Below are positions 1 to 64,000 of a stretch of DNA of 64,000 nt, piece by piece. A program made the position numbers and the translations under genes. Source of the DNA: Dicyema japonicum (lineage: Eukaryota > Dicyemida > Rhombozoa > Dicyemidae). Numbering within the stretch: position 1 is the first letter of the stretch; the number at the start of each line of letters is the position of its first letter. Under the pieces are notes generated by a model that ran no database searches, was not told the origin of the DNA, and worked only from the letters and a program-made list of their open reading frames with translations. The DNA lies in contig RDEW01000069.1 in assembly GCA_011109175.1 (NCBI GenBank), positions 102,184-166,183 of the forward strand, written 5' to 3'.

Positions 1-908
1 CAAACTGTCCTCAAGAGTTGCTGAGTTCTTTGTTGGCAAGTGAATGCTTCCAGGAAAGTGTAATTCAGTTTAGTCAGCAGTTGTGGATTGTCTTGGATGA
101 TGCAAAGAGCTCATTTCACGTTCAATCTGCTTTAAATATTGTCGGGAAATGCTTCAGTGTGGTTGAGTCATACATTCCCGTTCAGTACCTCATCATAAAA
201 ATGATAAAAATTGCTGACTGTGCTGAATTTGAAGATTTTCCACATGTCGGGGACCAAAACCCGTCTGACCGTGAACGGTTCTACGCCATGTCATCTCTCA
301 TGAAGATCATTTCTAACCACCCTTTCATGTTTGTGACCACTATCACTCGGGAAATCAAGAAAGGAGATTATGTGGTGGAGAAATTTTTTCCAGTCATCAG
401 ACTTTTGGTGAACTCCTCACCCTTCTCTTTAATATGGGGGAAAAAAGAGATTATCAATGATTTCATAAACATTGTGAGTGTTGTGTCTGTTCATTACAAA
501 GACTACCATTTTTATGACTTGTTCCCAAACTTTCGCGACTTTTCTCAAATTGCATGGAATGAAAAATTCAAAATCGTGGCAGTTGCCTTGGTCACTGGTA
601 AGATTATATTTTTTGATTTGAAAAAGAATAAAATATATTCAATAAAATATCACCAAAAGTGTTGTGATTTTGTTAAATTTTCTCCAAGTTGTGTATTATT
701 TGCTTCTGTTTCAAAAGAAGAGGGAAAACTCGGAATATGGCGGTTGGAGAATTTTTATACAATCTTGTCTTCTCCCGTCTTACGTCTGGTGATGGGCTCC
801 AAACTTGAAAAAATTAATGTCGTTGGCCTTGAGTGGAGGAGTAATACTTGTGTTTCTGTTAGTTTTTTAAATGACGATGATGTGTGTTTTGATACTGCAA
901 ATAAATGA
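1..908 (+). CDS. WDR7/rabconnectin-3 beta-like protein, C-terminal part
   Basis: The open frame enters from the left window edge (frame beginning at base 3) and stops at 906-908, so only the C-terminal 300 or so residues are present. The first 170 residues are helical, with no motif I can name. The last 110 residues read like the terminal WD repeats of WDR7 (rabconnectin-3 beta, a regulator of V-ATPase assembly on vesicles). There is a strand pattern VAVALVTGKIIFFDL followed by FSPSCVLFASVSKEEGKLGIWR, then a short tail after an LEW segment. No in-frame tiny intron is needed. The identification rests on pattern memory; another WD-repeat protein of similar build is possible. Confidence 0.5.
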   Translation, partial: NCPQELLSSLLASECFQESVIQFSQQLWIVLDDAKSSFHVQSALNIVGKCFSVVESYIPVQYLIIKMIKIADCAEFEDFPHVGDQNPSDRERFYAMSSLMKIISNHPFMFVTTITREIKKGDYVVEKFFPVIRLLVNSSPFSLIWGKKEIINDFINIVSVVSVHYKDYHFYDLFPNFRDFSQIAWNEKFKIVAVALVTGKIIFFDLKKNKIYSIKYHQKCCDFVKFSPSCVLFASVSKEEGKLGIWRLENFYTILSSPVLRLVMGSKLEKINVVGLEWRSNTCVSVSFLNDDDVCFDTANK

Positions 909-1149
909 TTTTTATTGAATGTCCTCCTAACTCGGTGCCGTTTTTGTCTTTCGTCGACGCAAAAGACCAATGTTGATTCTTGCATGTAGATTAATTAGTT
1001 GGCATTATTTTGAATAATGTAACAAATGTTTTGAAATACAGTCTGGTCTAATTACACTATTTCAGTCTAGTAAAAATTAATCACTTAATATTGATTATTA
1101 CTCCACCTCCATTACTGATGCAGCCCTCAATATATAACGGAGATCAACT

Positions 1150-1790
1150 AGAGAAGCCACCCGGTCTCATGTGCGTCTCGGCTTTTTAGTGTAGCTTGGC
1201 GTCTAAGTTTCTTTAGGAAACGAAACGATTTTCCACTTATTCTTCCAGTTGTCTCGATCACAATGGGATAGAAAGTGAACCGATCGTGCAATGCTTCATA
1301 TTTTTTCTCTTTTGCTTTCATTGTTTTTTTCATCATATAGTGAGTCTACCGCGCTCCCACAATGTTGGATTGGCAAAGTTGGTCGACACAGGTAGCATCC
1401 CAGACCGAAGGTTTCCCCTCTTCGAATGGGAAAATTGTGATCCCGTCAGGACGTTTACCGTCTTTTCTGTCCAAGCCAACAGGTTCAAGTATGTCGGGGT
1501 ATCTCGCTTGACAATTCCGTTGATCGCCTTATGTCTTGAGAATCGTATTGCACTTCTTAGACAAGAAAGGGCATGGTGTCCATAACAGTCGACGGTAGCG
1601 CCTACATTTGTGAGTCCGGCAAATCTCCAGTCTAAGTCTGTTGGAGGTTCCGATTTCACATCTTCCAGTGACTGGACAGGCACGTCTGTGTTGATTTGAT
1701 TGGTTCAGAAGTTTCTCATATTTATCTCCGCAGATGGTCCTGTAACGTTTTTTCTGCTCAGGCATCATACCTTTCAAATGCTCCATATCT
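1150..1790 (-). pseudogene. Invertebrate RT-family retroelement, C-terminal fragment
   Basis: Minus-strand frames contain GHHALSCLRSAIRFSRHKAIN near 1540-1600 and then HDRFTFYPIVIETTGRISGKSFRFL near 1200-1270. These are landmarks of the C-terminal part of a retroelement RT protein common in invertebrates: a Cys-rich GYHGLSC...SRH stretch, then a VET-G segment. The pieces lie in different frames, so the copy is broken by indels. The 63400-63720 region carries a second remnant of the same segment. The matches come from remembered family patterns, not a search. Confidence 0.55.
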
Positions 1791-1799
1791 GTGATTTCA

Positions 1800-2080
1800 A
1801 ATGATTATGTTTGGAGTTGAAGAATCATCCTGATCAACAGTCGGCTGGAGCCCAAAGAGGACAGATACGGGGGCAAGCCAGATCTTTCGGTAAAGAGATT
1901 CCCAATCAGCCCAGGGTAACGGGAAAGGTCGCTTGGTCCCACCCTCGGTAGTCAAATTTCACATTGGTGATGTTAATAGTGGTCCGGACGAGGGAATCGA
2001 TAGCATCGAGATGTTGCATTTTCAGGTAGTAGAAAAAAATTAATTATTTTTAAATAAAAAAAAACTCCACACTAAATCAT
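1800..2080. other. Intergenic, no recognised feature
   Basis: No convincing frame on either strand. The segment lies between two transposon remnants and may be further decayed retroelement. Confidence 0.3.
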
Positions 2081-2081
2081 T

Positions 2082-2570
2082 ATGAATCTTAGTTACGACA
2101 AAAAAGTTGAAATTGCTCGACTAGTCCTGAAAAATCATTCACACAGAGTACTTGCTCGAAATTATGAAACGATCATTATCACAATAGCTCGAATAAAAAA
2201 CGATTATGCCGTACATAACACGTGGGAACATTATTTCAAATTTTCGAACTCAAACAAAAACTTACGATATTTTTAAAACTTTGGATAGTAAAGTTATCGA
2301 CTCTCTTCAACAAATACGACTCCAAAACATTCCAGTTTTTGACCTCTTATTAAAAAAATTGGTTTTTGCTTTTCTTACATCTTAAGGTACGAAAATTGCA
2401 ACTAAATTGAACTTTACAAGCTTTAAAGCATCGAATGGATAGCTAGTGAATTAAAAAAAGACTTGAATTCAAATTCAAAATCCTTACGGGCGAAAAAAAC
2501 TCATGCAGTCGTGATGGAATTCAATTTTTTTGAAAGTTTTTTTAATGAAAAAATTGATGAATATGTAAAA
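2082..2570 (+). pseudogene. Tigger/pogo-like transposase, N-terminal remnant
   Basis: The first frame (2082-2276) begins LSYDKKVEIARLVLKNHSHR, a helix-turn-helix pattern like the pogo/Tigger N-terminus. Further on, after frame shifts and stops, FTSFKASNGWIASELKKDL near 2410-2470 matches the CENP-B-type FKASNGWL...FKKR motif of the same family. A DDE fragment of the same superfamily lies at 3890-4063 on the same strand, beyond an opposite-strand RT relic, so the two may be parts of one interrupted element. It is not functional. Confidence 0.5.
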
Positions 2571-2942
2571 AAATAATATTTTCCATCATGATGAAACTTT
2601 CTTTTTATAAAAAAAGACCCCAAAAAATCATTTGTACAAAAAATAAAAATTCGTCAGGGTCTAAAATAATTAAGGAAAAAATTTCTTTGCTCTTCTATTG
2701 TAGTTATTCTGACAAAAAAGTTTGATTTTTTATTAATTGGGAAATTCAAAAATCCCAGATGTTTCAGAAATTTAAACCCAGAGGATTATGGTGTTCTGTA
2801 CTCGCCATGACTGGATGACAAGAGATAATTTAATAAATGGTTATTTTTAATAAATGAACGAATGAAAATTTTGTTAATATTATTAATTAAAACGAGGCTT
2901 CAAAAATTAAAATAAGGCATCTGAATGGCAATGCTATTTCCC
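2571..2942. other. AT-rich intergenic DNA
   Basis: Very AT-rich with poly-A and poly-T runs and no supported gene. Bases 2917-2960 are nearly the same as 15711-15755 and belong to the C-terminal RT segment that also occurs there. Confidence 0.4.
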
Positions 2943-3930
2943 CTAACAATAACCAACGAGATGGCCAGGTTTGAGACCGTCAACTCCTCCACTGCTACTT
3001 CTTCGGAAAGAACAAAGAGAATTGTAAATGGCTGAAGTGGAAATATCATGCATAGATTGTTCTGGACGAACAGGTTTACAAAAGTCTTCTGGTTCTAGAA
3101 AATGTTTCTGTCCCAATATACATAGTGTCTCCTGAGTGGCTTTCACCGGGTCAGAATCCGTACAAACAGTTCGAACTGCAGCAGTAAGATCGCCCTCCAT
3201 CAATTTCCTCCTGACACGAGAGCGATGCCTCTCAGGAGCCATACTGGATTGTGTGGAATTGGACTTTGGGAAGTAATCAACTGGGGAAACAAATAATCTT
3301 TCAGCCAGGGACTCCCATGAATCCATAAAGGCACTCACGCGCTTCTTTAGGACATGGGATAGAAAGGGTTTCCGAGAAGATGGGGCAGGCTTACGTTCTA
3401 ACCCAATAGCCAGGACAGGGAAAGAGAAAAGAACCATCCAATTCTTTTTCGAGTCATTGGACACAGCTTTCTCAATGCAGGAAGAAAGGGCAGAAGCAAT
3501 TGAGATCCGGGAAGCCTTGGGGATCCTGACAGGGATAATCTTTCTTTGTCGCGTGTTTGATAATAAAACCAGAAAATCCTCCGGAGACATAGCTTCCAGG
3601 AGATCTGATACAGATGATGACACAAAATGCTCATGAGGTTCAATTTTAGTGAGTTCCAGTCGGCACGACCGGCACGACTACGAGGGAAGTGATTTTCTTG
3701 GATAGTTTTTCACAACCTATGTGGTAGTAACCAACACATACAGAACATCGAATCCCGCACTTGCGAGAATTGGATACTCTGCACCCTTTGCATGAGGTGT
3801 CTTCGTGTAGTACTTCATAAAAAACAGACATGAATAGATAATAGGAGAGAGAACTGTATATATTAACGACGACAACAACAACAACGACAATGAAAATTGA
3901 ACAGAGAAAAATTTTAATCCTTCTTGACAA
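2943..3930 (-). pseudogene. RT-family retroelement, N-terminal part with PHD-like finger
   Basis: Reading leftward, 3930-3646 has a Cys/His cluster, CKGC...RKCGIRCSVCVGYYHIGCEKL, that resembles a PHD/RING-type finger. It is followed in another frame (3623-2943) by a linker and the stretch SLCSFRRSSSGGVDGLKPGHL. That is the entry motif (SGGPDGLRPQHL) of the RT domain in this invertebrate retroelement family. The frame then runs straight into the C-terminal LVGYC/VRGNS-type segment, so the whole catalytic middle is deleted. A valine run near residues 15-22 comes from a GTC/GTT microsatellite. It is decayed, probably the same lineage as the fragments at 1150-1790, 4075-4760 and 62620-62920. Confidence 0.55.
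3866..3893. repeat. ACA/ACG trinucleotide microsatellite
   Basis: A short run of GAC and AAC triplets, read on the minus strand as a valine tract in the adjoining retroelement frame. Confidence 0.7.
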
Positions 3931-4063
3931 TGCTCTGTGTCATGAAGATAAATGCTACTCAAATATCAAATTGCTTTTTTTACCAAAAAATACAACACCA
4001 ATTCTTCAACCATTGGACAATGGGATAATCAAAGCTTTTAAGTTAATTTTTTTTAATGTGTGA
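3890..4063 (+). pseudogene. Tigger/pogo-like DDE transposase fragment
   Basis: A 57-codon open frame starts at ATG 3890 and stops at 4061-4063. It contains [15 protein letters not shown], then [20 protein letters not shown] and IIKAFK. This is the second catalytic-Asp block (LDNA-H) plus the LP-NTT-LQPLDQGII block, diagnostic of the pogo/Tigger DDE superfamily. The normal protein is several hundred residues, so this is only a catalytic-core relic. Its N-terminal counterpart may be the remnant at 2082-2570. Confidence 0.75.
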
Positions 4064-4074
4064 AAAATTTATTA

Positions 4075-4760
4075 ACTATGGGGGAGAGCGGCTGCTGACA
4101 TTACGGAGTAAGCGTTTCCGCGGACAACTGCGATACCAATTCGTTGCCTCAGCCAGACCGCTTGCTGCAAGTCAGACTTTAGCAAGTCGAAGATATTCTT
4201 GGAGTAGATATCATCCCAGTCACGTTTCCTCGAAGGATCGTTCGGCATATTCAAACCAGTTTCACACCATTCGCGACGAGCTTCGTCGATGACTTTTTCA
4301 CAAAAAAATCCGGTTGGAAATCGTAGGATATCTTGGACCTAAAAGCTGCCACTTGATAGCGATGACACATTTGCTGGAAAGGCGATCTCCATCGCCGACC
4401 TGAGACCCGTACCTCCGAGGCGTTTAGGAACCTTGTATTGGTTCCAACTCGGCATATCAAAGTGGATGTTTAGAAGCAATTCAGCTGATTTTTTCAATGT
4501 TTTATCCAGTGACAGGAGGATGTCACGATATTTGAAGCAGGGAGAACATCGGAGAGCATATAAGAGTTTGGGCAGGCCGATGCTGTTCTTCAAAAGGATG
4601 AACGCTGTATGAGCATCGAGTAAGGAGAGTTTCTCCGTGACTCTAGAGAGTTCATCCTCTTTTGTTAGTAGATGGCTCCGCAGTTCTCGTTCGTCAAGTG
4701 GGCACCCGAGAAATTATATCTGCTCCTTGAATACGACAGTAATTCCAGGAAGTAGCGAGT
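4075..4760 (-). pseudogene. RT-family retroelement, post-RT segment
   Basis: Minus-strand frames give LGCPLDERELRS, then KLSLLDAHTAFILLKNSIG, LPKLLYALRCSPCF and YKVPKRLGGTGLRSAMEIA. Near 4075-4150 there is WLRQRIGIAVVRGNAYSVM. Together these are the ordered post-catalytic landmarks of the invertebrate RT family (LLG-PL, LLKN-LPKLLY-LR--PC, P-RLGGLGIRS, QRI-IA--RGN). An in-frame stop and several frame changes show decay. Bases 4780-4830 partly repeat the 4740-4770 sequence, a small local duplication. Confidence 0.7.
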
Positions 4761-4970
4761 TGAAAGACTCGACCATAATTTAATTTTTTCTATATATTCA
4801 CCATCGAGTTGAAAGACTTCTTACCTAGCAAGCGCAGAACCATTCTCAAGAAATGAGGCGATTAACTGAATTGGAAACGATCCCTGGAGTCTATCAGATA
4901 CTCCTCCATACTGAAACCGATTGGCAGCGCAAAAGAGATCGAAAAAGGCCGGACGAAATTAAAATTAAGT

Positions 4971-5028
4971 NNNNNNNNNNNNNNNNNNNNNNNNNNNNNN
5001 NNNNNNNNNNNNNNNNNNNNNNNNNNNN
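4971..5028. other. Assembly gap (58 N)
   Basis: A run of N. Anything read across it is meaningless. Confidence 0.99.
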
Positions 5029-5063
5029 TAAATAAAATTTATTGCAGAACACTACACTCAATT

Positions 5064-5982
5064 ATGTTCAAATGTATTGATGAAACAAATGTCGACCTAT
5101 ATACTTCCTCAAAATGGTTATCCAAAGGAAATAACGGCCCACGGAGCGAAGCATTGTACTGTCTTTTGCAAGATAGGAATTTGTTTTTTGCACACACGGG
5201 GTCATTGTGCAACCATTGTAAAAAAGCAAGAAAACTGTTAATCATTTGGCCACTCAGTGTAGTAAAATGCTAATAGTGATTATCTTTGAAGACATAATGA
5301 AGTGGTAAAGTGCATCCATCTTCATCTTTGTCGAATTTATGGAATCAAAAGAAGCAGGAAATTGAAAGGAAATTCGGTTCAGTCAATATTGAAGAATCAA
5401 AATGTCGAAAATAGTGTTGACACGTCGATTTTGACAGAAACGAAAGTCCAATACAATAAACCTGATATTTTTGTGTATGACAAAACAAAGAAGGAAGTAA
5501 CTTTAATTGAAGTGGGGATTACCTCACAAGACCGAGTGAAGCAAGTTGAAGTTGAGAAACTTCCCAAATATGACGTGCTTGAAAATGAACTTTCGCTGCT
5601 CTATGAATGCCAAGTGATGATTATTCCAGTGGTTTTGACATGGGATGGAGTTGTCTCAAGATGCTTCAAGAATCATATGGATAAATTATGTATTGAAGAA
5701 TCAACGAGGACTTACATCCAATCGGTTGTGCTGAAGAGAACGCTCGAAAGTATGCTCATTGAACATAAGCATGGGATGAAGGTATACGAAGAAGAGTACG
5801 CCTCTGCTACTTCCCAACTTGTGGAACTGGCATGCCGTGAAGACAGCCCACTGGACTCTAACGGAGATATTTTGACTGAATCTGATGCGGAGATGCGGAG
5901 TAACAAGGAGGTTATGGCACACTCTTCTTCTAAGAGAATAAGAGAAATTACCAACAATCTGAATCAAAATACGCTTAATTAG
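5064..5982 (+). pseudogene. Retroelement C-terminal Zn-finger and endonuclease-like region
   Basis: The first part (5064-5245) contains SEALYCLLQDRNLFFAHTG and a CNHC...H-A-QC zinc-binding pattern. The second (about 5285-5982) contains RHNEVV...LCRIYGIKRSRKL, KPDIFVYDKTKKEVTLIEVG and a PVVLTWDGVVS segment. In order these match the C-terminal end of many invertebrate RT proteins: HHCxxC knuckle, Y-RHN--A, (R/K)PDIV--D----E--IDVA and a VIPVV--a-G segment. The PDI...E.G core resembles a nuclease fold. Two frame changes and an in-frame TGA in the RHNEVV region show it is not intact, although the last 226 codons are open. Confidence 0.65.
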
Positions 5983-6354
5983 TTAATTTACTCGTTACTA
6001 TTATTTTATTCCATGAGTTATATTATTAAAAACTAAGTATTTTGATACTGCATCCATTCTTCAATTTTACTTTTTTTCAAAAAATAAATAAAAGTGATTA
6101 TTTTAAAATAAAAAATATATATTTGTAATCCTTTTTCATTAACGAACAAAAATATATAATTATTTATTTAAATGATTAAAATCATTGACCATGTGAGGCC
6201 ACGTACGGGCCATATTATTTAAATAATTATTAAGGCCAGATTATTTTACAAAAGTAATGTTAATAATTTAGTTGAAATTATATCCTTTTTTATTAACAAC
6301 AACACCTTTTCCACGAGCAATTTAGTGTTTGAAGTTCTCCAACACACTCTAGAT
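5983..6354. other. AT-rich intergenic DNA
   Basis: No frame, RNA gene or clear repeat seen. Confidence 0.35.
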
Positions 6355-6473
6355 CAGGGATTCTCAACGGCGGCCCCCCAGGATTTTGGTGCGGCCCGCT
6401 TAAAATTATAAAAAAAATATTACATATTTTACATAATGCAGCCAGATTTTAACTGTGGTTTTTCTTTCTGTTT

Positions 6474-6669
6474 GTTTCGTACAATAAACTTTTTATGGTT
6501 AAAATTTTTTTACATATTTTAACTATTGTTTTTAAATTAAATATTTTTTGTATTAAATTTTAATTAATATTGTTTCGTACAATAAACTTTTTATGGTTAA
6601 AAATTTTTTACATATTTTAACTATTGTTTTTAAATTAAATATTTTTTGTATTAAATTTTAATTAATATT
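6474..6669. repeat. 98-bp tandem direct duplication, 2 copies
   Basis: The block starting GTTTCGTACAATAAACTTTT at 6474 is repeated from 6572 with about one difference. It lies in the leader of the hAT relic. Confidence 0.9.
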
Positions 6670-6676
6670 GCTTGTA

Positions 6677-7018
6677 ATGTCTGGAAAACGTGTTAAAAGT
6701 AGAAAAATTATTCAAGAAAATCGTGCATTTAACCCCGAATGGGAGGAACAATTTTTCGTTATTGAAGAAAATGGCAAAGCACATTGCCTGATTTGTCATT
6801 TTGTTATACGATGTCTTAAGTTATAAAATGTCGAGAGGCATTATATGAAACATTCTTCAGAATATGATTCATTTCAATGTGAATCAAGAAAAATCAAATT
6901 TCTATCTATGAAATCAAATCGCAAACTACAAACCACTTTGTTTAAACAGCCCATGTCATCAAGATCCGCCAAAATAACTTCTTTCAAAATTGTTGGAACC
7001 AGATATTATCCTCAATGA
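6677..7018 (+). pseudogene. hAT transposase N-terminus with BED-like zinc finger
   Basis: ATG 6677 opens a frame with FNPEWEEQFFVIEENGKAHC LICH, a stop at 6824-6826, then in the same frame VERHYMKHSSEYDSF. This is the ZBED5/SCAND3/GTF2IRD2-like transposase start: W---Y-F-E--GK--CLIC---(10)--RH---KH. The single internal stop plus loss of everything after about residue 110 marks a dead copy. Confidence 0.7.
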
Positions 7019-7289
7019 TAATAAAAAAAGTACTATTAGTCAAAAACCATCCAGTGTAGTTCCCACTAAATGGCACTTTCATAATTTCTAAGCATTGATG
7101 AATGCTAGCAATGCTGGGATTATCTGAATTTATTCATTATGTATATTTCTATGTTTTTCTGGTTAAATTGCACTATGTTTTATATATATTCCTTACCGAT
7201 TTCTTTGTTCATTGTGGAAACTTTTAATCGCAGAGGATATAAAAAACCTTACAAAAAACACAACTGGCATGTGAATACAAAATCCCTGT

Positions 7290-7883
7290 ATGCTGTCTAC
7301 AATAGACAAAAAAGACCTTACAATTTACGAAACAGTTTGGGAATTCCACATTGTTTCCCTCTCATTTGCCTGCCGACATTATTGTCTAGGAAATGTTGTC
7401 CAAAAGAATCCAAATGAATTGAAATATTTGAATTCATGTCCTGAGAACGATAAGTTATTTCAAGATTCAAGTTTACATCGTATTTCGGAAGTAGTACAGA
7501 AGGACATTTTTTACATCGAATTAACGCGTGAAGATGTTGAAATAAAGGACGTTGTTAATATGATTCGAGTTTATCCAAATTTATCAAATATTACAATAAG
7601 AAGAATTTTTCATACAAAAAGAATCCTTTACTTTCTATTTCCCCGATTGCGTTATGATGACCCAGATTTGCTACATTATCTATTTATGACTGGATTTAGA
7701 AAACTAAGTCGTCTCAAACTCCTTGCACAAAATAAGTCTATGACTATTTATAAAAGTACATTAAAAATAATTGAAAAACTGGAACGCATAGATTTTCACA
7801 ACGTCTTAGTTACCAATTTTTCTGAATTTACTGAAGGCATTAATAATCCAGAGTCTTTAAGGTGGATTTTGTATCAAATCTAG
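7290..7883 (+). CDS. Hypothetical protein, weakly F-box/LRR-like
   Basis: An open frame of 197 codons from ATG 7290. I do not recognise the protein. The spacing of hydrophobic residues in IELTREDVEIKDVVNMIRVYPNLSNITI and the following LSRLKLL recalls leucine-rich-repeat strands after an F-box-like start, but there is no decisive motif. An upstream overlapping frame (7139-7417) in another phase is probably not coding. No intron needs to be assumed. It could be a host gene or a fragment of one. Confidence 0.35.
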   Translation: MLSTIDKKDLTIYETVWEFHIVSLSFACRHYCLGNVVQKNPNELKYLNSCPENDKLFQDSSLHRISEVVQKDIFYIELTREDVEIKDVVNMIRVYPNLSNITIRRIFHTKRILYFLFPRLRYDDPDLLHYLFMTGFRKLSRLKLLAQNKSMTIYKSTLKIIEKLERIDFHNVLVTNFSEFTEGINNPESLRWILYQI

Positions 7884-8408
7884 ATATTTTATACATACAA
7901 GTGATGGAAAACTAAAAAAATACGACTGTAATTTTTTTTCACTTTTTAAAAAAGCCAAAAATCTTACTTGCGCGAATTTTTCTGGATATTTTATTAAAAG
8001 AAAAATACTAAAAAACTTAACCAAGTAATTTACTTTAATAATTTTAGACTAGTCATAAAAATTGGATTTAAAAAATTTCACCATAATGAAATTTTACATT
8101 TCAGTAAAAATATAAGTGATTCTGTATATTTTATAAAAGAATGTAGAATGATCCGCAATCAATTATAAATAACCTTGTCTCGTTTATACAACATTTCGAT
8201 AATAAAATAAAACTATTTACCTATGTTATGCGAAAGATTAATTATGTTCATTTTAAAATTAAAAATAAATTATTAAACCCATTTTTTAAAGTATTCTAAA
8301 ATATAAATTTAGTTTATACGTCGGTACATGCATTTTAATATAGATTTCAGTACAACTCTATACAACAAAATAAAAACCAAGCGATTCCACACTCTACCAT
8401 TTGGTATC
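7884..8408. other. AT-rich intergenic DNA
   Basis: No supported feature. Confidence 0.35.
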
Positions 8409-8686
8409 ATATATCTCATCCATAGCTTTATTTTTGAAATTTTTCTTGAGATGATCAGTTATGACTATAACACTCCGTATCACACTATAATATCTTATTT
8501 TTAGACTTTAATTCGGTTTTTAGTCTATTTTAAACCGTGGAATATCCATATATCTCATCCATAGCTTTATTTTTGAAATTTTTCTTGAGATGATCAGTTA
8601 TGACTATAACACTCCGTATCACACTATAATATCTTATTTTTAGACTTTAATTCGGTTTTTAGTCTATTTTAAACCGTGGAATATCT
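8409..8686. repeat. 139-bp tandem direct duplication, 2 copies
   Basis: The block from TATCTCATCCATAGCTTTAT to AAACCGTGGAATATC occurs at 8409-8547 and again at 8548-8686, essentially identical. There is no coding capacity. Confidence 0.92.
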
Positions 8687-8845
8687 CAATTTTTGTTTGT
8701 TAATTCTTATTTTAGCTTCTTGCACTGTCAGTTATGTTAATAAAACTTCATTACGCATATAAATTTGTTCAGCCTGATTGTAACTTAATAATGAAAAATA
8801 TGAGTATCAATCTTATAGCTTATGTTGGCTATTCTGAAGGACTTG

Positions 8846-9214
8846 TCAAAGTTCATATTCACTCGAATTTGAAAAGAGCAAGCTCTTGAAATTGGTAACG
8901 GATTTCGATGTCCCGAATCTTTGGTTAAAAGCATTCGTAATCAGAGGCCAACCACCACGGGGCATTCTCTTAAATCTGGATTTTGTAGCTTCAACTACTT
9001 CCACAGCCCATTGTCTCTTGTCCACAGTGTGAACTTTGTCGACTACGCATTGCAGTGAGAGAAGATGTTCTTTAAGATCAGTATTGACAACTTTTTGGGT
9101 CTTGGACAAGTCATCGACCACATTCTCTACGTTTCTTTTGTTTTTTCTTTTAGTAACTTTCGTAGATAGGTCGATTGAAACATCTTTTCTTCTTTTCTTA
9201 CAAGAAACAGCCAT
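8846..9214 (-). CDS. Myb/SANT-like domain protein (three-copy local family)
   Basis: Reading from ATG at 9214: a basic N-terminus (SCKKRRKD, KVTKRKNKRN, likely a nuclear signal), an acidic/polar middle, and a C-terminal QWAVEVVEATKSRFKRM, GGWPLITNAFNQRFG, NFKSLLF pattern. The W-(about 22)-W spacing with L-I--AFN-RFG resembles Myb/SANT-like DNA-binding domains. Related sequences lie at 10404-10580 and 10957-11349 on the plus strand. The frame also opens upstream to 9229, but the sister copy at 10957 aligns from the second Met, which is why I chose 9214. Whether this is a host regulator or the N-terminal part of a mobile element is unclear. Confidence 0.45.
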   Translation of the reverse strand: MAVSCKKRRKDVSIDLSTKVTKRKNKRNVENVVDDLSKTQKVVNTDLKEHLLSLQCVVDKVHTVDKRQWAVEVVEATKSRFKRMPRGGWPLITNAFNQRFGTSKSVTNFKSLLFSNSSEYEL

Positions 9215-9490
9215 GCCCACAACAACCAAAAAATTAATTCAAAGTTCATATTACAATATAATTTTATATATTTTGTTAGACGAAAATGAAGATTTTTTTA
9301 GATTATAATGGAATTTATTATATTTATTATTTTTTCGAAAGATATTGCATATCTCGACCTGATCTAGAATTTATATTAATTCCAATCATTTACATCGTAG
9401 AAATTATAGCTAAATGTTCAAACTCCAGACATTTAATATGGACGGTCTAATAAATTTAATATTGTAAAAATTTTTTTATTTAAAAGAGAC

Positions 9491-9836
9491 ATGGAATTAC
9501 CTGAATATTATCATCATATAACCTTTTTCGTTTTTAGATGTATCTGCCATATATTAAGAGACCCAAATGATATTTCCCTTATATTTATGAATTCTACTCA
9601 TAGCGATTTGAATCCACGTGAGCTTATACTAAATAAAATTGTTCAGTTTATAAAAAATCATTCTACTGATGTCGAAGATTATTTCAATAGGTTGATATTT
9701 CATAAGTTCTATCTTAAGGTCAATGAAATCCACAGTAAATTTATTGGATGCAAACACAGATGAACGAATTTGGCTTTGGGCTGTGTGGGAATGTGCTAAT
9801 TTATTTAGGAGATATGGTTATTCCTTATTTTTATAA
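9491..9836 (+). CDS. Hypothetical gene with a 25-nt intron
   Basis: ATG 9491 opens 81 codons. A GTAAAT...CACAG interval at 9735-9759 (25 nt) can be removed to continue in frame to TAA 9834-9836, giving ...IHNERIWLWAVWECANLFRRYG. I do not recognise the protein. The second exon lies inside a 152-bp tandem duplication. The second copy of the intron (9888-9912) has an even better GTAAGT donor, so the duplication may have produced an exon duplication. Support is the in-frame splice and the agreement of intron size with other genes in the window. Confidence 0.45.
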
Positions 9837-10022
9837 TAGCACGTAGACATGTGGGCATGCTTATTTCTCAGGTCAATGAAATCCACGGTAAGTTTATTGG
9901 ATGCAAACACAGATGAACGAATTTGGCTTTGGGCTGTGTGGGAATGTGCTAATTTAATTAGGAGATATGGTTATTCCTTATTTTTATAATAGCACGTAGA
10001 CATGTGAGCATGCTTATTTCTC
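9719..10022. repeat. 152-bp tandem direct duplication, 2 copies
   Basis: Copies at 9719-9870 and 9871-10022 start GGTCAATGAAATCCAC and end CTTATTTCTCA, with about four substitutions between them. Each copy carries a candidate tiny intron and an exon. Confidence 0.92.
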
Positions 10023-10207
10023 AACATTCTTATGAAAATTGAAAATATCTGTTTACTATCCAACATGAAAGAGATTCATTATTATGCAGAAATTTTTAGG
10101 ACAAATTATAATGTTGTTATTTTTTTAAATTTAGTATTATATTAATCGACAGTAAAGTTAATTAATATTAATTACTTTATTAATAATATTACTAATAAAT
10201 TAAATAT

Positions 10208-10580
10208 TTGATTTTTGTGACGTGTGTCTGTGTTTCTACTAGCACAAACATTTCCAATGGACCAATCTTCGAAGTACCCAACAGAGAAATCAGTAAAAAC
10301 GTAGATTTTGTGGTTCCTGGTTTGTTCGGAACACAAAATCTGATGTACAACTTCTCAATCTTGTGCCGCTACAAATTTCCATTCCAATCTTCTCTCTTTA
10401 CAGGCAATCAGTTATACACTCAAGTATGTTGACAAACTCAATTGGGTCGTTGATGTAGCCATGGCTGCTCAAAGAAGATTCAACATAATTCCTCATGGAG
10501 GATGGCCGATGATTACACGTGCATATAACAAAAAGATTCCCACTAGTGGTGGATTTGAAGACACTCAAGAAGTTCAATGA
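10208..10580 (+). pseudogene. Myb/SANT-like family member, partial
   Basis: From 10404 to TGA 10578-10580 the frame reads YVDKLNWVVDVAMAAQRRF, then PHGGWPMITRAYNKKIP. It is collinear with the 8846-9214 protein (QWAVEVVEATKSRF, GGWPLITNAFNQRF). A polypyrimidine stretch plus CAG ends at 10403, compatible with a splice acceptor, and an open but unrelated-looking frame precedes it (10208-10403). The N-terminal basic part of the family is not visible, so this is a fragment or a diverged, differently spliced gene. Confidence 0.4.
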
Positions 10581-10645
10581 TTGACTAATATCCTCAATAA
10601 ATAAGAGCAATTGGAAATATGGAATAGAGACAAAACCGAATAAGC

Positions 10646-10833
10646 AACTTACATCATATTGGCCAATTTATGGCTAAAAGTTCACGTCATGGGTTAAAAA
10701 AATCCAATTTTGCTAAGAAATTGGCTAATTCTCAAATGCAACTTATATCATATTGGCCAATTTATGGCTTAAAGTTCACGTCATGGGTTAAAAAAATCCA
10801 ATTTTGCCGAAAAATTGGCTAATTCTCAAATTG
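10646..10833. repeat. 94-bp tandem direct duplication, 2 copies
   Basis: AACTTACATCATATTGGCCA at 10646 recurs at 10740 with a few substitutions. Each copy also contains an internal ATTGGC(T/C)AA doublet. Confidence 0.88.
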
Positions 10834-10956
10834 GGCCAAGATGAGGTCCTGATAGAGCGTGCTGGGATCTCGTGATTAGATAGTTTCTGTAACCGTGGTC
10901 TCTGGTGTTATATTAATAATATTTTTTTTAAATTTTAATATCTTGTTGTTGTGGAC

Positions 10957-11349
10957 ATGGTGGTTTCTTGTAAGAAAAGAAAAAAATGTTTCATTCGACC
11001 TATCTACGAAAATTACTAAAAGAAAAAACAATAGGACCGTAGAGAATGTAGTCGATGACTTTACCAAAACGCAAAAAGTTGTCAATATTGACCTTAAAGA
11101 ACATATCCCTCTACAATGTCTATTTACAAAGTTCACACTGTGGACCTGATACAATAGGCTGTGGAGATCGTTGAGTCTGCAACATCAAAATTCAAGAAGA
11201 TTTCCCGTGGTGGATGGCCTCTGATAACGATAGCTTTTAACTTGAGATTTTGGAAATCCAAGTCCATTGCCGATTTCAAGTGCTTGCTTTCCTCCAAATC
11301 CTTTGTGCTCTGTCAGTGGAAGAAAAACAGTTGGTAAAAGTTTCAAACT
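10957..11349 (+). pseudogene. Myb/SANT-like family member, frameshifted
   Basis: It starts ATGGTGGTTTCTTGTAAG, parallel to the start of the minus-strand copy at 9214. It then passes through VSFDLSTKITKRKNNRTVEN, KTQKVVNIDLKEH and, after frame changes, AVEIVESATSKFKKISRGGW PLITIAFNLRF. The DNA is strongly similar to the reverse complement of 8870-9214, but indels and a stop break the frame. It could be an inverted duplicate of that gene. Confidence 0.5.
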
Positions 11350-11371
11350 TTGGAAAACGTTTTGGTGAGTT

Positions 11372-11611
11372 TTGTTGCCAATTTGCAAAATTACTCACCT
11401 CAGGAAGGAACTTTTGTGTACTTGCAACGAAGATTCCCAGACAAATTTTAGAAAGGAGATTCTGTGTGGAATTAAAGCATCAATTAAAGAATATAATGAT
11501 TCCTTGCCAAGCTTGGATATCAGCGATATCACCGATATCATATATTCTGGGCACTGTATTTATGAGGCTCTTACCAAGAAAAACACTAAAGAAGTTGGGA
11601 ATAATCAATGA
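11372..11611 (+). other. Coding-like fragment, possibly retroelement
   Basis: A 79-codon frame includes IKEYNDSLPSLDISDITDII YSGHCIYEAL. The DITD-n-YSG-n-I pattern recalls a segment before the RT domain in some invertebrate retroelements. It is too short and degraded to be sure. It may belong with the Myb/SANT-like fragment just upstream, which would make that family part of a mobile element. Confidence 0.25.
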
Positions 11612-12380
11612 AAAACAAACTCACTAAACTTAAGCAACAACTTGAGCAAATTCAAATGGCTAGTGAAATGAACCAAAAGAATCAATTTGAAAAAGAAATT
11701 TCCCTCATTGCTGATTATTCAGGGAGTACCATTTGACAGAAAAAACAAAAAGGACCATAACACGATTAGCGCTAGGCAATTAGTCATAAGAGATGTATCG
11801 TGCGCTTAGCTTCCTCCTCCGACCAATTATTACTGATTATTTTCACGGTGGTACCTAGTATCGTCATCTCGCCATTTTGCTAGGTGATAGCCCGAAAACG
11901 GTAGGGATCTCAGAAGCGACCATATTCCTCAAAAACTAGTTATTAACATTAAGCAGGATATCAAGGAAGATGTTTTCCTGAGGTTAAGCATTTCTCGTGT
12001 GGATTGGCCCATGATTTTCATGTCGAATAATTTGTGATTTACCTAAAGAATTTTCAAGAAAATAAACGGGGGCCAGCTGTTTGAGGAAAGATCTCTAATT
12101 TTCAGGTCACCAACGAATGAACATAGTGGATTCCCTTATTCTTGTCCGAACCTGTGGAATTTATAGCCATTCATTCCTATTGACTTCTTTGATAATGGAG
12201 TGACGAGTGTAGGATATGTTCTACTTTGTAAAGAGCCATGTCTCTATAAACATCAGGCCAACTAACTACTTAAAAGCCATAATATCAGATAACTGTAAAT
12301 CATTATTGTAATATTAATAATTGAATACTCAAATCTGTAATTGATAATAACGTTTTCCGTTGTATTTTATTATGTAAACC
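11612..12380. other. Intergenic, no firm feature
   Basis: Short coding-like scraps (a coiled-coil-like run near 11640-11730) but no supported gene. Confidence 0.3.
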
Positions 12381-12622
12381 ATAGCAAATATTACAGCAAT
12401 TCCATCAATCACACAAACAGCTATTATAAATTCGTTTTCTAAATTTTACTCAATATTACTGAATGCCTGAGAGTTCGTTGTACTTCGAGTACCATGGCTT
12501 GATAGCAAATATTACAGCAATTCCATCAATCACACAAACAGCTATTATAAATTCGTTTTCTAAATTTTACTCAATATTACTGAATGCCTGAGAGTTCGTT
12601 GTACTTCGAGTACCATGGCTTG
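12381..12622. repeat. 121-bp tandem direct duplication, 2 copies
   Basis: Copies at 12381-12501 and 12502-12622 (ATAGCAAATATTACAGCAAT to GTACCATGGCTTG) are identical as read. The array ends five bases before the stop codon of the minus-strand gene at 12627. Confidence 0.95.
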
Positions 12623-12626
12623 TCAT

Positions 12627-13297
12627 TTAATTCCAAGTTGTGGAGGTCTTTAATTTTGTATTCAAGTGTGTTGACTTGTATTTTAGATTTTCATATTTTT
12701 CAAAATCACATCCGAGTCCTAATGTTGGTTATTATAAGTTACCGTTTCCAGTGAATAATGTATTATTATCTTTTTTTGATATTTGCATTTTCATGTCTTT
12801 TATATTTATACTTCCATATTTAGGAATAGTTACAACTGTTTCACTGCTGTTATAATAACCATTAGTCGAAATTTCCCACTTTTCACTAAACTGATCTGTA
12901 TGATTGGAAATCAACGTTAATTCCCAAGAAAAGTAAGATATATTGTTTGCTCCAAAGAAGACTGACATTGTTAATTCTATATCATTTTTCTTCCATATAA
13001 GCTCACACAGGAAATTTTCAGAAAAACTAAATTCAAAAAATGCGTCATTTAAATTTTCATATTTCATCTTCGTAAATATAATGTGATTACAGTATTATTG
13101 ATTATATATTCAACGTCAATTATTCCACTGAATAACATTACGACCCGTTCGTCCACCAATGCACCCCACAAGGGAACATTATTGTACAACATTTTAAAAG
13201 TCTTTATATTATTCATCACTGATTTATTGATTATTAAACACGTGTATATTCCTATTATTGATAAATTTTGTACACCTAGCAATTGGAGCATTCTCAC
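12627..13297 (-). CDS. Hypothetical gene with two tiny introns (24 and 23 nt)
   Basis: Reading leftward, a frame from the 13297 region ends at a GT...AG interval at 13068-13090 (23 nt). It continues in frame from 13067 (KYENLNDAFFEFSFSENF...) to a second interval at 12719-12742 (24 nt) and then in frame to TAA at 12627-12629. Both splices restore one phase. This yields about 200 residues with ELTLISNHTDQFSEKWEIST and N-glycosylation-like NNT/NHT/NSS sites. I do not recognise the family. The 5' start is uncertain and further upstream exons are likely. Confidence 0.5.
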
Positions 13298-13788
13298 AAC
13301 AATTGTTCTAATTATGAATTATTTTTTTCAAATAACGTGGAAATTAAAGTTTTAAAAAACAAATTAAATTTTATAGATTTTTTATAAAGCGTTTCGACAT
13401 TTCACTTAAAACTTATAAGTCTGATAAATCAAGTTTATCACTAATGTTAGCTATATCTACATTAACTGGATGTACCCCCGTATATCGCTCTTATGGATTC
13501 TGAGTTTGCCATCGAATTTGGCTTCTAAAATAAATGAAAGACTATTTTAATTTTTTATATTTAATTTTATTGCAAAATCTTTAAATAATTAATCAAATTG
13601 GGAGAATTTAATGTCCTTGCAACGTCTCACCATGGAATTATTCCAAAGACCAAGGGTAAACACCAACTAACTAATCCCGTGTTCCCGATACATTCAAGTA
13701 GAGCCCGTATCCAAGCAAAATGATCAAGAGTAGTTTGTCCTGGAAGTGAAGTCGAAGTCAGAACTCGTTGCCCATGAGCGGAATAGTA
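13298..13788. other. AT-rich intergenic DNA up to the histone array
   Basis: No supported gene. The left edge of the retrotransposon-derived region is near 13789. Confidence 0.35.
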
Positions 13789-14390
13789 TGCTCACTTATG
13801 GTGCGCACTCCTGGTATTGCAGTGAGGAACGCGAAAAGTGCCTCACCAACTTGAGGAAGGTTCGGCGGCGGGCAATACGGTATTCTATAGGATTGTCTTA
13901 TAGAGCGCCGCTGCCTGAAAGAGGATATCCGGATTTTAAGGACCCGGAGGAAGTAATTAAAAAGATCTTAAAACTAAATTAAAGAAGGAGGTACGGGGAA
14001 GACGAAAGTGATGCCACGAAAACGCTGCCGCAAGGCGGTGAAAGGGTACTTAGTTTGGTTGTAGGAAAAAAAGTCAAGTGGAAAAAAGGTCAAGCGGAAA
14101 AAAAAGTCAAGTCCGTAAGCGGAAAAAAGGTCAAGCGGAAAAAAAAGTCAAGTTGTCTTTTTTTAATTTATATCGCATTTTTGTGATACTACTAGCATCT
14201 TTTAATTTTTAAAAATTTTTTCAATACTTGACTTTTTTTCCGCTTGACTTTTTTTCCCCTTACGGACTTGACTTTTTTTCCGCTTGACCTTTTTTCCGCT
14301 TGACTTTTTTTCCGCACTCCACTTAGTTTAGTTCTTCCCTAATTTCTAACTATTTGTTTTTGCCTAATAAAAATTTTTCCTTCCATTCCA
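13789..14390 (+). mobile_element. Histone-associated retrotransposon, 5'-truncated copy (3' end of ORF2 and 3' UTR)
   Basis: From 13789 the sequence is nearly identical to 60255-60510: the end of ORF2 (YGAHSWYCSEEREKCLTN...) with its stop near 13979, then the 3' UTR landmark ACGCTGCCGCAAGGCGGTG. The UTR is interrupted by a small transposon (14057-14320) and resumes to the element end at GCCTAATAAAAATTTTTCC plus a TTCC-type tail at about 14389. The next base starts the H3 leader (ATCGATAATTTTC), the same H3 entry point as the near-full-length copy ending at 44649. Confidence 0.85.
14057..14320. mobile_element. 264-bp MITE, 9-bp target duplication
   Basis: Flanked by ACTTAGTTT on both sides (14048-14056 and 14321-14329). 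Ends are GGTTGTAGGAAAAAAAGTCA and, inverted, GGAGTGCGGAAAAAAAGTCA: imperfect terminal repeats made of many GTCAAG-CGGAAAAAA modules. There is no coding capacity. The 9-bp duplication points to a Mutator-like (MULE) mobiliser. The larger relative at 15321-16791 shares both termini. Confidence 0.8.
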
Positions 14391-14421
14391 TCGATAATTT
14401 TCATTCATTCATCGATAAATA
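14390..14421 (+). promoter_or_regulatory. H3 leader segment in front of the chimeric ORF
   Basis: ATCGATAATTTTCATTC... to the H3 ATG matches the native H3 leader (for example 24391-24426). Upstream of it is retrotransposon, so the rest of the native H3 promoter is missing here. Confidence 0.6.
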
Positions 14422-15320
14422 ATGGCACGAACAAAACAAACTGCTAGAAAATCAACTGGAGCAAAAGTTCCAAGGACGAAAATGGTTCAAAAAGTGAGTA
14501 CCAAAGGATCTAAACGGGCGGCAGTTAAAGTTAGTAGCACAACACGTTCCATAAGAAGTCTCGACGATTATCAGGACATCTCACGTGTGGTCTGTGACAC
14601 AGCGGCCCACGTGGTGGAAGGACTCTTCATAAATAAGCCCACTATTGGACTATATTTTAGAGGAGTCCGAGGTATCGAGAAGCTCAGGAGAGTCGTTCGC
14701 GACTCGATCCTTCTGTCCTTCAGAGTAAACATGGGGATCGATGGCAGGGCTGCTTTCCACACTGTAGCGGACATCCCCACACAGCTAGCGGTTGATCAAG
14801 CTGTGCCTGCACCGAGGAGGATGGAGGTTGAGAGCAAGACTCAGCCTCCTGTAATGGATCCAAGGACCGAGGAAAACATCCCAGCACAGCTAGCGTTGAA
14901 CAAGCTGTGCCTGGGACGAAAAGGATGGAGGTTGAGAGCAAGACTCAGCCTCTTGAAATGAATCAAGGACCGAGAACCGAGGGCAGGGCTGAATCCGTCA
15001 CACAGCCAGCGGTCCAACAGGCTGTGCCTGCCCTCGACGAAGGAAGACAAGAAGACCGTCTCCCGATGACTGTAGGCTGGACTACAGTAGGGAGAAAGAG
15101 GAAGTCTGCGGTTTCTGCCAAACCGCAGAACGTGCGTGATTCGGGTCCAGAAACCGCAAAGTGCCCTAAAAAGCATTTTGCAGGCTCGAATCAATCCAGA
15201 GCGCACGTGCCTAAAGAGAAGAACAAACAACAGGTATTCGGGGGACTAACTACACTAGTTCGGCTAGAGGTGCCGAAGATAGGAGTGGTTAAACTCCTAT
15301 GTGGCATAGGTACTCTGGCT

Positions 15321-16791
15321 GGTTGTAGGAAAAAAAGTCAAGTGGAAAAAAGGTCAAGCGGAAAAAAAAGTCAAGTCCGTAAGCGAAAAAAAGTCAAGCG
15401 GAAAAAAAGTCAAGTTGTCTTTTTTTAGTTTATATCGCATTTTTGTGATACTACTAGCATCTTTTAATTTTTAAAAATTTTTTCAATACTTGACTTTTTT
15501 TCCGCTTGACTTTTTTTCCATTTTTGAAAATTTTTCCTTATAAATTTTCGAAATTTAGCGCAAAATGGAAAAAAAGTCAAGTCCGCTAACGAAATTACGG
15601 ACTTGACTTTTTTCCGCTTTGGTATAATCGCTTTGACTAAATCAATTTAAGAACTTCAAGGTAATAATAAAAAAAATATTTTTTATTATAAAATGAATAA
15701 AAATTAAATTAGGGCATCTGAATGGCCATGCTATTTCCCCTAACAATAGCCAACGAGATACGTTCTCGGAACCAACTAGTCTCTCGCAGATCCTTGGTCA
15801 CAGCTTGAATCATGGAGCCGATCTTACGAACCAACTCATCTGCTTGGGGGCCAAGGATTCATAATATAATAAAATTGACTTAACTTTTTTCGCTTTGGTT
15901 TAATCTTTTTGACCTTGACTTTTTTCGCTTTGGTTTAATCTTTTTGACTTAATCAATATACGGATTTTAATTCCTTTGGAAAAAGAATTTCAACAAGAAC
16001 AAATAAAAAACGATTGATACAAAAAAAAAACTTTTAAATATATTTCTGGATCGCCAGGACGGAAAAAAACAGTAGGAGAGGCCCTAAAACCAATTGCATG
16101 GAATATTAAATATTCTTTTGATTCACATTAAATAATCCCTTGATTCACGTTAAATAAAAATCATATGTTTATTTTTTTTAAAGCCTTTTCATGAGAGCCA
16201 TAGTATTTTATAGCTCCGCATAGGCAGGACACACACTTTATTTAAGTAAAGAACAGTTAATTTTAACTAATCGTAGAACCAAGGAATTATCTTCACTTCT
16301 TTTTTTCTTTTTCTTGTGTGAGTGTCCTTTCTAGACAATTTAGTTAAAAGTAGAAAAAATCATTTTTAGAATTTATTTCCACCACGTGTAGTTTTAGTTG
16401 TGGCGAGACATTGTAATTCATTAACATTAGCCAAAATTAACTATTTAAATAATTTGTTATTCTAAACTCGCTTACTTTAAAATGAAACGATCATGAATAA
16501 AAATCTTAATTTATAAACGGAAAAAAAGTCAAGTCCGTAATTTCGTTAACGGACTTAACTTTTTTTCCGTTTTGCGCTAAATTTCGAAAATTTATAAGGG
16601 AAAAATTTTCAAAAATGGAAAAAAAGTCAAGCGGAAAAAAAGTAAAGTATTGAAAAAATTTTTAAAAATTAAAAGATGCTAGTAGTATCACAAAAATGCG
16701 ATATAAACTAAAAAAAGACAACTTGACTTTTTTTCCGCTTGACTTTTTTTCCGCTTGACCTTTTTTCCCCTTGACTTTTTTTCCGCACTCC
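15321..16791. mobile_element. 1471-bp foldback DNA transposon (MULE-like), 9-bp target duplication
   Basis: Target duplication ACTCTGGCT at 15312-15320 and 16792-16800. Precise removal restores the gag sequence GTLATYAKGR seen in other copies. Termini are the same as the MITE at 14057-14320, and the outer 250-280 bp of each side form a long inverted repeat (compare 15414-15495 with the inverse of 16646-16727). I see no transposase. The interior holds captured host or transposon pieces, including an RT fragment (15711-15862) and a segment around 16234-16345 that recurs at 57520-57645. Confidence 0.8.
15711..15862 (-). pseudogene. Captured C-terminal RT-family fragment inside the DNA transposon
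   Basis: The minus strand reads DELVRKIGSMIQAVTKDLRE followed by RERISLAIVRGNSMAIQM, the extreme C-terminal QRI-IA--RGN block of the invertebrate RT family. The first 45 bp (in plus orientation) are almost identical to 2917-2960. Confidence 0.6.
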
Positions 16792-17558
16792 ACTCTGGCT
16801 ACCTATGCGAAAGGAAGGATCGTCAGACGAGGAGAATCCCACTTGTTGGTGGGATTCAGAAATGACGTGGACGCCTCAGCTTTTGAAGCTGAGGTGAATA
16901 AGAAGGTTCCTTTTGGGCCCGGGGCACATAACATGTCTCGGGTCATCCCCAAGGTACACGACTCGATTGTACTAGTCTTCGGAGTCCCTCTGGACTTTGT
17001 TGATGAGGATGTACTCGAGTACATCAAAAAGGACTACCCCACGGCGCACAAGATCGAGCGCTTCAAGAGTGGGAGTCAGAGACTAAGGACTCTCAAGGTC
17101 TGGATCAGGTCCGGAGCAGAAGCTGAGAGGATCTGCCTTGAGAAGTTAAAGATAGGTTACTTTAGATTTGGTGTGGCCCGAGAGCGACCGGTAGCAATCC
17201 AGTGCTACAGATGCCAGGGATTCGGCCACACCAGCTCCCGCTGCACTTATAAAGAGAAGTGCCTAAATTGCGGGGGTCCACATTCACGGAAGGCCTGTCA
17301 ATCCAGAGTCAGGTCTCTCAAGTGCGTGAACTGTGGCTTGGAGGGACACAGGGCGAGCCATACCAAGTGCCCCCTGTATCAGGAGGCGACGGAGAAGGTA
17401 CCACAGGGGAGAAGGCAGGCGCCCTCCTCTGGAGTGGTCAGTGATGTAAGCGCTGTCCACCGCGTGGTAAGTCGATACTGTAGCAGCACAGGTTCAACGT
17501 TCCCTAATGCGCTTAGGGACATTGCGCTCTGCGATAGGAAGGTAAGTGCGGCGAAGTG

Positions 17559-18621
17559 ATGTTACGCATCATTTCAGTTAATGTTAGGTCCCTCCGGAGA
17601 AGAAGGAAGGCCATCGAGGATCTTCTGGACTCTTTGGAGGTGGACATCTTGGTCCTTAACGAGACCAAGAGTAAGGATACGGCTGCTGCAGGCTTTAAAG
17701 GCTATACTAGTTGTCATCTCTTGTGGAATGACACACATAGAGGTTCGGGCACTAGTATCTATTGGAGGACGAGTCTAGCAGCAGTCGTCCAAGGTATTTC
17801 AAATTGTCCTCATTGCGAGTTAATATTATTACGAATCAGATTATCTAGCTTTAGCGTTGTTATAGGGGCAATGTATGCCAAGCAGTTGTGGTTGTGTAAG
17901 GACCACATTAAAACTGTATTTGACATTCATCCCCATTGCGTTATTTTTGGTGATCTGAATGCTAAGCATTCAGATTTTGGCTGTTTTGTTAATAATAGGG
18001 CTGGATCAGCACTCCGGGAATTAGCTTGGAATCTTGGGCTCTCAGTCACTACATCGACGGACCCCAATCACAAAGATACACGAGGAGGAGAGGACTTCTT
18101 GGGTATGGCCGTAGCCTCCCCTTCATTAATTGGTATGCTCTCTGTACCTCGTGTTCTTAGGGACATCGGAAGCGATCACCGTCCCCTACTCACCGAGCTT
18201 CACGAACCTGTTCGACCTCAGGCCCCAATTGGCTATGACTTGGGCTCTGGCACTTGGGATAACCTGGAGTCGTTCATGGATAGAAAACTCCCTTCTCTCA
18301 AAGGGCAAGTTTGTAGTGAAGCGGACGTGGAGGAATTGGATGCCACCCTGGGTGGTATCCTCGAGGAATACATGCGGACTAACTTCCGGTTACGTCCGCA
18401 AGGTGGAGGCTCCGCACGAATTCCAGGCCTGATTTTAAGTAAGATAACACTTAGAAAGAGGTACCTGCGGTTCAAAGCGAGGAGCACGTATGAAGAGAAC
18501 CGGATCTTCTACCAGAAGAAGGTAACACCTTACGAAGGGAAATCCGGAAGGCGCTCGTCGACTATCAGAGCAACAAATGGAGGAGGGCCTGCGAGAGGGT
18601 GAACCCCGCATGGCCGGACTT
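17559..18621 (+). pseudogene. Retrotransposon ORF2, endonuclease domain, truncated
   Basis: ATG 17559 overlaps the ORF1 stop by one base (TGATG). The frame encodes an APE-type endonuclease: ISVNVRSL (Asn), ILVLNETK (Glu), GSGTSIYWR, VIFGDLNAKHSDFG and DIGSDHRPLL (catalytic Asp/His). A 1-nt loss near 18523 shifts the frame just before the 18621 deletion joint. The RT domain is absent. Confidence 0.85.
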
Positions 18622-19807
18622 CTAAGATAATCCAATCCTTTTCGCCTAATTGAAAATGTTTTTCGAGACGCAATGTCGTTTTAAATTGTTAATTCACGGG
18701 AATTTCTAATCATATGCAGTTTCTATCAACTAGCTAAAAATACCTTTAGCCCATAAAACCCAACTTTAATGTAACAAACTAACCAAATAAATCTCAAGTA
18801 CAAAAATAAGACAAATTTTTAATTTTGACACTGTTTAAAAAACAAAAAAACTATATCATTTTCTTTTAATGTAACAAATTTTTAATTTTTGACACTGTTT
18901 AAAAAACAAAAAAACTATTTCAATTTGATTTTAATATAAAAAATTAAATAAATCGCTGTCGAAAAAATTGGGGTCAAAAATCCAGGTTTTTGCGGCTGAT
19001 TGAACTCAAACCAAGTTCATTCAACGCGTCTTGCTTTTGCGCGTTAAAATATGAAATCAGATTGAAAATTGGACGCACGTGGGCGGAGATTTGATAATTG
19101 ATTATTTTTTAGTTTTTAGAAATTAAATTTGTCTATTATTCTTGTTTATGTAAGCCTTGTTAACCTTTAACTAAATTATTTATTTTTTTGATTACCTAAA
19201 TGCTACATTCTAAGATAGTTCTAGATATTGACTTAGTCAGCTAGGCTTACAGTTGGTTAGTAATAATGTAACTTTTTTTTCAAAATAACTCTTGTAAGTG
19301 ACTGATTATTGTATTTAAGAGACTGAATCGGTATATAGAGGGGAGCAACTTTCTACGACCTAATCAATTTGGATTCCGTCCGGGAAGATCATGTGGAGAT
19401 TGTATCCACTCACTAAACTACGAAATTATAAATACATTGGAGAAGAAATTGATTTGTCTAATTAAATTTGTCTACTATTCTTGTTTATGTAAGTCTTGTT
19501 ATCCTTTAACTAAATTAATTTAGTTTTTTGATTATCCAATTGCAAATCCATTCCAAGATAGTTCTTGACTTGTCAGCTAGGGTTACAATAGGTTAGTAAT
19601 AACCTAACTTTTTTCATGATAACTTTTGTAAGTAATTAAGATTTAATTATATCAATAGGGTTTTACTCCTTTGGAGTAATTTTCCGATAGATATCTTGAC
19701 AAAATAAAGGCAGATGTCTTAATACTAAGGGATCAAATGGATTTTCTGGTTAGCAAGTACTATAGTTATAAAAGTCAATTAAAGTAAAGGTTTATTTAAT
19801 AAAATTG
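18622..19807. other. Histone array spacer, unit 1 (H3-H2A), with fossil RT segment
   Basis: AT-rich spacer repeated in every unit. It includes a local duplication of a poly-A-rich block (about 18800 and 18870). Bases 19320-19455 encode, in one plus frame, RLNRYIEG, FLRPNQFGFRPGRSCGDCIH and SLNYEIINTLEKKL. This is an RT-domain motif block from a retrotransposon related to those in the window. There is no other gene. Confidence 0.7.
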
Positions 19808-20170
19808 TTAAGTGGATGCAGGTTTTGCGGGTTCAGCACTTTTGCGACAGATGTATCTTCCACAAGAGATTATTGCATTTTGTGTAAGTTCTTTTAATTC
19901 GTCATCGGCATTGATTGCGACAGACAGGTGACAAGGTTTGATCCTTCGCTTTGCAGCCTTGAGTGCAGTATTACCACAAAGTTCCAGCACTTCAGCACAT
20001 AGATACTCCATTACAGCTCCAACATAGATAGCAGCACCAACTGCAACTCGCATTCTGGTCTCACTTCTCAAGCATCTATGAATTCGACCAACTGGAAATT
20101 GCAAGCCTGCTCTAACTGATTTGCTTTTCGCTTTTGTACGTACTTTTCCACCTTTACCGCGAGTAGACAT
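19808..20170 (-). CDS. H2A: Histone H2A, unit 1
   Basis: Encodes 120 residues of a core nucleosome histone that pairs with H2B. The H2A signatures AGLQFPVGRIHR, VGAAIYVGAVMEYL and LELCGNTA are present. The N-terminal tail is SxRGKGGK and the C-terminus is short (KPAST) with no SQ-E/D-Y motif. The protein is unusually rich in cysteine (six) and the docking/acidic region is altered (DDELKELTQNAI). This copy and unit 2 share nucleotide variants (GCAGGTTTTGCGGGTTC) that differ from units 3-6, all synonymous. Its promoter is separated from it by a 2.8-kb retrotransposon inserted 14 bp upstream of the ATG. An AATAAA lies just downstream in H2A sense, and no stem-loop is visible. Confidence 0.93.
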   Translation of the reverse strand: MSTRGKGGKVRTKAKSKSVRAGLQFPVGRIHRCLRSETRMRVAVGAAIYVGAVMEYLCAEVLELCGNTALKAAKRRIKPCHLSVAINADDELKELTQNAIISCGRYICRKSAEPAKPAST

Positions 20171-20183
20171 TTTATTGAAAATT

Positions 20184-22956
20184 CAAATCAAATCAAATCA
20201 AATTTATTCCAAAGTAAGTAAGGAGTCAATTAAAGGGATTTTAACGTGTCCGCCTTTGCGGCCTGGACACTTCACACGTATCCCATCTCCATTGTAGTCG
20301 TCCATTTAGTACGTATTGAGAAGCTGGTTTCCCAACCTTACTTCGATATCTATTTTACCGGCCTGACAAGGCTATTCTCTTCCTCGGAGAGGCTTTCATG
20401 TAATTTCCTCCCCAGAGATATTTTTATCGCCGCTCGCCTTGTTTTCTCCAGGCGAGCGAGAATCCTTTCTCTCGAGGGAGTATAATACCATCCCTCGCAT
20501 CCATATATCAGTCTTGGGAGAATCACAGTTTGGAAGATATAGAGCATTGTATCGGCGTCCAGCATAAGTTTTCTGGAGCAGAACATCGCTTGAACGGCCT
20601 TCTTTCTCCGCTCCTCGATGTCCTTCCGGTACGATCCTCTTCCATCCACTGCAATCCCCAGGTATTTCAGGCTAGAGACTCTCGGTATCCGTAGCGTATA
20701 CATCTCTCTCTGGTGTCGATCCAGCCTGCATATTCGCAAGTAACTGGATTTTTCTGTGGATAGTTTCATCCCTCTCCTATCGCACCATGTCCGAACTCTG
20801 TCGACAAAAGCCCCGATTCGTCGCTCAGAGATGTAGGCCTTCAGAGATGAGTCTAGGATTAAGATGTCATCCGCATAAATCATCAGCTTGGTCCTAACGT
20901 TTTGTGGAGAAGGAAAATCTTCCATAAATACGTTGAATAATAGAGGGCTTAGAATAGACCCTGCGGCACTCCCTTTTAAACAATATATCTTCGGAATATC
21001 TTCCACCAACCACCACGTTTGATATTCCTCCCAGTCAACAGGTTCTTCAGCCATAGGAACATTTGTCTTGAATTTTTGATCGAACCAGTTGACAGAATAG
21101 GCCTCGTGCCATACACTGTCGAAAGCCTTAGATGTCAAGGCAGACAAGGCTCAACTGGCTCCTCTTCTCAAAAGCATTTGCAATCTCATAGTTTAGAGAG
21201 TAATGCAATTACCACACGATCTCCCTGGCCGAAAACCCCATTGGTAACACTGTAGAAAATTAATATTTTCTATGTACTGGTTCAATTTCTTGAAAATAAT
21301 CCGTTCCATAATCTTCGATGTAGAACAGATAAGGCTTATAGGCCTATAACTAAGAGGATCTTTCCTCGACTTTCCAGGTTTAGGAATCATCTTTACAATT
21401 GAGTGCTTCCATAGTGAAGGGGAATGTCCGAGCTTGAAACTTGCGTTATACATCTTTTGTAGAACAGACAGAAATTCATCGGATCCTTCTTTAAACATAG
21501 TCATCGGAATGCTATCAAAACCAGGAGCCTTGTTTTTGCACTCCCGTATAGCAGTCTTGACTTCTGCCAATGTGATTTCCTCTACCATACTATTCAGATC
21601 GTCTATGGAGTAATCCATAGAGCTAGATATATCTTCTGAGAATTTTTCGGATATAATACTGACTGGGTCTACTCCCTGTATGTTTTCTAATTGTTTCCTG
21701 AATACTGACGGTACTCTGTCCAGGGGAATTGTTCTTCCATCTTGATCCGCCAGTACAATGTTCTTTGCTCTCATGTTTTTGTTAGTCAGTCTGGAGTACA
21801 ATTTCCACAAGCAAGGATTCTTAAGTGCACTTTCAAGGCTGCTTTCCTAACTTGGTTTTCTGAATACTACTTCCAAGCTCTCTGTAGAACTTTTTGGATA
21901 GCATCAATATTATTTTTCAAAGTTATACTGTCCCACATGTCCACACATCGTCTGTGCTTCGCCTTCAGAGTATTCCTCTCGCGAATAAGTCCCGAATAGA
22001 AGGAGGGCAGGACTGATTCGTTTTCGGAAGGATTTTTGAGTAAATCTTCTTTGCATATAATCGCAGATACATCGTAATAGTATTGGATAAATCTTGGTTG
22101 AAAGAATCCAACTCATTATGTGTAGAAAAGGAATAATTAATCTTCATTAACATACTCTTCGATAAATAATGACGATAATGTTCCCAGTCTACCGACGAGG
22201 TATCATAATACAGAAAAATGTCTTCAATAATATCCGGTTCAAGATTTATAGTCATCTCCATAGGGATATGGTCACTCCCTATATCCCAGAGTAACCTTGG
22301 CCTGTTTACATGGTCTAGTAGTTGTGGAGATACTAAGGCCAATCCCAGCATATCACCCCCGTAGTATGAGAAATGGTTAGGTTCTTCGGTCGTTAAGACT
22401 TCGACTCCAATTTCCCCGACCAAATCTGCTAGTAGTTGACCGTCCCTGTTGTTTCCATAACATCCATAGGTCCTGTTCTTGGCGTTCAAATATCCCACCA
22501 GGATCGACATTGGGTTTCTTTCGAAGAACTCGACAATTTTCACAGAGGACCAGGCCAAGTCCTTAGAATATAGCCCTCCCACGGTTATCCACGTTCCACC
22601 ACATTGCACGTCGACAGACACGAATTCCGAATCGTCGGCCGATATAATGCAGTCGTTTCGAGTTTGCAATAGTTTATGAAAGAAGATTGAGGTTCCTGTT
22701 CCAGCAACTGCTCCATCTTTCCATGGAATGTCCACTGAGTCATATCCTTCCAGAATATAATGCCTTCCTTCTCGAATCTTCGTCTCGTTGACTACCAAGA
22801 CATCTGCCTTGGCAGTCCTCATAAGTAGTGCTAGTTCATCATGCCTTTTCACCAAGGAGCGAGCATTCACCAGCACTAACTTTAGGATTCTTTTCAGATT
22901 TCTTTTTGGTGGCCCGGGCTCTCCATGGCCAGGTCCACCATTTCCCGTAAATCCAC
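20184..22956 (-). mobile_element. Related non-LTR retrotransposon inserted in the H2A leader
   Basis: A 2.77-kb insertion lies between the H2A start (GAAAATT at 20177-20183) and the promoter box (TCCGGAAAAAA at 22957). It is oriented like H2A, and 36 bp of native leader are missing. The 3' end in element sense is a (TTTGA)n tail abutting the H2A leader. It encodes an endonuclease and RT but no ORF1, so it is 5'-truncated. The endonuclease resembles the histone-fused element block for block (NARSL, VVNETK, GTGTSIFF, DIGSDH), so the two are cousins. Confidence 0.85.
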
Positions 22957-22984
22957 TCCGGAAAAAAACTTTTAGAATTAGCAT
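20350..22984 (-). pseudogene. Endonuclease-RT ORF of the H2A-leader element
   Basis: The frame starts at ATG 22984, inside the H2A/H2B promoter, and is open across the insertion joint (MLILKVFFRSG...). It covers the APE endonuclease to about 21965. RT blocks follow in shifted frames: ECKNKAPGFDSIPMTMFKEG, KPGKSRKDPLSYRPISLI, WGFRPGRSCGNCI, KAFDSVWHEAY, GSILSPLLFN, YADDILIL and SLKYLGIAVD. At least three frame changes and a scrambled stretch before GSILSPLLFN show it is inactive. There is no recognisable RNase H. Confidence 0.8.
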
Positions 22985-23072
22985 AAGAAAATCAATACTT
23001 TCTAAAGTTTATTCTGGAAGCACAATTTGAAAACATAAGTACGAAAAAATTCAAAATTTTCGATTTCAGAAA
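22957..23072 (+). promoter_or_regulatory. H2B-side half of the divergent H2A/H2B promoter, unit 1
   Basis: It retains the central box and the right arm (GGAAGCACAATTTGAAAACA). The left, H2A-proximal arm was lost when the element at 20184-22956 inserted. Confidence 0.6.
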
Positions 23073-23440
23073 ATGGTTCAAAAAGTGAGTACTAAAGGAT
23101 CTAAACGGGCGGCAGTTAAAGTTAGCAGCACCACACGTGCCTTACGAAAAAAGAAAAAGCGATCCCAAACTATCATTTGTACATTCTGAGGATTTTGAAA
23201 TCTGTCCACACTGATTTGGGGATGTCAAAGAAAGCTATGATGGCTATGGACAGCTTTACTTTTGACATTTACGAAAAAATCAAGAACGAAGCTTGCATCT
23301 AGTCCAGCATAATAGCAAAGCTACTATCACATCGAGAGAAATTCAAACAGCAGTACGCTTGATTTTGCCTGGAGGAATTAGCAAAGCATGCTATTACCGA
23401 AGGGGCAAAGGCGGTCACCAAATATACCAATACTAAGTGA
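23073..23440 (+). pseudogene. H2B: Histone H2B, unit 1, frameshifted
   Basis: Aligned with the intact 122-residue copies, this one has three 1-nt indels. One A is missing in CCCAAACTATC near 23163, one A in CTTGCATCT near 23300, and one G is extra in CTGGAGGAATTAG near 23373 (net 368 instead of 369 bp). The rest is normal, including the C-terminal KYTNTK. It is dead if real. A-run miscalls cannot be excluded. Confidence 0.85.
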
Positions 23441-23629
23441 TTTTTTACTTGATATAATAAAGAAAACTTGTTTTCTAACTATTTTTTTCCTTACATAAAA
23501 ATAGCCCACGTGTCATAATCTTAACAAAAGAATGTTTTTTATTAATTTTAACGCAATAAGAACGTTTTTTATTAATTTTAACGCTATTTAAAAAGTCCGT
23601 TTTAGTGTGGTTTTCCAATTTTCACTTTA

Positions 23630-23738
23630 ATTATCGATTTGTGCTTCCGTGAAAAACTTTTAATATTATCGATTTGTGCTTCGGCGAAAAAGTTTTTGCG
23701 TCGTCAATTTATAAACGCCAAATTTGGAGCGCAAAGCA
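23630..23738 (+). promoter_or_regulatory. H4 promoter, unit 1
   Basis: Two tandem copies of the box ATCGATTTGTGCTTC-G-GAAAAA (about 23635-23656 and 23668-23691) are followed by TATAAA 29 bp before the ATG. If this TATA is used, transcription would start at or next to the start codon. Confidence 0.55.
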
Positions 23739-24047
23739 ATGTCTGGACGTGGGAAAGGTGGAAAAGGAGGAAAGTCAGGTGCAAAGCGATTCAAAAAGAT
23801 CCTGATCGATAACATTCAGGGGATCACAAAGCCTGCAATTAGGAGACTGTGTCGTAGAGGAGGTGTGAGAAGGATCTCAGGAAAAATTTATGAGGAGACA
23901 AGATGTGTCCTCAGGATCTTTATTGAGAGAACTATAAGAGATTGCATTTCCTATTGTGAACACGCTAAAAGAAAAACTGTGATTGCTATGGATGTGGTCT
24001 ATGCCTTGAAGAGACAAGGGAGAACAATATATGGATTTGGTGGATGA
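23739..24047 (+). CDS. H4: Histone H4, unit 1, intact and uninterrupted
   Basis: Encodes 102 residues of the core histone that pairs with H3. Start [10 protein letters not shown], conserved [29 protein letters not shown] and the C-terminal [20 protein letters not shown]. It is strikingly divergent for an H4: about 20 substitutions from the usual animal sequence, one residue lost in the tail between K12 and K16, and four cysteines (LCRR, TRCV, RDCISYC) where animal H4 normally has none. All copies encode the same protein. AATAAA lies within 25 bp after the stop and no stem-loop is seen. Only this copy and 37823 have no retrotransposon. Confidence 0.95.
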
Positions 24048-24280
24048 CATATCTTTTTAATAAAAAAATAAATTTTTATCTATATTAAATTCTGAGATAT
24101 AAATTAAGTCGTTTTAGGTTTACAAGAAGCATTTCTGTAAATAGTGTTTTTTATGAATTCTAATCACACAGTGGTAATTTTAAAATTTTGTAAAATAGCT
24201 TTTTTCACTTTGATGTGGTAAAATTTTGCTTAAAATAATGCTTTGATAATTTAAAAAAAATTGTGTTTTGATAATTTTCC

Positions 24281-24426
24281 AAATTGTGCTTCCGGAAAAA
24301 AATTAGTTGCTCTCTCGTATTGTTGCAAAATTGCGTGTGCTTCCGCGAAAAATTTAAGCGTACGTTAGTATTAATACATCGCAAAAAAATCGATAATTTT
24401 CATTATCATTCATTCATCGATAAATA
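24281..24426 (+). promoter_or_regulatory. H3 promoter, unit 1
   Basis: Two boxes, TTGTGCTTCCGGAAAAAAA (24284-24302) and TGTGCTTCCGCGAAAAATTT (24336-24355), then the leader ATCGATAATTTTCAT...ATCGATAAATA up to the ATG. Confidence 0.55.
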
Positions 24427-24837
24427 ATGGCACGAACAAAACAAACTGCTAGAAAATCAACTGGAGCAAAAGTTCCAAGGAAACAGCTTTCTGCTAAATC
24501 TGCACGCAAGTCAGTTTCTCAATTGGGTGGTGTAAAGAAGCCACATCGCTTTCGTCCTGGTGTCGTGGCAATGAGGGAGATCAGAAGATATCAAAAGAGT
24601 ACTGACCTTCTATTGCGAAAGACACCGTTCCAAAGGGTTGTTAGAGAAGCAGCACAATTTATGAAGACAGATTTACGTTTCCAATCATCGGCCATTGTTG
24701 CTCTTCAGGAGGCTGCAGAGACTTATTTGGTCGGGATTTTTGAGGATAGTAATTTGTGTGCAATACATGGAAAACGAGTAACAATAATGCCACAGGATAT
24801 GCACCTAGCAAGGAGAATTCGTGGTGAAAAAACATAA
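24427..24837 (+). CDS. H3: Histone H3, unit 1
   Basis: Encodes 136 residues. The tail keeps the modifiable positions of H3: K4 ([10 protein letters not shown]), K9, K14, K18, K23, K27 (SARKS) and K36 (GGVKKPHR). The core has [35 protein letters not shown] and [18 protein letters not shown]. It is divergent (for example SVSQLGGV in the tail, [17 protein letters not shown]) but full length. One silent G/A (AAGCCACATC) distinguishes this copy from the others. AAATAAATATAA follows the stop as a polyadenylation signal. Confidence 0.95.
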
Positions 24838-26025
24838 CTTTTCGATAAATCAAATAAATATAATTTGTCTCTTTTTTTTAAATTAACCTAATCCCGACAA
24901 AATTTAGGAAAAAGTAAGATAATCCAATCCTTTCGCCTAATTGATAATGTTTTTCGAGACGCAATGTCGTTTTAAATTGTTAATTCACGGGAATTTCTAA
25001 TCATACGCAGTTTCTATCAACTAGCTAAAAATAGCCTATATAAAACCCAATGTAACAAACTAACCATATCAAATCTCCCTTTAATTACATAAATAAGACA
25101 AATTTTTAATTTTGACACTGTTAAAAAAACAAAAAACTATTTCAATTTGATTTTAATATAAAAAATTAAATTAATCGCTGTCGAAAAATTGGGGTCAAAA
25201 ATCCAGGGTTTTGCGGCTGTTTGATCTCAAACCAAGTTCTTTCCACGCGTCTTGCTTTTACGCGTTAAAATATGAAATCAGATTGAAAATTGGACGCACG
25301 TGTGCGGAGATTTGATAATTGATTATTTTTTAGTTTTTAGAAATTAAATTTGTCTATTATTCTTGTTTATGTAAGCCTTGTTAACCTTTAACTAAATTAA
25401 TTTATTTTTTTGATTATCCAATTGCTACATTCTAAGATAGTTCTAGATATTGACTTAGTCAGCTAGGCTTACAGTTGGTTAGTAATAATGTAACTTTTTT
25501 CAAAATAACTTTTGTAAGTGACTGATTATTGTATTTAGGAGACTGAATCGGTATATAGATTGGAGCAACTTTCTACGACCTAATCAATTTGGATTCCGTC
25601 CGGGAAGATCATGTGGAGATTGTATCCAATCACTAAACTACGAAATTATAAATACATTGGAGAAGAAATTGATTTGTCTAATTAAATTTGTCTACTATTC
25701 TTGTTTATGTAAGTCTTGTTATTCTTTAACTAAATTAATTTATTTTTTTTCATTATCCAATTGCTACAAGATAGTTCTAGATATTGACTTGTCAGCTAGG
25801 GTTACAGTTGGTTAGTAATAATGTAACTTTTTGCAAGATAACTTTTGTAAGTAATTAAGTTTCAATTTTATCAATAGGGTTTTACTCCTTTGGAGTAATT
25901 TTCCGATAGATATCTTGACAAAATGAAGGCAGATGTCTTATTACTTAGGGATCAAATAGATTTCTGGCTAGCAAGTACTATAGTGATAAGAGTCAATTAA
26001 AGTAAAGGTTTATTTAATAAAATTG
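24838..26025. other. Histone array spacer, unit 2, with fossil RT segment
   Basis: Same spacer as unit 1. The RT fossil lies at about 25550-25680 (TCAATTTGGATTCCGTCCGG encodes QFGFRP). No gene. Confidence 0.7.
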
Positions 26026-26388
26026 TTAAGTGGATGCAGGTTTTGCGGGTTCAGCACTTTTGCGACAGATGTATCTTCCGCAAGAGATTATTGCATTTTG
26101 GGTAAGTTCTTTTAATTCGTCATCGGCATTGATTGCGACAGACAGGTGACAAGGTTTGATCCTTCGCTTTGCAGCCTTGAGTGCAGTATTACCACAAAGT
26201 TCCAGCACTTCAGCACATAGATACTCCATTACAGCTCCAACGTAGATGGCAGCACCAACTGCAACTCGCATTCTGGTCTCACTTCTCAAGCATCTATGAA
26301 TTCGACCAACTGGAAATTGCAAGCCTGCTCTAACTGATTTGCTTTTCGCTTTTGTACGTACTTTTCCACCTTTACCGCGAGTAGACAT
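26026..26388 (-). CDS. H2A: Histone H2A, unit 2
   Basis: Intact, 120 residues, with the same protein as the other five copies. The start is ATGTCTACTCGCGG at 26388. The frame is open six codons further upstream, but the MSTRGKGG start is the H2A start. It belongs to the unit 1/2 nucleotide subtype. Confidence 0.95.
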   Translation of the reverse strand: MSTRGKGGKVRTKAKSKSVRAGLQFPVGRIHRCLRSETRMRVAVGAAIYVGAVMEYLCAEVLELCGNTALKAAKRRIKPCHLSVAINADDELKELTQNAIISCGRYICRKSAEPAKPAST

Positions 26389-26554
26389 TTTATTGAAAAT
26401 TTTCAATTTTTTCGTACTTATGTTTTTAAATTGTGCTTCCGGAAAAAACTTTTAGAATTAGCATAAGAAAATCAATACTTTCTAAAGTTTATTCTGGAAG
26501 CACAATTTGAAAACATAAGTACGAAAAAATTCAAAAATTTCGATTCTCGGCTAA
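26389..26554. promoter_or_regulatory. Divergent H2A/H2B promoter, unit 2
   Basis: Left arm (about 26393-26443) and right arm (about 26493-26543) are inverted copies of each other over about 49 bp with about three mismatches. Each includes TTCGTACTTATGTTTT, AAATTGTGCTTCC and GGAA. The centre is a 45-bp AT-rich segment, itself partly symmetrical (AAACTTTTAGAA / TTTCTAAAGTTT). The layout fits a bidirectional promoter with one TTGTGCTTCC box per gene. Confidence 0.65.
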
Positions 26555-26923
26555 ATGGTTCAAAAAGTGAGTACTAAAGGATCTAAACGGGCGGCGGTTA
26601 AAGTTAGTACCACAACACGTGCCTTACGAAAAAAGAAAAAGCGATCCCAAAACTATCATTTGTACATTCTCAGGATTTTGAAATCTGTCCACACTGATTT
26701 GGGGATGTCAAAGAAAGCTATGATGGCTATGGACAGCTTTACTTTTGACATTTACGAAAAAATCAAGAACGAAGCTTGCAATTTAGTTCAGCATAATAGC
26801 AAAGCTACTATCACATCGAGAGAAATTCAAACAGCAGTACGCTTGATTTTGCCTGGAGAATTGGCAAAGCATGCTATTACCGAAGGGGCAAAGGCGGTCA
26901 CCAAGTATACCAATACTAAGTGA
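26555..26923 (+). CDS. H2B: Histone H2B, unit 2, intact
   Basis: Encodes 122 residues. A lysine-rich tail ([16 protein letters not shown]) leads to the histone fold with [56 protein letters not shown] and the C-terminal [13 protein letters not shown]. This copy has a Ser-to-Thr change at residue 20 (VSTTTR). AATAAA lies about 20 bp after the stop. It and the copies at 31780 and 46917 are the only unbroken H2B genes here. Confidence 0.95.
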
Positions 26924-27079
26924 TTTTTACTTGATATAATAAAGAAAACTTGTTTTCTAACCATTTTTTTCTTACATAAAAATAGCCCACGTGTCATAAT
27001 CTTAACAAAAGAACGTTTTTTATTAATTTTAACGCTATTTAAAAAGTCCGTTTTAGTGTGTTTTCCAATTTTCACTTTA

Positions 27080-27187
27080 ATATCGATTTGTGCTTCCGTG
27101 AAAAACTTTTAATATTATCGATTTGTGCTTCGGCGAAAAAGTTTTTGCGTCGTCAATTTATAAACGCCAAATTTGGAGCGCAAAGCA
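27080..27187 (+). promoter_or_regulatory. H4 promoter, unit 2, now driving an H4::gag fusion
   Basis: Twin TTGTGCTTC boxes (27088 and 27123 regions) and TATAAA at 27159-27164, 29 bp before the ATG at 27188. Promoter architecture is unchanged by the insertion, which lies downstream in the coding region. Confidence 0.55.
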
Positions 27188-28727
27188 ATGTCAGGACGTG
27201 GTAAAGGTGGAAAAGGAGGAAAGTCAGTGCAAAGCGATTTAAAAAGATCCTGATCGATAACGTAAGAAGTTTGGACGATTATGAGGACATCTCACGTGTG
27301 GTCTGCGACACAGCGGCCCACGTGGTACAAGGACTCTTCGAAAATAAGCCCTCTATTGGATTATATTTTAGAGGAGTCCGAGGAGTCGAGAAGCTCAGAA
27401 GGGTCGTTCGCGACTCGATCCTTCTGTCGTTCAGAGTCAATATGGGGATCGATGGCAGGGCTGCTTTCCACACTGCAGCGGACATCCCCACACAGCAAGC
27501 GGTTGATCAAGCTGTGCCTGCACCGAGGAGGATGGAGGTTGAGAGCAAGACTCAGCCTCTTGAAATGAATCAAGGACCGAGAACCGAGGGCAGGGCTGAA
27601 TCCGTCACACAGCCGCGGTCCAACAGGCTGTGCCTGCCCTCGACGAAGGAAGACAAGAGGACCGTCTCCCAATGACTGTAGGCTGGACTACAGTAGGGAG
27701 AAAGAGGAAGTCTGCGGTTTCTGCCAAACCGCAGAACGTGCGTGATTCGGGTCCAGAAACCGCAAAGTGCCCTAAAAAGCATTTTGCAGGCTCGAATCAA
27801 TCCAGAGCGCACGTGCCGAAAGAAAAGAAGAAAGAACAGGTATTCGGAGGACTAACTACACTAGTTCGGCTAGAGGTGCCGAAGATGGGAGTGGTTAAAC
27901 TCCTAAGTGGCATAGGTACTCTGGCTACCTATGCGAAAGGAAGGATCGTCAGACGAGGAGAATCCCACTTGTTGGTGGGATTCAGAAATGACGTGGACGC
28001 CTCAGCTTTTGAAGCTGAGGTGAATAAGAAGGTTCCTTTTGGGCCCGGGGCACATAACATGTCTCGGGTCATCCCCAAGGTACACGACTCGATTGTACTA
28101 GTCTTCGGAGTCCTCTGGACTTTGTTGATGAGGATGTACTCGAGTACATCAAAAAGGACTACCCCACGGCGCACAAGATCGAGCGCTTCAAGAGTGGGAG
28201 TCAGAGATTAAGGACTCTCAAGGTCTGGATCAGGTCCGGAGCAGAAGCTGAAAGGATCTGCCTTGAGAAGTTAAAGATAGGTTACTTTAGATTTGGTGTG
28301 GCCCGAGAGCGACCGGTAGCAATCCAGTGCTACAGATGCCAGGGATTCGGCCACACCAGCTCCCGCTGCACTTAATAAAGAGAAGTGCCTAAATTGCGGG
28401 GGTCCACATTCGCGGAAGGCTTGCCAAACAAGTGGCAAGTCTCTCAAGTGCGTGAACTGTGGCGCAAAAGGACACAGGGCGAGCCATACCAAGTGCCCCC
28501 TGTATCAGGAGGCGACGGAGAAGGTACCACAGGGGAGAAGGCAGGCGCCCTCCTCTGGAATGGTCAGTGATGTAGGCACTATCCATCGGATGGTGAGTAA
28601 CTATTGCAATGCCACTGGGGCTTCGCTCCAAACGGCACTTAGGGATATCGCGTTATCTCATAGGTTAAATAATGCGTCGAAGGGATGCTCAACATCGTCT
28701 TCGAAACAGGAGGACTTTAGAATATGA
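27188..28727 (+). pseudogene. H4::gag chimeric ORF1 (half-LINE copy 1), frameshifted
   Basis: H4 codons 1-25 (to ATCGATAAC) are joined to the gag body GTAAGAAGTTTGGACGATTA. A G is missing in AGTCAGTGC within the H4 tail, so the fusion is out of frame as written. Other 1-nt losses lie near 27613 and 28112, and a 1-nt gain near 28373. Only one copy of the gag internal repeat remains. The C-terminus is the half-LINE type ending in EDFRI (TGA 28725-28727) rather than the ORF1 end of the complete element. Three CCHC knuckles are present. Confidence 0.8.
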
Positions 28728-28866
28728 CGAAGACTTTTATAAAACGAAGGAGGCACGGGGAAGACGAATGTGATGGCACGAAAACGCTGCCGCAAGGCGG
28801 TGAAAGGGCCTTTAGTTAGTTCTTCCCTAACTTAACATTTGTTTTTTTGCCTAATAAAGATTTTTC
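27259..28866 (+). mobile_element. Half-LINE copy 1 (ORF1 only) in H4
   Basis: It contains gag and the shared 3' UTR (ACGCTGCCGCAAGGCGGTG ... CCTAATAAAGATTTTTCC) but nothing of ORF2. The junction sequence before the 3' UTR is the same in copies 2-4. The H4 segment from just before the ATG to about codon 25 is repeated after the element (28880 on), a target duplication of about 80 bp. Confidence 0.85.
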
Positions 28867-28886
28867 CGTTTTTCTTCCGCAAATCA

Positions 28887-29194
28887 ATGTCTGGACGTGG
28901 AAAGGTGGAAAAGGAGGAAAGTCAGGTGCAAAGCGATTTAAAAAGATCCTGATCGATAACATTCAGGGGATCACAAAGCCTGCAATTAGGAGACTGTGTC
29001 GTAGAGGAGGTGTGAGAAGGATCTCAGGCAAAATTTATGAGGAGACAAGATGTGTCCTCAGGATCTTTATTGAGAGAACTATAAGAGATTGCATTTCCTA
29101 TTGTGAACACGCTAAAAGAAAAACTGTGATTGCTATGGATGTGGTCTATGCCTTGAAGAGACAAGGGAGAACAATATATGGATTTGGTGGATGA
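28887..29194 (+). pseudogene. H4: Histone H4 downstream of half-LINE 1, 1-nt deletion
   Basis: A complete H4 regenerated by the target duplication, but 308 instead of 309 bp. Codon 5 lacks one base (CGTGGAAAGG), so the ATG is out of frame with the rest. The remaining 95 codons are normal. Upstream is the retrotransposon 3' end, with only about 8 bp of native leader and no histone promoter box. Confidence 0.85.
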
Positions 29195-29430
29195 CATATC
29201 TTTTTAATAAAAAAATAAATTTTTATCTATATTAAATTCTGAGATATAATTTAAGTCGTTTAGGGTTACAAGAAGCATTTCTATAAATAGTGTTTTTTAT
29301 GAATTCTAATTACACAGTGATAATTTTAAAATTTTGTAAAATAGCTTTTTCTACTTTAATGTGGTAAAATTTTGCTTAAAATAATGCTTTGATAATTTTA
29401 AAAAAAATTGTGTTTTGATAATTTTCCAAA

Positions 29431-29571
29431 TTGTGCTTCCGGAAAAAAATTACTTGCTCTCTCGTATTGTTGCAAAATTGCGTGTGCTTCGCGAAAAATT
29501 TAAGCGTACGTTAGTATTAGTACATCGAAAAAAAATCGATAATTTTAATTTCATTCATTCGTCGATAAATA
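29431..29571 (+). promoter_or_regulatory. H3 promoter, unit 2
   Basis: Boxes at about 29430-29448 and 29480-29500. The second lacks one C (TGTGCTTCGCGAAAA). Confidence 0.5.
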
Positions 29572-29979
29572 ATGGCACGAACAAAACAAACTGCTAGAAA
29601 ATCAACTGGAGCAAAAGTTCCAAGGAAACAGCTTTCTGCTAAATCTGCACGCAAGTCAGTTTCTCAATTGGGTGGTGTAAAGAAACCACATCGCTTTCGT
29701 CCTGGTGTCGTGGCAATGAGGGAGATCAGAAGATATCAAAAGAGTACTGACCTTCTATTGCGAAAGACACCGTTCCAAAGGGTTGTTAGAGAAGCAGCAC
29801 AATTTATGAAGACAGATTTACGTTTCCAATCATCGGCCATTGTTGCTCTTCAGGAGGCTGCAGAGACTTATTTGGTCGGGATTTTGAGATAGTATTTGTG
29901 TGCAATACATGGAAAACGAGTAACAATAATGCCACAGGATATGCACCTAGCAAGGAGAATTCGTGGTGAAAAAACATAA
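29572..29979 (+). pseudogene. H3: Histone H3, unit 2, broken at codon 106
   Basis: Normal through YLVGI. Then three 1-nt losses in a 25-bp stretch (ATTTTGAGATAGTATTTG, against ATTTTTGAGGATAGTAATTTG elsewhere) create a TAG. The downstream end through GEKT is intact and back in phase. Three losses in homopolymer or dinucleotide contexts so close together could be a sequencing artefact. Confidence 0.85.
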
Positions 29980-31245
29980 CTTTTCGATAAATCAAATAAA
30001 TATAATTTGTCTCTTTTTTTTAAATTAACCTAATCCCGACAAAATTTAGGAAAAAGTAAATAATCCTATCCTTATAGCCTAATTGATAATGTTTTTCGAG
30101 ATGCAATGTCGTTTTAAATTGTTAATTCACGGGAATTTCTAGTCATACGCAGTTTCTATCAACTAGCTAAAAATACCTATATAAAACCCAACTTCAATGT
30201 AACAAACTAAACAAATAAATCTCAAGTACAAAAATAAGACAAATTTTTAATTTTGACACAGTTTAAAAAACAAAAAAACTATATCATTTTTTTTAATGTA
30301 ACAAACTAACCATATAAAATCTGCCTTTAATTACATAAATAAGACAAATTTTTAATTTTAACGCTGTTAAATAACAATTTGACTATTATATAAAAATTAA
30401 ATTAATCGCTGTCGAAAAATTGGGGTCAAAAATCCAGGTTTTTGCGGCTGATTGATCTCAAACCAAGTTCATTCAACGCGTCTTGCTTTTGCGCGTTAAA
30501 ATGTGAAATCAGATTGAAAATTGGACGCACGTGGGCGGAGATTTGATAATTGATTATTTTTTAGTTTTTAGAAATTAAATTTGTCTATTATTCTTGTTTA
30601 TATAAGCCTTGTTAACCTTTAACTAAATTAATTTATTTTTTTGATTACCTAAATGCTACATTCTAAGATAGTTCTAGATATTGACTTAGTCAGCTAGGCT
30701 TACAGTTGGGTAGTAATAATGTAACTTTTTTCTAAATAACTCTTGTAAGTGACTGATTATTCTATTTAAGAGACTGAAACGGTATATAGAGGGGAGCAAC
30801 TTTCTACGACCTAATCAATTTGGATTCCGTCTGGGAAGATCATGTGGAGATTTTATCCACTCACTAAACTACGAAATTATAAATACATTGGAGAAGAAAT
30901 TGATTTGTCTAATTAAATTTGTCTATTATTCTTGTTTATGTAAGACTTGTTTTCCTTTTAAACTAATTTTTTTTGATTATCCAATTGCTACATTCCAAGA
31001 TAGTTCTTGACTTGTCAGCTAGGGTTACAGTTGGTTAGTAATAATGTAACTTTTTGCAATATAACTTTTGTAAGTAATTAAGTTTCAATTTTATTTATAG
31101 GGTTTTACTCCTTTGGAGTAATTTTCCGATAGATATCTTGACAAAATAAAGGCACATGTCTTATTACTAAGGGATCAAATGGATTTCTGGCTAGCAAGTA
31201 CTATTGATAAAGTCAATTAAAGTAAAGGTTTATTTAATAAAATTG
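29980..31245. other. Histone array spacer, unit 3, with fossil RT segment
   Basis: Spacer with the duplicated AAATTTTTAATTTT block (about 30240 and 30345) and the RT fossil at about 30771-30905. Confidence 0.7.
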
Positions 31246-31608
31246 TTAAGTGGATGCTGGTTTTGCGGGCTCAGCACTTTTGCGACAGATGTATCTTCCG
31301 CAAGAGATTATTGCATTTTGGGTAAGTTCTTTTAATTCGTCATCGGCATTGATTGCGACAGACAGGTGACAAGGTTTGATCCTTCGCTTTGCAGCCTTGA
31401 GTGCAGTATTACCACAAAGTTCCAGCACTTCAGCACATAGATACTCCATTACAGCTCCAACGTAGATGGCAGCACCAACTGCAACTCGCATTCTGGTCTC
31501 ACTTCTCAAGCATCTATGAATTCGACCAACTGGAAATTGCAAGCCTGCTCTAACTGATTTGCTTTTCGCTTTTGTACGTACTTTTCCACCTTTGCCGCGA
31601 GTAGACAT
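31246..31608 (-). CDS. H2A: Histone H2A, unit 3
   Basis: Intact, 120 residues, of the unit 3-6 nucleotide subtype (GCTGGTTTTGCGGGCTC; TTTGCCGCGAG near the start). Confidence 0.95.
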   Translation of the reverse strand: MSTRGKGGKVRTKAKSKSVRAGLQFPVGRIHRCLRSETRMRVAVGAAIYVGAVMEYLCAEVLELCGNTALKAAKRRIKPCHLSVAINADDELKELTQNAIISCGRYICRKSAEPAKPAST

Positions 31609-31779
31609 TTTATTGAAAATTTTGAATTTTTTCGTACTTATGTTTTTAAATTGTGCTTCCGGAAAAAACTTTTAAATTAGCATAAGAAAATCAATACTTT
31701 CTAAAGTTTATTCTGGAAGCACAATTTGAAAACATAAGTACGAAAAAATTCAAAATTTTTCAAAATTTAGATTTAGACT
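31609..31779. promoter_or_regulatory. Divergent H2A/H2B promoter, unit 3
   Basis: Same inverted-repeat layout as unit 2. The H2B leader is longer and contains CAAAATTTAGATTTAGACT before the ATG. Confidence 0.6.
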
Positions 31780-32148
31780 ATGGTTCAAAAAGTTAGCACA
31801 AAAGGATCTAAACGGGCTGCAGTTAAAGTTAGTAGCACAACACGTGCCTTACGAAAAAAGAAAAAGCGATCCCAAAACTATCATTTGTACATTCTGAGGA
31901 TTTTGAAATCTGTCCACACTGATTTGGGGATGTCAAAGAAAGCTATGATGGCTATGGACAGCTTTACTTTTGACATTTACGAAAAAATCAAGAACGAAGC
32001 TTGCAATTTAGTTCAGCATAATAGCAAAGCTACTATCACATCAAGAGAAATTCAAACAGCAGTACGCTTGATTTTGCCTGGAGAATTGGCAAAGCATGCT
32101 ATTACCGAAGGGGCAAAGGCGGTCACCAAGTATACCAATACTAAGTGA
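31780..32148 (+). CDS. H2B: Histone H2B, unit 3, intact
   Basis: 122 residues, full length. It uses the GTTAGCACAAAAGG variant of the tail codons that is also found in the H2B::gag fusion at 40310, which points to this H2B subtype as the donor of that fusion. Confidence 0.95.
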
Positions 32149-32334
32149 TTTTTACTTGATATAATAAAGAAAACTTGTTTTCTAACATTTTTTTCCTTAC
32201 ATAAAAATAGCCCACGTGTCATAATCTTAACAAAAGAACGTTTTTTATTAAATTTAACGTAATAAGAACGTTTTTTATTATTTTTAACGCTATTTAAAAA
32301 GTCCGTTTTAGTGTGTTTTCCAATTTTCACTTTA

Positions 32335-32442
32335 ATATCGATTTGTGCTTCCGTGAAAAACTTTTAATATTATCGATTTGTGCTTCGGCGAAAAACTTTT
32401 TGCGTCGTCAATTTATAAACGCCAAATTTGGAGCGCAAAGCA
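32335..32442 (+). promoter_or_regulatory. H4 promoter, unit 3, driving an H4::gag fusion
   Basis: Twin TTGTGCTTC boxes and TATAAA before ATG 32443. Confidence 0.5.
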
Positions 32443-34115
32443 ATGTCTGGACGTGGTAAAGGTGGAAAAGGAGGAAAGTCAGGTGCAAAGCGATTCAAAA
32501 AGATCCTGATCGATAACATTCAGGGATCACAACACATTCCGTACGAAATCTTGAGGATTATCAGGACATCTCACGTGTGGTCTGTGATACAGCGGCCCAC
32601 GTGGTACAAGGACTCTTCGAAAAATAAGCCCTCTATTGGATTATATTTTAGAGGAGTCCGAGGAGTAGAGAAGCTCAGAAGGGTCGTTCGCGACTCGATC
32701 CTTCTGTCGTTCAGAGTCAATATGGGGATCGATGGCAGGGCTGCTTTCCACACTGCAGCGGACATCCCACACAGCAAGCGGTTGATCAAGCTGTGCCTGC
32801 ACCAAGGAGGATGGAGGTTGAGAGCAAGACTCAGCCTCCTGTAATGGATCAAAGGACCGAGGAAAAACATCCCAGCAAAGCTAGCGGTGAACAAGCTGTG
32901 CCTGGGACAAGGAGGATGGAGGTTGAGGGCAAGACTCAGCCTCTTGAAATGAATCAAGGACGAGAACCGAGGGCAAGGGCTGAATCCGTCACACAGCCAA
33001 GCGGTCCAAACAGGCTGTGCCTGCCCTCGACGAAGTGCGACAAGAGGACCATCTCCCAATGACTGTAGGCTGGACTACAGTAGGGAGAAAGAGGAAGTCT
33101 GCGGTTTCTGCCAAACCGCAGAACGTGCGTGATTCGGGTCCAGAAAACCGCAAAGTGCCCTAAAAGCATTTTTGCAGGCTCGAATCAATCCAGAGCGCAC
33201 GTGCCGAAAGAAAAGAAGAAAGAACAGGTATTCGGAGGACTAACTACACTAGTTCGGCTAGAGGTGCCGAAGATGGGAGTGGTTAAACTCCTAAGTGGCA
33301 TAGGTACTCTGGCTACCTATGCGAAAGAAGGATCGTCAGACGAGGAGAATCCCACTTGTTGGTGGGATTCAGAAATGACGTGGACGCCTCAGCTTTTGAA
33401 GCTGAGGTGAATAAGAAGGTTCCTTTTGGGCCCGGGGCACATAACATGTCTCGGGTCATCCCCAAGGTACACGACTCGATTGTACTAGTCTTCCGGAGTC
33501 CCTCTGGACTTTGTTGATGAGGATGTACTCGGAGTACATCAAAAGGACTACCCCACGGCGCACAAGATCGAGCGCTTCAAGAGTGGAGTCAGAGACTAAG
33601 GACTCTCAAGGTCTGGATCAGGTCCGGAGCGGAAGCTGAGAGGATCTGCCTTGAGAAGTTTAAGATAGGTTACTTTAGATTTGGTGTGGCCCGAGAGCGA
33701 CCGGTAGCAATCCAGTGCTACAGATGCCAGGGATTCGGCCACACCAGCTCCCGCTGCACTTATAAAGAGAAGTGCCTAAATTGCGGGGTCCACATTCGCG
33801 AAGGCTTGCCAAACAAGTGGCAAGTCTCTTCAAGTGCGTGAACTGTGGCGCAGAAGGACACAGGGCGAGCCATACCAAGTGCCCCCCTGTATCAGGAGGC
33901 GACGGAGAAGGTACCACAGGGGAGAAGGCAGGCGCCCTCCTCTGGAATGGCCAGTGATGTAGGCACTATCCATCGGATGGTGAGTAACTATTGCAATGCC
34001 ACTGGGGCTTCGCTCCAAACGGCACTTAGGGATATCGCGTTTATCTCATAGGTTAAATAATGCGTCGAAGGGATGCTCAACAATCGTCTTCGAAACAGGA
34101 GGACTTTAGAATATG
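32443..34115 (+). pseudogene. H4::gag chimeric ORF1 (half-LINE copy 2), many frameshifts
   Basis: H4 codons 1-30 up to the CACAA target are joined to CACATTCCGTACGAAATC of gag. One G is missing in CATTCAGGGATC, which throws the fusion out of frame. At least eight further single-base gains or losses occur through gag (for example near 32768, 32961, 33146, 33493 and 33788). Many lie in homopolymers, so this is either an old copy or a poorly polished stretch. The half-LINE C-terminus is recognisable. Confidence 0.75.
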
Positions 34116-34262
34116 ACGAAGACTTTTATAAAACGAAGGAGGCACGGGGAAGACGAATGTGATGGCACGAAACGCTGCCGCAAGGCGGTGAAAGGGCCTT
34201 TAGTTAGTTCTTCCCTGATTACTTAACATTTGTTTTTTGCCTAATAAAGATTTTTCCGTTCC
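32532..34262 (+). mobile_element. Half-LINE copy 2 in H4
   Basis: An ORF1-only element with the shared 3' UTR and a GTTCC-type tail. The segment from 9 bp upstream of the H4 ATG to the CACAA at codon 30 is present on both sides, about 100 bp of target duplication. Confidence 0.85.
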
Positions 34263-34276
34263 GATCCCGCAAAGCA

Positions 34277-34585
34277 ATGTCAGGACGTGGGAAAGGTGGA
34301 AAAGGAGGAAAGTCAGGTGCAAAGCGATTCAAAAAGATCCTGATCGATAACATTCAGGGGATCACAAAGCCTGCAATTAGGAGACTGTGTCGTAGAGGAG
34401 GTGTGAGAAGGATCTCAGGCAAAATTTATGAGGAGACAAGATGTGTCCTCAGGATCTTTATTGAGAGAACTATAAGAGATTGCATTTCCTATTGTGAACA
34501 CGCTAAAAGAAAAACTGTGATTGCTATGGATGTGGTCTATGCCTTGAAGAGACAAGGGAGAACAATATATGGATTTGGTGGATGA
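34277..34585 (+). CDS. H4: Histone H4 downstream of half-LINE 2, intact
   Basis: A complete 102-residue H4 whose 5' part is the second copy of the target duplication. Only about 9 bp of native leader precede the ATG. Further upstream is the retrotransposon 3' UTR with its AATAAA, so no normal H4 promoter is attached. Expression would need read-through or promoter activity in the element's 3' end. Confidence 0.92.
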
Positions 34586-34826
34586 CTTTTTTTTAAATAA
34601 AAAAAATAAATTTTTATCTATATTAAATTCTGAGATATAAATTAAGTCGTTTTAGGGTTACAAGAAGCTTTCTATAAATAGTGTTTTTTATGAATTCTAA
34701 TTACACAGTGATAATTTTAAAATTTTGTAAAATAGCTTTTTTCTACTTTAATGTGGTAAAATTTTGCGTAAATAATGCATTTGATAATTTTAAAAAAAAT
34801 TGTGTTTTGATAATTTTCCAAATTGT

Positions 34827-34959
34827 GCTTCCGGAAAAAAATTACTTGCTCTCTCGTATTGTTGCAAAATTGCGTGTGCTTCCGCGAAAAATTTAAGCGT
34901 ACGTTAGTATTAATACATCGCAGAAAAAAATCGATAATTTTCATTTTCATCGATAAATA
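34827..34959 (+). promoter_or_regulatory. H3 promoter, unit 3
   Basis: Boxes TTGTGCTTCCGGAAAAAAA and TGTGCTTCCGCGAAAAATTT, then a shorter leader (ATCGATAATTTTCATTTTCATCGATAAATA). Confidence 0.5.
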
Positions 34960-35370
34960 ATGGCACGAACAAAACAAACTGCTAGAAAATCAACTGGAGC
35001 AAAAGTTCCAAGGAAACAGCTTTCTGCTAAATCTGCACGCAAGTCAGTTTCTCAATTGGGTGGTGTAAAGAAACCACATCGCTTTCGTCCTGGTGTCGTG
35101 GCAATGAGGGAGATCAGAAGATATCAAAAGAGTACTGACCTTCTATTGCGAAAGACACCGTTCCAAAGGGTTGTTAGAGAAGCAGCACAATTTATGAAGA
35201 CAGATTTACGTTTCCAATCATCGGCCATTGTTGCTCTTCAGGAGGCTGCAGAGACTTATTTGGTCGGGATTTTTGAGGATAGTAATTTGTGTGCAATACA
35301 TGGAAAACGAGTAACAATAATGCCACAGGATATGCACCTAGCAAGGAGAATTCGTGGTGAAAAAACATAA
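34960..35370 (+). CDS. H3: Histone H3, unit 3, intact
   Basis: 136 residues, the same protein as at 24427. Promoter and coding region carry no insertion. Confidence 0.95.
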
Positions 35371-36636
35371 CTTTTCGATAAATCAAATAAATATAATTTG
35401 TCTCTTTTTTTTAAATTAACCTAATCCCGACAAAATTTAAGAAAAATTAAAAGTCCAATCCTTTCGCCTAATTGATAATGTTTTTCGAGACGCAATGTCG
35501 TTTTAAATTGTTAATTCACGGAATTTCTAATCATACGCAGTTTCTATCAACTAGCTAAAAATAGCCTATATAAAACCCAACTTCAATGTAACAAACTAAC
35601 CAAATAAATCTCAAGTACAAAAATAAGACAAATTTTTAATTTTGAGACTGTTTAAAAAACAAAAAAACTATATCATTTTGGTTTAATGTAACAAACTAAC
35701 CATATAAAATCTCCCTTTAATTACATAAATAAGACAAATTTTTAATTTTAACGCTGTTAAATAACAATTTGATTATAATATAAAAATTAAATAAATCGCT
35801 GTCGAAAAATTGGGGTCAAAAATCCAGGTTTTTGCGGCTGATTGATCTCAAACCAAGTTCATTCAACGCGTCTTGCTTTTGCGCGTTAAAATGTGAAATC
35901 AGATTGATAATTGGACGCACGTGGGCGGAGATTTGATAATTGATTAATTTTAGTTTTTAGAAATTAAATTTGTCTATTATTCTTGTTTATGTAAGCCTTG
36001 TTAACCTTTAACTAAATTAATTTATTTTTTTGATTACCTAAATGCTCATTCTAAGATAGTTCTAGATATTGACTTAGTCAGCTAGGCTTACAGTTGGGTA
36101 GTATTAATGTAACTTTTTTCTAAATAACTTTTGTAAGTGACTGATTATTCTATTTAAGAGACTGAAACGGTATATAGAGGGGAGCAACTTTCTACGACCT
36201 AATCAATTTGGATTCCGTCTGGGAAGATCATGTGGAGATTGTATCCACTCACTAAACTACGAAATTATAAATACATTGGAGAAGAAATTGATTTGTCTAA
36301 TTAAATTTGTCTACTATTCTTGTTTATGTAAGTCTTGTTATCCTTTAACTAAATTAATTTAGTTTTTTGATTATCCAATTGCTACAAGATAGTTCTTGAC
36401 TTGTCAGCTAGGGTTACAGTTGGTTAGTAATAATGTAACTTTTTGCAATATAACTTTTGTAAGTAATTAAGTTTCAATTTTATTTATAGGGTTTTACTCC
36501 TTTGGATAATTTTCCGATAGATATCTTGACAAAATAAAGGCAGATGTCTTATTACTTAGGGATCAAATAGATTTCTGGCTAGCAAGTACTATATTGATAA
36601 GAGTCAATTAAAGTAAAGGTTTATTTAATAAAATTG
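35371..36636. other. Histone array spacer, unit 4, with fossil RT segment
   Basis: RT fossil at about 36160-36295. No other feature. Confidence 0.7.
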
Positions 36637-36999
36637 TTAAGTGGATGCTGGTTTTGCGGGCTCAGCACTTTTGCGACAGATGTATCTTCCGCAAGAGATT
36701 ATTGCATTTTGGGTAAGTTCTTTTAATTCGTCATCGGCATTGATTGCGACAGACAGGTGACAAGGTTTGATCCTTCGCTTTGCAGCCTTGAGTGCAGTAT
36801 TACCACAAAGTTCCAGCACTTCAGCACATAGATACTCCATTACAGCTCCAACGTAGATGGCAGCACCAACTGCAACTCGCATTCTGGTCTCACTTCTCAA
36901 GCATCTATGAATTCGACCAACTGGAAATTGCAAGCCTGCTCTAACTGATTTGCTTTTCGCTTTTGTACGTACTTTTCCACCTTTGCCGCGAGTAGACAT
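36637..36999 (-). CDS. H2A: Histone H2A, unit 4
   Basis: Intact, 120 residues, unit 3-6 subtype. Confidence 0.95.
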   Translation of the reverse strand: MSTRGKGGKVRTKAKSKSVRAGLQFPVGRIHRCLRSETRMRVAVGAAIYVGAVMEYLCAEVLELCGNTALKAAKRRIKPCHLSVAINADDELKELTQNAIISCGRYICRKSAEPAKPAST

Positions 37000-37161
37000 T
37001 TTATTGAAAATTTTGAATTTTTTCGTACTTATGTTTTTAAATTGTGCTTCCGGAAAAAACTTTTAAATTAGCATAAGAAAATCAATACTTTCTAAAGTTT
37101 ATTCTGGAAGCACAATTTGAAAACATAAGTACGAAAAAATTCAAAATTTTTGATTTAGACT
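37000..37161. promoter_or_regulatory. Divergent H2A/H2B promoter, unit 4
   Basis: Inverted-repeat layout. The H2B leader end TTTTTGATTTAGACT is the exact leader found in front of the H2B::gag fusion at 38479. Confidence 0.6.
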
Positions 37162-37529
37162 ATGGTTCAAAAAGTTAGCACAAAAGGATCTAAAAGGCTG
37201 CAGTTAAAGTTAGTAGCACAACACGTGCCTTACGAAAAAAGAAAAAGCGATCCCAAAACTATCATTTGTACATTCTGAGGATTTTGAAATCTGTCCACAC
37301 TGATTTGGGGATGTCAAAGAAAGCTATGATGGCTATGGACAGCTTTACTTTTGACATTTACGAAAAAATCAAGAACGAAGCTTGCAATCTAGTTCAGCAT
37401 AATAGCAAAGCTACTATCACATCAAGAGAAATTCAAACAGCAGTACGCTTGATTTTGCCTGGAGAATTGGCAAAGCATGCTATTACCGAAGGGGCAAAGG
37501 CGGTCACCAAGTATACCAATACTAAGTGA
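37162..37529 (+). pseudogene. H2B: Histone H2B, unit 4, 1-nt deletion
   Basis: 368 bp. The tail reads TCTAAAAGGCTGCAG where intact copies have TCTAAACGGGCTGCAG, which shifts the frame after codon 10. From 37266 on it is identical to intact H2B. Confidence 0.85.
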
Positions 37530-37715
37530 TTTTTACTTGATATAATAAAGAAAACTTGTTTTCTAACCATTTTTTTCCTTACATAAAAATAGCCCACGTG
37601 TCATAATCTTAACAAAAGAATGTTTTTTATTAATTTTAACGCAATAAGAACGTTTTTTATTATTTTAACGCTATTTAAAAAGTCCGTTTTAGTGTGTTTT
37701 CCAATTTTCACTTTA

Positions 37716-37822
37716 ATATCGATTTGTGCTTCCGTGAAAAACTTTTAATATTATCGATTTGTGCTTCGGCGAAAAATTTTTGCGTCGTCAATTTATAAAC
37801 GCCAAATTTGGAGCGCAAAGCA
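37716..37822 (+). promoter_or_regulatory. H4 promoter, unit 4
   Basis: Twin boxes plus TATAAA. It serves an uninterrupted H4. Confidence 0.5.
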
Positions 37823-38131
37823 ATGTCTGGACGTGGTAAAGGTGGAAAAGGAGGAAAGTCAGGTGCAAAGCGATTCAAAAAGATCCTGATCGATAACATT
37901 CAGGGGATCACAAAGCCTGCAATTAGGAGACTGTGTCGTAGAGGAGGTGTGAGAAGGATCTCAGGCAAAATTTATGAGGAGACAAGATGTGTCCTCAGGA
38001 TCTTTATTGAGAGAACTATAAGAGATTGCATTTCCTATTGTGAACACGCTAAAAGAAAAACTGTGATTGCTATGGATGTGGTCTATGCCTTGAAGAGACA
38101 AGGGAGAACAATATATGGATTTGGTGGATGA
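37823..38131 (+). CDS. H4: Histone H4, unit 4, intact and uninterrupted
   Basis: 102 residues with its native promoter and 3' region. It is one of only two H4 loci in the window without a retrotransposon in the coding region. Confidence 0.95.
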
Positions 38132-38362
38132 CTTTTTTTAATAAAAAAATAAATTTTTATCTATATTAAATTCTGAGATATAAATTAAGTCGTTTTAGGG
38201 TTACAAGAAGCTTTCTATAAATAGTGTTTTTTATGAATTCTAAATACACAGTGATAATTTTAAAATTTTGTAAAATAGCTTTTTTCTACTTTAATGTGGT
38301 AAAATTTTGCTTAAAATAATGCTTTGATAATTTTAAAAAAAATTGTGTTTTGATAATTTTCC

Positions 38363-38460
38363 AAATTGTGCTTCCGGAAAAAAATTACTTGCTCTCTCGT
38401 ATTGTTGCAAAATTGCGTGTGCTTCCGCGAAAAATTTAAGCGTACGTTAGTATTAATACA
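38363..38460 (+). promoter_or_regulatory. H3 promoter, unit 4, captured by an H2B::gag fusion
   Basis: The native H3 promoter runs through both boxes to GTATTAATACA, then switches at about 38460 to an H2B leader (AAATTTTTGATTTAGACT) and the fused ORF. Transcription from an H3 promoter would therefore make an H2B-started gag. Confidence 0.6.
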
Positions 38461-40296
38461 AAATTTTTGATTTAGACTATGGTTCAAAAAGTTAGCACTA
38501 AAGGATCTAAACGGGCTGCAGTTAAAGTTAGTAGCACAACAAGTTCCGTAAGAAGTTTGGACGATTACCAGGACATCTCACGTGTGGTCTGTGATACAGC
38601 GGCCCACGTGGTAAATGGACTCTTCGAAAATAAGCCCTCTATTGGATTATATTTTAGAGGAGTCCGAGGAGTCGAGAAGCTCAGAAGGGTCGTTCGCGAC
38701 TCGATCCTTCTGTCGTTCAGAGTCAATATGGGGATCGATGGCAGGGCTGCTTTCCACGCTGCAGCGGACATCCCCACACAGCAAGCGGTTGATCAAGCTG
38801 TGCCTGCACCGAGGAGGATGGAGGTTGAGAGCAAGACTCAGCCTCCTATAATGGATCAAGGGACATGGAAAAAGACCAGGCCTACTTCATACACATCAGA
38901 GGACATCCCCACACAGCAAGCGGTTGAACAAGCTGTGCCTGCACCGAGGAGGATGGAGGTTGAGAGCAAGACTCAGCCTCTTGAAATGAATCAAGGACCG
39001 AGAACCGAGGGCAGGGCTGAATCCGTCACACAGCCAGCGGTCCAACAGGCTGTGCCTGCCCTCGACGAAGTGCGACAAGAGGACCATCTCCCAATGACTG
39101 TAGGCTGGACTACAGTAGGGAGAAAGAGGAAGTCTGCGGTTTCTGCCAAACCGCAGAACGTGCGTGATTCGGGTCCAGAAACCGCAAAGTGCCCTAAAAA
39201 GCATTTTGCAGGCTCGAATCAATCCAGAGCGCACGTGCCGAAAGAAAAGAAGAAAGAACAGGTATTCGGAGGACTAACTACACTAGTTCGGCTAGAGGTG
39301 CCGAAGATGGGAGTGGTTAAACTCCTAAGTGGCATAGGTACACTGGCTACCTATGCGAAAGGAAGGATCGTCAGACGAGGAGAATCCCACTTGTTGGTGG
39401 GATTCAGAAATGACGTGGACGCCTCAGCTTTTGAAGCTGAGGTGAATAAGAAGGTTCCTTTTGGGCCCGGGGCACATAACATGTCTCGGGTCATCCCCAA
39501 GGTACACGACTCGATTGTACTAGTCTTCGGAGTCCCTCTGGACTTTGTTGATGAGGATGTACTCGAGTACATCAAAAAGGACTACCCACGGCGCACAAGA
39601 TCGAGCGCTTCAAGAGTGGGAGTCAGAGACTAAGGACTCTCAAGGTCTGGATCAGGTCCGGAGCAGAAGCTGAAAGGATCTGCCTTGAGAAGTTAAAGAT
39701 AGGTTACTTTAGATTTGGTGTGGCCCGAGAGCGACCGGTAGCAATCCAGTGCTACAGATGCCAGGGATTCGGCCACACCAGCTCCCGCTGCACTTATAAA
39801 GAGAAGTGCCTAAATTGCGGGGGTCCACATTCGCGGAAGACTTGCCAAACAAGTGGCAAGTCTCTCAAGTGCGTGAACTGTGGCGCGGAGGGACACAGGG
39901 CGAGCCATACCAAGTGCCCCCTGTATCAGGAGGCGACGGAGAAGGTACCACAGGGGAGAAGGCAGGCGCCCTCCTCTGGAGTGGTCAGTGATGTAGGCAC
40001 TATCCATCGGATGGTGAGTAACTATTGCAATGCCACTGGGGCTTCGCTCCAAACGGCACTTAGGGATATAGCGTTATCTCATAGGTTAAATAATGCGTCG
40101 AAGGGATGCTCAACATCGTCTTCGGAACAGGAGGACTTTAGAATATGACGAAGACTTTTATAAAACGAAGGAGGCACGGGGAAGACGAATGTGATGGCAC
40201 GAAAACGCTGCCGCAAGGCGGTGAAAGGGCCTTTAGTTAGTTCTTCCCTGATTACTTAACATTTGTTTTTTTGCCTAATAAAGATTTTTCCGTTCC
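38461..40296 (+). mobile_element. Half-LINE copy 3 with transduced H2B leader, H3 upstream region
   Basis: Begins with H2B leader and tail sequence and ends with the shared 3' UTR and a GTTCCGTTCCG tail. The H2B tail segment (TTAGACTATGG to AGCACAA) is present before this element and again at its end, where it starts the next element. Copy 3 therefore most simply inserted into the H2B-derived part of the larger element, creating a target duplication of about 75 bp. Confidence 0.8.
38479..40148 (+). pseudogene. H2B::gag chimeric ORF1 (half-LINE copy 3)
   Basis: In frame from the H2B ATG through 21 or so H2B codons into gag ([16 protein letters not shown]). It is open for 384 codons, with two copies of the DIPTQQAV-QAVPAPRRMEVE repeat. 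One C is missing in GACTACCCACGG near 39589, which shifts the frame before the knuckles. The rest is open from 39720 to 40148 (CCHC x3, ending EDFRI). With that base it would be a full-length half-LINE gag. Confidence 0.85.
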
Positions 40297-40309
40297 GTTC
40301 CGTTAGACT

Positions 40310-41938
40310 ATGGTTCAAAAAGTTAGCACAAAAGGATCTAAACGGGCTGCAGTTAAAGTTAGTAGCACAAAAAGTTCCGTAAGAAGTTTGGACGATTACC
40401 AGGACATCTCACGTGTGGTCTGTGATACAGCGGCCCACGTGGTAAATGGACTCTTCGAAAATAAGCCCTCTATTGGATTATATTTTAGAGGAGTCCGAGG
40501 AGTCGAGAAGCTCAGAAGGGTCGTTCGCGACTCGATCCTTCTGTCCTTCCGAATAAACATGGGGATCGATGGCAGGGCTGCTTTCCACGCTGCAGCGGAC
40601 ATCCCCACACAGCAAGCGGTTGATCAAGCTGTGCCTGCACCGAGGAGGATGGAGGTTGAGAGCAAGACTCAGCCTCCTATAATGGATCAAGGGAAATGGA
40701 AAAAGACCAGGCCTACTTCATACACATCAGAGGACATCCCCGCACAGCTAGCGGTTGAACAAGCTGTGCCTGGGACGAGGAGGATGGAGGTTGAGAGCAA
40801 GACTCAGCCTCTTGAAATGAATCAAGGACCGAGAACAGAGGGCAGGGTTGAATCCGTCACACAGCCAGCGGTCCAACAGGCTGTGCCTGCCCTCGACGAA
40901 GGAAAACAAGAGGACCGTCTCCCGATGACTGTAGGCTGGACTACAGTAGGGAGAAAGAGGAAGTCTGCGGTTTCTGCCAAACCGCAGAACGTGCGTGATT
41001 CGGGTCCAGAAACCGCAAAGTGCCCTAAAAAGCATTTTGCAGGCTCGAATCAATCCAGAGCGCACGTGCCGAAAGAAAAGAAGAAAGAACAGGTATTCGG
41101 AGGGCTAACTACACTAGTTCGGCTAGAGGTGCCGAAGATGGGAGTGGTTAAACTCCTAAGTGGCATAAGTAGTCTGGCTACCTATGCGAAAGGAAGGGTC
41201 GTCAGACGAGGAGAATCCCACTTGTTGGTGGGATTCAGAAATGACGTGGACGCCTCAGCTTTTGAAGCTGAGGTGAATAAGAAGGTTCCTTTGGGCCCGG
41301 GGCACATAACATGTCTCGGGGTCATCCCCAAGGTACACGACTCGATTGTACTAGTCTTCGGAGTCCCTCTGGACTTTGTTGATGAGGATGTACTCGAGTA
41401 CATCAAAAAGGACTACCCCACGGCGCACAAGATCGAGCGCTTCAAGAGTGGGAGTCAGAGACTAAGGACTCTCAAGGTCTGGATCAGGTCCGGAGCAGAA
41501 GCTGAGAGGATCTGCCTTGAGAAGTTAAAGATAGGTTACTTTAGATTTGGTGTGGCCCGAGAGCGACCGGTAGCAATCCAGTGCTACAGATGCCAGGGAT
41601 TCGGCCACACCAGCTCCCGCTGCACTTATAAAGAGAAGTGCCTAAATTGCGGGGGTCCACATTCACGGAAGGCCTGTCAATCCAGAGTCAGGTCTCTCAA
41701 GTGCGTGAACTGTGGCTTGGAGGGACACAGGGCGAGCCATACCAAGTGCCCCCTGTATCAGGAGGCGACGGAGAAGGTACCACAGGGGAGAAGGCAGGCG
41801 CCCTCCTCTGGAGTGGTCAGTGATGTAAGCGCTGTCCACCGCGTGGTAAGTCGATACTGTAGCAGCACAGGTTCAACGTTCCCTAATGCGCTTAGGGACA
41901 TTGCGCTCTGCGATAGGAAGGTAAGTGCGGCGAAGTGA
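40310..41938 (+). CDS. H2B::gag fusion protein (ORF1), full length
   Basis: 542 residues, uninterrupted. Residues 1-22 or so are the H2B tail. Then comes a gag-specific domain ([34 protein letters not shown]). Two copies of a roughly 45-residue repeat (DIP-QQAV-QAVP---RRMEVESKTQP) plus a third partial follow, then a basic linker. Next are an RRM-like region (VFGVPLDFVDEDVLEYIKKD, LRTLKVWIRSGAEAERI) and three CCHC knuckles at about 430-490. It is expected to bind element RNA and form the particle with ORF2; the H2B tail could add nuclear or chromatin targeting (inference). The gag part has no Met near its start, so initiation depends on the histone ATG. Compensating indels near 41292-41323 change a few residues. 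The stop TGA overlaps the ORF2 ATG. Confidence 0.9.
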   Translation: MVQKVSTKGSKRAAVKVSSTKSSVRSLDDYQDISRVVCDTAAHVVNGLFENKPSIGLYFRGVRGVEKLRRVVRDSILLSFRINMGIDGRAAFHAAADIPTQQAVDQAVPAPRRMEVESKTQPPIMDQGKWKKTRPTSYTSEDIPAQLAVEQAVPGTRRMEVESKTQPLEMNQGPRTEGRVESVTQPAVQQAVPALDEGKQEDRLPMTVGWTTVGRKRKSAVSAKPQNVRDSGPETAKCPKKHFAGSNQSRAHVPKEKKKEQVFGGLTTLVRLEVPKMGVVKLLSGISSLATYAKGRVVRRGESHLLVGFRNDVDASAFEAEVNKKVPLGPGHITCLGVIPKVHDSIVLVFGVPLDFVDEDVLEYIKKDYPTAHKIERFKSGSQRLRTLKVWIRSGAEAERICLEKLKIGYFRFGVARERPVAIQCYRCQGFGHTSSRCTYKEKCLNCGGPHSRKACQSRVRSLKCVNCGLEGHRASHTKCPLYQEATEKVPQGRRQAPSSGVVSDVSAVHRVVSRYCSSTGSTFPNALRDIALCDRKVSAAK

Positions 41939-44519
41939 TGTTACGCATCATTTCAGTTAATGTTAGGTCCCTCCGGAGAAGAAGGAAGGCCATCGAGGAT
42001 CTTCTGGACTCTTTGGAGGTGGACATCTTGGTCCTTAACGAGACCAAGAGTAAGGATACGGCTGCTGCAGGCTTTAAAGGCTATACTAGTTGTCATCTCT
42101 TGTGGAATGACACACATAGAGGTTCGGGCACTAGTATCTATTGGAGGACGAGTCTAGCAGCAGTCGTCCAAGGTATTGCAAATTGTCCTCATTGCGAGCT
42201 AATATTATTACGAATCAGGTTATCTGGCTTTAGCGTTGTTATAGGGGCAATGTATGCCAAGCAGTTGTGGTTGTGTAAGGACCACATTAAAACTGTATTT
42301 GACATTCATCCCCATTGCGTTATTTTTGGTGATCTGAATGCTAAGCATTCAGATTTTGGCTGTTTTGTTAATAATAGGGCTGGATCAGCACTCCGGGAAT
42401 TAGCTTGGAATCTTGGGCTCTCAGTCACTACATCGACGGACCCCAATCACAAAGATACACGAGGAGGAGAGGACTTCTTGGGTATGGCCGTAGCCTCCCC
42501 TTCATTAATTGGTATGCTCTCTGTACCTCGTGTTCTTAGGGACATCGGAAGCGATCACCGTCCCCTACTCACTGAGCTTCACGAACCTGTTCGACCTCAG
42601 GCCCCAATTGGCTATGACTTGGGCTCTGGCACTTGGGATAACCTGGAGTCGTTCATGGATAGAAAACTCCCTTCTCTCAAAGGGCAAGTTTGTAGTGAAG
42701 CGGACGTGGAGGAATTGGATGCCACCCTGGGTGGTATCCTCGAGGAATACATGCGGACTAACTTCCGGTTACGTCCGCAAGGTGGAGGCTCCGCACGAAT
42801 TCCAGGCCTGATTTTAAGTAAGATAACACTTAGAAAGAGGTACCTGCGGTTCAAAGCGAGGAGCACGTATGAAGAGAACCGGATCTTCTACCAGAAGAAG
42901 GTAAACACCTTACGAAGGGAAATCCGGAAGGCGCTTGTTGACTATCAGAGCAACAAATGGAGGAGGGCCTGCGAGAGGGTGAACCCCGCATGGCCGGACT
43001 TCTGGAGTCAGCTGAAGCGCCTGTCGGGCAGAGGGGAAGAGTCATCTGCGCGTACCCTGTGTCGTGCGGACGGTTCTAAAACCTCTGACCCGACTGAAAT
43101 AGCGAGCATCTTTGCAGGTAGCTTTAGGGCAGTTACTGCAGTTCGACCAGAGAACTTTGTCGAGTTAACAGCTCGACAAAGTATAGAGGACGTCATCTCT
43201 GCGGAGAGACGGAAGTTGAGCCACTCTCGGGAGATCCCGAAGGTGGCATGCATCACCGAGGAGGAGGTCCGGGCCGCGATAAGTAAATCGAAGAACAACG
43301 CACCGGGCCAAGACAAGATCCCCATGGCCCTTTTCAAGAAAGGACCTGGAAGTCTCGTGAACACCTTGGTAAGATTGTACAACGGTAGTACAGGTTGGGT
43401 TACGTTCCTAGGCGTTGGAAGGAAGCGGAACTGGTTTTTGTAAGGAAACCAGGAAAACCTCCTGAAGACCCTAGTAGCTACCGCCCTATAAGCTTGTTAC
43501 CTGCCGTTGCTAAAATCTTAGAGAGAGTGATACACCAGAGGTTAACCCAGGAATGCATAATAAAAGACACCCTCTCGGACCTTCAGATGGGATTCCGTGA
43601 GGGGCGTTCCTGTGGGGACTGCCTCTGGAGGTTGAGCTCTCAGATTCGTGAAAGGAGCAAGAAGCAATGCACAGCCGCGTTGTTCCTGGATGTGGAGAGG
43701 GCGTTCGACTCGGTCTGGCATGACGGCCTCCGTTGCGCCCTCGCAGAAGGAGGAATATCTCTGGAGCTAAGGAGCTGGTTATCAAGCTTCTTAGAGGATC
43801 GGATGAACTATGTAAGGCATAAAGGTTGCCGATCTAGTTTGTTTAGATCTAACCGGGGAGTTCCACAAGGGTCGGTTTTGAGCCCCACCCTTTTCAACGT
43901 TTACATGTCTACACTTCCCCACCCAGCCAATGTGAGGACGGAGATGGCTATCTATGCGGACGACATAGTACTCTGGGATCACTCGTGGAAACCAGATGTA
44001 GCGTGTCGGAGGATTCAAGTAGCTGTCAATGAAATCATACGCTGGTGTGGGAGCAGAGGACTTAGGCTGAGACCTGAGAAATGTAAGTTATTAGTTTTTG
44101 GCCGCCCTAAGCGGTCTAATAATTTAATACCTAGAGTAACCATCTATGGGGTACCTATAGAGGTTACTGGGCGGACGAGCTACCTTGGAGTGACATTCAA
44201 CTCCAAGTGTAGTTTCCAGGAGCACACCGCCCTCGTTAAGAGGCGGGCTGTGCAAAGATTAGGAGCGTTGAGGGCTTTTCAGCTGAGTCGCGATGCCTGG
44301 GCCAAAGTGTTCAACGCCATGGTGCTGCCTATGCTCACCTATGGTGCGCACTCCTGGTATTGTAGTGAGGAACGCGAAAAGTGCCTCACCAACTTGAGGA
44401 AGGTTCGGCGGCGGGCAATACGGTATTCTATAGGATTGTCTTATAGAGCGCCGCTGCCCGAAAGAGGATATCCGATTTCAGGACCCGAGGAAGTGATTAA
44501 AAAGATCTTAAAAAATTAA
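41938..44519 (+). pseudogene. Endonuclease-reverse transcriptase (ORF2), one frameshift
   Basis: Starts at ATG 41938 in TGATG. The N-terminal APE endonuclease runs to residue 225 or so (NVRSL, LVLNETK, FGDLNAKH, GSDHRPL). RT follows with NNAPGQDKIPMALFKKG, KPPEDPSSYRPISLLPAVAK, MGFREGRSCGDCL, ALFLDVERAFDSVWH, GVPQGSVLSPTLFN, the YADD-type catalytic motif and TSYLGVTFNSK. The C-terminal part is YGAHSWYCSEER...NLRKVRRRAI. There is no RNase H. A missing C at 43389 (GGTAGTACAGG, against GGTAGCTACAGG at 59312) splits the frame into 41938-43443 and 43395-44519. The last ten codons differ slightly. Otherwise it looks recently active. Confidence 0.88.
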
Positions 44520-44649
44520 AGAAGGAGGCACGGGGAAGACGAATGGATGCACGAAAACGCTGCCGCAAGGCGGTGAAAGGGCCTTAGTTAGTTCTTCCCT
44601 ATTACTTAACATTTGTTTTTTGCCTAATAAAGATTTTTCCTTCCTTTCA

Positions 44650-44675
44650 ATCGATAATTTTCATTTTCATTAATA
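44650..44675 (+). promoter_or_regulatory. Residual H3 leader after the retrotransposon
   Basis: Only about 26 bp of H3 leader remain in front of the ATG. No TTGTGCTTCC box is attached. Confidence 0.55.
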
Positions 44676-45086
44676 ATGGCACGAACAAAACAAACTGCTA
44701 GAAAATCAACTGGAGCAAAAGTTCCAAGGAAACAGCTTTCTGCTAAATCTGCACGCAAGTCAGTTTCTCAATTGGGTGGTGTAAAGAAACCACATCGCTT
44801 TCGTCCTGGTGTCGTGGCAATGAGGGAGATCAGAAGATATCAAAAGAGTACTGACCTTCTATTGCGAAAGACACCGTTCCAAAGGGTTGTTAGAGAAGCA
44901 GCACAATTTATGAAGACAGATTTACGTTTCCAATCATCGGCCATTGTTGCTCTTCAGGAGGCTGCAGAGACTTATTTGGTCGGGATTTTTGAGGATAGTA
45001 ATTTGTGTGCAATACATGGAAAACGAGTAACAATAATGCCACAGGATATGCACCTAGCAAGGAGAATTCGTGGTGAAAAAACATAA
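44676..45086 (+). CDS. H3: Histone H3, unit 4 (downstream of the full-length element), intact
   Basis: 136 residues, unchanged protein. Its own promoter lies 6.2 kb upstream beyond two retrotransposons, so it is probably silent or dependent on element-derived transcription. Confidence 0.93.
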
Positions 45087-46358
45087 CTTTTCGATAAATC
45101 AAATAAATATAATTTGTCTCTTTTTTTTAAATTAACCTAATCCCGACAAAATTTAGGAAAAATAAAAATCCAATCCTTATAGCCTAATTGATAATGTTTT
45201 TCGAGACGCAATGTCGTTTTAAATTGTTAATTCACGGGAATTTCTAATCATACGCAGTTTCTATCAACTAGCTAAAAATAGCCTATATAAACCCAACTTC
45301 AATGTAACAAACTAACCAAATAAATCTCAAGTACAAAAATAAGACAAATTTTTAATTTTGACACTGTTTAAAAAACAAAAAAACTATATCATTTTCTTTT
45401 AATGTAACAAACTAACCATATAAAATCTCCCTTTAATTACAAAAATAAGACAAATTTTTAATTTTGACACTGTTAAATAACAATTTGAATATTATATATA
45501 AAATTAAATTAATCGCTGTCGAAAAATTGGGGTCAAAAATCCAGGTTTTTGCGGCTGATTGATCTCAAACCAAGTTCATTCCACGCGTCTTGCTTTTAGG
45601 CGTTAAAATATGAAATCAGATTAAAAATTGGACGCACGTTTGCGGAGATTTGATAATTGATTATTTTTTAGTTTTTATAAATTAAATTTGTCTATTATTC
45701 TTGTTTATGTAAGCCTTGTTAACCTTTAACTAAATTAATTTATTTTTTTGATTACCTAAATGCTACATTCTAAGATAGTTCTAGATATTGACTTAGTCGG
45801 CTAGGCTTACAGTTGGTTAGTAATAATGTAACTTTTTTCAAAATAACTTTTGTAAGTGACTGATTATTGTATTTAAGAGACTGAATCGGTATATAGAGGG
45901 GAGCAACTTTCTACGACCTAATCAATTTGGATTCCGTCCGGGAAGATCATGTGGAGATTGTATCCACTCACTAAACTACGAAATTATAAATACATTGGAG
46001 AAGAAATTAATTTGTCTAATTAAATTTGTCTACTATTCTTGTTTATGTAAGTCTTGTTATCCTTTAACTAAATTAATTTTTTTTTGATTATCCAATTGCT
46101 ACATTCCAGATAGTTCTTGACTTGTCAGCTAGGGTTACAGTTGGTTAGTAATAATGTAACTTTTTGCAAGATAACTTTTGTAAGTAATTAAGTTTCAATT
46201 TTATTAATAGGGTTTTACTCCTTTGGAGTAATTTTCCGATAGATATCTTGACAAAATAAAGGCAGATGTCTTATTACTTAGGGATCAAATGATTTCTGGC
46301 TAGCAAGTACTATAGTTGATAAAAGTCAATTAAAGTAAAGGTTTATTTAATAAAATTG
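45087..46358. other. Histone array spacer, unit 5, with fossil RT segment
   Basis: RT fossil at about 45878-46012 (encodes NFLRPNQFGFRPGRSCGDCI). No gene. Confidence 0.7.
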
Positions 46359-46721
46359 TTAAGTGGATGCTGGTTTTGCGGGCTCAGCACTTTTGCGACA
46401 GATGTATCTTCCGCAAGAGATTATTGCATTTTGGGTAAGTTCTTTTAATTCGTCATCGGCATTGATTGCGACAGACAGGTGACAAGGTTTGATCCTTCGC
46501 TTTGCAGCCTTGAGTGCAGTATTACCACAAAGTTCCAGCACTTCAGCACATAGATACTCCATTACAGCTCCAACGTAGATGGCAGCACCAACTGCAACTC
46601 GCATTCTGGTCTCACTTCTCAAGCATCTATGAATTCGACCAACTGGAAATTGCAAGCCTGCTCTAACTGATTTGCTTTTCGCTTTTGTACGTACTTTTCC
46701 ACCTTTGCCGCGAGTAGACAT
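46359..46721 (-). CDS. H2A: Histone H2A, unit 5
   Basis: Intact, 120 residues, unit 3-6 subtype. Confidence 0.95.
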   Translation of the reverse strand: MSTRGKGGKVRTKAKSKSVRAGLQFPVGRIHRCLRSETRMRVAVGAAIYVGAVMEYLCAEVLELCGNTALKAAKRRIKPCHLSVAINADDELKELTQNAIISCGRYICRKSAEPAKPAST

Positions 46722-46916
46722 TTTATTGAAAATTTTGAATTTTTTCGTACTTATGTTTTTAAATTGTGCTTCCGGAAAAAACTTTTAGAATTAGCATAAG
46801 AAAATCAATACTTTCTAAAGTTTATTCTGGAAGCACAATTTGAAAACATATAAGTACGAAAAAATTCAAAATTTTCGATTTCAGACTATTTTGATTTGAT
46901 TGAATTTTCGAAGACT
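46722..46916. promoter_or_regulatory. Divergent H2A/H2B promoter, unit 5
   Basis: Inverted-repeat layout. The H2B leader is about 30 bp longer than in other units because of TTTGATTTGATTGAATTTTCG before the ATG, which resembles the (TTTGA)n tail of the element at 20184-22956. Confidence 0.6.
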
Positions 46917-47285
46917 ATGGTTCAAAAAGTGAGTACTAAAGGATCTAAAAGAGCTGCAGTTAAAGTTAGTAGCACAACACGTGCCTTACGAAAAAAGAAA
47001 AAGCGATCCCAAAACTATCATTTGTACATTCTGAGGATTTTGAAATCTGTCCACACTGATTTGGGGATGTCAAAGAAAGCTATGATGGCTATGGACAGCT
47101 TTACTTTTGACATTTACGAAAAAATCAAGAACGAAGCTTGCAATCTAGTTCAGCATAATAGCAAAGCTACTATCACATCAAGAGAAATTCAAACAGCTGT
47201 ACGTTTGATTTTGCCTGGAGAATTGGCAAAGCATGCAATTACCGAAGGGGCAAAGGCGGTCACCAAGTATACCAATACTAAGTGA
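46917..47285 (+). CDS. H2B: Histone H2B, unit 5, intact
   Basis: 122 residues. The ATG at 46917 is chosen because MVQKVSTKG is the start in every other copy. A further in-frame ATG at 46896 would add seven residues from the variant leader. It has several silent differences from other H2B copies (AAAAGAGCTGCAG, GCTGTACGTTTG, GCAATTACC), so it is the most distinct H2B here. Confidence 0.94.
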
Positions 47286-47467
47286 TTTTTACTTGATATA
47301 ATAAAGAAAACTTGTTTTCTAACATTTTTCTTACATAAAAATAGCTCACGTGTCATAGTCTTAACAAAAGAATGTTTTTTTATTATTTTAGCGCAATAAG
47401 AACGTTTTTTATTATTTTTAACGCTATTTAAAAAGTCCGTTTTAGTGTGTTTTCCAATTTTCACTTT

Positions 47468-47575
47468 AATATCGATTTGTGCTTCCGTGAAAAACTTTTA
47501 ATATTATCGATTTGTGCTTCGGCGAAAAATTTTTGCGTCGTCAATTTATAAACGCCAAATTTGGAGCGCAAAGCA
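47468..47575 (+). promoter_or_regulatory. H4 promoter, unit 5, driving an H4::gag fusion
   Basis: Twin boxes and TATAAA 29 bp before the ATG. Confidence 0.5.
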
Positions 47576-49248
47576 ATGTCAGGACGTGGTAAAGGTGGAA
47601 AAGGAGGAAAGTCAGGTGCAAAGCGATTCAAAAAGATCCTGATCGATAACATTCAGGGGATCACAACACATTCCGTACGAAATCTTGAGGATTATGAGGA
47701 CATCTCACGTGTGGTCTGCGACACAGCGGCCCACGTGGTACAAGGACTCTTCGAAAATAAGCCCTCTATTGGATTATATTTTAGAGGAGTCCGAGGAGTA
47801 GAGAAGCTCAGAAGGGTCGTTTCGCGACTCGATCCTTCTGTCATTCAGAGTTAATATGGGGATCGATGGCAGGGCTGCTTTCCACACTGCAGCGGACATC
47901 CCCACACAGCAAGCGGTTGATCAAGCTGTGCCTGCACCGAGGAGGAGGATGGAGGTTGAGAGCAAGACTCAGCCTCCTGTAATGGATCCAAGGACCGAGG
48001 AAAACATCCCAGCACAGCTAGCGGTTGAACAAGCTGTGCCTGGGACGAGGAGGATGGATGTTGAGAGCAAGACTCAGCCTCTTGAAAAGAATCAAGGACC
48101 GAGAACCGAGGGCAGGGCTGAATCCGTCACACAACCAGCGGTCCAACAGGCTGTGCCTGCCCTCGACGAAGTGCGACAAGAGGACCATCTCCCGATGACT
48201 GTAGGCTGGACTACAGTAGGGAGAAAGAGGAAGTCTGCGGTTTCTGCCAAACCGCAGAACGTGCGTGATTCGGGTCCAGAAACCGCAAAGTGCCCTAAAA
48301 GCATTTTTGCAGGCTCGAATCAATCCAGAGCGCACGTGCCGAAAGAAAAGAAGAAAGAACAGGTATTCGGAGGACTAACTACACTAGTTCGGCTAGAGGT
48401 GCCGAAGATGGGAGTGGTTAAACTCCTAAGTGGCATAGGTACACTGGCTACCTATGCGAAAGAAGGATCGTCAGACGAGGAGAATCCCACTTGTTGGTGG
48501 GATTCAGAAATGACGTGGACGCCTCAGCTTTTGAAGCTGAGGTGAATAAGAAGGTTCCTTTTGGGCCCGGGGCACATAACATGTCTCGGGTCATCCCCAA
48601 GGTACACGACTCGATTGTACTAGTCTTCGGAGTCCCTCTGGACTTTGTTGATGAGGATGTACTCGAGTACATCAAAAAGGACTACCCCACGGCGCACAAG
48701 ATCGAGCGCTTCAAGAGTGGGAGTCAGAGACTAAGGACTCTCAAGGTCTGGATCAGGTCCGGAGCGGAAGCTGAGAGGATCTGCCTTGAGAAGTTAAAGA
48801 TAGGTTACTTTAGATTTGGTGTGGCCCGAGAGCGACCGGTAGCAATCCAGTGCTACAGATGCCAGGGATTCGGCCACACCAGCTCCCGCTGCACTTATAA
48901 AGAGAAGTGCCTAAATTGCGGGGGTCCACATTCGCGGAAGGCTTGCCAAACAAGTGGCAAGTCTCTCAAATGCGTGAACTGTGGCGCAGAAGGACACAGG
49001 GCGAGCCATACCAAGTGCCCCCTGTATCAGGAGGCGACGGAGAAGGTACCACAGGGGAGAAGGCAGGCGCCCTCCTCTGGAATGGTCAGTGATGTAGGCA
49101 CTATCCATCGGATGGTGAGTAACTATTGCAATGCCACTGGGGCTTCGCTCCAAACGGCACTTAGGGATATCGCGTTATCTCATAGGTTAAATAATGCGTC
49201 GAAGGGATGCTCAACATCGTCTTCGAAACAGGAGGACTTTAGAATATG
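47576..49248 (+). pseudogene. H4::gag chimeric ORF1 (half-LINE copy 4)
   Basis: In frame across the joint: H4 codons 1-29 (to IQGI), then [20 protein letters not shown] of gag. An extra T near 47820 (GTCGTTTCGCGAC) shifts the frame after about 80 residues. The gag body is open again from 47856, with one more shift near 48300 and another near 48463 before the knuckle region (48491-49249 open, ending EDFRI). It shows that the H4 tail fusion is designed, or selected, to be in frame. Confidence 0.82.
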
Positions 49249-49396
49249 ACGAAGACTTTTATAAAACGAAGGAGGCACGGGGAAGACGAATGTGATGGCA
49301 CGAAAAACGCTGCGCAAGGCGGTGAAAGGGCCTTTAGTTAGTTCTTCCCTGATTACTTAACATTTGTTTTTTGCCTAATAAAGATTTTTCCATTCC
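47667..49396 (+). mobile_element. Half-LINE copy 4 in H4
   Basis: ORF1 only with the shared 3' UTR. The right flank begins at TTTTTCCGCGAAAAACC, about 60 bp upstream of the next H4 ATG. The target duplication is therefore about 150 bp, the longest here, and includes the TATAAA and one promoter-box remnant. Confidence 0.85.
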
Positions 49397-49459
49397 ATTT
49401 TTCCGCGAAAAACCTTTTGCGTCGTCAATTTATAAACGCCAAATTTGGAGCGCAAAGCA

Positions 49460-49767
49460 ATGTCTGGACGTGGTAAAGGTGGAAAAGGAGGAAAGTCAGG
49501 TGCAAAGCGATTCAAAAAGATCCTGATCGATAACATTCAGGGGATCACAAAGCCTGCAATTAGGAGACTGTGTCGTAGAGGAGGTGTGAGAAGGATCTCA
49601 GGAAAATTTATGAGGAGACAAGATGTGTCCTCAGGATCTTTATTGAGAGAACTATAAGAGATTGCATTTCCTATTGTGAACACGCTAAAAGAAAAACTGT
49701 GATTGCTATGGATGTGGTCTATGCCTTGAAGAGACAAGGGAGAACAATATATGGATTTGGTGGATGA
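49460..49767 (+). pseudogene. H4: Histone H4 downstream of half-LINE 4, 1-nt deletion
   Basis: 308 bp. One base is missing in CAGGAAAATTTATG at about 49605 (other copies have GGCAAAATTTATG or GGAAAAATTTATG), which truncates the protein after RISGK. This copy keeps TATAAA at the native distance. Confidence 0.85.
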
Positions 49768-50004
49768 CTTTTTTTTAATAAAAAAAATAAATTTTTATCT
49801 ATATTAAATTCTGAGATATAAATTAAGTCGTTTTAGGGTTACAAGAAGCTTTCTGTAAATAGTGTTTTTTATGAATTCTAATTACACAGTGATAATTTTA
49901 AAATTTTGTAAAATAGCTTTTTTCTACTTTAATGTGGTAAAATTTTGCTTTAAATAATTGATAATTTAAAAAAAAATTGTGTTTTGATAATTTTCCAAAT
50001 TGTG

Positions 50005-50137
50005 CTTCCGGAAAAAAATTACTTGCTCTCTCGTATTGTTGCAAAATTGCGTGTGCTTCAGCGAAAAATTTAAGCGTACGTTAGTATTAATACATCGCAG
50101 AAAAAAATCGATAATTTTCATTTTTCATTGATAAATA
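50005..50137 (+). promoter_or_regulatory. H3 promoter, unit 5
   Basis: Both TGTGCTTC boxes are present, the second as TGTGCTTCAGCGAAAAATTT. Confidence 0.5.
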
Positions 50138-50548
50138 ATGGCACGAACAAAACAAACTGCTAGAAAATCAACTGGAGCAAAAGTTCCAAGGAAACAGCTT
50201 TCTGCTAAATCTGCACGCAAGTCAGTTTCTCAATTGGGTGGTGTAAAGAAACCACATCGATTTCGTCCTGGTGTCGTGGCAATGAGGGAGATCAGAAGAT
50301 ATCAAAAGAGTACTGACCTTCTATTGCGAAAGACACCGTTCCAAAGGGTTGTTAGAGAAGCAGCACAATTTATGAAGACAGATTTACGTTTCCAATCATC
50401 GGCCATTGTTGCTCTTCAGGAGGCTGCAGAGACTTATTTGGTCGGGATTTTTGAGGATAGTAATTTGTGTGCAATACATGGAAAACGAGTAACAATAATG
50501 CCACAGGATATGCACCTAGCAAGGAGAATTCGTGGTGAAAAAACATAA
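50138..50548 (+). CDS. H3: Histone H3, unit 5, intact
   Basis: 136 residues, the same protein. One silent change (CATCGATTTCG). Confidence 0.95.
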
Positions 50549-51818
50549 CTTTTCGATAAATCAAATAAATATAATTTGTCTCTTTTTTTTAAATTAACCT
50601 AATCCCGACAAAATTTAAGAAAAATTAAAAGTCCAATCTTTATAGCCTAATTGAAAATGTTTTTCTAGACGCAATGTCGTTTTAAATTGTTAATTCACGG
50701 GAATTTCTAATCATACGCAGTTTCTATCAACTAGCTAAAAATAGCCTATAAAACCCAACTTCAATGTAACAAACTAACCAAATAAATCTCAAGTACAAAA
50801 ATAAGACAAATTTTTAATTTTGACACTGTTTAAAAAACAAAAAAACTATATCATTTTTTTTAATGTAACAAACTAACCATATAAAATCTCCCTTTAATTA
50901 CATAAATAAGACAAATTTATAATTTTAACGCTGTTAAATAACAATTTGAATTTAATATAAAAATTAAATAAATCGCTGTAGAAAAATTGGGGTCAAAAAT
51001 CCAGGTTTTTGCGGCTGATTGACCTCAAACCAAGTTCATTCCACGCGTTTTGCTTTTGCGCGTTAAAATATGAAATCAGATTGAAAATTGGACGCACGTG
51101 GGCGGAGATTTGATAATTGATTATTTTTTAGTTTTTAGAAATTAAATTTGTCTACTGTTCTTGTTTATGTAAGCCTTGTTAACCTTTAACTAAATTAATT
51201 TATTTTTTTGATTACCTAAATGCTACATTCTAAGATAGTTCTAGATATTGACTTAGTCGGCTATGCTTACAGTTGGTTAGTAATAATGTAACTTTTTTCA
51301 AAATAACTTTTGTAAGTGACTGATTATTGTATTTAAGAGACTGAATCGGTATATAGAGGGGAGCAACTTTCTACGACCTAATCAATTTGGATTCCGTCCG
51401 GGAAGATCATGTGGAGATTGTATCCACTCACTAAACTACGAAATTATAAATACATTGGAGAAGAAATTGATTTGTCTAATTAAATTTGTCTACTATTCTT
51501 GTTTATGTAAGTCTTGTTATCCTTTAACTAAATTAATTTTTTTTTGATTATCCAATTGCTACATTCCAAGATAGTTCTTGACTTGTCAGCTAGGGTTACA
51601 GTTGGTTAGTAATAATGTAACTTTTTGCAAGATAACTTTTGTAAGTAATTAAGTTTCAATTTTATCAATAGGGTTTTACTCCTTTGGAGTAATTTTCCGA
51701 TAGATATCTTGACAAAATAAAGGCAGATGTCTTATTACTAGGGATCAAATGATTTCTGGCTAGCAAGTACTATAGTTGATAAAAGTCAATTAAAGTAAAG
51801 GTTTATTTAATAAAATTG
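50549..51818. other. Histone array spacer, unit 6, with fossil RT segment
   Basis: RT fossil at about 51338-51472. No gene. Confidence 0.7.
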
Positions 51819-52181
51819 TTAAGTGGATGCTGGTTTTGCGGGCTCAGCACTTTTGCGACAGATGTATCTTCCGCAAGAGATTATTGCATTTTGGGTAAGT
51901 TCTTTTAATTCGTCATCGGCATTGATTGCGACAGACAGGTGACAAGGTTTGATCCTTCGCTTTGCAGCCTTGAGTGCAGTATTACCACAAAGTTCCAGCA
52001 CTTCAGCACATAGATACTCCATTACAGCTCCAACGTAGATGGCAGCACCAACTGCAACTCGCATTCTGGTCTCACTTCTCAAGCATCTATGAATTCGACC
52101 AACTGGAAATTGCAAGCCTGCTCTAACTGATTTGCTTTTCGCTTTTGTACGTACTTTTCCACCTTTGCCGCGAGTAGACAT
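51819..52181 (-). CDS. H2A: Histone H2A, unit 6
   Basis: Intact, 120 residues, unit 3-6 subtype. Confidence 0.95.
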   Translation of the reverse strand: MSTRGKGGKVRTKAKSKSVRAGLQFPVGRIHRCLRSETRMRVAVGAAIYVGAVMEYLCAEVLELCGNTALKAAKRRIKPCHLSVAINADDELKELTQNAIISCGRYICRKSAEPAKPAST

Positions 52182-52361
52182 TTTATTGAAAATTTTGAAT
52201 TTTTTCGTACTTATGTTTTTAAATTGTGCTTCCGGAAAAAACTTTTAGAATTAGCATAAGAAAATCAATACTTTCTAAAGTTTTTTCTGGAAGCACAATT
52301 TGAAAACATAAAGTACGAAAAAATTCAAAATTTCGATTTCAGAATTTAGATTGACAAGACT
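52182..52361. promoter_or_regulatory. Divergent H2A/H2B promoter, unit 6
   Basis: Inverted-repeat layout, with small changes in the H2B leader (AGAATTTAGATTGACAAGACT). Confidence 0.6.
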
Positions 52362-52728
52362 ATGGTTCAAAAAGTGAGTACTAAAGGATCTAAACGGCGG
52401 CAGTTAAAGTTAGCAGCACCACACGTGCCTTACGAAAAAAGAAAAAGCGATCCCAAAACTATCATTTGTACATTCTGAGGATTTTGAAATCTGTCCACAC
52501 TGATTTGGGGATGTCAAAGAAAGCTATGATGGCTATGGACAGCTTTACTTTTGACATTTACGAAAAAATCAAGAACGAAGCTTGCAATCTAGTCCAGCAT
52601 AATAGCAAAGCTACTATCACATCAGAGAAATTCAAACAGCAGTACGCTTGATTTTGCCTGGAGAATTAGCAAAGCATGCTATTACCGAAGGGGCAAAGGC
52701 GGTCACCAAGTATACCAATACTAAGTGA
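52362..52728 (+). pseudogene. H2B: Histone H2B, unit 6, two 1-nt deletions
   Basis: 367 bp. One G is lost in AAACGGCGGCAG near 52396, and one A in ACATCAGAGAAATT near 52623. Sequence is otherwise normal to KYTNTK. Confidence 0.85.
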
Positions 52729-52911
52729 TTTTTACTTGATATAATAAAGAAAACTTGTTTTCTAACATTTTTTTTTACATAAAAATAGCCCACGTGTCAT
52801 AATCTTAACAAAAGAATGTTTTTTATTAATTTTAACGCAATAAGAACGTTTTTTATTAATTTTAACGCTATTTAAAAAGTTCGTTTTAGTGTGTTTTCCA
52901 ATTTTCACTTT

Positions 52912-53019
52912 AATATCGATTTGTGCTTCCGTGAAAAACTTTTAATATTATCGATTTGTGCTTCGGCGAAAAATTTTTGCGTCGTCAATTTATAAACGCC
53001 AAATTTGGAGCGCAAAGCA
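52912..53019 (+). promoter_or_regulatory. H4 promoter, unit 6, driving an H4::gag fusion
   Basis: Twin boxes and TATAAA as in the other units. Confidence 0.5.
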
Positions 53020-53383
53020 ATGTCTGGACGTGGTAAAGGTGGAAAAGGAGGAAAGTCAGGTGCAAAGCGATTCAAAAAGATCCTGATCGATAACATTCAG
53101 GGGATCACAAGTAACGAAGTTTGGAGATTATCAGGACATCTCACGTGTGGTCTGTGATACAGCGGCCACGTGGTAAAGGACTCTTCGAAAATAAGCCTCT
53201 ATTGGATTATATTTTAGAGGAGTCCGAGGAGTAGAGAAGCTCAGAAGGGTCGTTCGCGACTCGATCCTTCTGTCGTTCAGAGTCAATATGGGGATCGATG
53301 GCAGGGCTGCTTTCCACACTGCAGCGGACATCCCCACACAGCAAGCGGTTGATCAAGCTGTGCCTGCACAGGAGGATGGAGGT
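53020..53383 (+). pseudogene. H4::gag chimeric ORF1, partial, runs into a gap
   Basis: H4 codons 1-30 to the CACAA target are joined to GTAACGAAGTTTGGAGATTA. Single-base losses around the joint and near 53164 and 53195 put it out of frame. The gag region is visible up to the first internal repeat, then an N run begins. Confidence 0.75.
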
Positions 53384-53899
53384 NNNNNNNNNNNNNNNNN
53401 NNNNNNNNNNNNNNNNNNNNNNNNNNNNNNNNNNNNNNNNNNNNNNNNNNNNNNNNNNNNNNNNNNNNNNNNNNNNNNNNNNNNNNNNNNNNNNNNNNNN
53501 NNNNNNNNNNNNNNNNNNNNNNNNNNNNNNNNNNNNNNNNNNNNNNNNNNNNNNNNNNNNNNNNNNNNNNNNNNNNNNNNNNNNNNNNNNNNNNNNNNNN
53601 NNNNNNNNNNNNNNNNNNNNNNNNNNNNNNNNNNNNNNNNNNNNNNNNNNNNNNNNNNNNNNNNNNNNNNNNNNNNNNNNNNNNNNNNNNNNNNNNNNNN
53701 NNNNNNNNNNNNNNNNNNNNNNNNNNNNNNNNNNNNNNNNNNNNNNNNNNNNNNNNNNNNNNNNNNNNNNNNNNNNNNNNNNNNNNNNNNNNNNNNNNNN
53801 NNNNNNNNNNNNNNNNNNNNNNNNNNNNNNNNNNNNNNNNNNNNNNNNNNNNNNNNNNNNNNNNNNNNNNNNNNNNNNNNNNNNNNNNNNNNNNNNNNN
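53384..53899. other. Assembly gap (516 N)
   Basis: The gap hides the rest of this element, a downstream H4 if present, and the 5' part of the last H3. The true distance is unknown. Confidence 0.99.
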
Positions 53900-54173
53900 T
53901 CGTGGCAATGAGGGAGATCAGAAGATATCAAAAGAGTACTGACCTTCTATTGCGAAAGACACCGTTCCAAAGGGTTGTTAGAGAAGCAGCACAATTTATG
54001 AAGACAGATTTACGTTTCCAATCATCGGCCATTGTTGCTCTTCAGGAGCTGCAGAGACTTATTTGGTCGGGATTTTTGAGGATAGTAATTTGTGTGCAAT
54101 ACATGGAAAACGAGTAACAATAATGCCACAGGATATGCACCTAGCAAGGAGAATTCGTGGTGAAAAAACATAG
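53900..54173 (+). pseudogene. H3: Histone H3, last copy, 5' missing, 1-nt deletion
   Basis: Enters from the gap at [11 protein letters not shown]. One G is missing in CAGGAGCTGCAG near 54047. It is otherwise normal to GEKT, with TAG instead of TAA. Immediately after the stop the sequence leaves the array consensus, so this is the array's right border. Confidence 0.85.
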
Positions 54174-54389
54174 CTGATACTGTGTCGGATAGAAATATAG
54201 ACTGACTGAAACGGCCCACCTTCGTTCGAAGTCCTCGTCTGTTAGAAGGGGAGAGTTGTAGTGAATCGAGTTATTCTCAAGTACATAAGAGAATAATACC
54301 ATTACAGTGTAAAAAACTACTCTGCTCTCTCCGTTTGAGACCAAATAAATTTCGCTCGTCGAACAAAAACAAAGGTATGTCTATGTTAC
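54174..54389. other. Flank of the array, unrecognised
   Basis: Unique sequence that does not match the post-H3 spacer. No coding frame seen. Confidence 0.35.
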
Positions 54390-54990
54390 ATTATATGTGG
54401 AACTTGTTTGGATATGTCGTCAGAAAGTTCCGCATAAAAATTGGGAGAATCTTGGTTCAACGTCCACTCCCAATAGCGATTTTCTGATTTACTAGTCGTG
54501 TTAAAATAACCTGTGGAGTCGAAGCACTGATAGCCGATATAAACTTTGAATTTCTACTAAGGGCACGCTTTGAACTCCTCCTCGGAAATGTGGTTTATAA
54601 GTCTAACGGGCTCACTTAAATTGCTGAGTACATACAGAATACCATGTTGTAGTATCCCACACTATGAGGGAAATTCCTTCTTCGGAGCTATCCCGCTAAC
54701 CATCCATTTCCGATCATAACTCACAGCAATGCAGTCACTTCTTCAGCTGAAGGATAATATTTTTTTCTGTACATGGCCTCGAAGAATTTGTTGTGTTTGC
54801 TTATTGTAATCATAGAGAAGACAAATGTTTGACGACGAATATGCCACCAGGCTTCGGCATTTGTCGCTCAGATCGAAATTCCTGTAGTATGATTTATCCC
54901 GTAGGCCATTTAACGTCCTTTGAATAACAAACACTACTGACCAATGCTCCATTCCTCCAGAAATACTCATTTGTGCTGTTTCTATGAAAC
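54390..54990 (-). CDS. CFAP251/WDR66-like WD-repeat gene, partial
   Basis: Minus-strand segments in order: CRSLVAYSSSNICLLYDYNK and ILRGH (about 54760-54880), CIAVSYDRKWMVSG and ISLIVWDTTTW (54630-54740), YKPHFRGGVQSV (54560-54590) and YWEWTLNQDSP (about 54440-54480). This order matches the first WD repeats of cilia-and-flagella-associated protein 251, a radial-spoke/calmodulin-associated protein: GH...CI.VS.D.RW.V....DSL.IVWD...PH..GV...IWEWT. A GTATGT...TAG interval of 33 nt near 54602-54634 can be spliced in frame. One frame break falls in a short G run (AGCGGGATAGC). Exon limits are approximate. Confidence 0.5.
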
Positions 54991-55248
54991 ATTAAATATA
55001 TTCTTATTTATATTACAACAATGTTTAAATAAAATCAAATTAAATAAAAACGATTTGAAAATTTTCAAGTTTTTCTATCCAAAAAAACAGAATATCGGGA
55101 CTCTTCGATCAATATTTTTTATTCTTCCGACTTTTGCTAGCTTTATATTAATAATGTATAATTGTTAACTTAAGACGTTAATTAATAAATTGTGATACGT
55201 TTGAATGGTTGCTGTGGTATACTTGGATTTTTTTAGCCGACGTCTTTA

Positions 55249-55875
55249 ATGGATGCTCCTTTAGAATTTAGCATGGAATCTAGCCCACCGCGTGGAAAGT
55301 AAGATTTATAAACTAAATTAAAGTTCATTTGTAATACCGTTTTTCCACTTCTTCTTTCGAAGTGCAGCTTTTGTGCTGTATATTATTTTGGATTTTAGAT
55401 ATAATTATACTACTGAATTAGTAATTATCCTGATTCTGCTTGCCATTGATTTTTGGATAGTGAAAAACGTAACAGGTCGGTTATTGGTCGGTCTACGCTG
55501 GTGGAATTTTGTTGATGAAAGTGGAGAGAGCAAATGGTACTATGAGTCGTCTAAGCAATTTCAAGTTACTACTCTCTGTTGACTTTAGGTCAAAAATGGC
55601 AGAGATAAAACAGTTTTTTGGACAGGTCTTTTTCTGTTTCCGTTTTGCTGGTGTTTTTTTGCGTTCTTCCACCTTATTTCTTTCAGTATTCGTTGGCTGG
55701 TTTGTTGTTCTCGTTTAGCAATTTATAGTTCCTTGACGTGGTCGCACTTATCATGTTTGGCTCTAATTTATACGGCTATTTGCGTTGTTGGTTGGGTGCC
55801 AAAGGTGGGTCATTGGCAGAGGCGACCAAAGGATACTTTTCTGCCAAGGTATTTGACTCCGTCTTAAGAGAATGA
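55249..55875 (+). CDS. TVP23: TVP23/FAM18 family Golgi membrane protein, complete, four tiny introns
   Basis: Exons 55249-55298, 55324-55377, 55399-55564, 55589-55699 and 55729-55875 join to 176 codons including the stop (175 residues). The introns are 25, 21, 24 and 29 nt, all GT-AG. The product has the family core LAIDFWIVKNVTGRLLVGLR WWNFVDESG and the C-terminal SNLYGYLRCWLGAKGGSL, plus FFHFFFRSAA at the front and four hydrophobic segments. TVP23 proteins act in Golgi/endosome vesicle trafficking with YIP proteins. Every splice restores phase, which strongly supports the model. The length is slightly below the usual 200 or so. Confidence 0.9.
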
Positions 55876-56011
55876 CGCCAACCCAGACTGTCGACATTTA
55901 GAACATTTTAATAAATTAATGAATTGTTTGATTAATGTTACGGCTGTCTAGTTGCCATTTAATGTAATTTCAAAAATGGGATTCAGATTAAGAATTGAAA
56001 TAAAGAATGGT
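55876..56011. other. Short intergenic region between convergent genes
   Basis: 137 bp or so between the TVP23 stop and the ACSL-like stop on the opposite strand. No separate feature. Confidence 0.4.
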
Positions 56012-56661
56012 TTAGTTAGAGTAGTATACTCGGTTGAATGAATCCAAATAAAGTTTAATCACCTGCTGACGTTTAATTTTCATTGTGGGTGTCAACAGTT
56101 CGTTAGCAGTTGTGAACTCGTTGTAGTCCAATACGAGACCTCTTATTTGTTCAAAACCAAACAACTCTGCATCCTTCCCCAATGCATGTAATTCTTTGAT
56201 AAATTTCTTTATTAGTTCCTTCGTATAAACACAAGTCAGAAACTTGATTGTTTAATAAATCTGAACTCTCAGAAGCAATAGACATATTTTTGGCAAATTC
56301 CAAGAGGTTTTCTTCGATGACAATGACAAGAGCGATAGGATAATCTTCCGACTGTCTCCATAAACCACGATCTGATGGACCAGCGGGTGCCTTGCGTAAA
56401 TTGTTTCTATTTTGTCAGGAATGATATACTCCCTTCAATGTTAAAGTATATCTACCTGACTGAGCTTGAATATGTTTTTGCTCCTATCGATGATAGAATA
56501 GGTCCCATTCTGTTCATGATCATGCTAAGTTACCTTGTTCAGTCTTGCAATATCTCCAGACCTAAAAAACCCGTCTTCATCGAAAGCTTCCCGGTCGATG
56601 TCAGGGCGCTTGTAATATCCAGGGGTTACATTTGGTCCTCTAATGCAAAGCTAATCAAATG
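56012..56661 (-). CDS. Long-chain acyl-CoA synthetase (ACSL-like), C-terminal part, three tiny introns
   Basis: Reading leftward: [20 protein letters not shown] and [19 protein letters not shown] (56650-56534), intron 56510-56533 (24 nt). Then [18 protein letters not shown] (56509-56456), intron 56433-56455 (23 nt). Then [20 protein letters not shown] and [20 protein letters not shown], intron 56219-56243 (25 nt). Then [21 protein letters not shown] and stop 56012-56014. These are the A8-like IDR-K-(I/L)FKL-QGEY-IP-KIE, VHGDS and LLTPT-KLKR blocks of ACSL. Two places are one base short, both beside G runs (about 56353 and at the 56433 junction). The 5' part is cut off at an N (56662). Confidence 0.8.
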
Positions 56662-56662
56662 N
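56662..56662. other. Single N, probable scaffold join
   Basis: One N separates a minus-strand gene cut mid-intron from a plus-strand gene cut mid-exon, so the two sides may not be contiguous in the genome. Confidence 0.6.
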
Positions 56663-56996
56663 AATCGACGAATCAAATGTAAATTCTTATATCTTATCCA
56701 AAGGATAGCCCATCGACATAACTCTTAAAGAATTTATAGACGATACATCCCAGGTCACAACTAACCGAATAATTTTAATTGACAGCGTATACAACCGAGA
56801 GTTCTCCTGCAAGAGGTTTGGAACCGTACGAGATATAAAGAATCGAAATACATTTAATATTCTTGAGCATTTAAATGACTTTTTAAAAAATGCTAAACGT
56901 GCACAGATGTCGTCTATCTTGTCAATTGGCGTGAGATTCAATGCTAATTTCATAACTTTCAACTTTAATCTTTCTAGTACTAATACGAGATGTTAG
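56663..56996 (+). CDS. Unrecognised gene fragment with a 30-nt intron
   Basis: Exon ...IDESN to 56678, a GT-AG interval 56679-56708 (30 nt), then PIDITLKEFIDDTSQVTTNR and on to TAG 56994-56996 (95 codons). The conceptual protein has normal composition (IILIDSVYNREFSCKRFGTV, RAQMSSILSIGVRFN). I do not recognise the family. The intron and its borders recur at 63941-63998 with a 2-nt shorter intron, so this exon pair is duplicated in the window. Confidence 0.5.
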
Positions 56997-57519
56997 AGAT
57001 CCAGAGATTGGGGACAATGAAAATTGAGTTAAATAAGTAAAAGTCTGGTTGTGGAGGTCCCAGAAGACTCAGCGCCGCTTGTCAAATAATCGACCTCGAG
57101 ACAGGCCTTCCGCAGCTGCTAACTTACTTAGGTATTCCAAAAACTAAATATAAATTGACACGATTAAATATGAATTTGAATTTATGTCCATAATGACAAG
57201 GCCATTTCAACCTAGCAAGAAGATGAAACTAAAATCAATGGCGCATAGCTTACATTAAAGGAACTCAAAGTTCGAATATGATATTAGCCGAGTCCTCGGA
57301 CACGTATATGTCGAAATGCTACCAGTTATATGAATTGAATTAAGATGATAGATATTGCTGAAGCTTGTTCAAACTGAAAAGTATGGCAGAATCTATATTC
57401 CTGTCTAATATAGAAGACGACCATCGAAGGGGAGTTCTCTCTACTATAATAATAAATAATAATTTTAGCACTACCGCGTTGCCATAAGCACGTATGATGC
57501 CTAGGGTTTCGCTCGTGCA
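56997..57519. other. Intergenic, no recognised feature
   Basis: No supported gene on either strand. Confidence 0.3.
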
Positions 57520-57645
57520 GACACACACTTTATTTAAATAAAAAACAGTTATAACTAATCGTACAGGGAGAAATCAAGGAATGCTCTTTACTTCTTTGTT
57601 TTTTTCTTTTTCTTGTGTGATATGTCTTTTGACTATCCAGTGGCT
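57520..57645. mobile_element. Remnant shared with the interior of the foldback transposon
   Basis: CACACACTTTATTTAA, then AACAGTTA...AACTAATCGTA and TTTTTCTTTTTCTTGTGTGA match 16234-16345 with small differences. The segment directly abuts the retrotransposon fragment that starts at 57646. Confidence 0.6.
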
Positions 57646-57865
57646 TGAGGGACACAGGGCGAGCCATACCAAGTGCCCCCTGTATCAGGAGGCGACGGAG
57701 AAGGTACCACAGGGGAGAAGGCAGGCGCCCTCCTCTGGAGTGGTCAGTGATGTAAGCGCTGTCCACCGCGTGGTAAGTCGATACTGTAGCAGCACAGGTT
57801 CAACGTTCCCTAATGCGCTTAGGGACATTGCGCTCTGCGATAGGAAGGTAAGTGCGGCGAAGTGA
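57646..57865 (+). pseudogene. ORF1 C-terminal fragment
   Basis: Encodes LEGHRASHTKCPLYQEATEK through RKVSAAK and stops at TGA 57863-57865. It has the complete-element ORF1 ending, not the half-LINE ending. Confidence 0.85.
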
Positions 57866-60450
57866 TGTTACGCATCATTTCAGTTAATGTTAGGTCCCTC
57901 CGGAGAAGAAGGAAGGCCATCGAGGATCTTCTGGACTCTTTGGAGGTGGACATCTTGGTCCTTAACGAGACCAAGAGTAAGGATACGGCTGCTGCAGGCT
58001 TTAAAGGCTATACTAGTTGTCATCTCTTGTGGAATGACACACATAGAGGTTCGGGCACTAGTATCTATTGGAGGACGAGTCTAGCAGCAGTCGTCCAAGG
58101 TATTTCAAATTGTCCTCATTGCGAGTTAATATTATTACGAATCAGATTATCTAGCTTTAGCGTTGTTATAGGGGCAATGTATGCCAAGCAGTTGTGGTTG
58201 TGTAAGGACCACATTAAAACTGTATTTGACATTCATCCCCATTGCGTTATTTTTGGTGATCTGAATGCTAAGCATTCAGATTTTGGCTGTTTTGTTAATA
58301 ATAGGGCTGGATCAGCACTCCGGGAATTAGCTTGGAATCTTGGGCTCTCAGTCACTACATCGACGGACCCCAATCACAAAGATACACGAGGAGGAGAGGA
58401 CTTCTTGGGTATGGCCGTAGCCTCCCCTTCATTAATTGGTATGCTCTCTGTACCTCGTGTTCTTAGGGACATCGGAAGCGATCACCGTCCCCTACTCACC
58501 GAGCTTCACGAACCTGTTCGACCTCAGGCCCCAATTGGCTATGACTTGGGCTCTGGCACTTGGGATAACCTGGAGTCGTTCATGGATAGAAAACTCCCTT
58601 CTCTCAAAGGGCAAGTTTGTAGTGAAGCGGACGTGGAGGAATTGGATGCCACCCTGGGTGGTATCCTCGAGGAATACATGCGGACTAACTTCCGGTTACG
58701 TCCGCAGGTGGAGGCTCCGCACGAATTCCAGGCCTGATTTTAAGTAAGATAACACTTAGAAAGAGGTACCTGCGGTTCAAAGCGAGGAGCACGTATGAAG
58801 AGAACCGGATCTTCTACCAGAAGAAGGTAAACACCTTACGAAGGGAAATCCGGAAGGCGCTCGTCGACTATCAGAGCAACAAATGGAGGAGGGCCTGCGA
58901 GAGGGTGAACCCCGCATGGCCGGACTTCTGGAGTCAGCTGAAGCGCCTGTCGGGCAGAGGGGAAGAGTCATCTGCGCGTACCCTGTGTCGTGCGGACGGT
59001 TCTAAAACCTCTGACCCGACTGAAATAGCGAGCATCTTTGCAGGTAGCTTTAGGGCAGTTACTGCAGTTCGACCAGAGAACTTTGTCGAGTTAACAGCTC
59101 GACAAAGTATAGAGGACGTCATCTCTACGGAGAGACGGAAGTTGAGCCACTCTCGGGGATCCCGAAGGTGGCATGCATCACCGAGGAGGAGGTCCGGGCC
59201 GCGATAAGTAAATCGAAGAACAACGCACCGGGCCAAGACAAGATCCCCATGGCCCTTTTCAAGAAAGGACCTGGAAGTCTCGTGAACACCTTGGTAAGAT
59301 TGTACAACGGTAGCTACAGGTTGGGTTACGTTCCTAGGCGTTGGAAGGAAGCGGAACTGGTTTTTGTAAGGAAACCAGGAAAACCTCCTGAAGACCCTAG
59401 TAGCTACCGCCCTATAAGCTTGTTACCTGCCGTTGCTAAAATCTTAGAGAGAGTGATACACCAGAGGTTAACCCAGGAATGCATAATAAAAGACACCCTC
59501 TCGGACCTTCAGATGGGATTCCGTGAGGGGCGTTCCTGTGGGGACTGCCTTGGAGGTTGAGCTCTCAGATTCGTGAAAGGAGTAAAAAGCAATGCACAGC
59601 CGCGTTGTTCCTGGATGTGGAGAGGGCGTTCGACTCGGTCTGGCATGACGGCCTCCGTTGCGCCCTCGCAGAAGGAGGAATATCTCTGGAACTAAGGAGC
59701 TGGTTATCAAGCTTCTTAGAGGATCGGATGAACTACGTAAGGCATAAAGGTTGCCGATCTAGTTTGTTTAGATCTAACCGGGGAGTTCCACAAGGGTCGG
59801 TTCTGAGCCCCACCCTTTTTAACATATACATGTCTACACTCCCCCACCCGGCCAATGTGAGGACGGAGATGGCTGTCTATGCGGACGACATAGTACTCTG
59901 GGATCACTCGTGGAAACCAGATGTAGCGTGTCGGAGGATTCAAGTAGCTGTCAATGAAATCATACGCTGGTGTGGGAGCAGAGGACTCAGGCTGAGACCT
60001 GAGAAATGCAAGTTGTTAGTTTTTGGCCGCCCTAAGCGGTCTAATAATTTAATACCTAGAGTAACCATCTATGGGGTACCTATAGAGGTTACTGGGCGGA
60101 CGAGCTACCTTGGAGTGACATTCAACTCCAAGTGTAGTTTCCAGGAGCACACCGCCCTCGTTAAGAGGCGGGCTGTGCAAAGATTAGGAGCGTTGAGGGC
60201 TTTTCAGCTGAGTCGCGATGCCTGGGCCAAAGTGTTCAACGCCATGGTGCTGCCTATGCTCACTTATGGTGCGCACTCCTGGTATTGCAGTGAGGAACGC
60301 GAAAAGTGCCTCACCAACTTGAGGAAGTTTCGGCGGCGGGCAATACGGAATTCCCTAGGATTGTGTTATAGAGCGCCGCTGCCCGAAAGAGGATATCCGG
60401 ATTTTAAGGACCCGGAGGAAGTTATTAAAAAGATCTTGAAAATAAATTAA
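57865..60450 (+). pseudogene. Endonuclease-RT ORF2, three frameshifts
   Basis: ATG 57865 overlaps the ORF1 stop (TGATG). Endonuclease and RT blocks are complete and retain YADDIVLW and GVPQGSVLSPTLFN. Single-base losses at about 58707 (CGCAGGTGG), 59157 (CTCGGGGATC) and 59550 (TGCCTTGGAG) break it. At position 59312 it keeps the C lost in the 41938 copy, so the two copies repair each other's defects by comparison. It ends with stop 60448-60450. Confidence 0.85.
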
Positions 60451-60510
60451 AGAAGGAGGCACGGGGAAGACGAAAGTGATGGCACGAAAACGCTGCCGCA
60501 AGGCGGTGAA

Positions 60511-60861
60511 AGGGTTTCTACAACTTTAACCTATATACCTACCACATGGTCCAGTTTATAACTTTGAAAAAATGAACTTTTTGATTATTTTTAGCCGTAC
60601 TGATGAAATGGATCCTTAGAGAAAGATCCTTCTACATTATAATATGAGAAGCTTCAAGATATCCACATAAAGAGAAAATATCGAGACTACATCTTTTTGG
60701 TTGAACTAGCTGATGTGGTTCTTTCACACATATCGATAAGGATTAAAATAATATCTTTATGGAGACAATGATTTGAGTTCATTATGTTATAAATGATTTT
60801 ATCCATAAGAATTATTATTCGTCCTGAGAGAAATAAATATAAGCATTAAAGGAATTGACGA
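60511..60861. other. AT-rich intergenic DNA between retrotransposon pieces
   Basis: No supported gene. Confidence 0.3.
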
Positions 60862-61110
60862 ATATGAGGATGTCTCACGCGTGGTTCAGTGACTCTTCTC
60901 AAATAAACCTTCTATTGGAATTTATTTTAGAGATGTCAAAGGCTTGGAAAAACTCAGGCTGGTCGTTCGCGACTCGGTCCTCCTGGCTTTCCGAGTGAAT
61001 ATGGGGATCGATGGCAGGGCTGCTTTTCACACGGGAGCGGACATTTCCCCACAGTCAGCGGTTGAACATGCTGTGCCTGCTACGAGGAGGAAGACATTTG
61101 AGACATAAGT
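60862..61110 (+). pseudogene. Diverged relic of the gag N-terminal domain
   Basis: Encodes [57 protein letters not shown] and AVEHAVPATRR, with an internal deletion and stop. It clearly diverges from the array copies, so it marks an older subfamily. What precedes it (ATTAAAGGAATTGACGAA) is not a histone tail, which may help show the ancestral 5' end. Confidence 0.75.
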
Positions 61111-62600
61111 TTTCAATGGGATAACAGACCGAATTCAAGAATATTCATATTTCAGAATTGTTAAGAATTTATAATTAATTTAATGATACAATCAAACTGT
61201 CTAAAAAAATTCAAAGAAAAAGAACATCCAGGAACCAGTAGCCATAACTCCATAGAATAATTTTATGGCCATCAATATCTTGGATGTCAAAAATGTAATC
61301 ATCATATACAAAAAAGGCTAACGTTATGAAATATGGAATTCAATATTAACTGAAAGTGTTAAAAAACCGATGTCTAGAGTATTATTAAGAACTTCAAAAA
61401 AAACACACATATCTGAAGAAAATTTATTCAATTATTTTTCTATTTCAGGTAAAAATTTAGTTGATGAGAATCAGTAAGTAAATATTATAATTGATGAAAT
61501 CCTCAGACACAGAAAAAAAATTTTCAGGAATTTATGTAACCAAAAGGATGATTTTTCAAATGCAAGTTAATGAATCTAAATACGCGTTTTAAATGATTAT
61601 GGGACGAATCCATGGCTAAAGTTGAACAGATTTGAATCTCCATATGAAGAGATAAGTAAAACTACTCAATTTTTGTCAAACATCCAATCGAGGTTTATTT
61701 AATTTTTTATAACAGATTAAGGCACGTTCAGGTTAGGTTAAAATAGTCAACATGAGTCGAGTCAATTAAATATAGCTTTAAAAAAATAAATTCTTTGATT
61801 CAAAATCAATTAATATTGATTGAATAACAGGAGGTGACATGTCTTTTGAAAGGTGAAATGTTACCAGCACTAGATGGGTAACCCGGGCAAGACGCGGCAG
61901 ACTTTGTAGCTGATTACAATCAAAGGTTATCTCCTTTATAAAAAGTATTTATTATATATATTTTTAGTACAGAAAAATCGTCGATAATAATTTGTATAAA
62001 ATCAAAAAGGTAGCCAGGATAAAGATGAAATAGGTTATGCAACGAAACCAATGCTCAAACAATAAAAATCGATAGTGAAGATTCAATATAGTTCGAATAA
62101 AATGAAGTAAATGTTATTTTTCTCTTCGAATTATATATTTTATTGGATTATTGATATAAACCAGGTGAAAAAAAGCTCAAAACTGCGGACAAGCAGACAA
62201 TTTGAGATCGATTGCATTCGACAGAGGAGATTAACTCTAAATATTGTTTTGAGTGTTCCCCATGCGGTGCTATAAACATGTTGGCTTTCGTGAAAGTACC
62301 TTAATAATAATAATAAATTGAATTACTGAAAATATTCTTGACATGATGCAGATCATAACAATTCGAACAAACAGACTAAAAAGAAATATTAACAAAAGAA
62401 TATTAATAGGGGGAAATCAAATAGTAAAAAATAATCCATATTCATAGGTTAACAAAATATAAAATATATATTAGACATTTTGATAACAACCTTCAACACT
62501 ATTTGATGAATCCAATTATATAATGTTTGACAATACAACAGACGAATATTGTAAAATGGAAAAAGACCTGACAGGATTACCCTTTTCCCCTTCACGTCTG
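61111..62600. other. AT-rich region without supported genes
   Basis: Scanned on both strands. Only short frames of low complexity, no repeat or RNA gene recognised. Confidence 0.35.
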
Positions 62601-62619
62601 GAAGATCTTTGGTCTGGGA

Positions 62620-62920
62620 AGCAACTTGTGTAGACACGTTCTCAAGCAAGAATATTTTCAAATCGGTTCAGACACCTGGAACGGCTGCTTCGACTGCGGA
62701 GAACCTACAAAATCAAAAATATTCTTGCCTCGGGGATCGCTACCGATTTACTCCTGTTGCGACCGAATCATCGGGAGCCGTCGGTCCAATGACGGCCGAG
62801 TTCTTGCGAGAACTCGGAGGATTGTTTGCCGGAAAGAAAAGGATATACGAGAGTGCTTATGGCTAAGACAAAAGATTGGAATAGCCATACTCCGAGGGAA
62901 CTCGTATACAATAAAATAAA
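62620..62920 (+). pseudogene. RT-family retroelement C-terminal fragment
   Basis: WEATCVDTFSSKNI, TAASTAENLQNQKYSCLGDR, FTPVATESSGAVGPMTAEFL and, after a stop and frame change, ECLWLRQKIGIAILRGNSYT. These are the terminal blocks of the invertebrate RT family (VWDATCVDT, AG-AAE-AE--K--KY, PVA-ET-G--GP-A--FL, QRI-IA-QRGN) in order. Confidence 0.7.
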
Positions 62921-63400
62921 AACAAGCAGTACACCACAAGAACGAGGTAAGTGCATGCTGATTAATATATAAGTGTATTCATAGGTTCGCCATATTATAA
63001 AACAATTTTTAAATTATATATGTATTAAATTAATTTAAAATAGTCACAATTTGACTTTAATTAATAATCCTACTATAATTTTTGTCGGTTAAGTGGATGA
63101 TACTCCTAATAGTTTCTAAGTTCAAACATTTTTCTTTTGTGAAAAATTTTGCCTTATTTAAAGTTAAAGCATCTTAGTTGTTAGATTAATAGTTAGGTTT
63201 AGATTCCAGTAAATTACAATAGAACGAACATAATAGTAACCCTGCTAAGTGACTACAAGCTATTAATATTTCTATATATAAAATGAGATTTTCTGTGTTC
63301 GTGGCCTCTGTATATCACGTTATGTCAACTTATAAACCAGATGATTATTTCATAAGTATTACAGACTCTTCCTTTTACACAGATCGTATTATGTTTCGGG
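62921..63400. other. AT-rich intergenic DNA
   Basis: No supported feature. Confidence 0.3.
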
Positions 63401-63720
63401 AATCGTCCAGCAATTCTTCGGAAAGATAGGGCGTGATGTCCATAACAGTACTACCGCTCCGCATTTGAGTCAGCAAATCTTCAGTCCAGGCCTGCTGGAG
63501 ATACTGACGCAGAATCTATCGTCGTCAATGTGATTCCCGACACGGGAGGGCATTGATCAAGCACCACTTCATTCGCAACTTCCAGTGACTAACAGGAATG
63601 TCGGTGTTGGTTTATTGGTTCAGAAGCCTCTCATATTTATTTTACATACGACTCTCTGCTCAGCAGCTTGACTTTCAAATGCTCATATCTCTGATCTCTG
63701 ACGACTCTGTTGGGAGTTGG
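63400..63720 (-). pseudogene. RT-family retroelement remnant
   Basis: GTGATGTCCATAACAGT, AGTCAGCAAATCTTCAGTCCA, TCCAGTGACT-ACAGGAA and GGTTCAGAAGCCTCTCATAT match, block by block, the minus-strand RT-family fragment at 1560-1800. No open frame. Confidence 0.55.
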
Positions 63721-63940
63721 AAAATTCCTAAACACACAACATTATTAGCTAACCATCAAAATTGGTGGCAATCACTCTCTTCCTTTTACAGGAATGTACC
63801 ACAGACTGATAATTATCCCTTTGTCTATAGTCAGCCACACATCATTTCCGTAAGTTGATTAGAGATAGAGATTAGATCTTTATCGGAAACCTTAATCTCA
63901 TGCATGTTTTTGATAATTATAGTTTCTAAAGTATTTTTAA

Positions 63941-63998
63941 ATCGACGAATCAAATGTAAATTCTTATATCTTCCAAAGGATAGCCCATCGACATAACT
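63941..63998 (+). repeat. Second copy of the exon-intron-exon segment of 56663-56723
   Basis: ATCGACGAATCAAAT, GTAAATTCTTATATCTT, CCAAAGGATAG and CCCATCGACATAACT recur with one 2-nt change in the putative intron. It is cut by the window end. Confidence 0.8.
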
Positions 63999-64000
63999 AT

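Follow-up and report, generated by a model that had tools for sequence, protein, structure and literature searches.

A six-unit histone gene array of the dicyemid Dicyema japonicum, an animal with a tiny genome that parasitises octopuses, harbours seven gag copies that begin within H4, H2B or H3 genes. Judged from their sequence, these copies and their relatives on other contigs are best explained by a lineage of non-LTR retrotransposons whose copies insert where histone genes start, borrow the histone promoter and AUG and carry a histone tail as the N-terminus of their Gag protein (probability about 0.78). The window, meaning the whole stretch of DNA that was analysed (64,000 nucleotides), contains the array; its features are listed in Table 1.

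Histone-gag fusions in the histone array

A sequence-only reading had already described the seven fusions, and the ORF list and BLAST searches against the histone unit confirm all seven coordinates: four copies have an H4 tail (B, H4#2, E and G), two have an H2B tail (C and D), and copy A, with its ATG at 14422, has 18 codons of H3, followed by TK, an H2B tail and gag. Array tails match the histone unit over 75-100 bases with 88-99% identity; with the differing joints on 11 other contigs, these matches place the joints above chance. The same reading had called the joints of A, C, D and E in frame and the start of gag free of Met; indeed, the raw distance between ATG and gag anchor is divisible by three in these four copies and the first Met of the gag body is only at about residue 84 (NMGIDG). 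The distance is not a multiple of three in B, H4#2 and G; in G, the shift is located in the joint region itself.

H4 promoter sequence runs unbroken into gag in B, H4#2, E and G, so that four of the six full H4 promoter regions of the array lead into a retrotransposon; the H4 TATA box begins 29 bases before the ATG. B, H4#2, C and E are gag-only copies with EN-RT absent from about element position 1631 onward (in H4#2, the match to the element ends at position 1542). After the element, B, H4#2 and E have further full-length H4 gene sequence, which gives two copies of the H4 5' end; among the right-hand H4 genes, the ORF list has an open H4 ORF (102 aa) only for the one at 34277. The 3' ends of B and H4#2 both meet H4 5'UTR 8 bases upstream of an H4 ATG (28887 and 34277, respectively). 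The 3' end of copy E meets the H4 promoter some 59 bases ahead of the ATG at 49460, and the right-hand H4 therefore retains its TATA box. Copy C follows the H3 promoter (unit position 641), and at its 3' end H2B sequence takes over, with the ATG of copy D 5-7 bases further on. In D, ORF2 starts at 41938 with a TGATG overlap and EN-RT continues in two overlapping frames to 44519; the 3'UTR with AATAAA is followed by H3 5'UTR and the H3 gene at 44676. Copy A has an ORF open for 179 aa from 14422; its gag is split by a foreign repeat-bounded insert (~15320-16794) and its EN part extends to 18623. Element F has its 3' end 13-14 bases ahead of the H2A ATG (20170), in sense to H2A. Rfam at gathering thresholds gave no match in the window.

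Table 1. Retrotransposon copies and reference histone unit, in positions of the window
Feature	Position	Strand	Description
Copy A	14390..18623	+	H3 5'UTR and codons 1-18 (14390-14476), H2B start from 14482, then gag
Element F	20183..22957	-	Different EN-RT element, no gag ORF
Copy B	27188..28878	+	H4 tail to codon 25 (27188-27261) and gag-only element; frame lost inside tail
Copy H4#2	32443..34268	+	H4 tail (~90 bases) and gag-only element; frame lost inside tail
Element-free histone unit (reference)	34277..37822	+	H4 34277-34585 (+), H3 34960-35370 (+), H2A 36637-36999 (-), H2B from 37162 (+)
Copy C	38455..40302	+	18-24 bases of H2B 5'UTR and H2B tail (ATG 38479), in frame, gag-only
Copy D	40303..44648	+	H2B tail (ATG 40310), in-frame joint to gag; ORF of 542 aa (40310-41938)
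Copy E	47576..49400	+	H4 tail (47576-47666) in frame with gag-only element
Copy G	53020..53383	+	H4 tail (53020-53110), out-of-frame joint to gag; enters 516-base N stretch
Further copy, EN-RT part	57640..60442	+	98.5% identical to copy D positions 1403-4205
L016	60880..61091	+	gag piece of the subfamily without histone tail

The element is best read, from its domains, as an APE-type non-LTR retrotransposon lineage. ORF2 has an APE-like endonuclease (PF03372, 1.4e-13; PF14529, 9e-10) and a reverse transcriptase of the LINE/R2 type (PF00078, 1.4e-40), with R2 and LINE-1 reverse transcriptases as best relatives among solved structures. The endonuclease has no match to a solved structure at 0.001 and eight weak ones up to E 10, the best being AP-lyase and exodeoxyribonuclease III-like chains. 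ORF1 has CCHC zinc knuckles (PF15288); the combination of a CCHC ORF1 with an EN-RT ORF2 is also present in jockey and I and thus not decisive for the R1 clade.

Dispersed copies, reading frames and probable tail replacement

Twelve further loci on 11 other contigs, some of them much diverged, have an H4 (L004, L010, L015, L020, L062), H2B (L008, L013, L064, L065, L066, L068) or H2A (L014) N-terminal tail joined to gag, bringing the tailed loci to 19 of the 27 gag loci found. These twelve were identified with histone starts as only probes, in addition to a search for gag starts. A search for a conserved non-histone ORF1 start in copies elsewhere found none. Among loci that extend to the gag start, only L016-L019 are without a histone tail, and all four have a common upstream flank, indicating that they are one duplicated insertion event (with L016 in the window). 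L009 and L012 are truncated inside gag, and the gag pieces of contigs C47 and C120 have a heavily decayed 5' side. Since diverged copies on many contigs share the histone tail (for example L020, with 73% identity and its H4 tail in frame), it is very unlikely that the histone-gag joints are assembly artefacts. In dispersed copies, the histone similarity begins at most 7 bases from the ATG, or inside the histone gene (L004 and L010); L004 and L062 are without ATG. The vicinity of the ATG is where a histone mRNA may begin, and similarity that starts there fits transcription from histone promoters; together with the 12 tailed loci, it supports the proposal of the sequence-only reading that the element lives on histone promoters and ATGs. 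A spliced leader was rejected as source of the shared 5' end, as the stretches preceding the tails, inspected by eye, had no sequence in common.

The distance from ATG to gag is divisible by three in 13 of the 19 tailed loci, and 12 of these 13 are stop-free. With an expectation of 1/3, the probability of at least 13 is 0.0019 and of at least 12 is 0.0074; counting distinct joints, 10 of 11 are in frame by our reading (P 1.3e-4 if independent). Six of the 19 are now out of frame and one more has a stop. The dN/dS of gag is 0.32-0.71 (14 pairs); the pN/pS of the tail is low (0.033/0.158), for which constraint on the host genes is partly responsible. A mini-intron (GTAAG...CAG, spanning 24 bases in some of the copies) was considered for the joint because this genome has introns of 22 and 25 bases, and rejected, the GT being absent in A, L013, L020 and L014. 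The tail-Gag junction of the predicted fusion protein lies, for example, across ...SSTTSSVRSLDDYQ.

Six of the H4-tailed copies (E, H4#2, L004, L010, L015, L062) have an H2B-like remnant at the joint, for example TTRALRN, which points to the replacement of one tail by another. A second gag family has an H2B-like start, with a similarity to H2B above all 200 shuffles, in 9 of the 35 copies read (L067, L069, L070, L071, L072, L073, L079, L096 and L101); only two of these nine are open from an MV start. The H2B similarity of the other 26 starts is not above shuffles (for example MVIARGKRTTTK), and no source was matched. H2A tails, dispersed copies, tail replacement and the second gag family, as well as the sense 3' ends at histone starts described below, all extend the sequence-only reading.

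Insertion sites, proposed life cycle and alternatives

Seven of the 25 element 3' ends read are just upstream of a histone start codon and in sense: three at H4 (28887, 34277, 49460), one at H2B (40310) and three at H3 (44676, 14422 and one on contig C118). About 0.001 would be expected, a rough figure that assumes ~40 histone starts and counts 60 bases for each, and six of the seven are within one array, with shared ancestry possible in part. Insertion at a fixed site of a multicopy gene was not found: offsets to the histone ATG range from about -5 to -59 and 18 of the 25 3' ends are elsewhere. No clear target-site duplication was detected by flank comparison in the five dispersed copies with both ends (L013/L037, L014/L040, L004/L032, L010/L038, L009/L043). 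From both observations it follows that the specificity for histone starts is not strict. A sixth flank pair, L017/L042, was discarded: these are two neighbouring elements and the long match is the stretch between them. General insertion at gene starts was rejected too, as only 3 of the 18 non-histone 3' flanks have a first ORF above the control 95th percentile (54 codons), and two of these three are the duplicated site on contig C34. At many of the 25 3' ends, AATAAA precedes GTTCC-like or CATT-like repeats; as read, the 5' end of the element (the histone tail) does not resemble its 3' end.

From the fusions, their frames, the dispersal of the tails and the 3' junctions and 5' ends at histone starts, we infer promoter use, translation from the histone ATG, a function of the tail and a joining mechanism. 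Copies would insert in sense, with a histone ATG about 5 to 60 bases downstream, and the start region with the first 18-30 histone codons would come to precede the element, either by a long target-site duplication or by joining of a histone-started RNA. The histone promoter would then drive the element, probably with S-phase expression, and gag, which lacks a start codon of its own, would be read from the histone ATG as a histone-tail-Gag fusion; the tail is probably a nuclear-import and chromatin-binding signal for Gag. The fusion RNA would serve as template of the next copy and the tail would travel with the element. Landing at another histone gene, with the 5' joint forming inside its tail, would swap tails (H2B to H4; H2B to H3 plus H2B).

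Could the tails be mere long target-site duplications from insertions into histone genes, unused for translation? The element has one and the same H4 5' region on either side in B, H4#2 and E, the two H4 copies flanking B share a base change that is absent from the other H4 copies of the array (it is present in L004, L010 and L015), and R9 of rotifers, with rDNA as target, makes a very long duplication according to a title cited in PMC5035012, a precedent for what one of the joining models needs. However, in dispersed copies the end opposite the tail is not flanked by a histone gene, and the tail must therefore have been inside the mobile RNA; the frame bias and the lack of another gag start also speak against this explanation, which we consider improbable. 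Even less probable is an origin of the chimeras by gene conversion or unequal crossing-over that involved the histone genes of the array and an old insertion, with no tendency of the element itself: the array has mixed H4 variants and about 12 bases were lost at the C-D insertion into H3, but the 12 tailed loci on other contigs, with several different joints, largely refute it, and among the flanks read (1.5 kb for tested loci, shorter for others) only that of L008 on contig C115 adjoins other histone-unit sequence.

Template jumping, in which the reverse transcriptase leaves the element RNA for abundant histone mRNAs to produce dead copies with accidentally in-frame joints, is the least improbable alternative and still unlikely. 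U6-L1 of mammals is a LINE chimera of this type. The CACAA microhomology common to H4 and the H2B-gag joint agrees with such jumps, and L063, where an H4 start lies inside the EN gene, could be one of their products. L063 is however the sole exception: all other tails found with the four histone-start probes join the gag start (tails of other genes were sought only in the gag-start search). Template jumping also does not predict 3' ends at histone genes, nor a frame kept above chance in front of a gag without another start codon nearby. In the WEIRD/MGL chimeras of Magnaporthe, which likewise combine a LINE with 5' sequence from a different transcript and are of template-jump origin, 28 different LINE sites are used, according to PMC2104539; here, the joints do not vary in this way: they lie where gag begins, are mostly in frame and recur in several diverged lineages.

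Insertion at histone starts with a travelling tail thus remains our preferred reading; speaking against it, the left and right H4 copies around H4#2 differ at two positions. We consider it somewhat better than even that the element, itself without promoter, 5'UTR and start codon, takes all three, plus an interchangeable Gag targeting module, serially from the four core histone genes, that Gag goes where, and is made when, histones are, and that more than one gag family does so.

Relation to known elements

Among the matches listed by a literature search there is no earlier description of a retrotransposon with a histone-tail-gag fusion. Targets named for target-specific non-LTR elements in the papers searched include genes for rRNA, tRNA and U2 snRNA, miniexon genes, telomeric repeats and microsatellites, and the word histone is absent from the main text of these papers. 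Like R1, R2, TRAS/SART, SLACS/CRE and Utopia, the element parasitises multicopy host genes, and its APE endonuclease and reverse transcriptase, CCHC gag and stop-start ORF overlap are as in the R1-clade/target-specific group; unlike these, it targets the start regions of histone genes and takes the host coding start into Gag. Transposons use host promoters and target host genes, and some target-specific non-LTR elements depend on host-gene transcription. The telomeric HeT-A of Drosophila also has gag-only copies beside EN-RT copies, with gag central to targeting, but has neither histone sequence nor a borrowed start codon. Chromoviruses, which are LTR elements, share the use of a chromatin-related module, a C-terminal integrase chromodomain that directs the element; here, the module is an interchangeable N-terminal tail from histone genes. 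We know of no protein fusion by R9 and, to our knowledge, no element has a structural protein begun by, and fused to, interchangeable core-histone pieces.

If the preferred reading is true, the expression of the element, its nuclear import and perhaps its target choice would be coupled to chromatin assembly, and Gag N-termini would turn over via repeated capture of host coding starts. The tails would then provide a natural test of which histone-tail sequences are sufficient for nuclear import.

Gag genes that begin in histone tails

The sequence-only reading had gag (ORF1) starting inside a histone gene, and this is borne out for all seven copies of the window; the joints at 14422, 38479, 40310 and 47576 are in frame, as it had claimed, and only these four of the seven keep the raw frame. 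The eukaryote assembly of which the window is part (64.67 Mb, 191 contigs) was probed with one gag-start probe and four histone-start probes, and the 5' sides of the loci were then read. This yielded 27 gag loci, with counts that are lower bounds: 25 from 34 gag-start matches (nine second matches within the same copy were merged) and two, on contigs C112 and C23, found via their tails. A histone tail is joined to gag in 19 of the 27 loci, seven in the window and 12 outside; among these tailed loci, an H3 tail occurs in copy A only, and L008 has two successive H2B starts, both in frame. The eight tailless loci consist of four with a common upstream flank that represent one event (L016-L019), two that are cut inside gag (L009, L012) and two that are too decayed to tell (on C47 and C120).

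Histone-tailed gag copies, and element 3' ends at histone starts (window positions; 3' ends relative to the ATG)
Feature	Position or locus	Orientation	Description
Copy A	14422		H3 codons 1-18, then H2B start
Copy B	27188		H4 tail to codon 25
Copies H4#2, E, G	32443, 47576, 53020		H4 tail to codon 29-30
Copies C, D	38479, 40310		H2B tail to about codon 20-25
Outside window	L004, L010 (C34), L015 (C116), L020 (C126), L062 (C23)		H4 tail
Outside window	L008 (C115), L013 (C2), L064 (C62), L065 (C187), L066 (C112), L068 (C124)		H2B tail
Outside window	L014 (C45)		H2A tail
3' ends at H4	28887, 34277	sense	-8
3' end at H4	49460	sense	about -59
3' end at H2B start of copy D	40310	sense	about -5 to -7
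3' ends at H3	44676, 14422, C118	sense	about -26 to -37
Element F	20183-22957	- strand, sense to H2A	different EN-RT element; ends 13-14 bases before H2A ATG

The gag-only copies B, H4#2, C and E and the C45 copy outside the array (L014/L040) have a common internal loss of EN-RT (ORF2), at about element position 1631, and are a non-autonomous sublineage coding for Gag. Inserts with GGAAAAAAAGTCAAG / CTTGACTTTTTTTCCG-like repeats, perhaps another mobile element, break gag at window positions 15320-16794 and in copies on C2, C45 and C62. A 64-base H4 start without gag lies inside an apparent endonuclease gene of another element (L063, C126:310633-310696).

In three further loci (L067, L069, L070), an H2B tail is joined to a different gag (TTMKASSSSRPPGS...); in tblastn, the first gag matches 0.9 kb pieces of these loci in the H2B tail and the zinc-knuckle part only. 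A probe derived from L069 gave 40 scored matches among 80 candidates. Six of the 40 were left out, as their match starts deep within the probe. The 35 family-2 starts that were read comprise 32 fetched from the 40, L067 and L069 (both within the 40) and L070 (outside them). H2B-start similarity exceeds all 200 shuffles in nine of the 35; L096 and L073 (MVQKTNTKRSAVKPVKTTK) are open from their MV start, the other seven are not. No H2B similarity was detectable at the DNA level in other family-2 copies, beginning MVKKTNTK, MVIARGKR and similar. Among L067, L069, L070 and L071-L102, some family-2 copies thus have H2B-like starts and others have basic starts such as MVIARGKRTTTK.

Reading frame and constraint

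Histone start and gag anchor are separated by a multiple of three bases in 13 of the 19 tailed loci, including L062 and L004 with ATA and GTG, respectively, for the start codon, and 12 of the 13 are stop-free; at a chance of 1/3, P is 0.0019 for at least 13 and 0.0074 for at least 12 loci. As a judgement formed once the data were known, 11 joints can be told apart: H2B-gag, H4 into an H2B remnant (E, H4#2), H4 in B, in G, in L015/L004/L010, in L020 and in L062, H2A in L014, H3-H2B in A, H2B-H2B in L008 and H2B in family 2. Ten of them are in frame by reading, G being the exception (P 1.3e-4 if independent); the family-2 joint is counted as in frame despite a stop in the L069 tail, and changes within the tail put B and H4#2 out of frame in their present form.

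Gag dN/dS is 0.32-0.71 (copy D versus ten other copies, and four other pairs; 28-353 codons, some pairs with few). Pooled over 13 tails, pN is 0.033 and pS 0.158, values to which constraint on the host genes themselves contributes.

Host histones and related literature

The array unit of about 3.55 kb carries H4 and H3 on the plus strand, H2A on the minus strand and H2B on the plus strand; four of the six full H4 promoter regions in the array (window 23739-53020) run into gag, not H4. The host is probably a dicyemid mesozoan. For an animal, its array histones appear highly divergent: among 120 proteins listed of 7412, H2B is 43-67% identical to 118 foreign ones, that is to all but one foreign relative listed, a protein filed under Octopus sinensis (89% identity over 66% of its length). 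At E <=0.001, EN has a single relative (44% identical), which is filed under Octopus sinensis too, on a 43 kb contig, and we infer that dicyemid material may sit among octopus records; Octopus sinensis was the source of the Dicyema japonicum sequenced in PMC6736024. The same paper gives an assembly of 67.5 Mb (estimate about 65 Mb), a GC content of 36.7% and a mean intron of 38 bp; the introns of two H3-like genes outside the array (L103 on C138, L105 on C159) measure 22 and 25 bases.

Among the titles and abstract openings listed from the open-access journal literature, nothing alike appears in work that links retrotransposons to histone genes, tails, promoters or target lists, nor in that on template switching and dicyemids. 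The LINE template-jump chimeras of Magnaporthe (PMC2104539) did turn up. The word 'histone' is absent from the main texts of PMC4640811 and PMC5035012, and 'histone' and 'transpos' from PMC6736024.

Landing sites and the joining of tails

Of 29 matches to the element 3' end, 25 reach near the end and had their 3' flanks read (the partial L050, L052, L053 and L054 were dropped). Seven of the 25 join, in sense, the sequence that precedes a histone ATG, against a rough random expectation of about 0.001, and 18 lie elsewhere. The array on C157 holds six of the seven and C118 the remaining one; array duplication may have multiplied some of them, but there are six different junctions. An H4 pseudogene with an element-like 3' end just upstream is present on C119 (L061). 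The 3' end of element F carries (GATTT)n, and at its site the H2A-H2B promoter region is short of about 37 bases.

In dispersed first-family copies, the histone-like sequence sets in no more than about 7 bases from the ATG, or inside it (L004, L010), and by eye no common sequence was seen upstream of the tails. In H4, the TATA box begins at -29 relative to the ATG, and the H4 RNA start is therefore expected close to the ATG; the 5' ends are consistent with copies made from RNA begun at histone start sites. Copy C carries an H2B leader of 18-24 bases, and C and D together occupy the interval from unit position 641 to 653 of the H3 start region, as though H2B-started RNA had inserted there. H4 sequence flanks B, H4#2 and E on both sides, with duplications of about 83, 98 and 150 bases, tail included. 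The left and right H4 of B have one base change in common, which is absent from other array H4 copies and present in L004, L010 and L015, while those of H4#2 differ at two positions; on these sequences, a long target duplication and the joining of histone-started RNA would each be compatible with the flanks.

A short H2B-like piece (TTRALRN, TTHSVRN, SNTTRG) lies between H4 tail and gag in E, H4#2, L004, L010, L015 and L062, and several of these joints carry CACAA, a word that H4 and H2B share. As the H2B-like piece is kept behind the H4 tail, these copies seem to descend from an H2B-gag element whose front was exchanged for that of H4.
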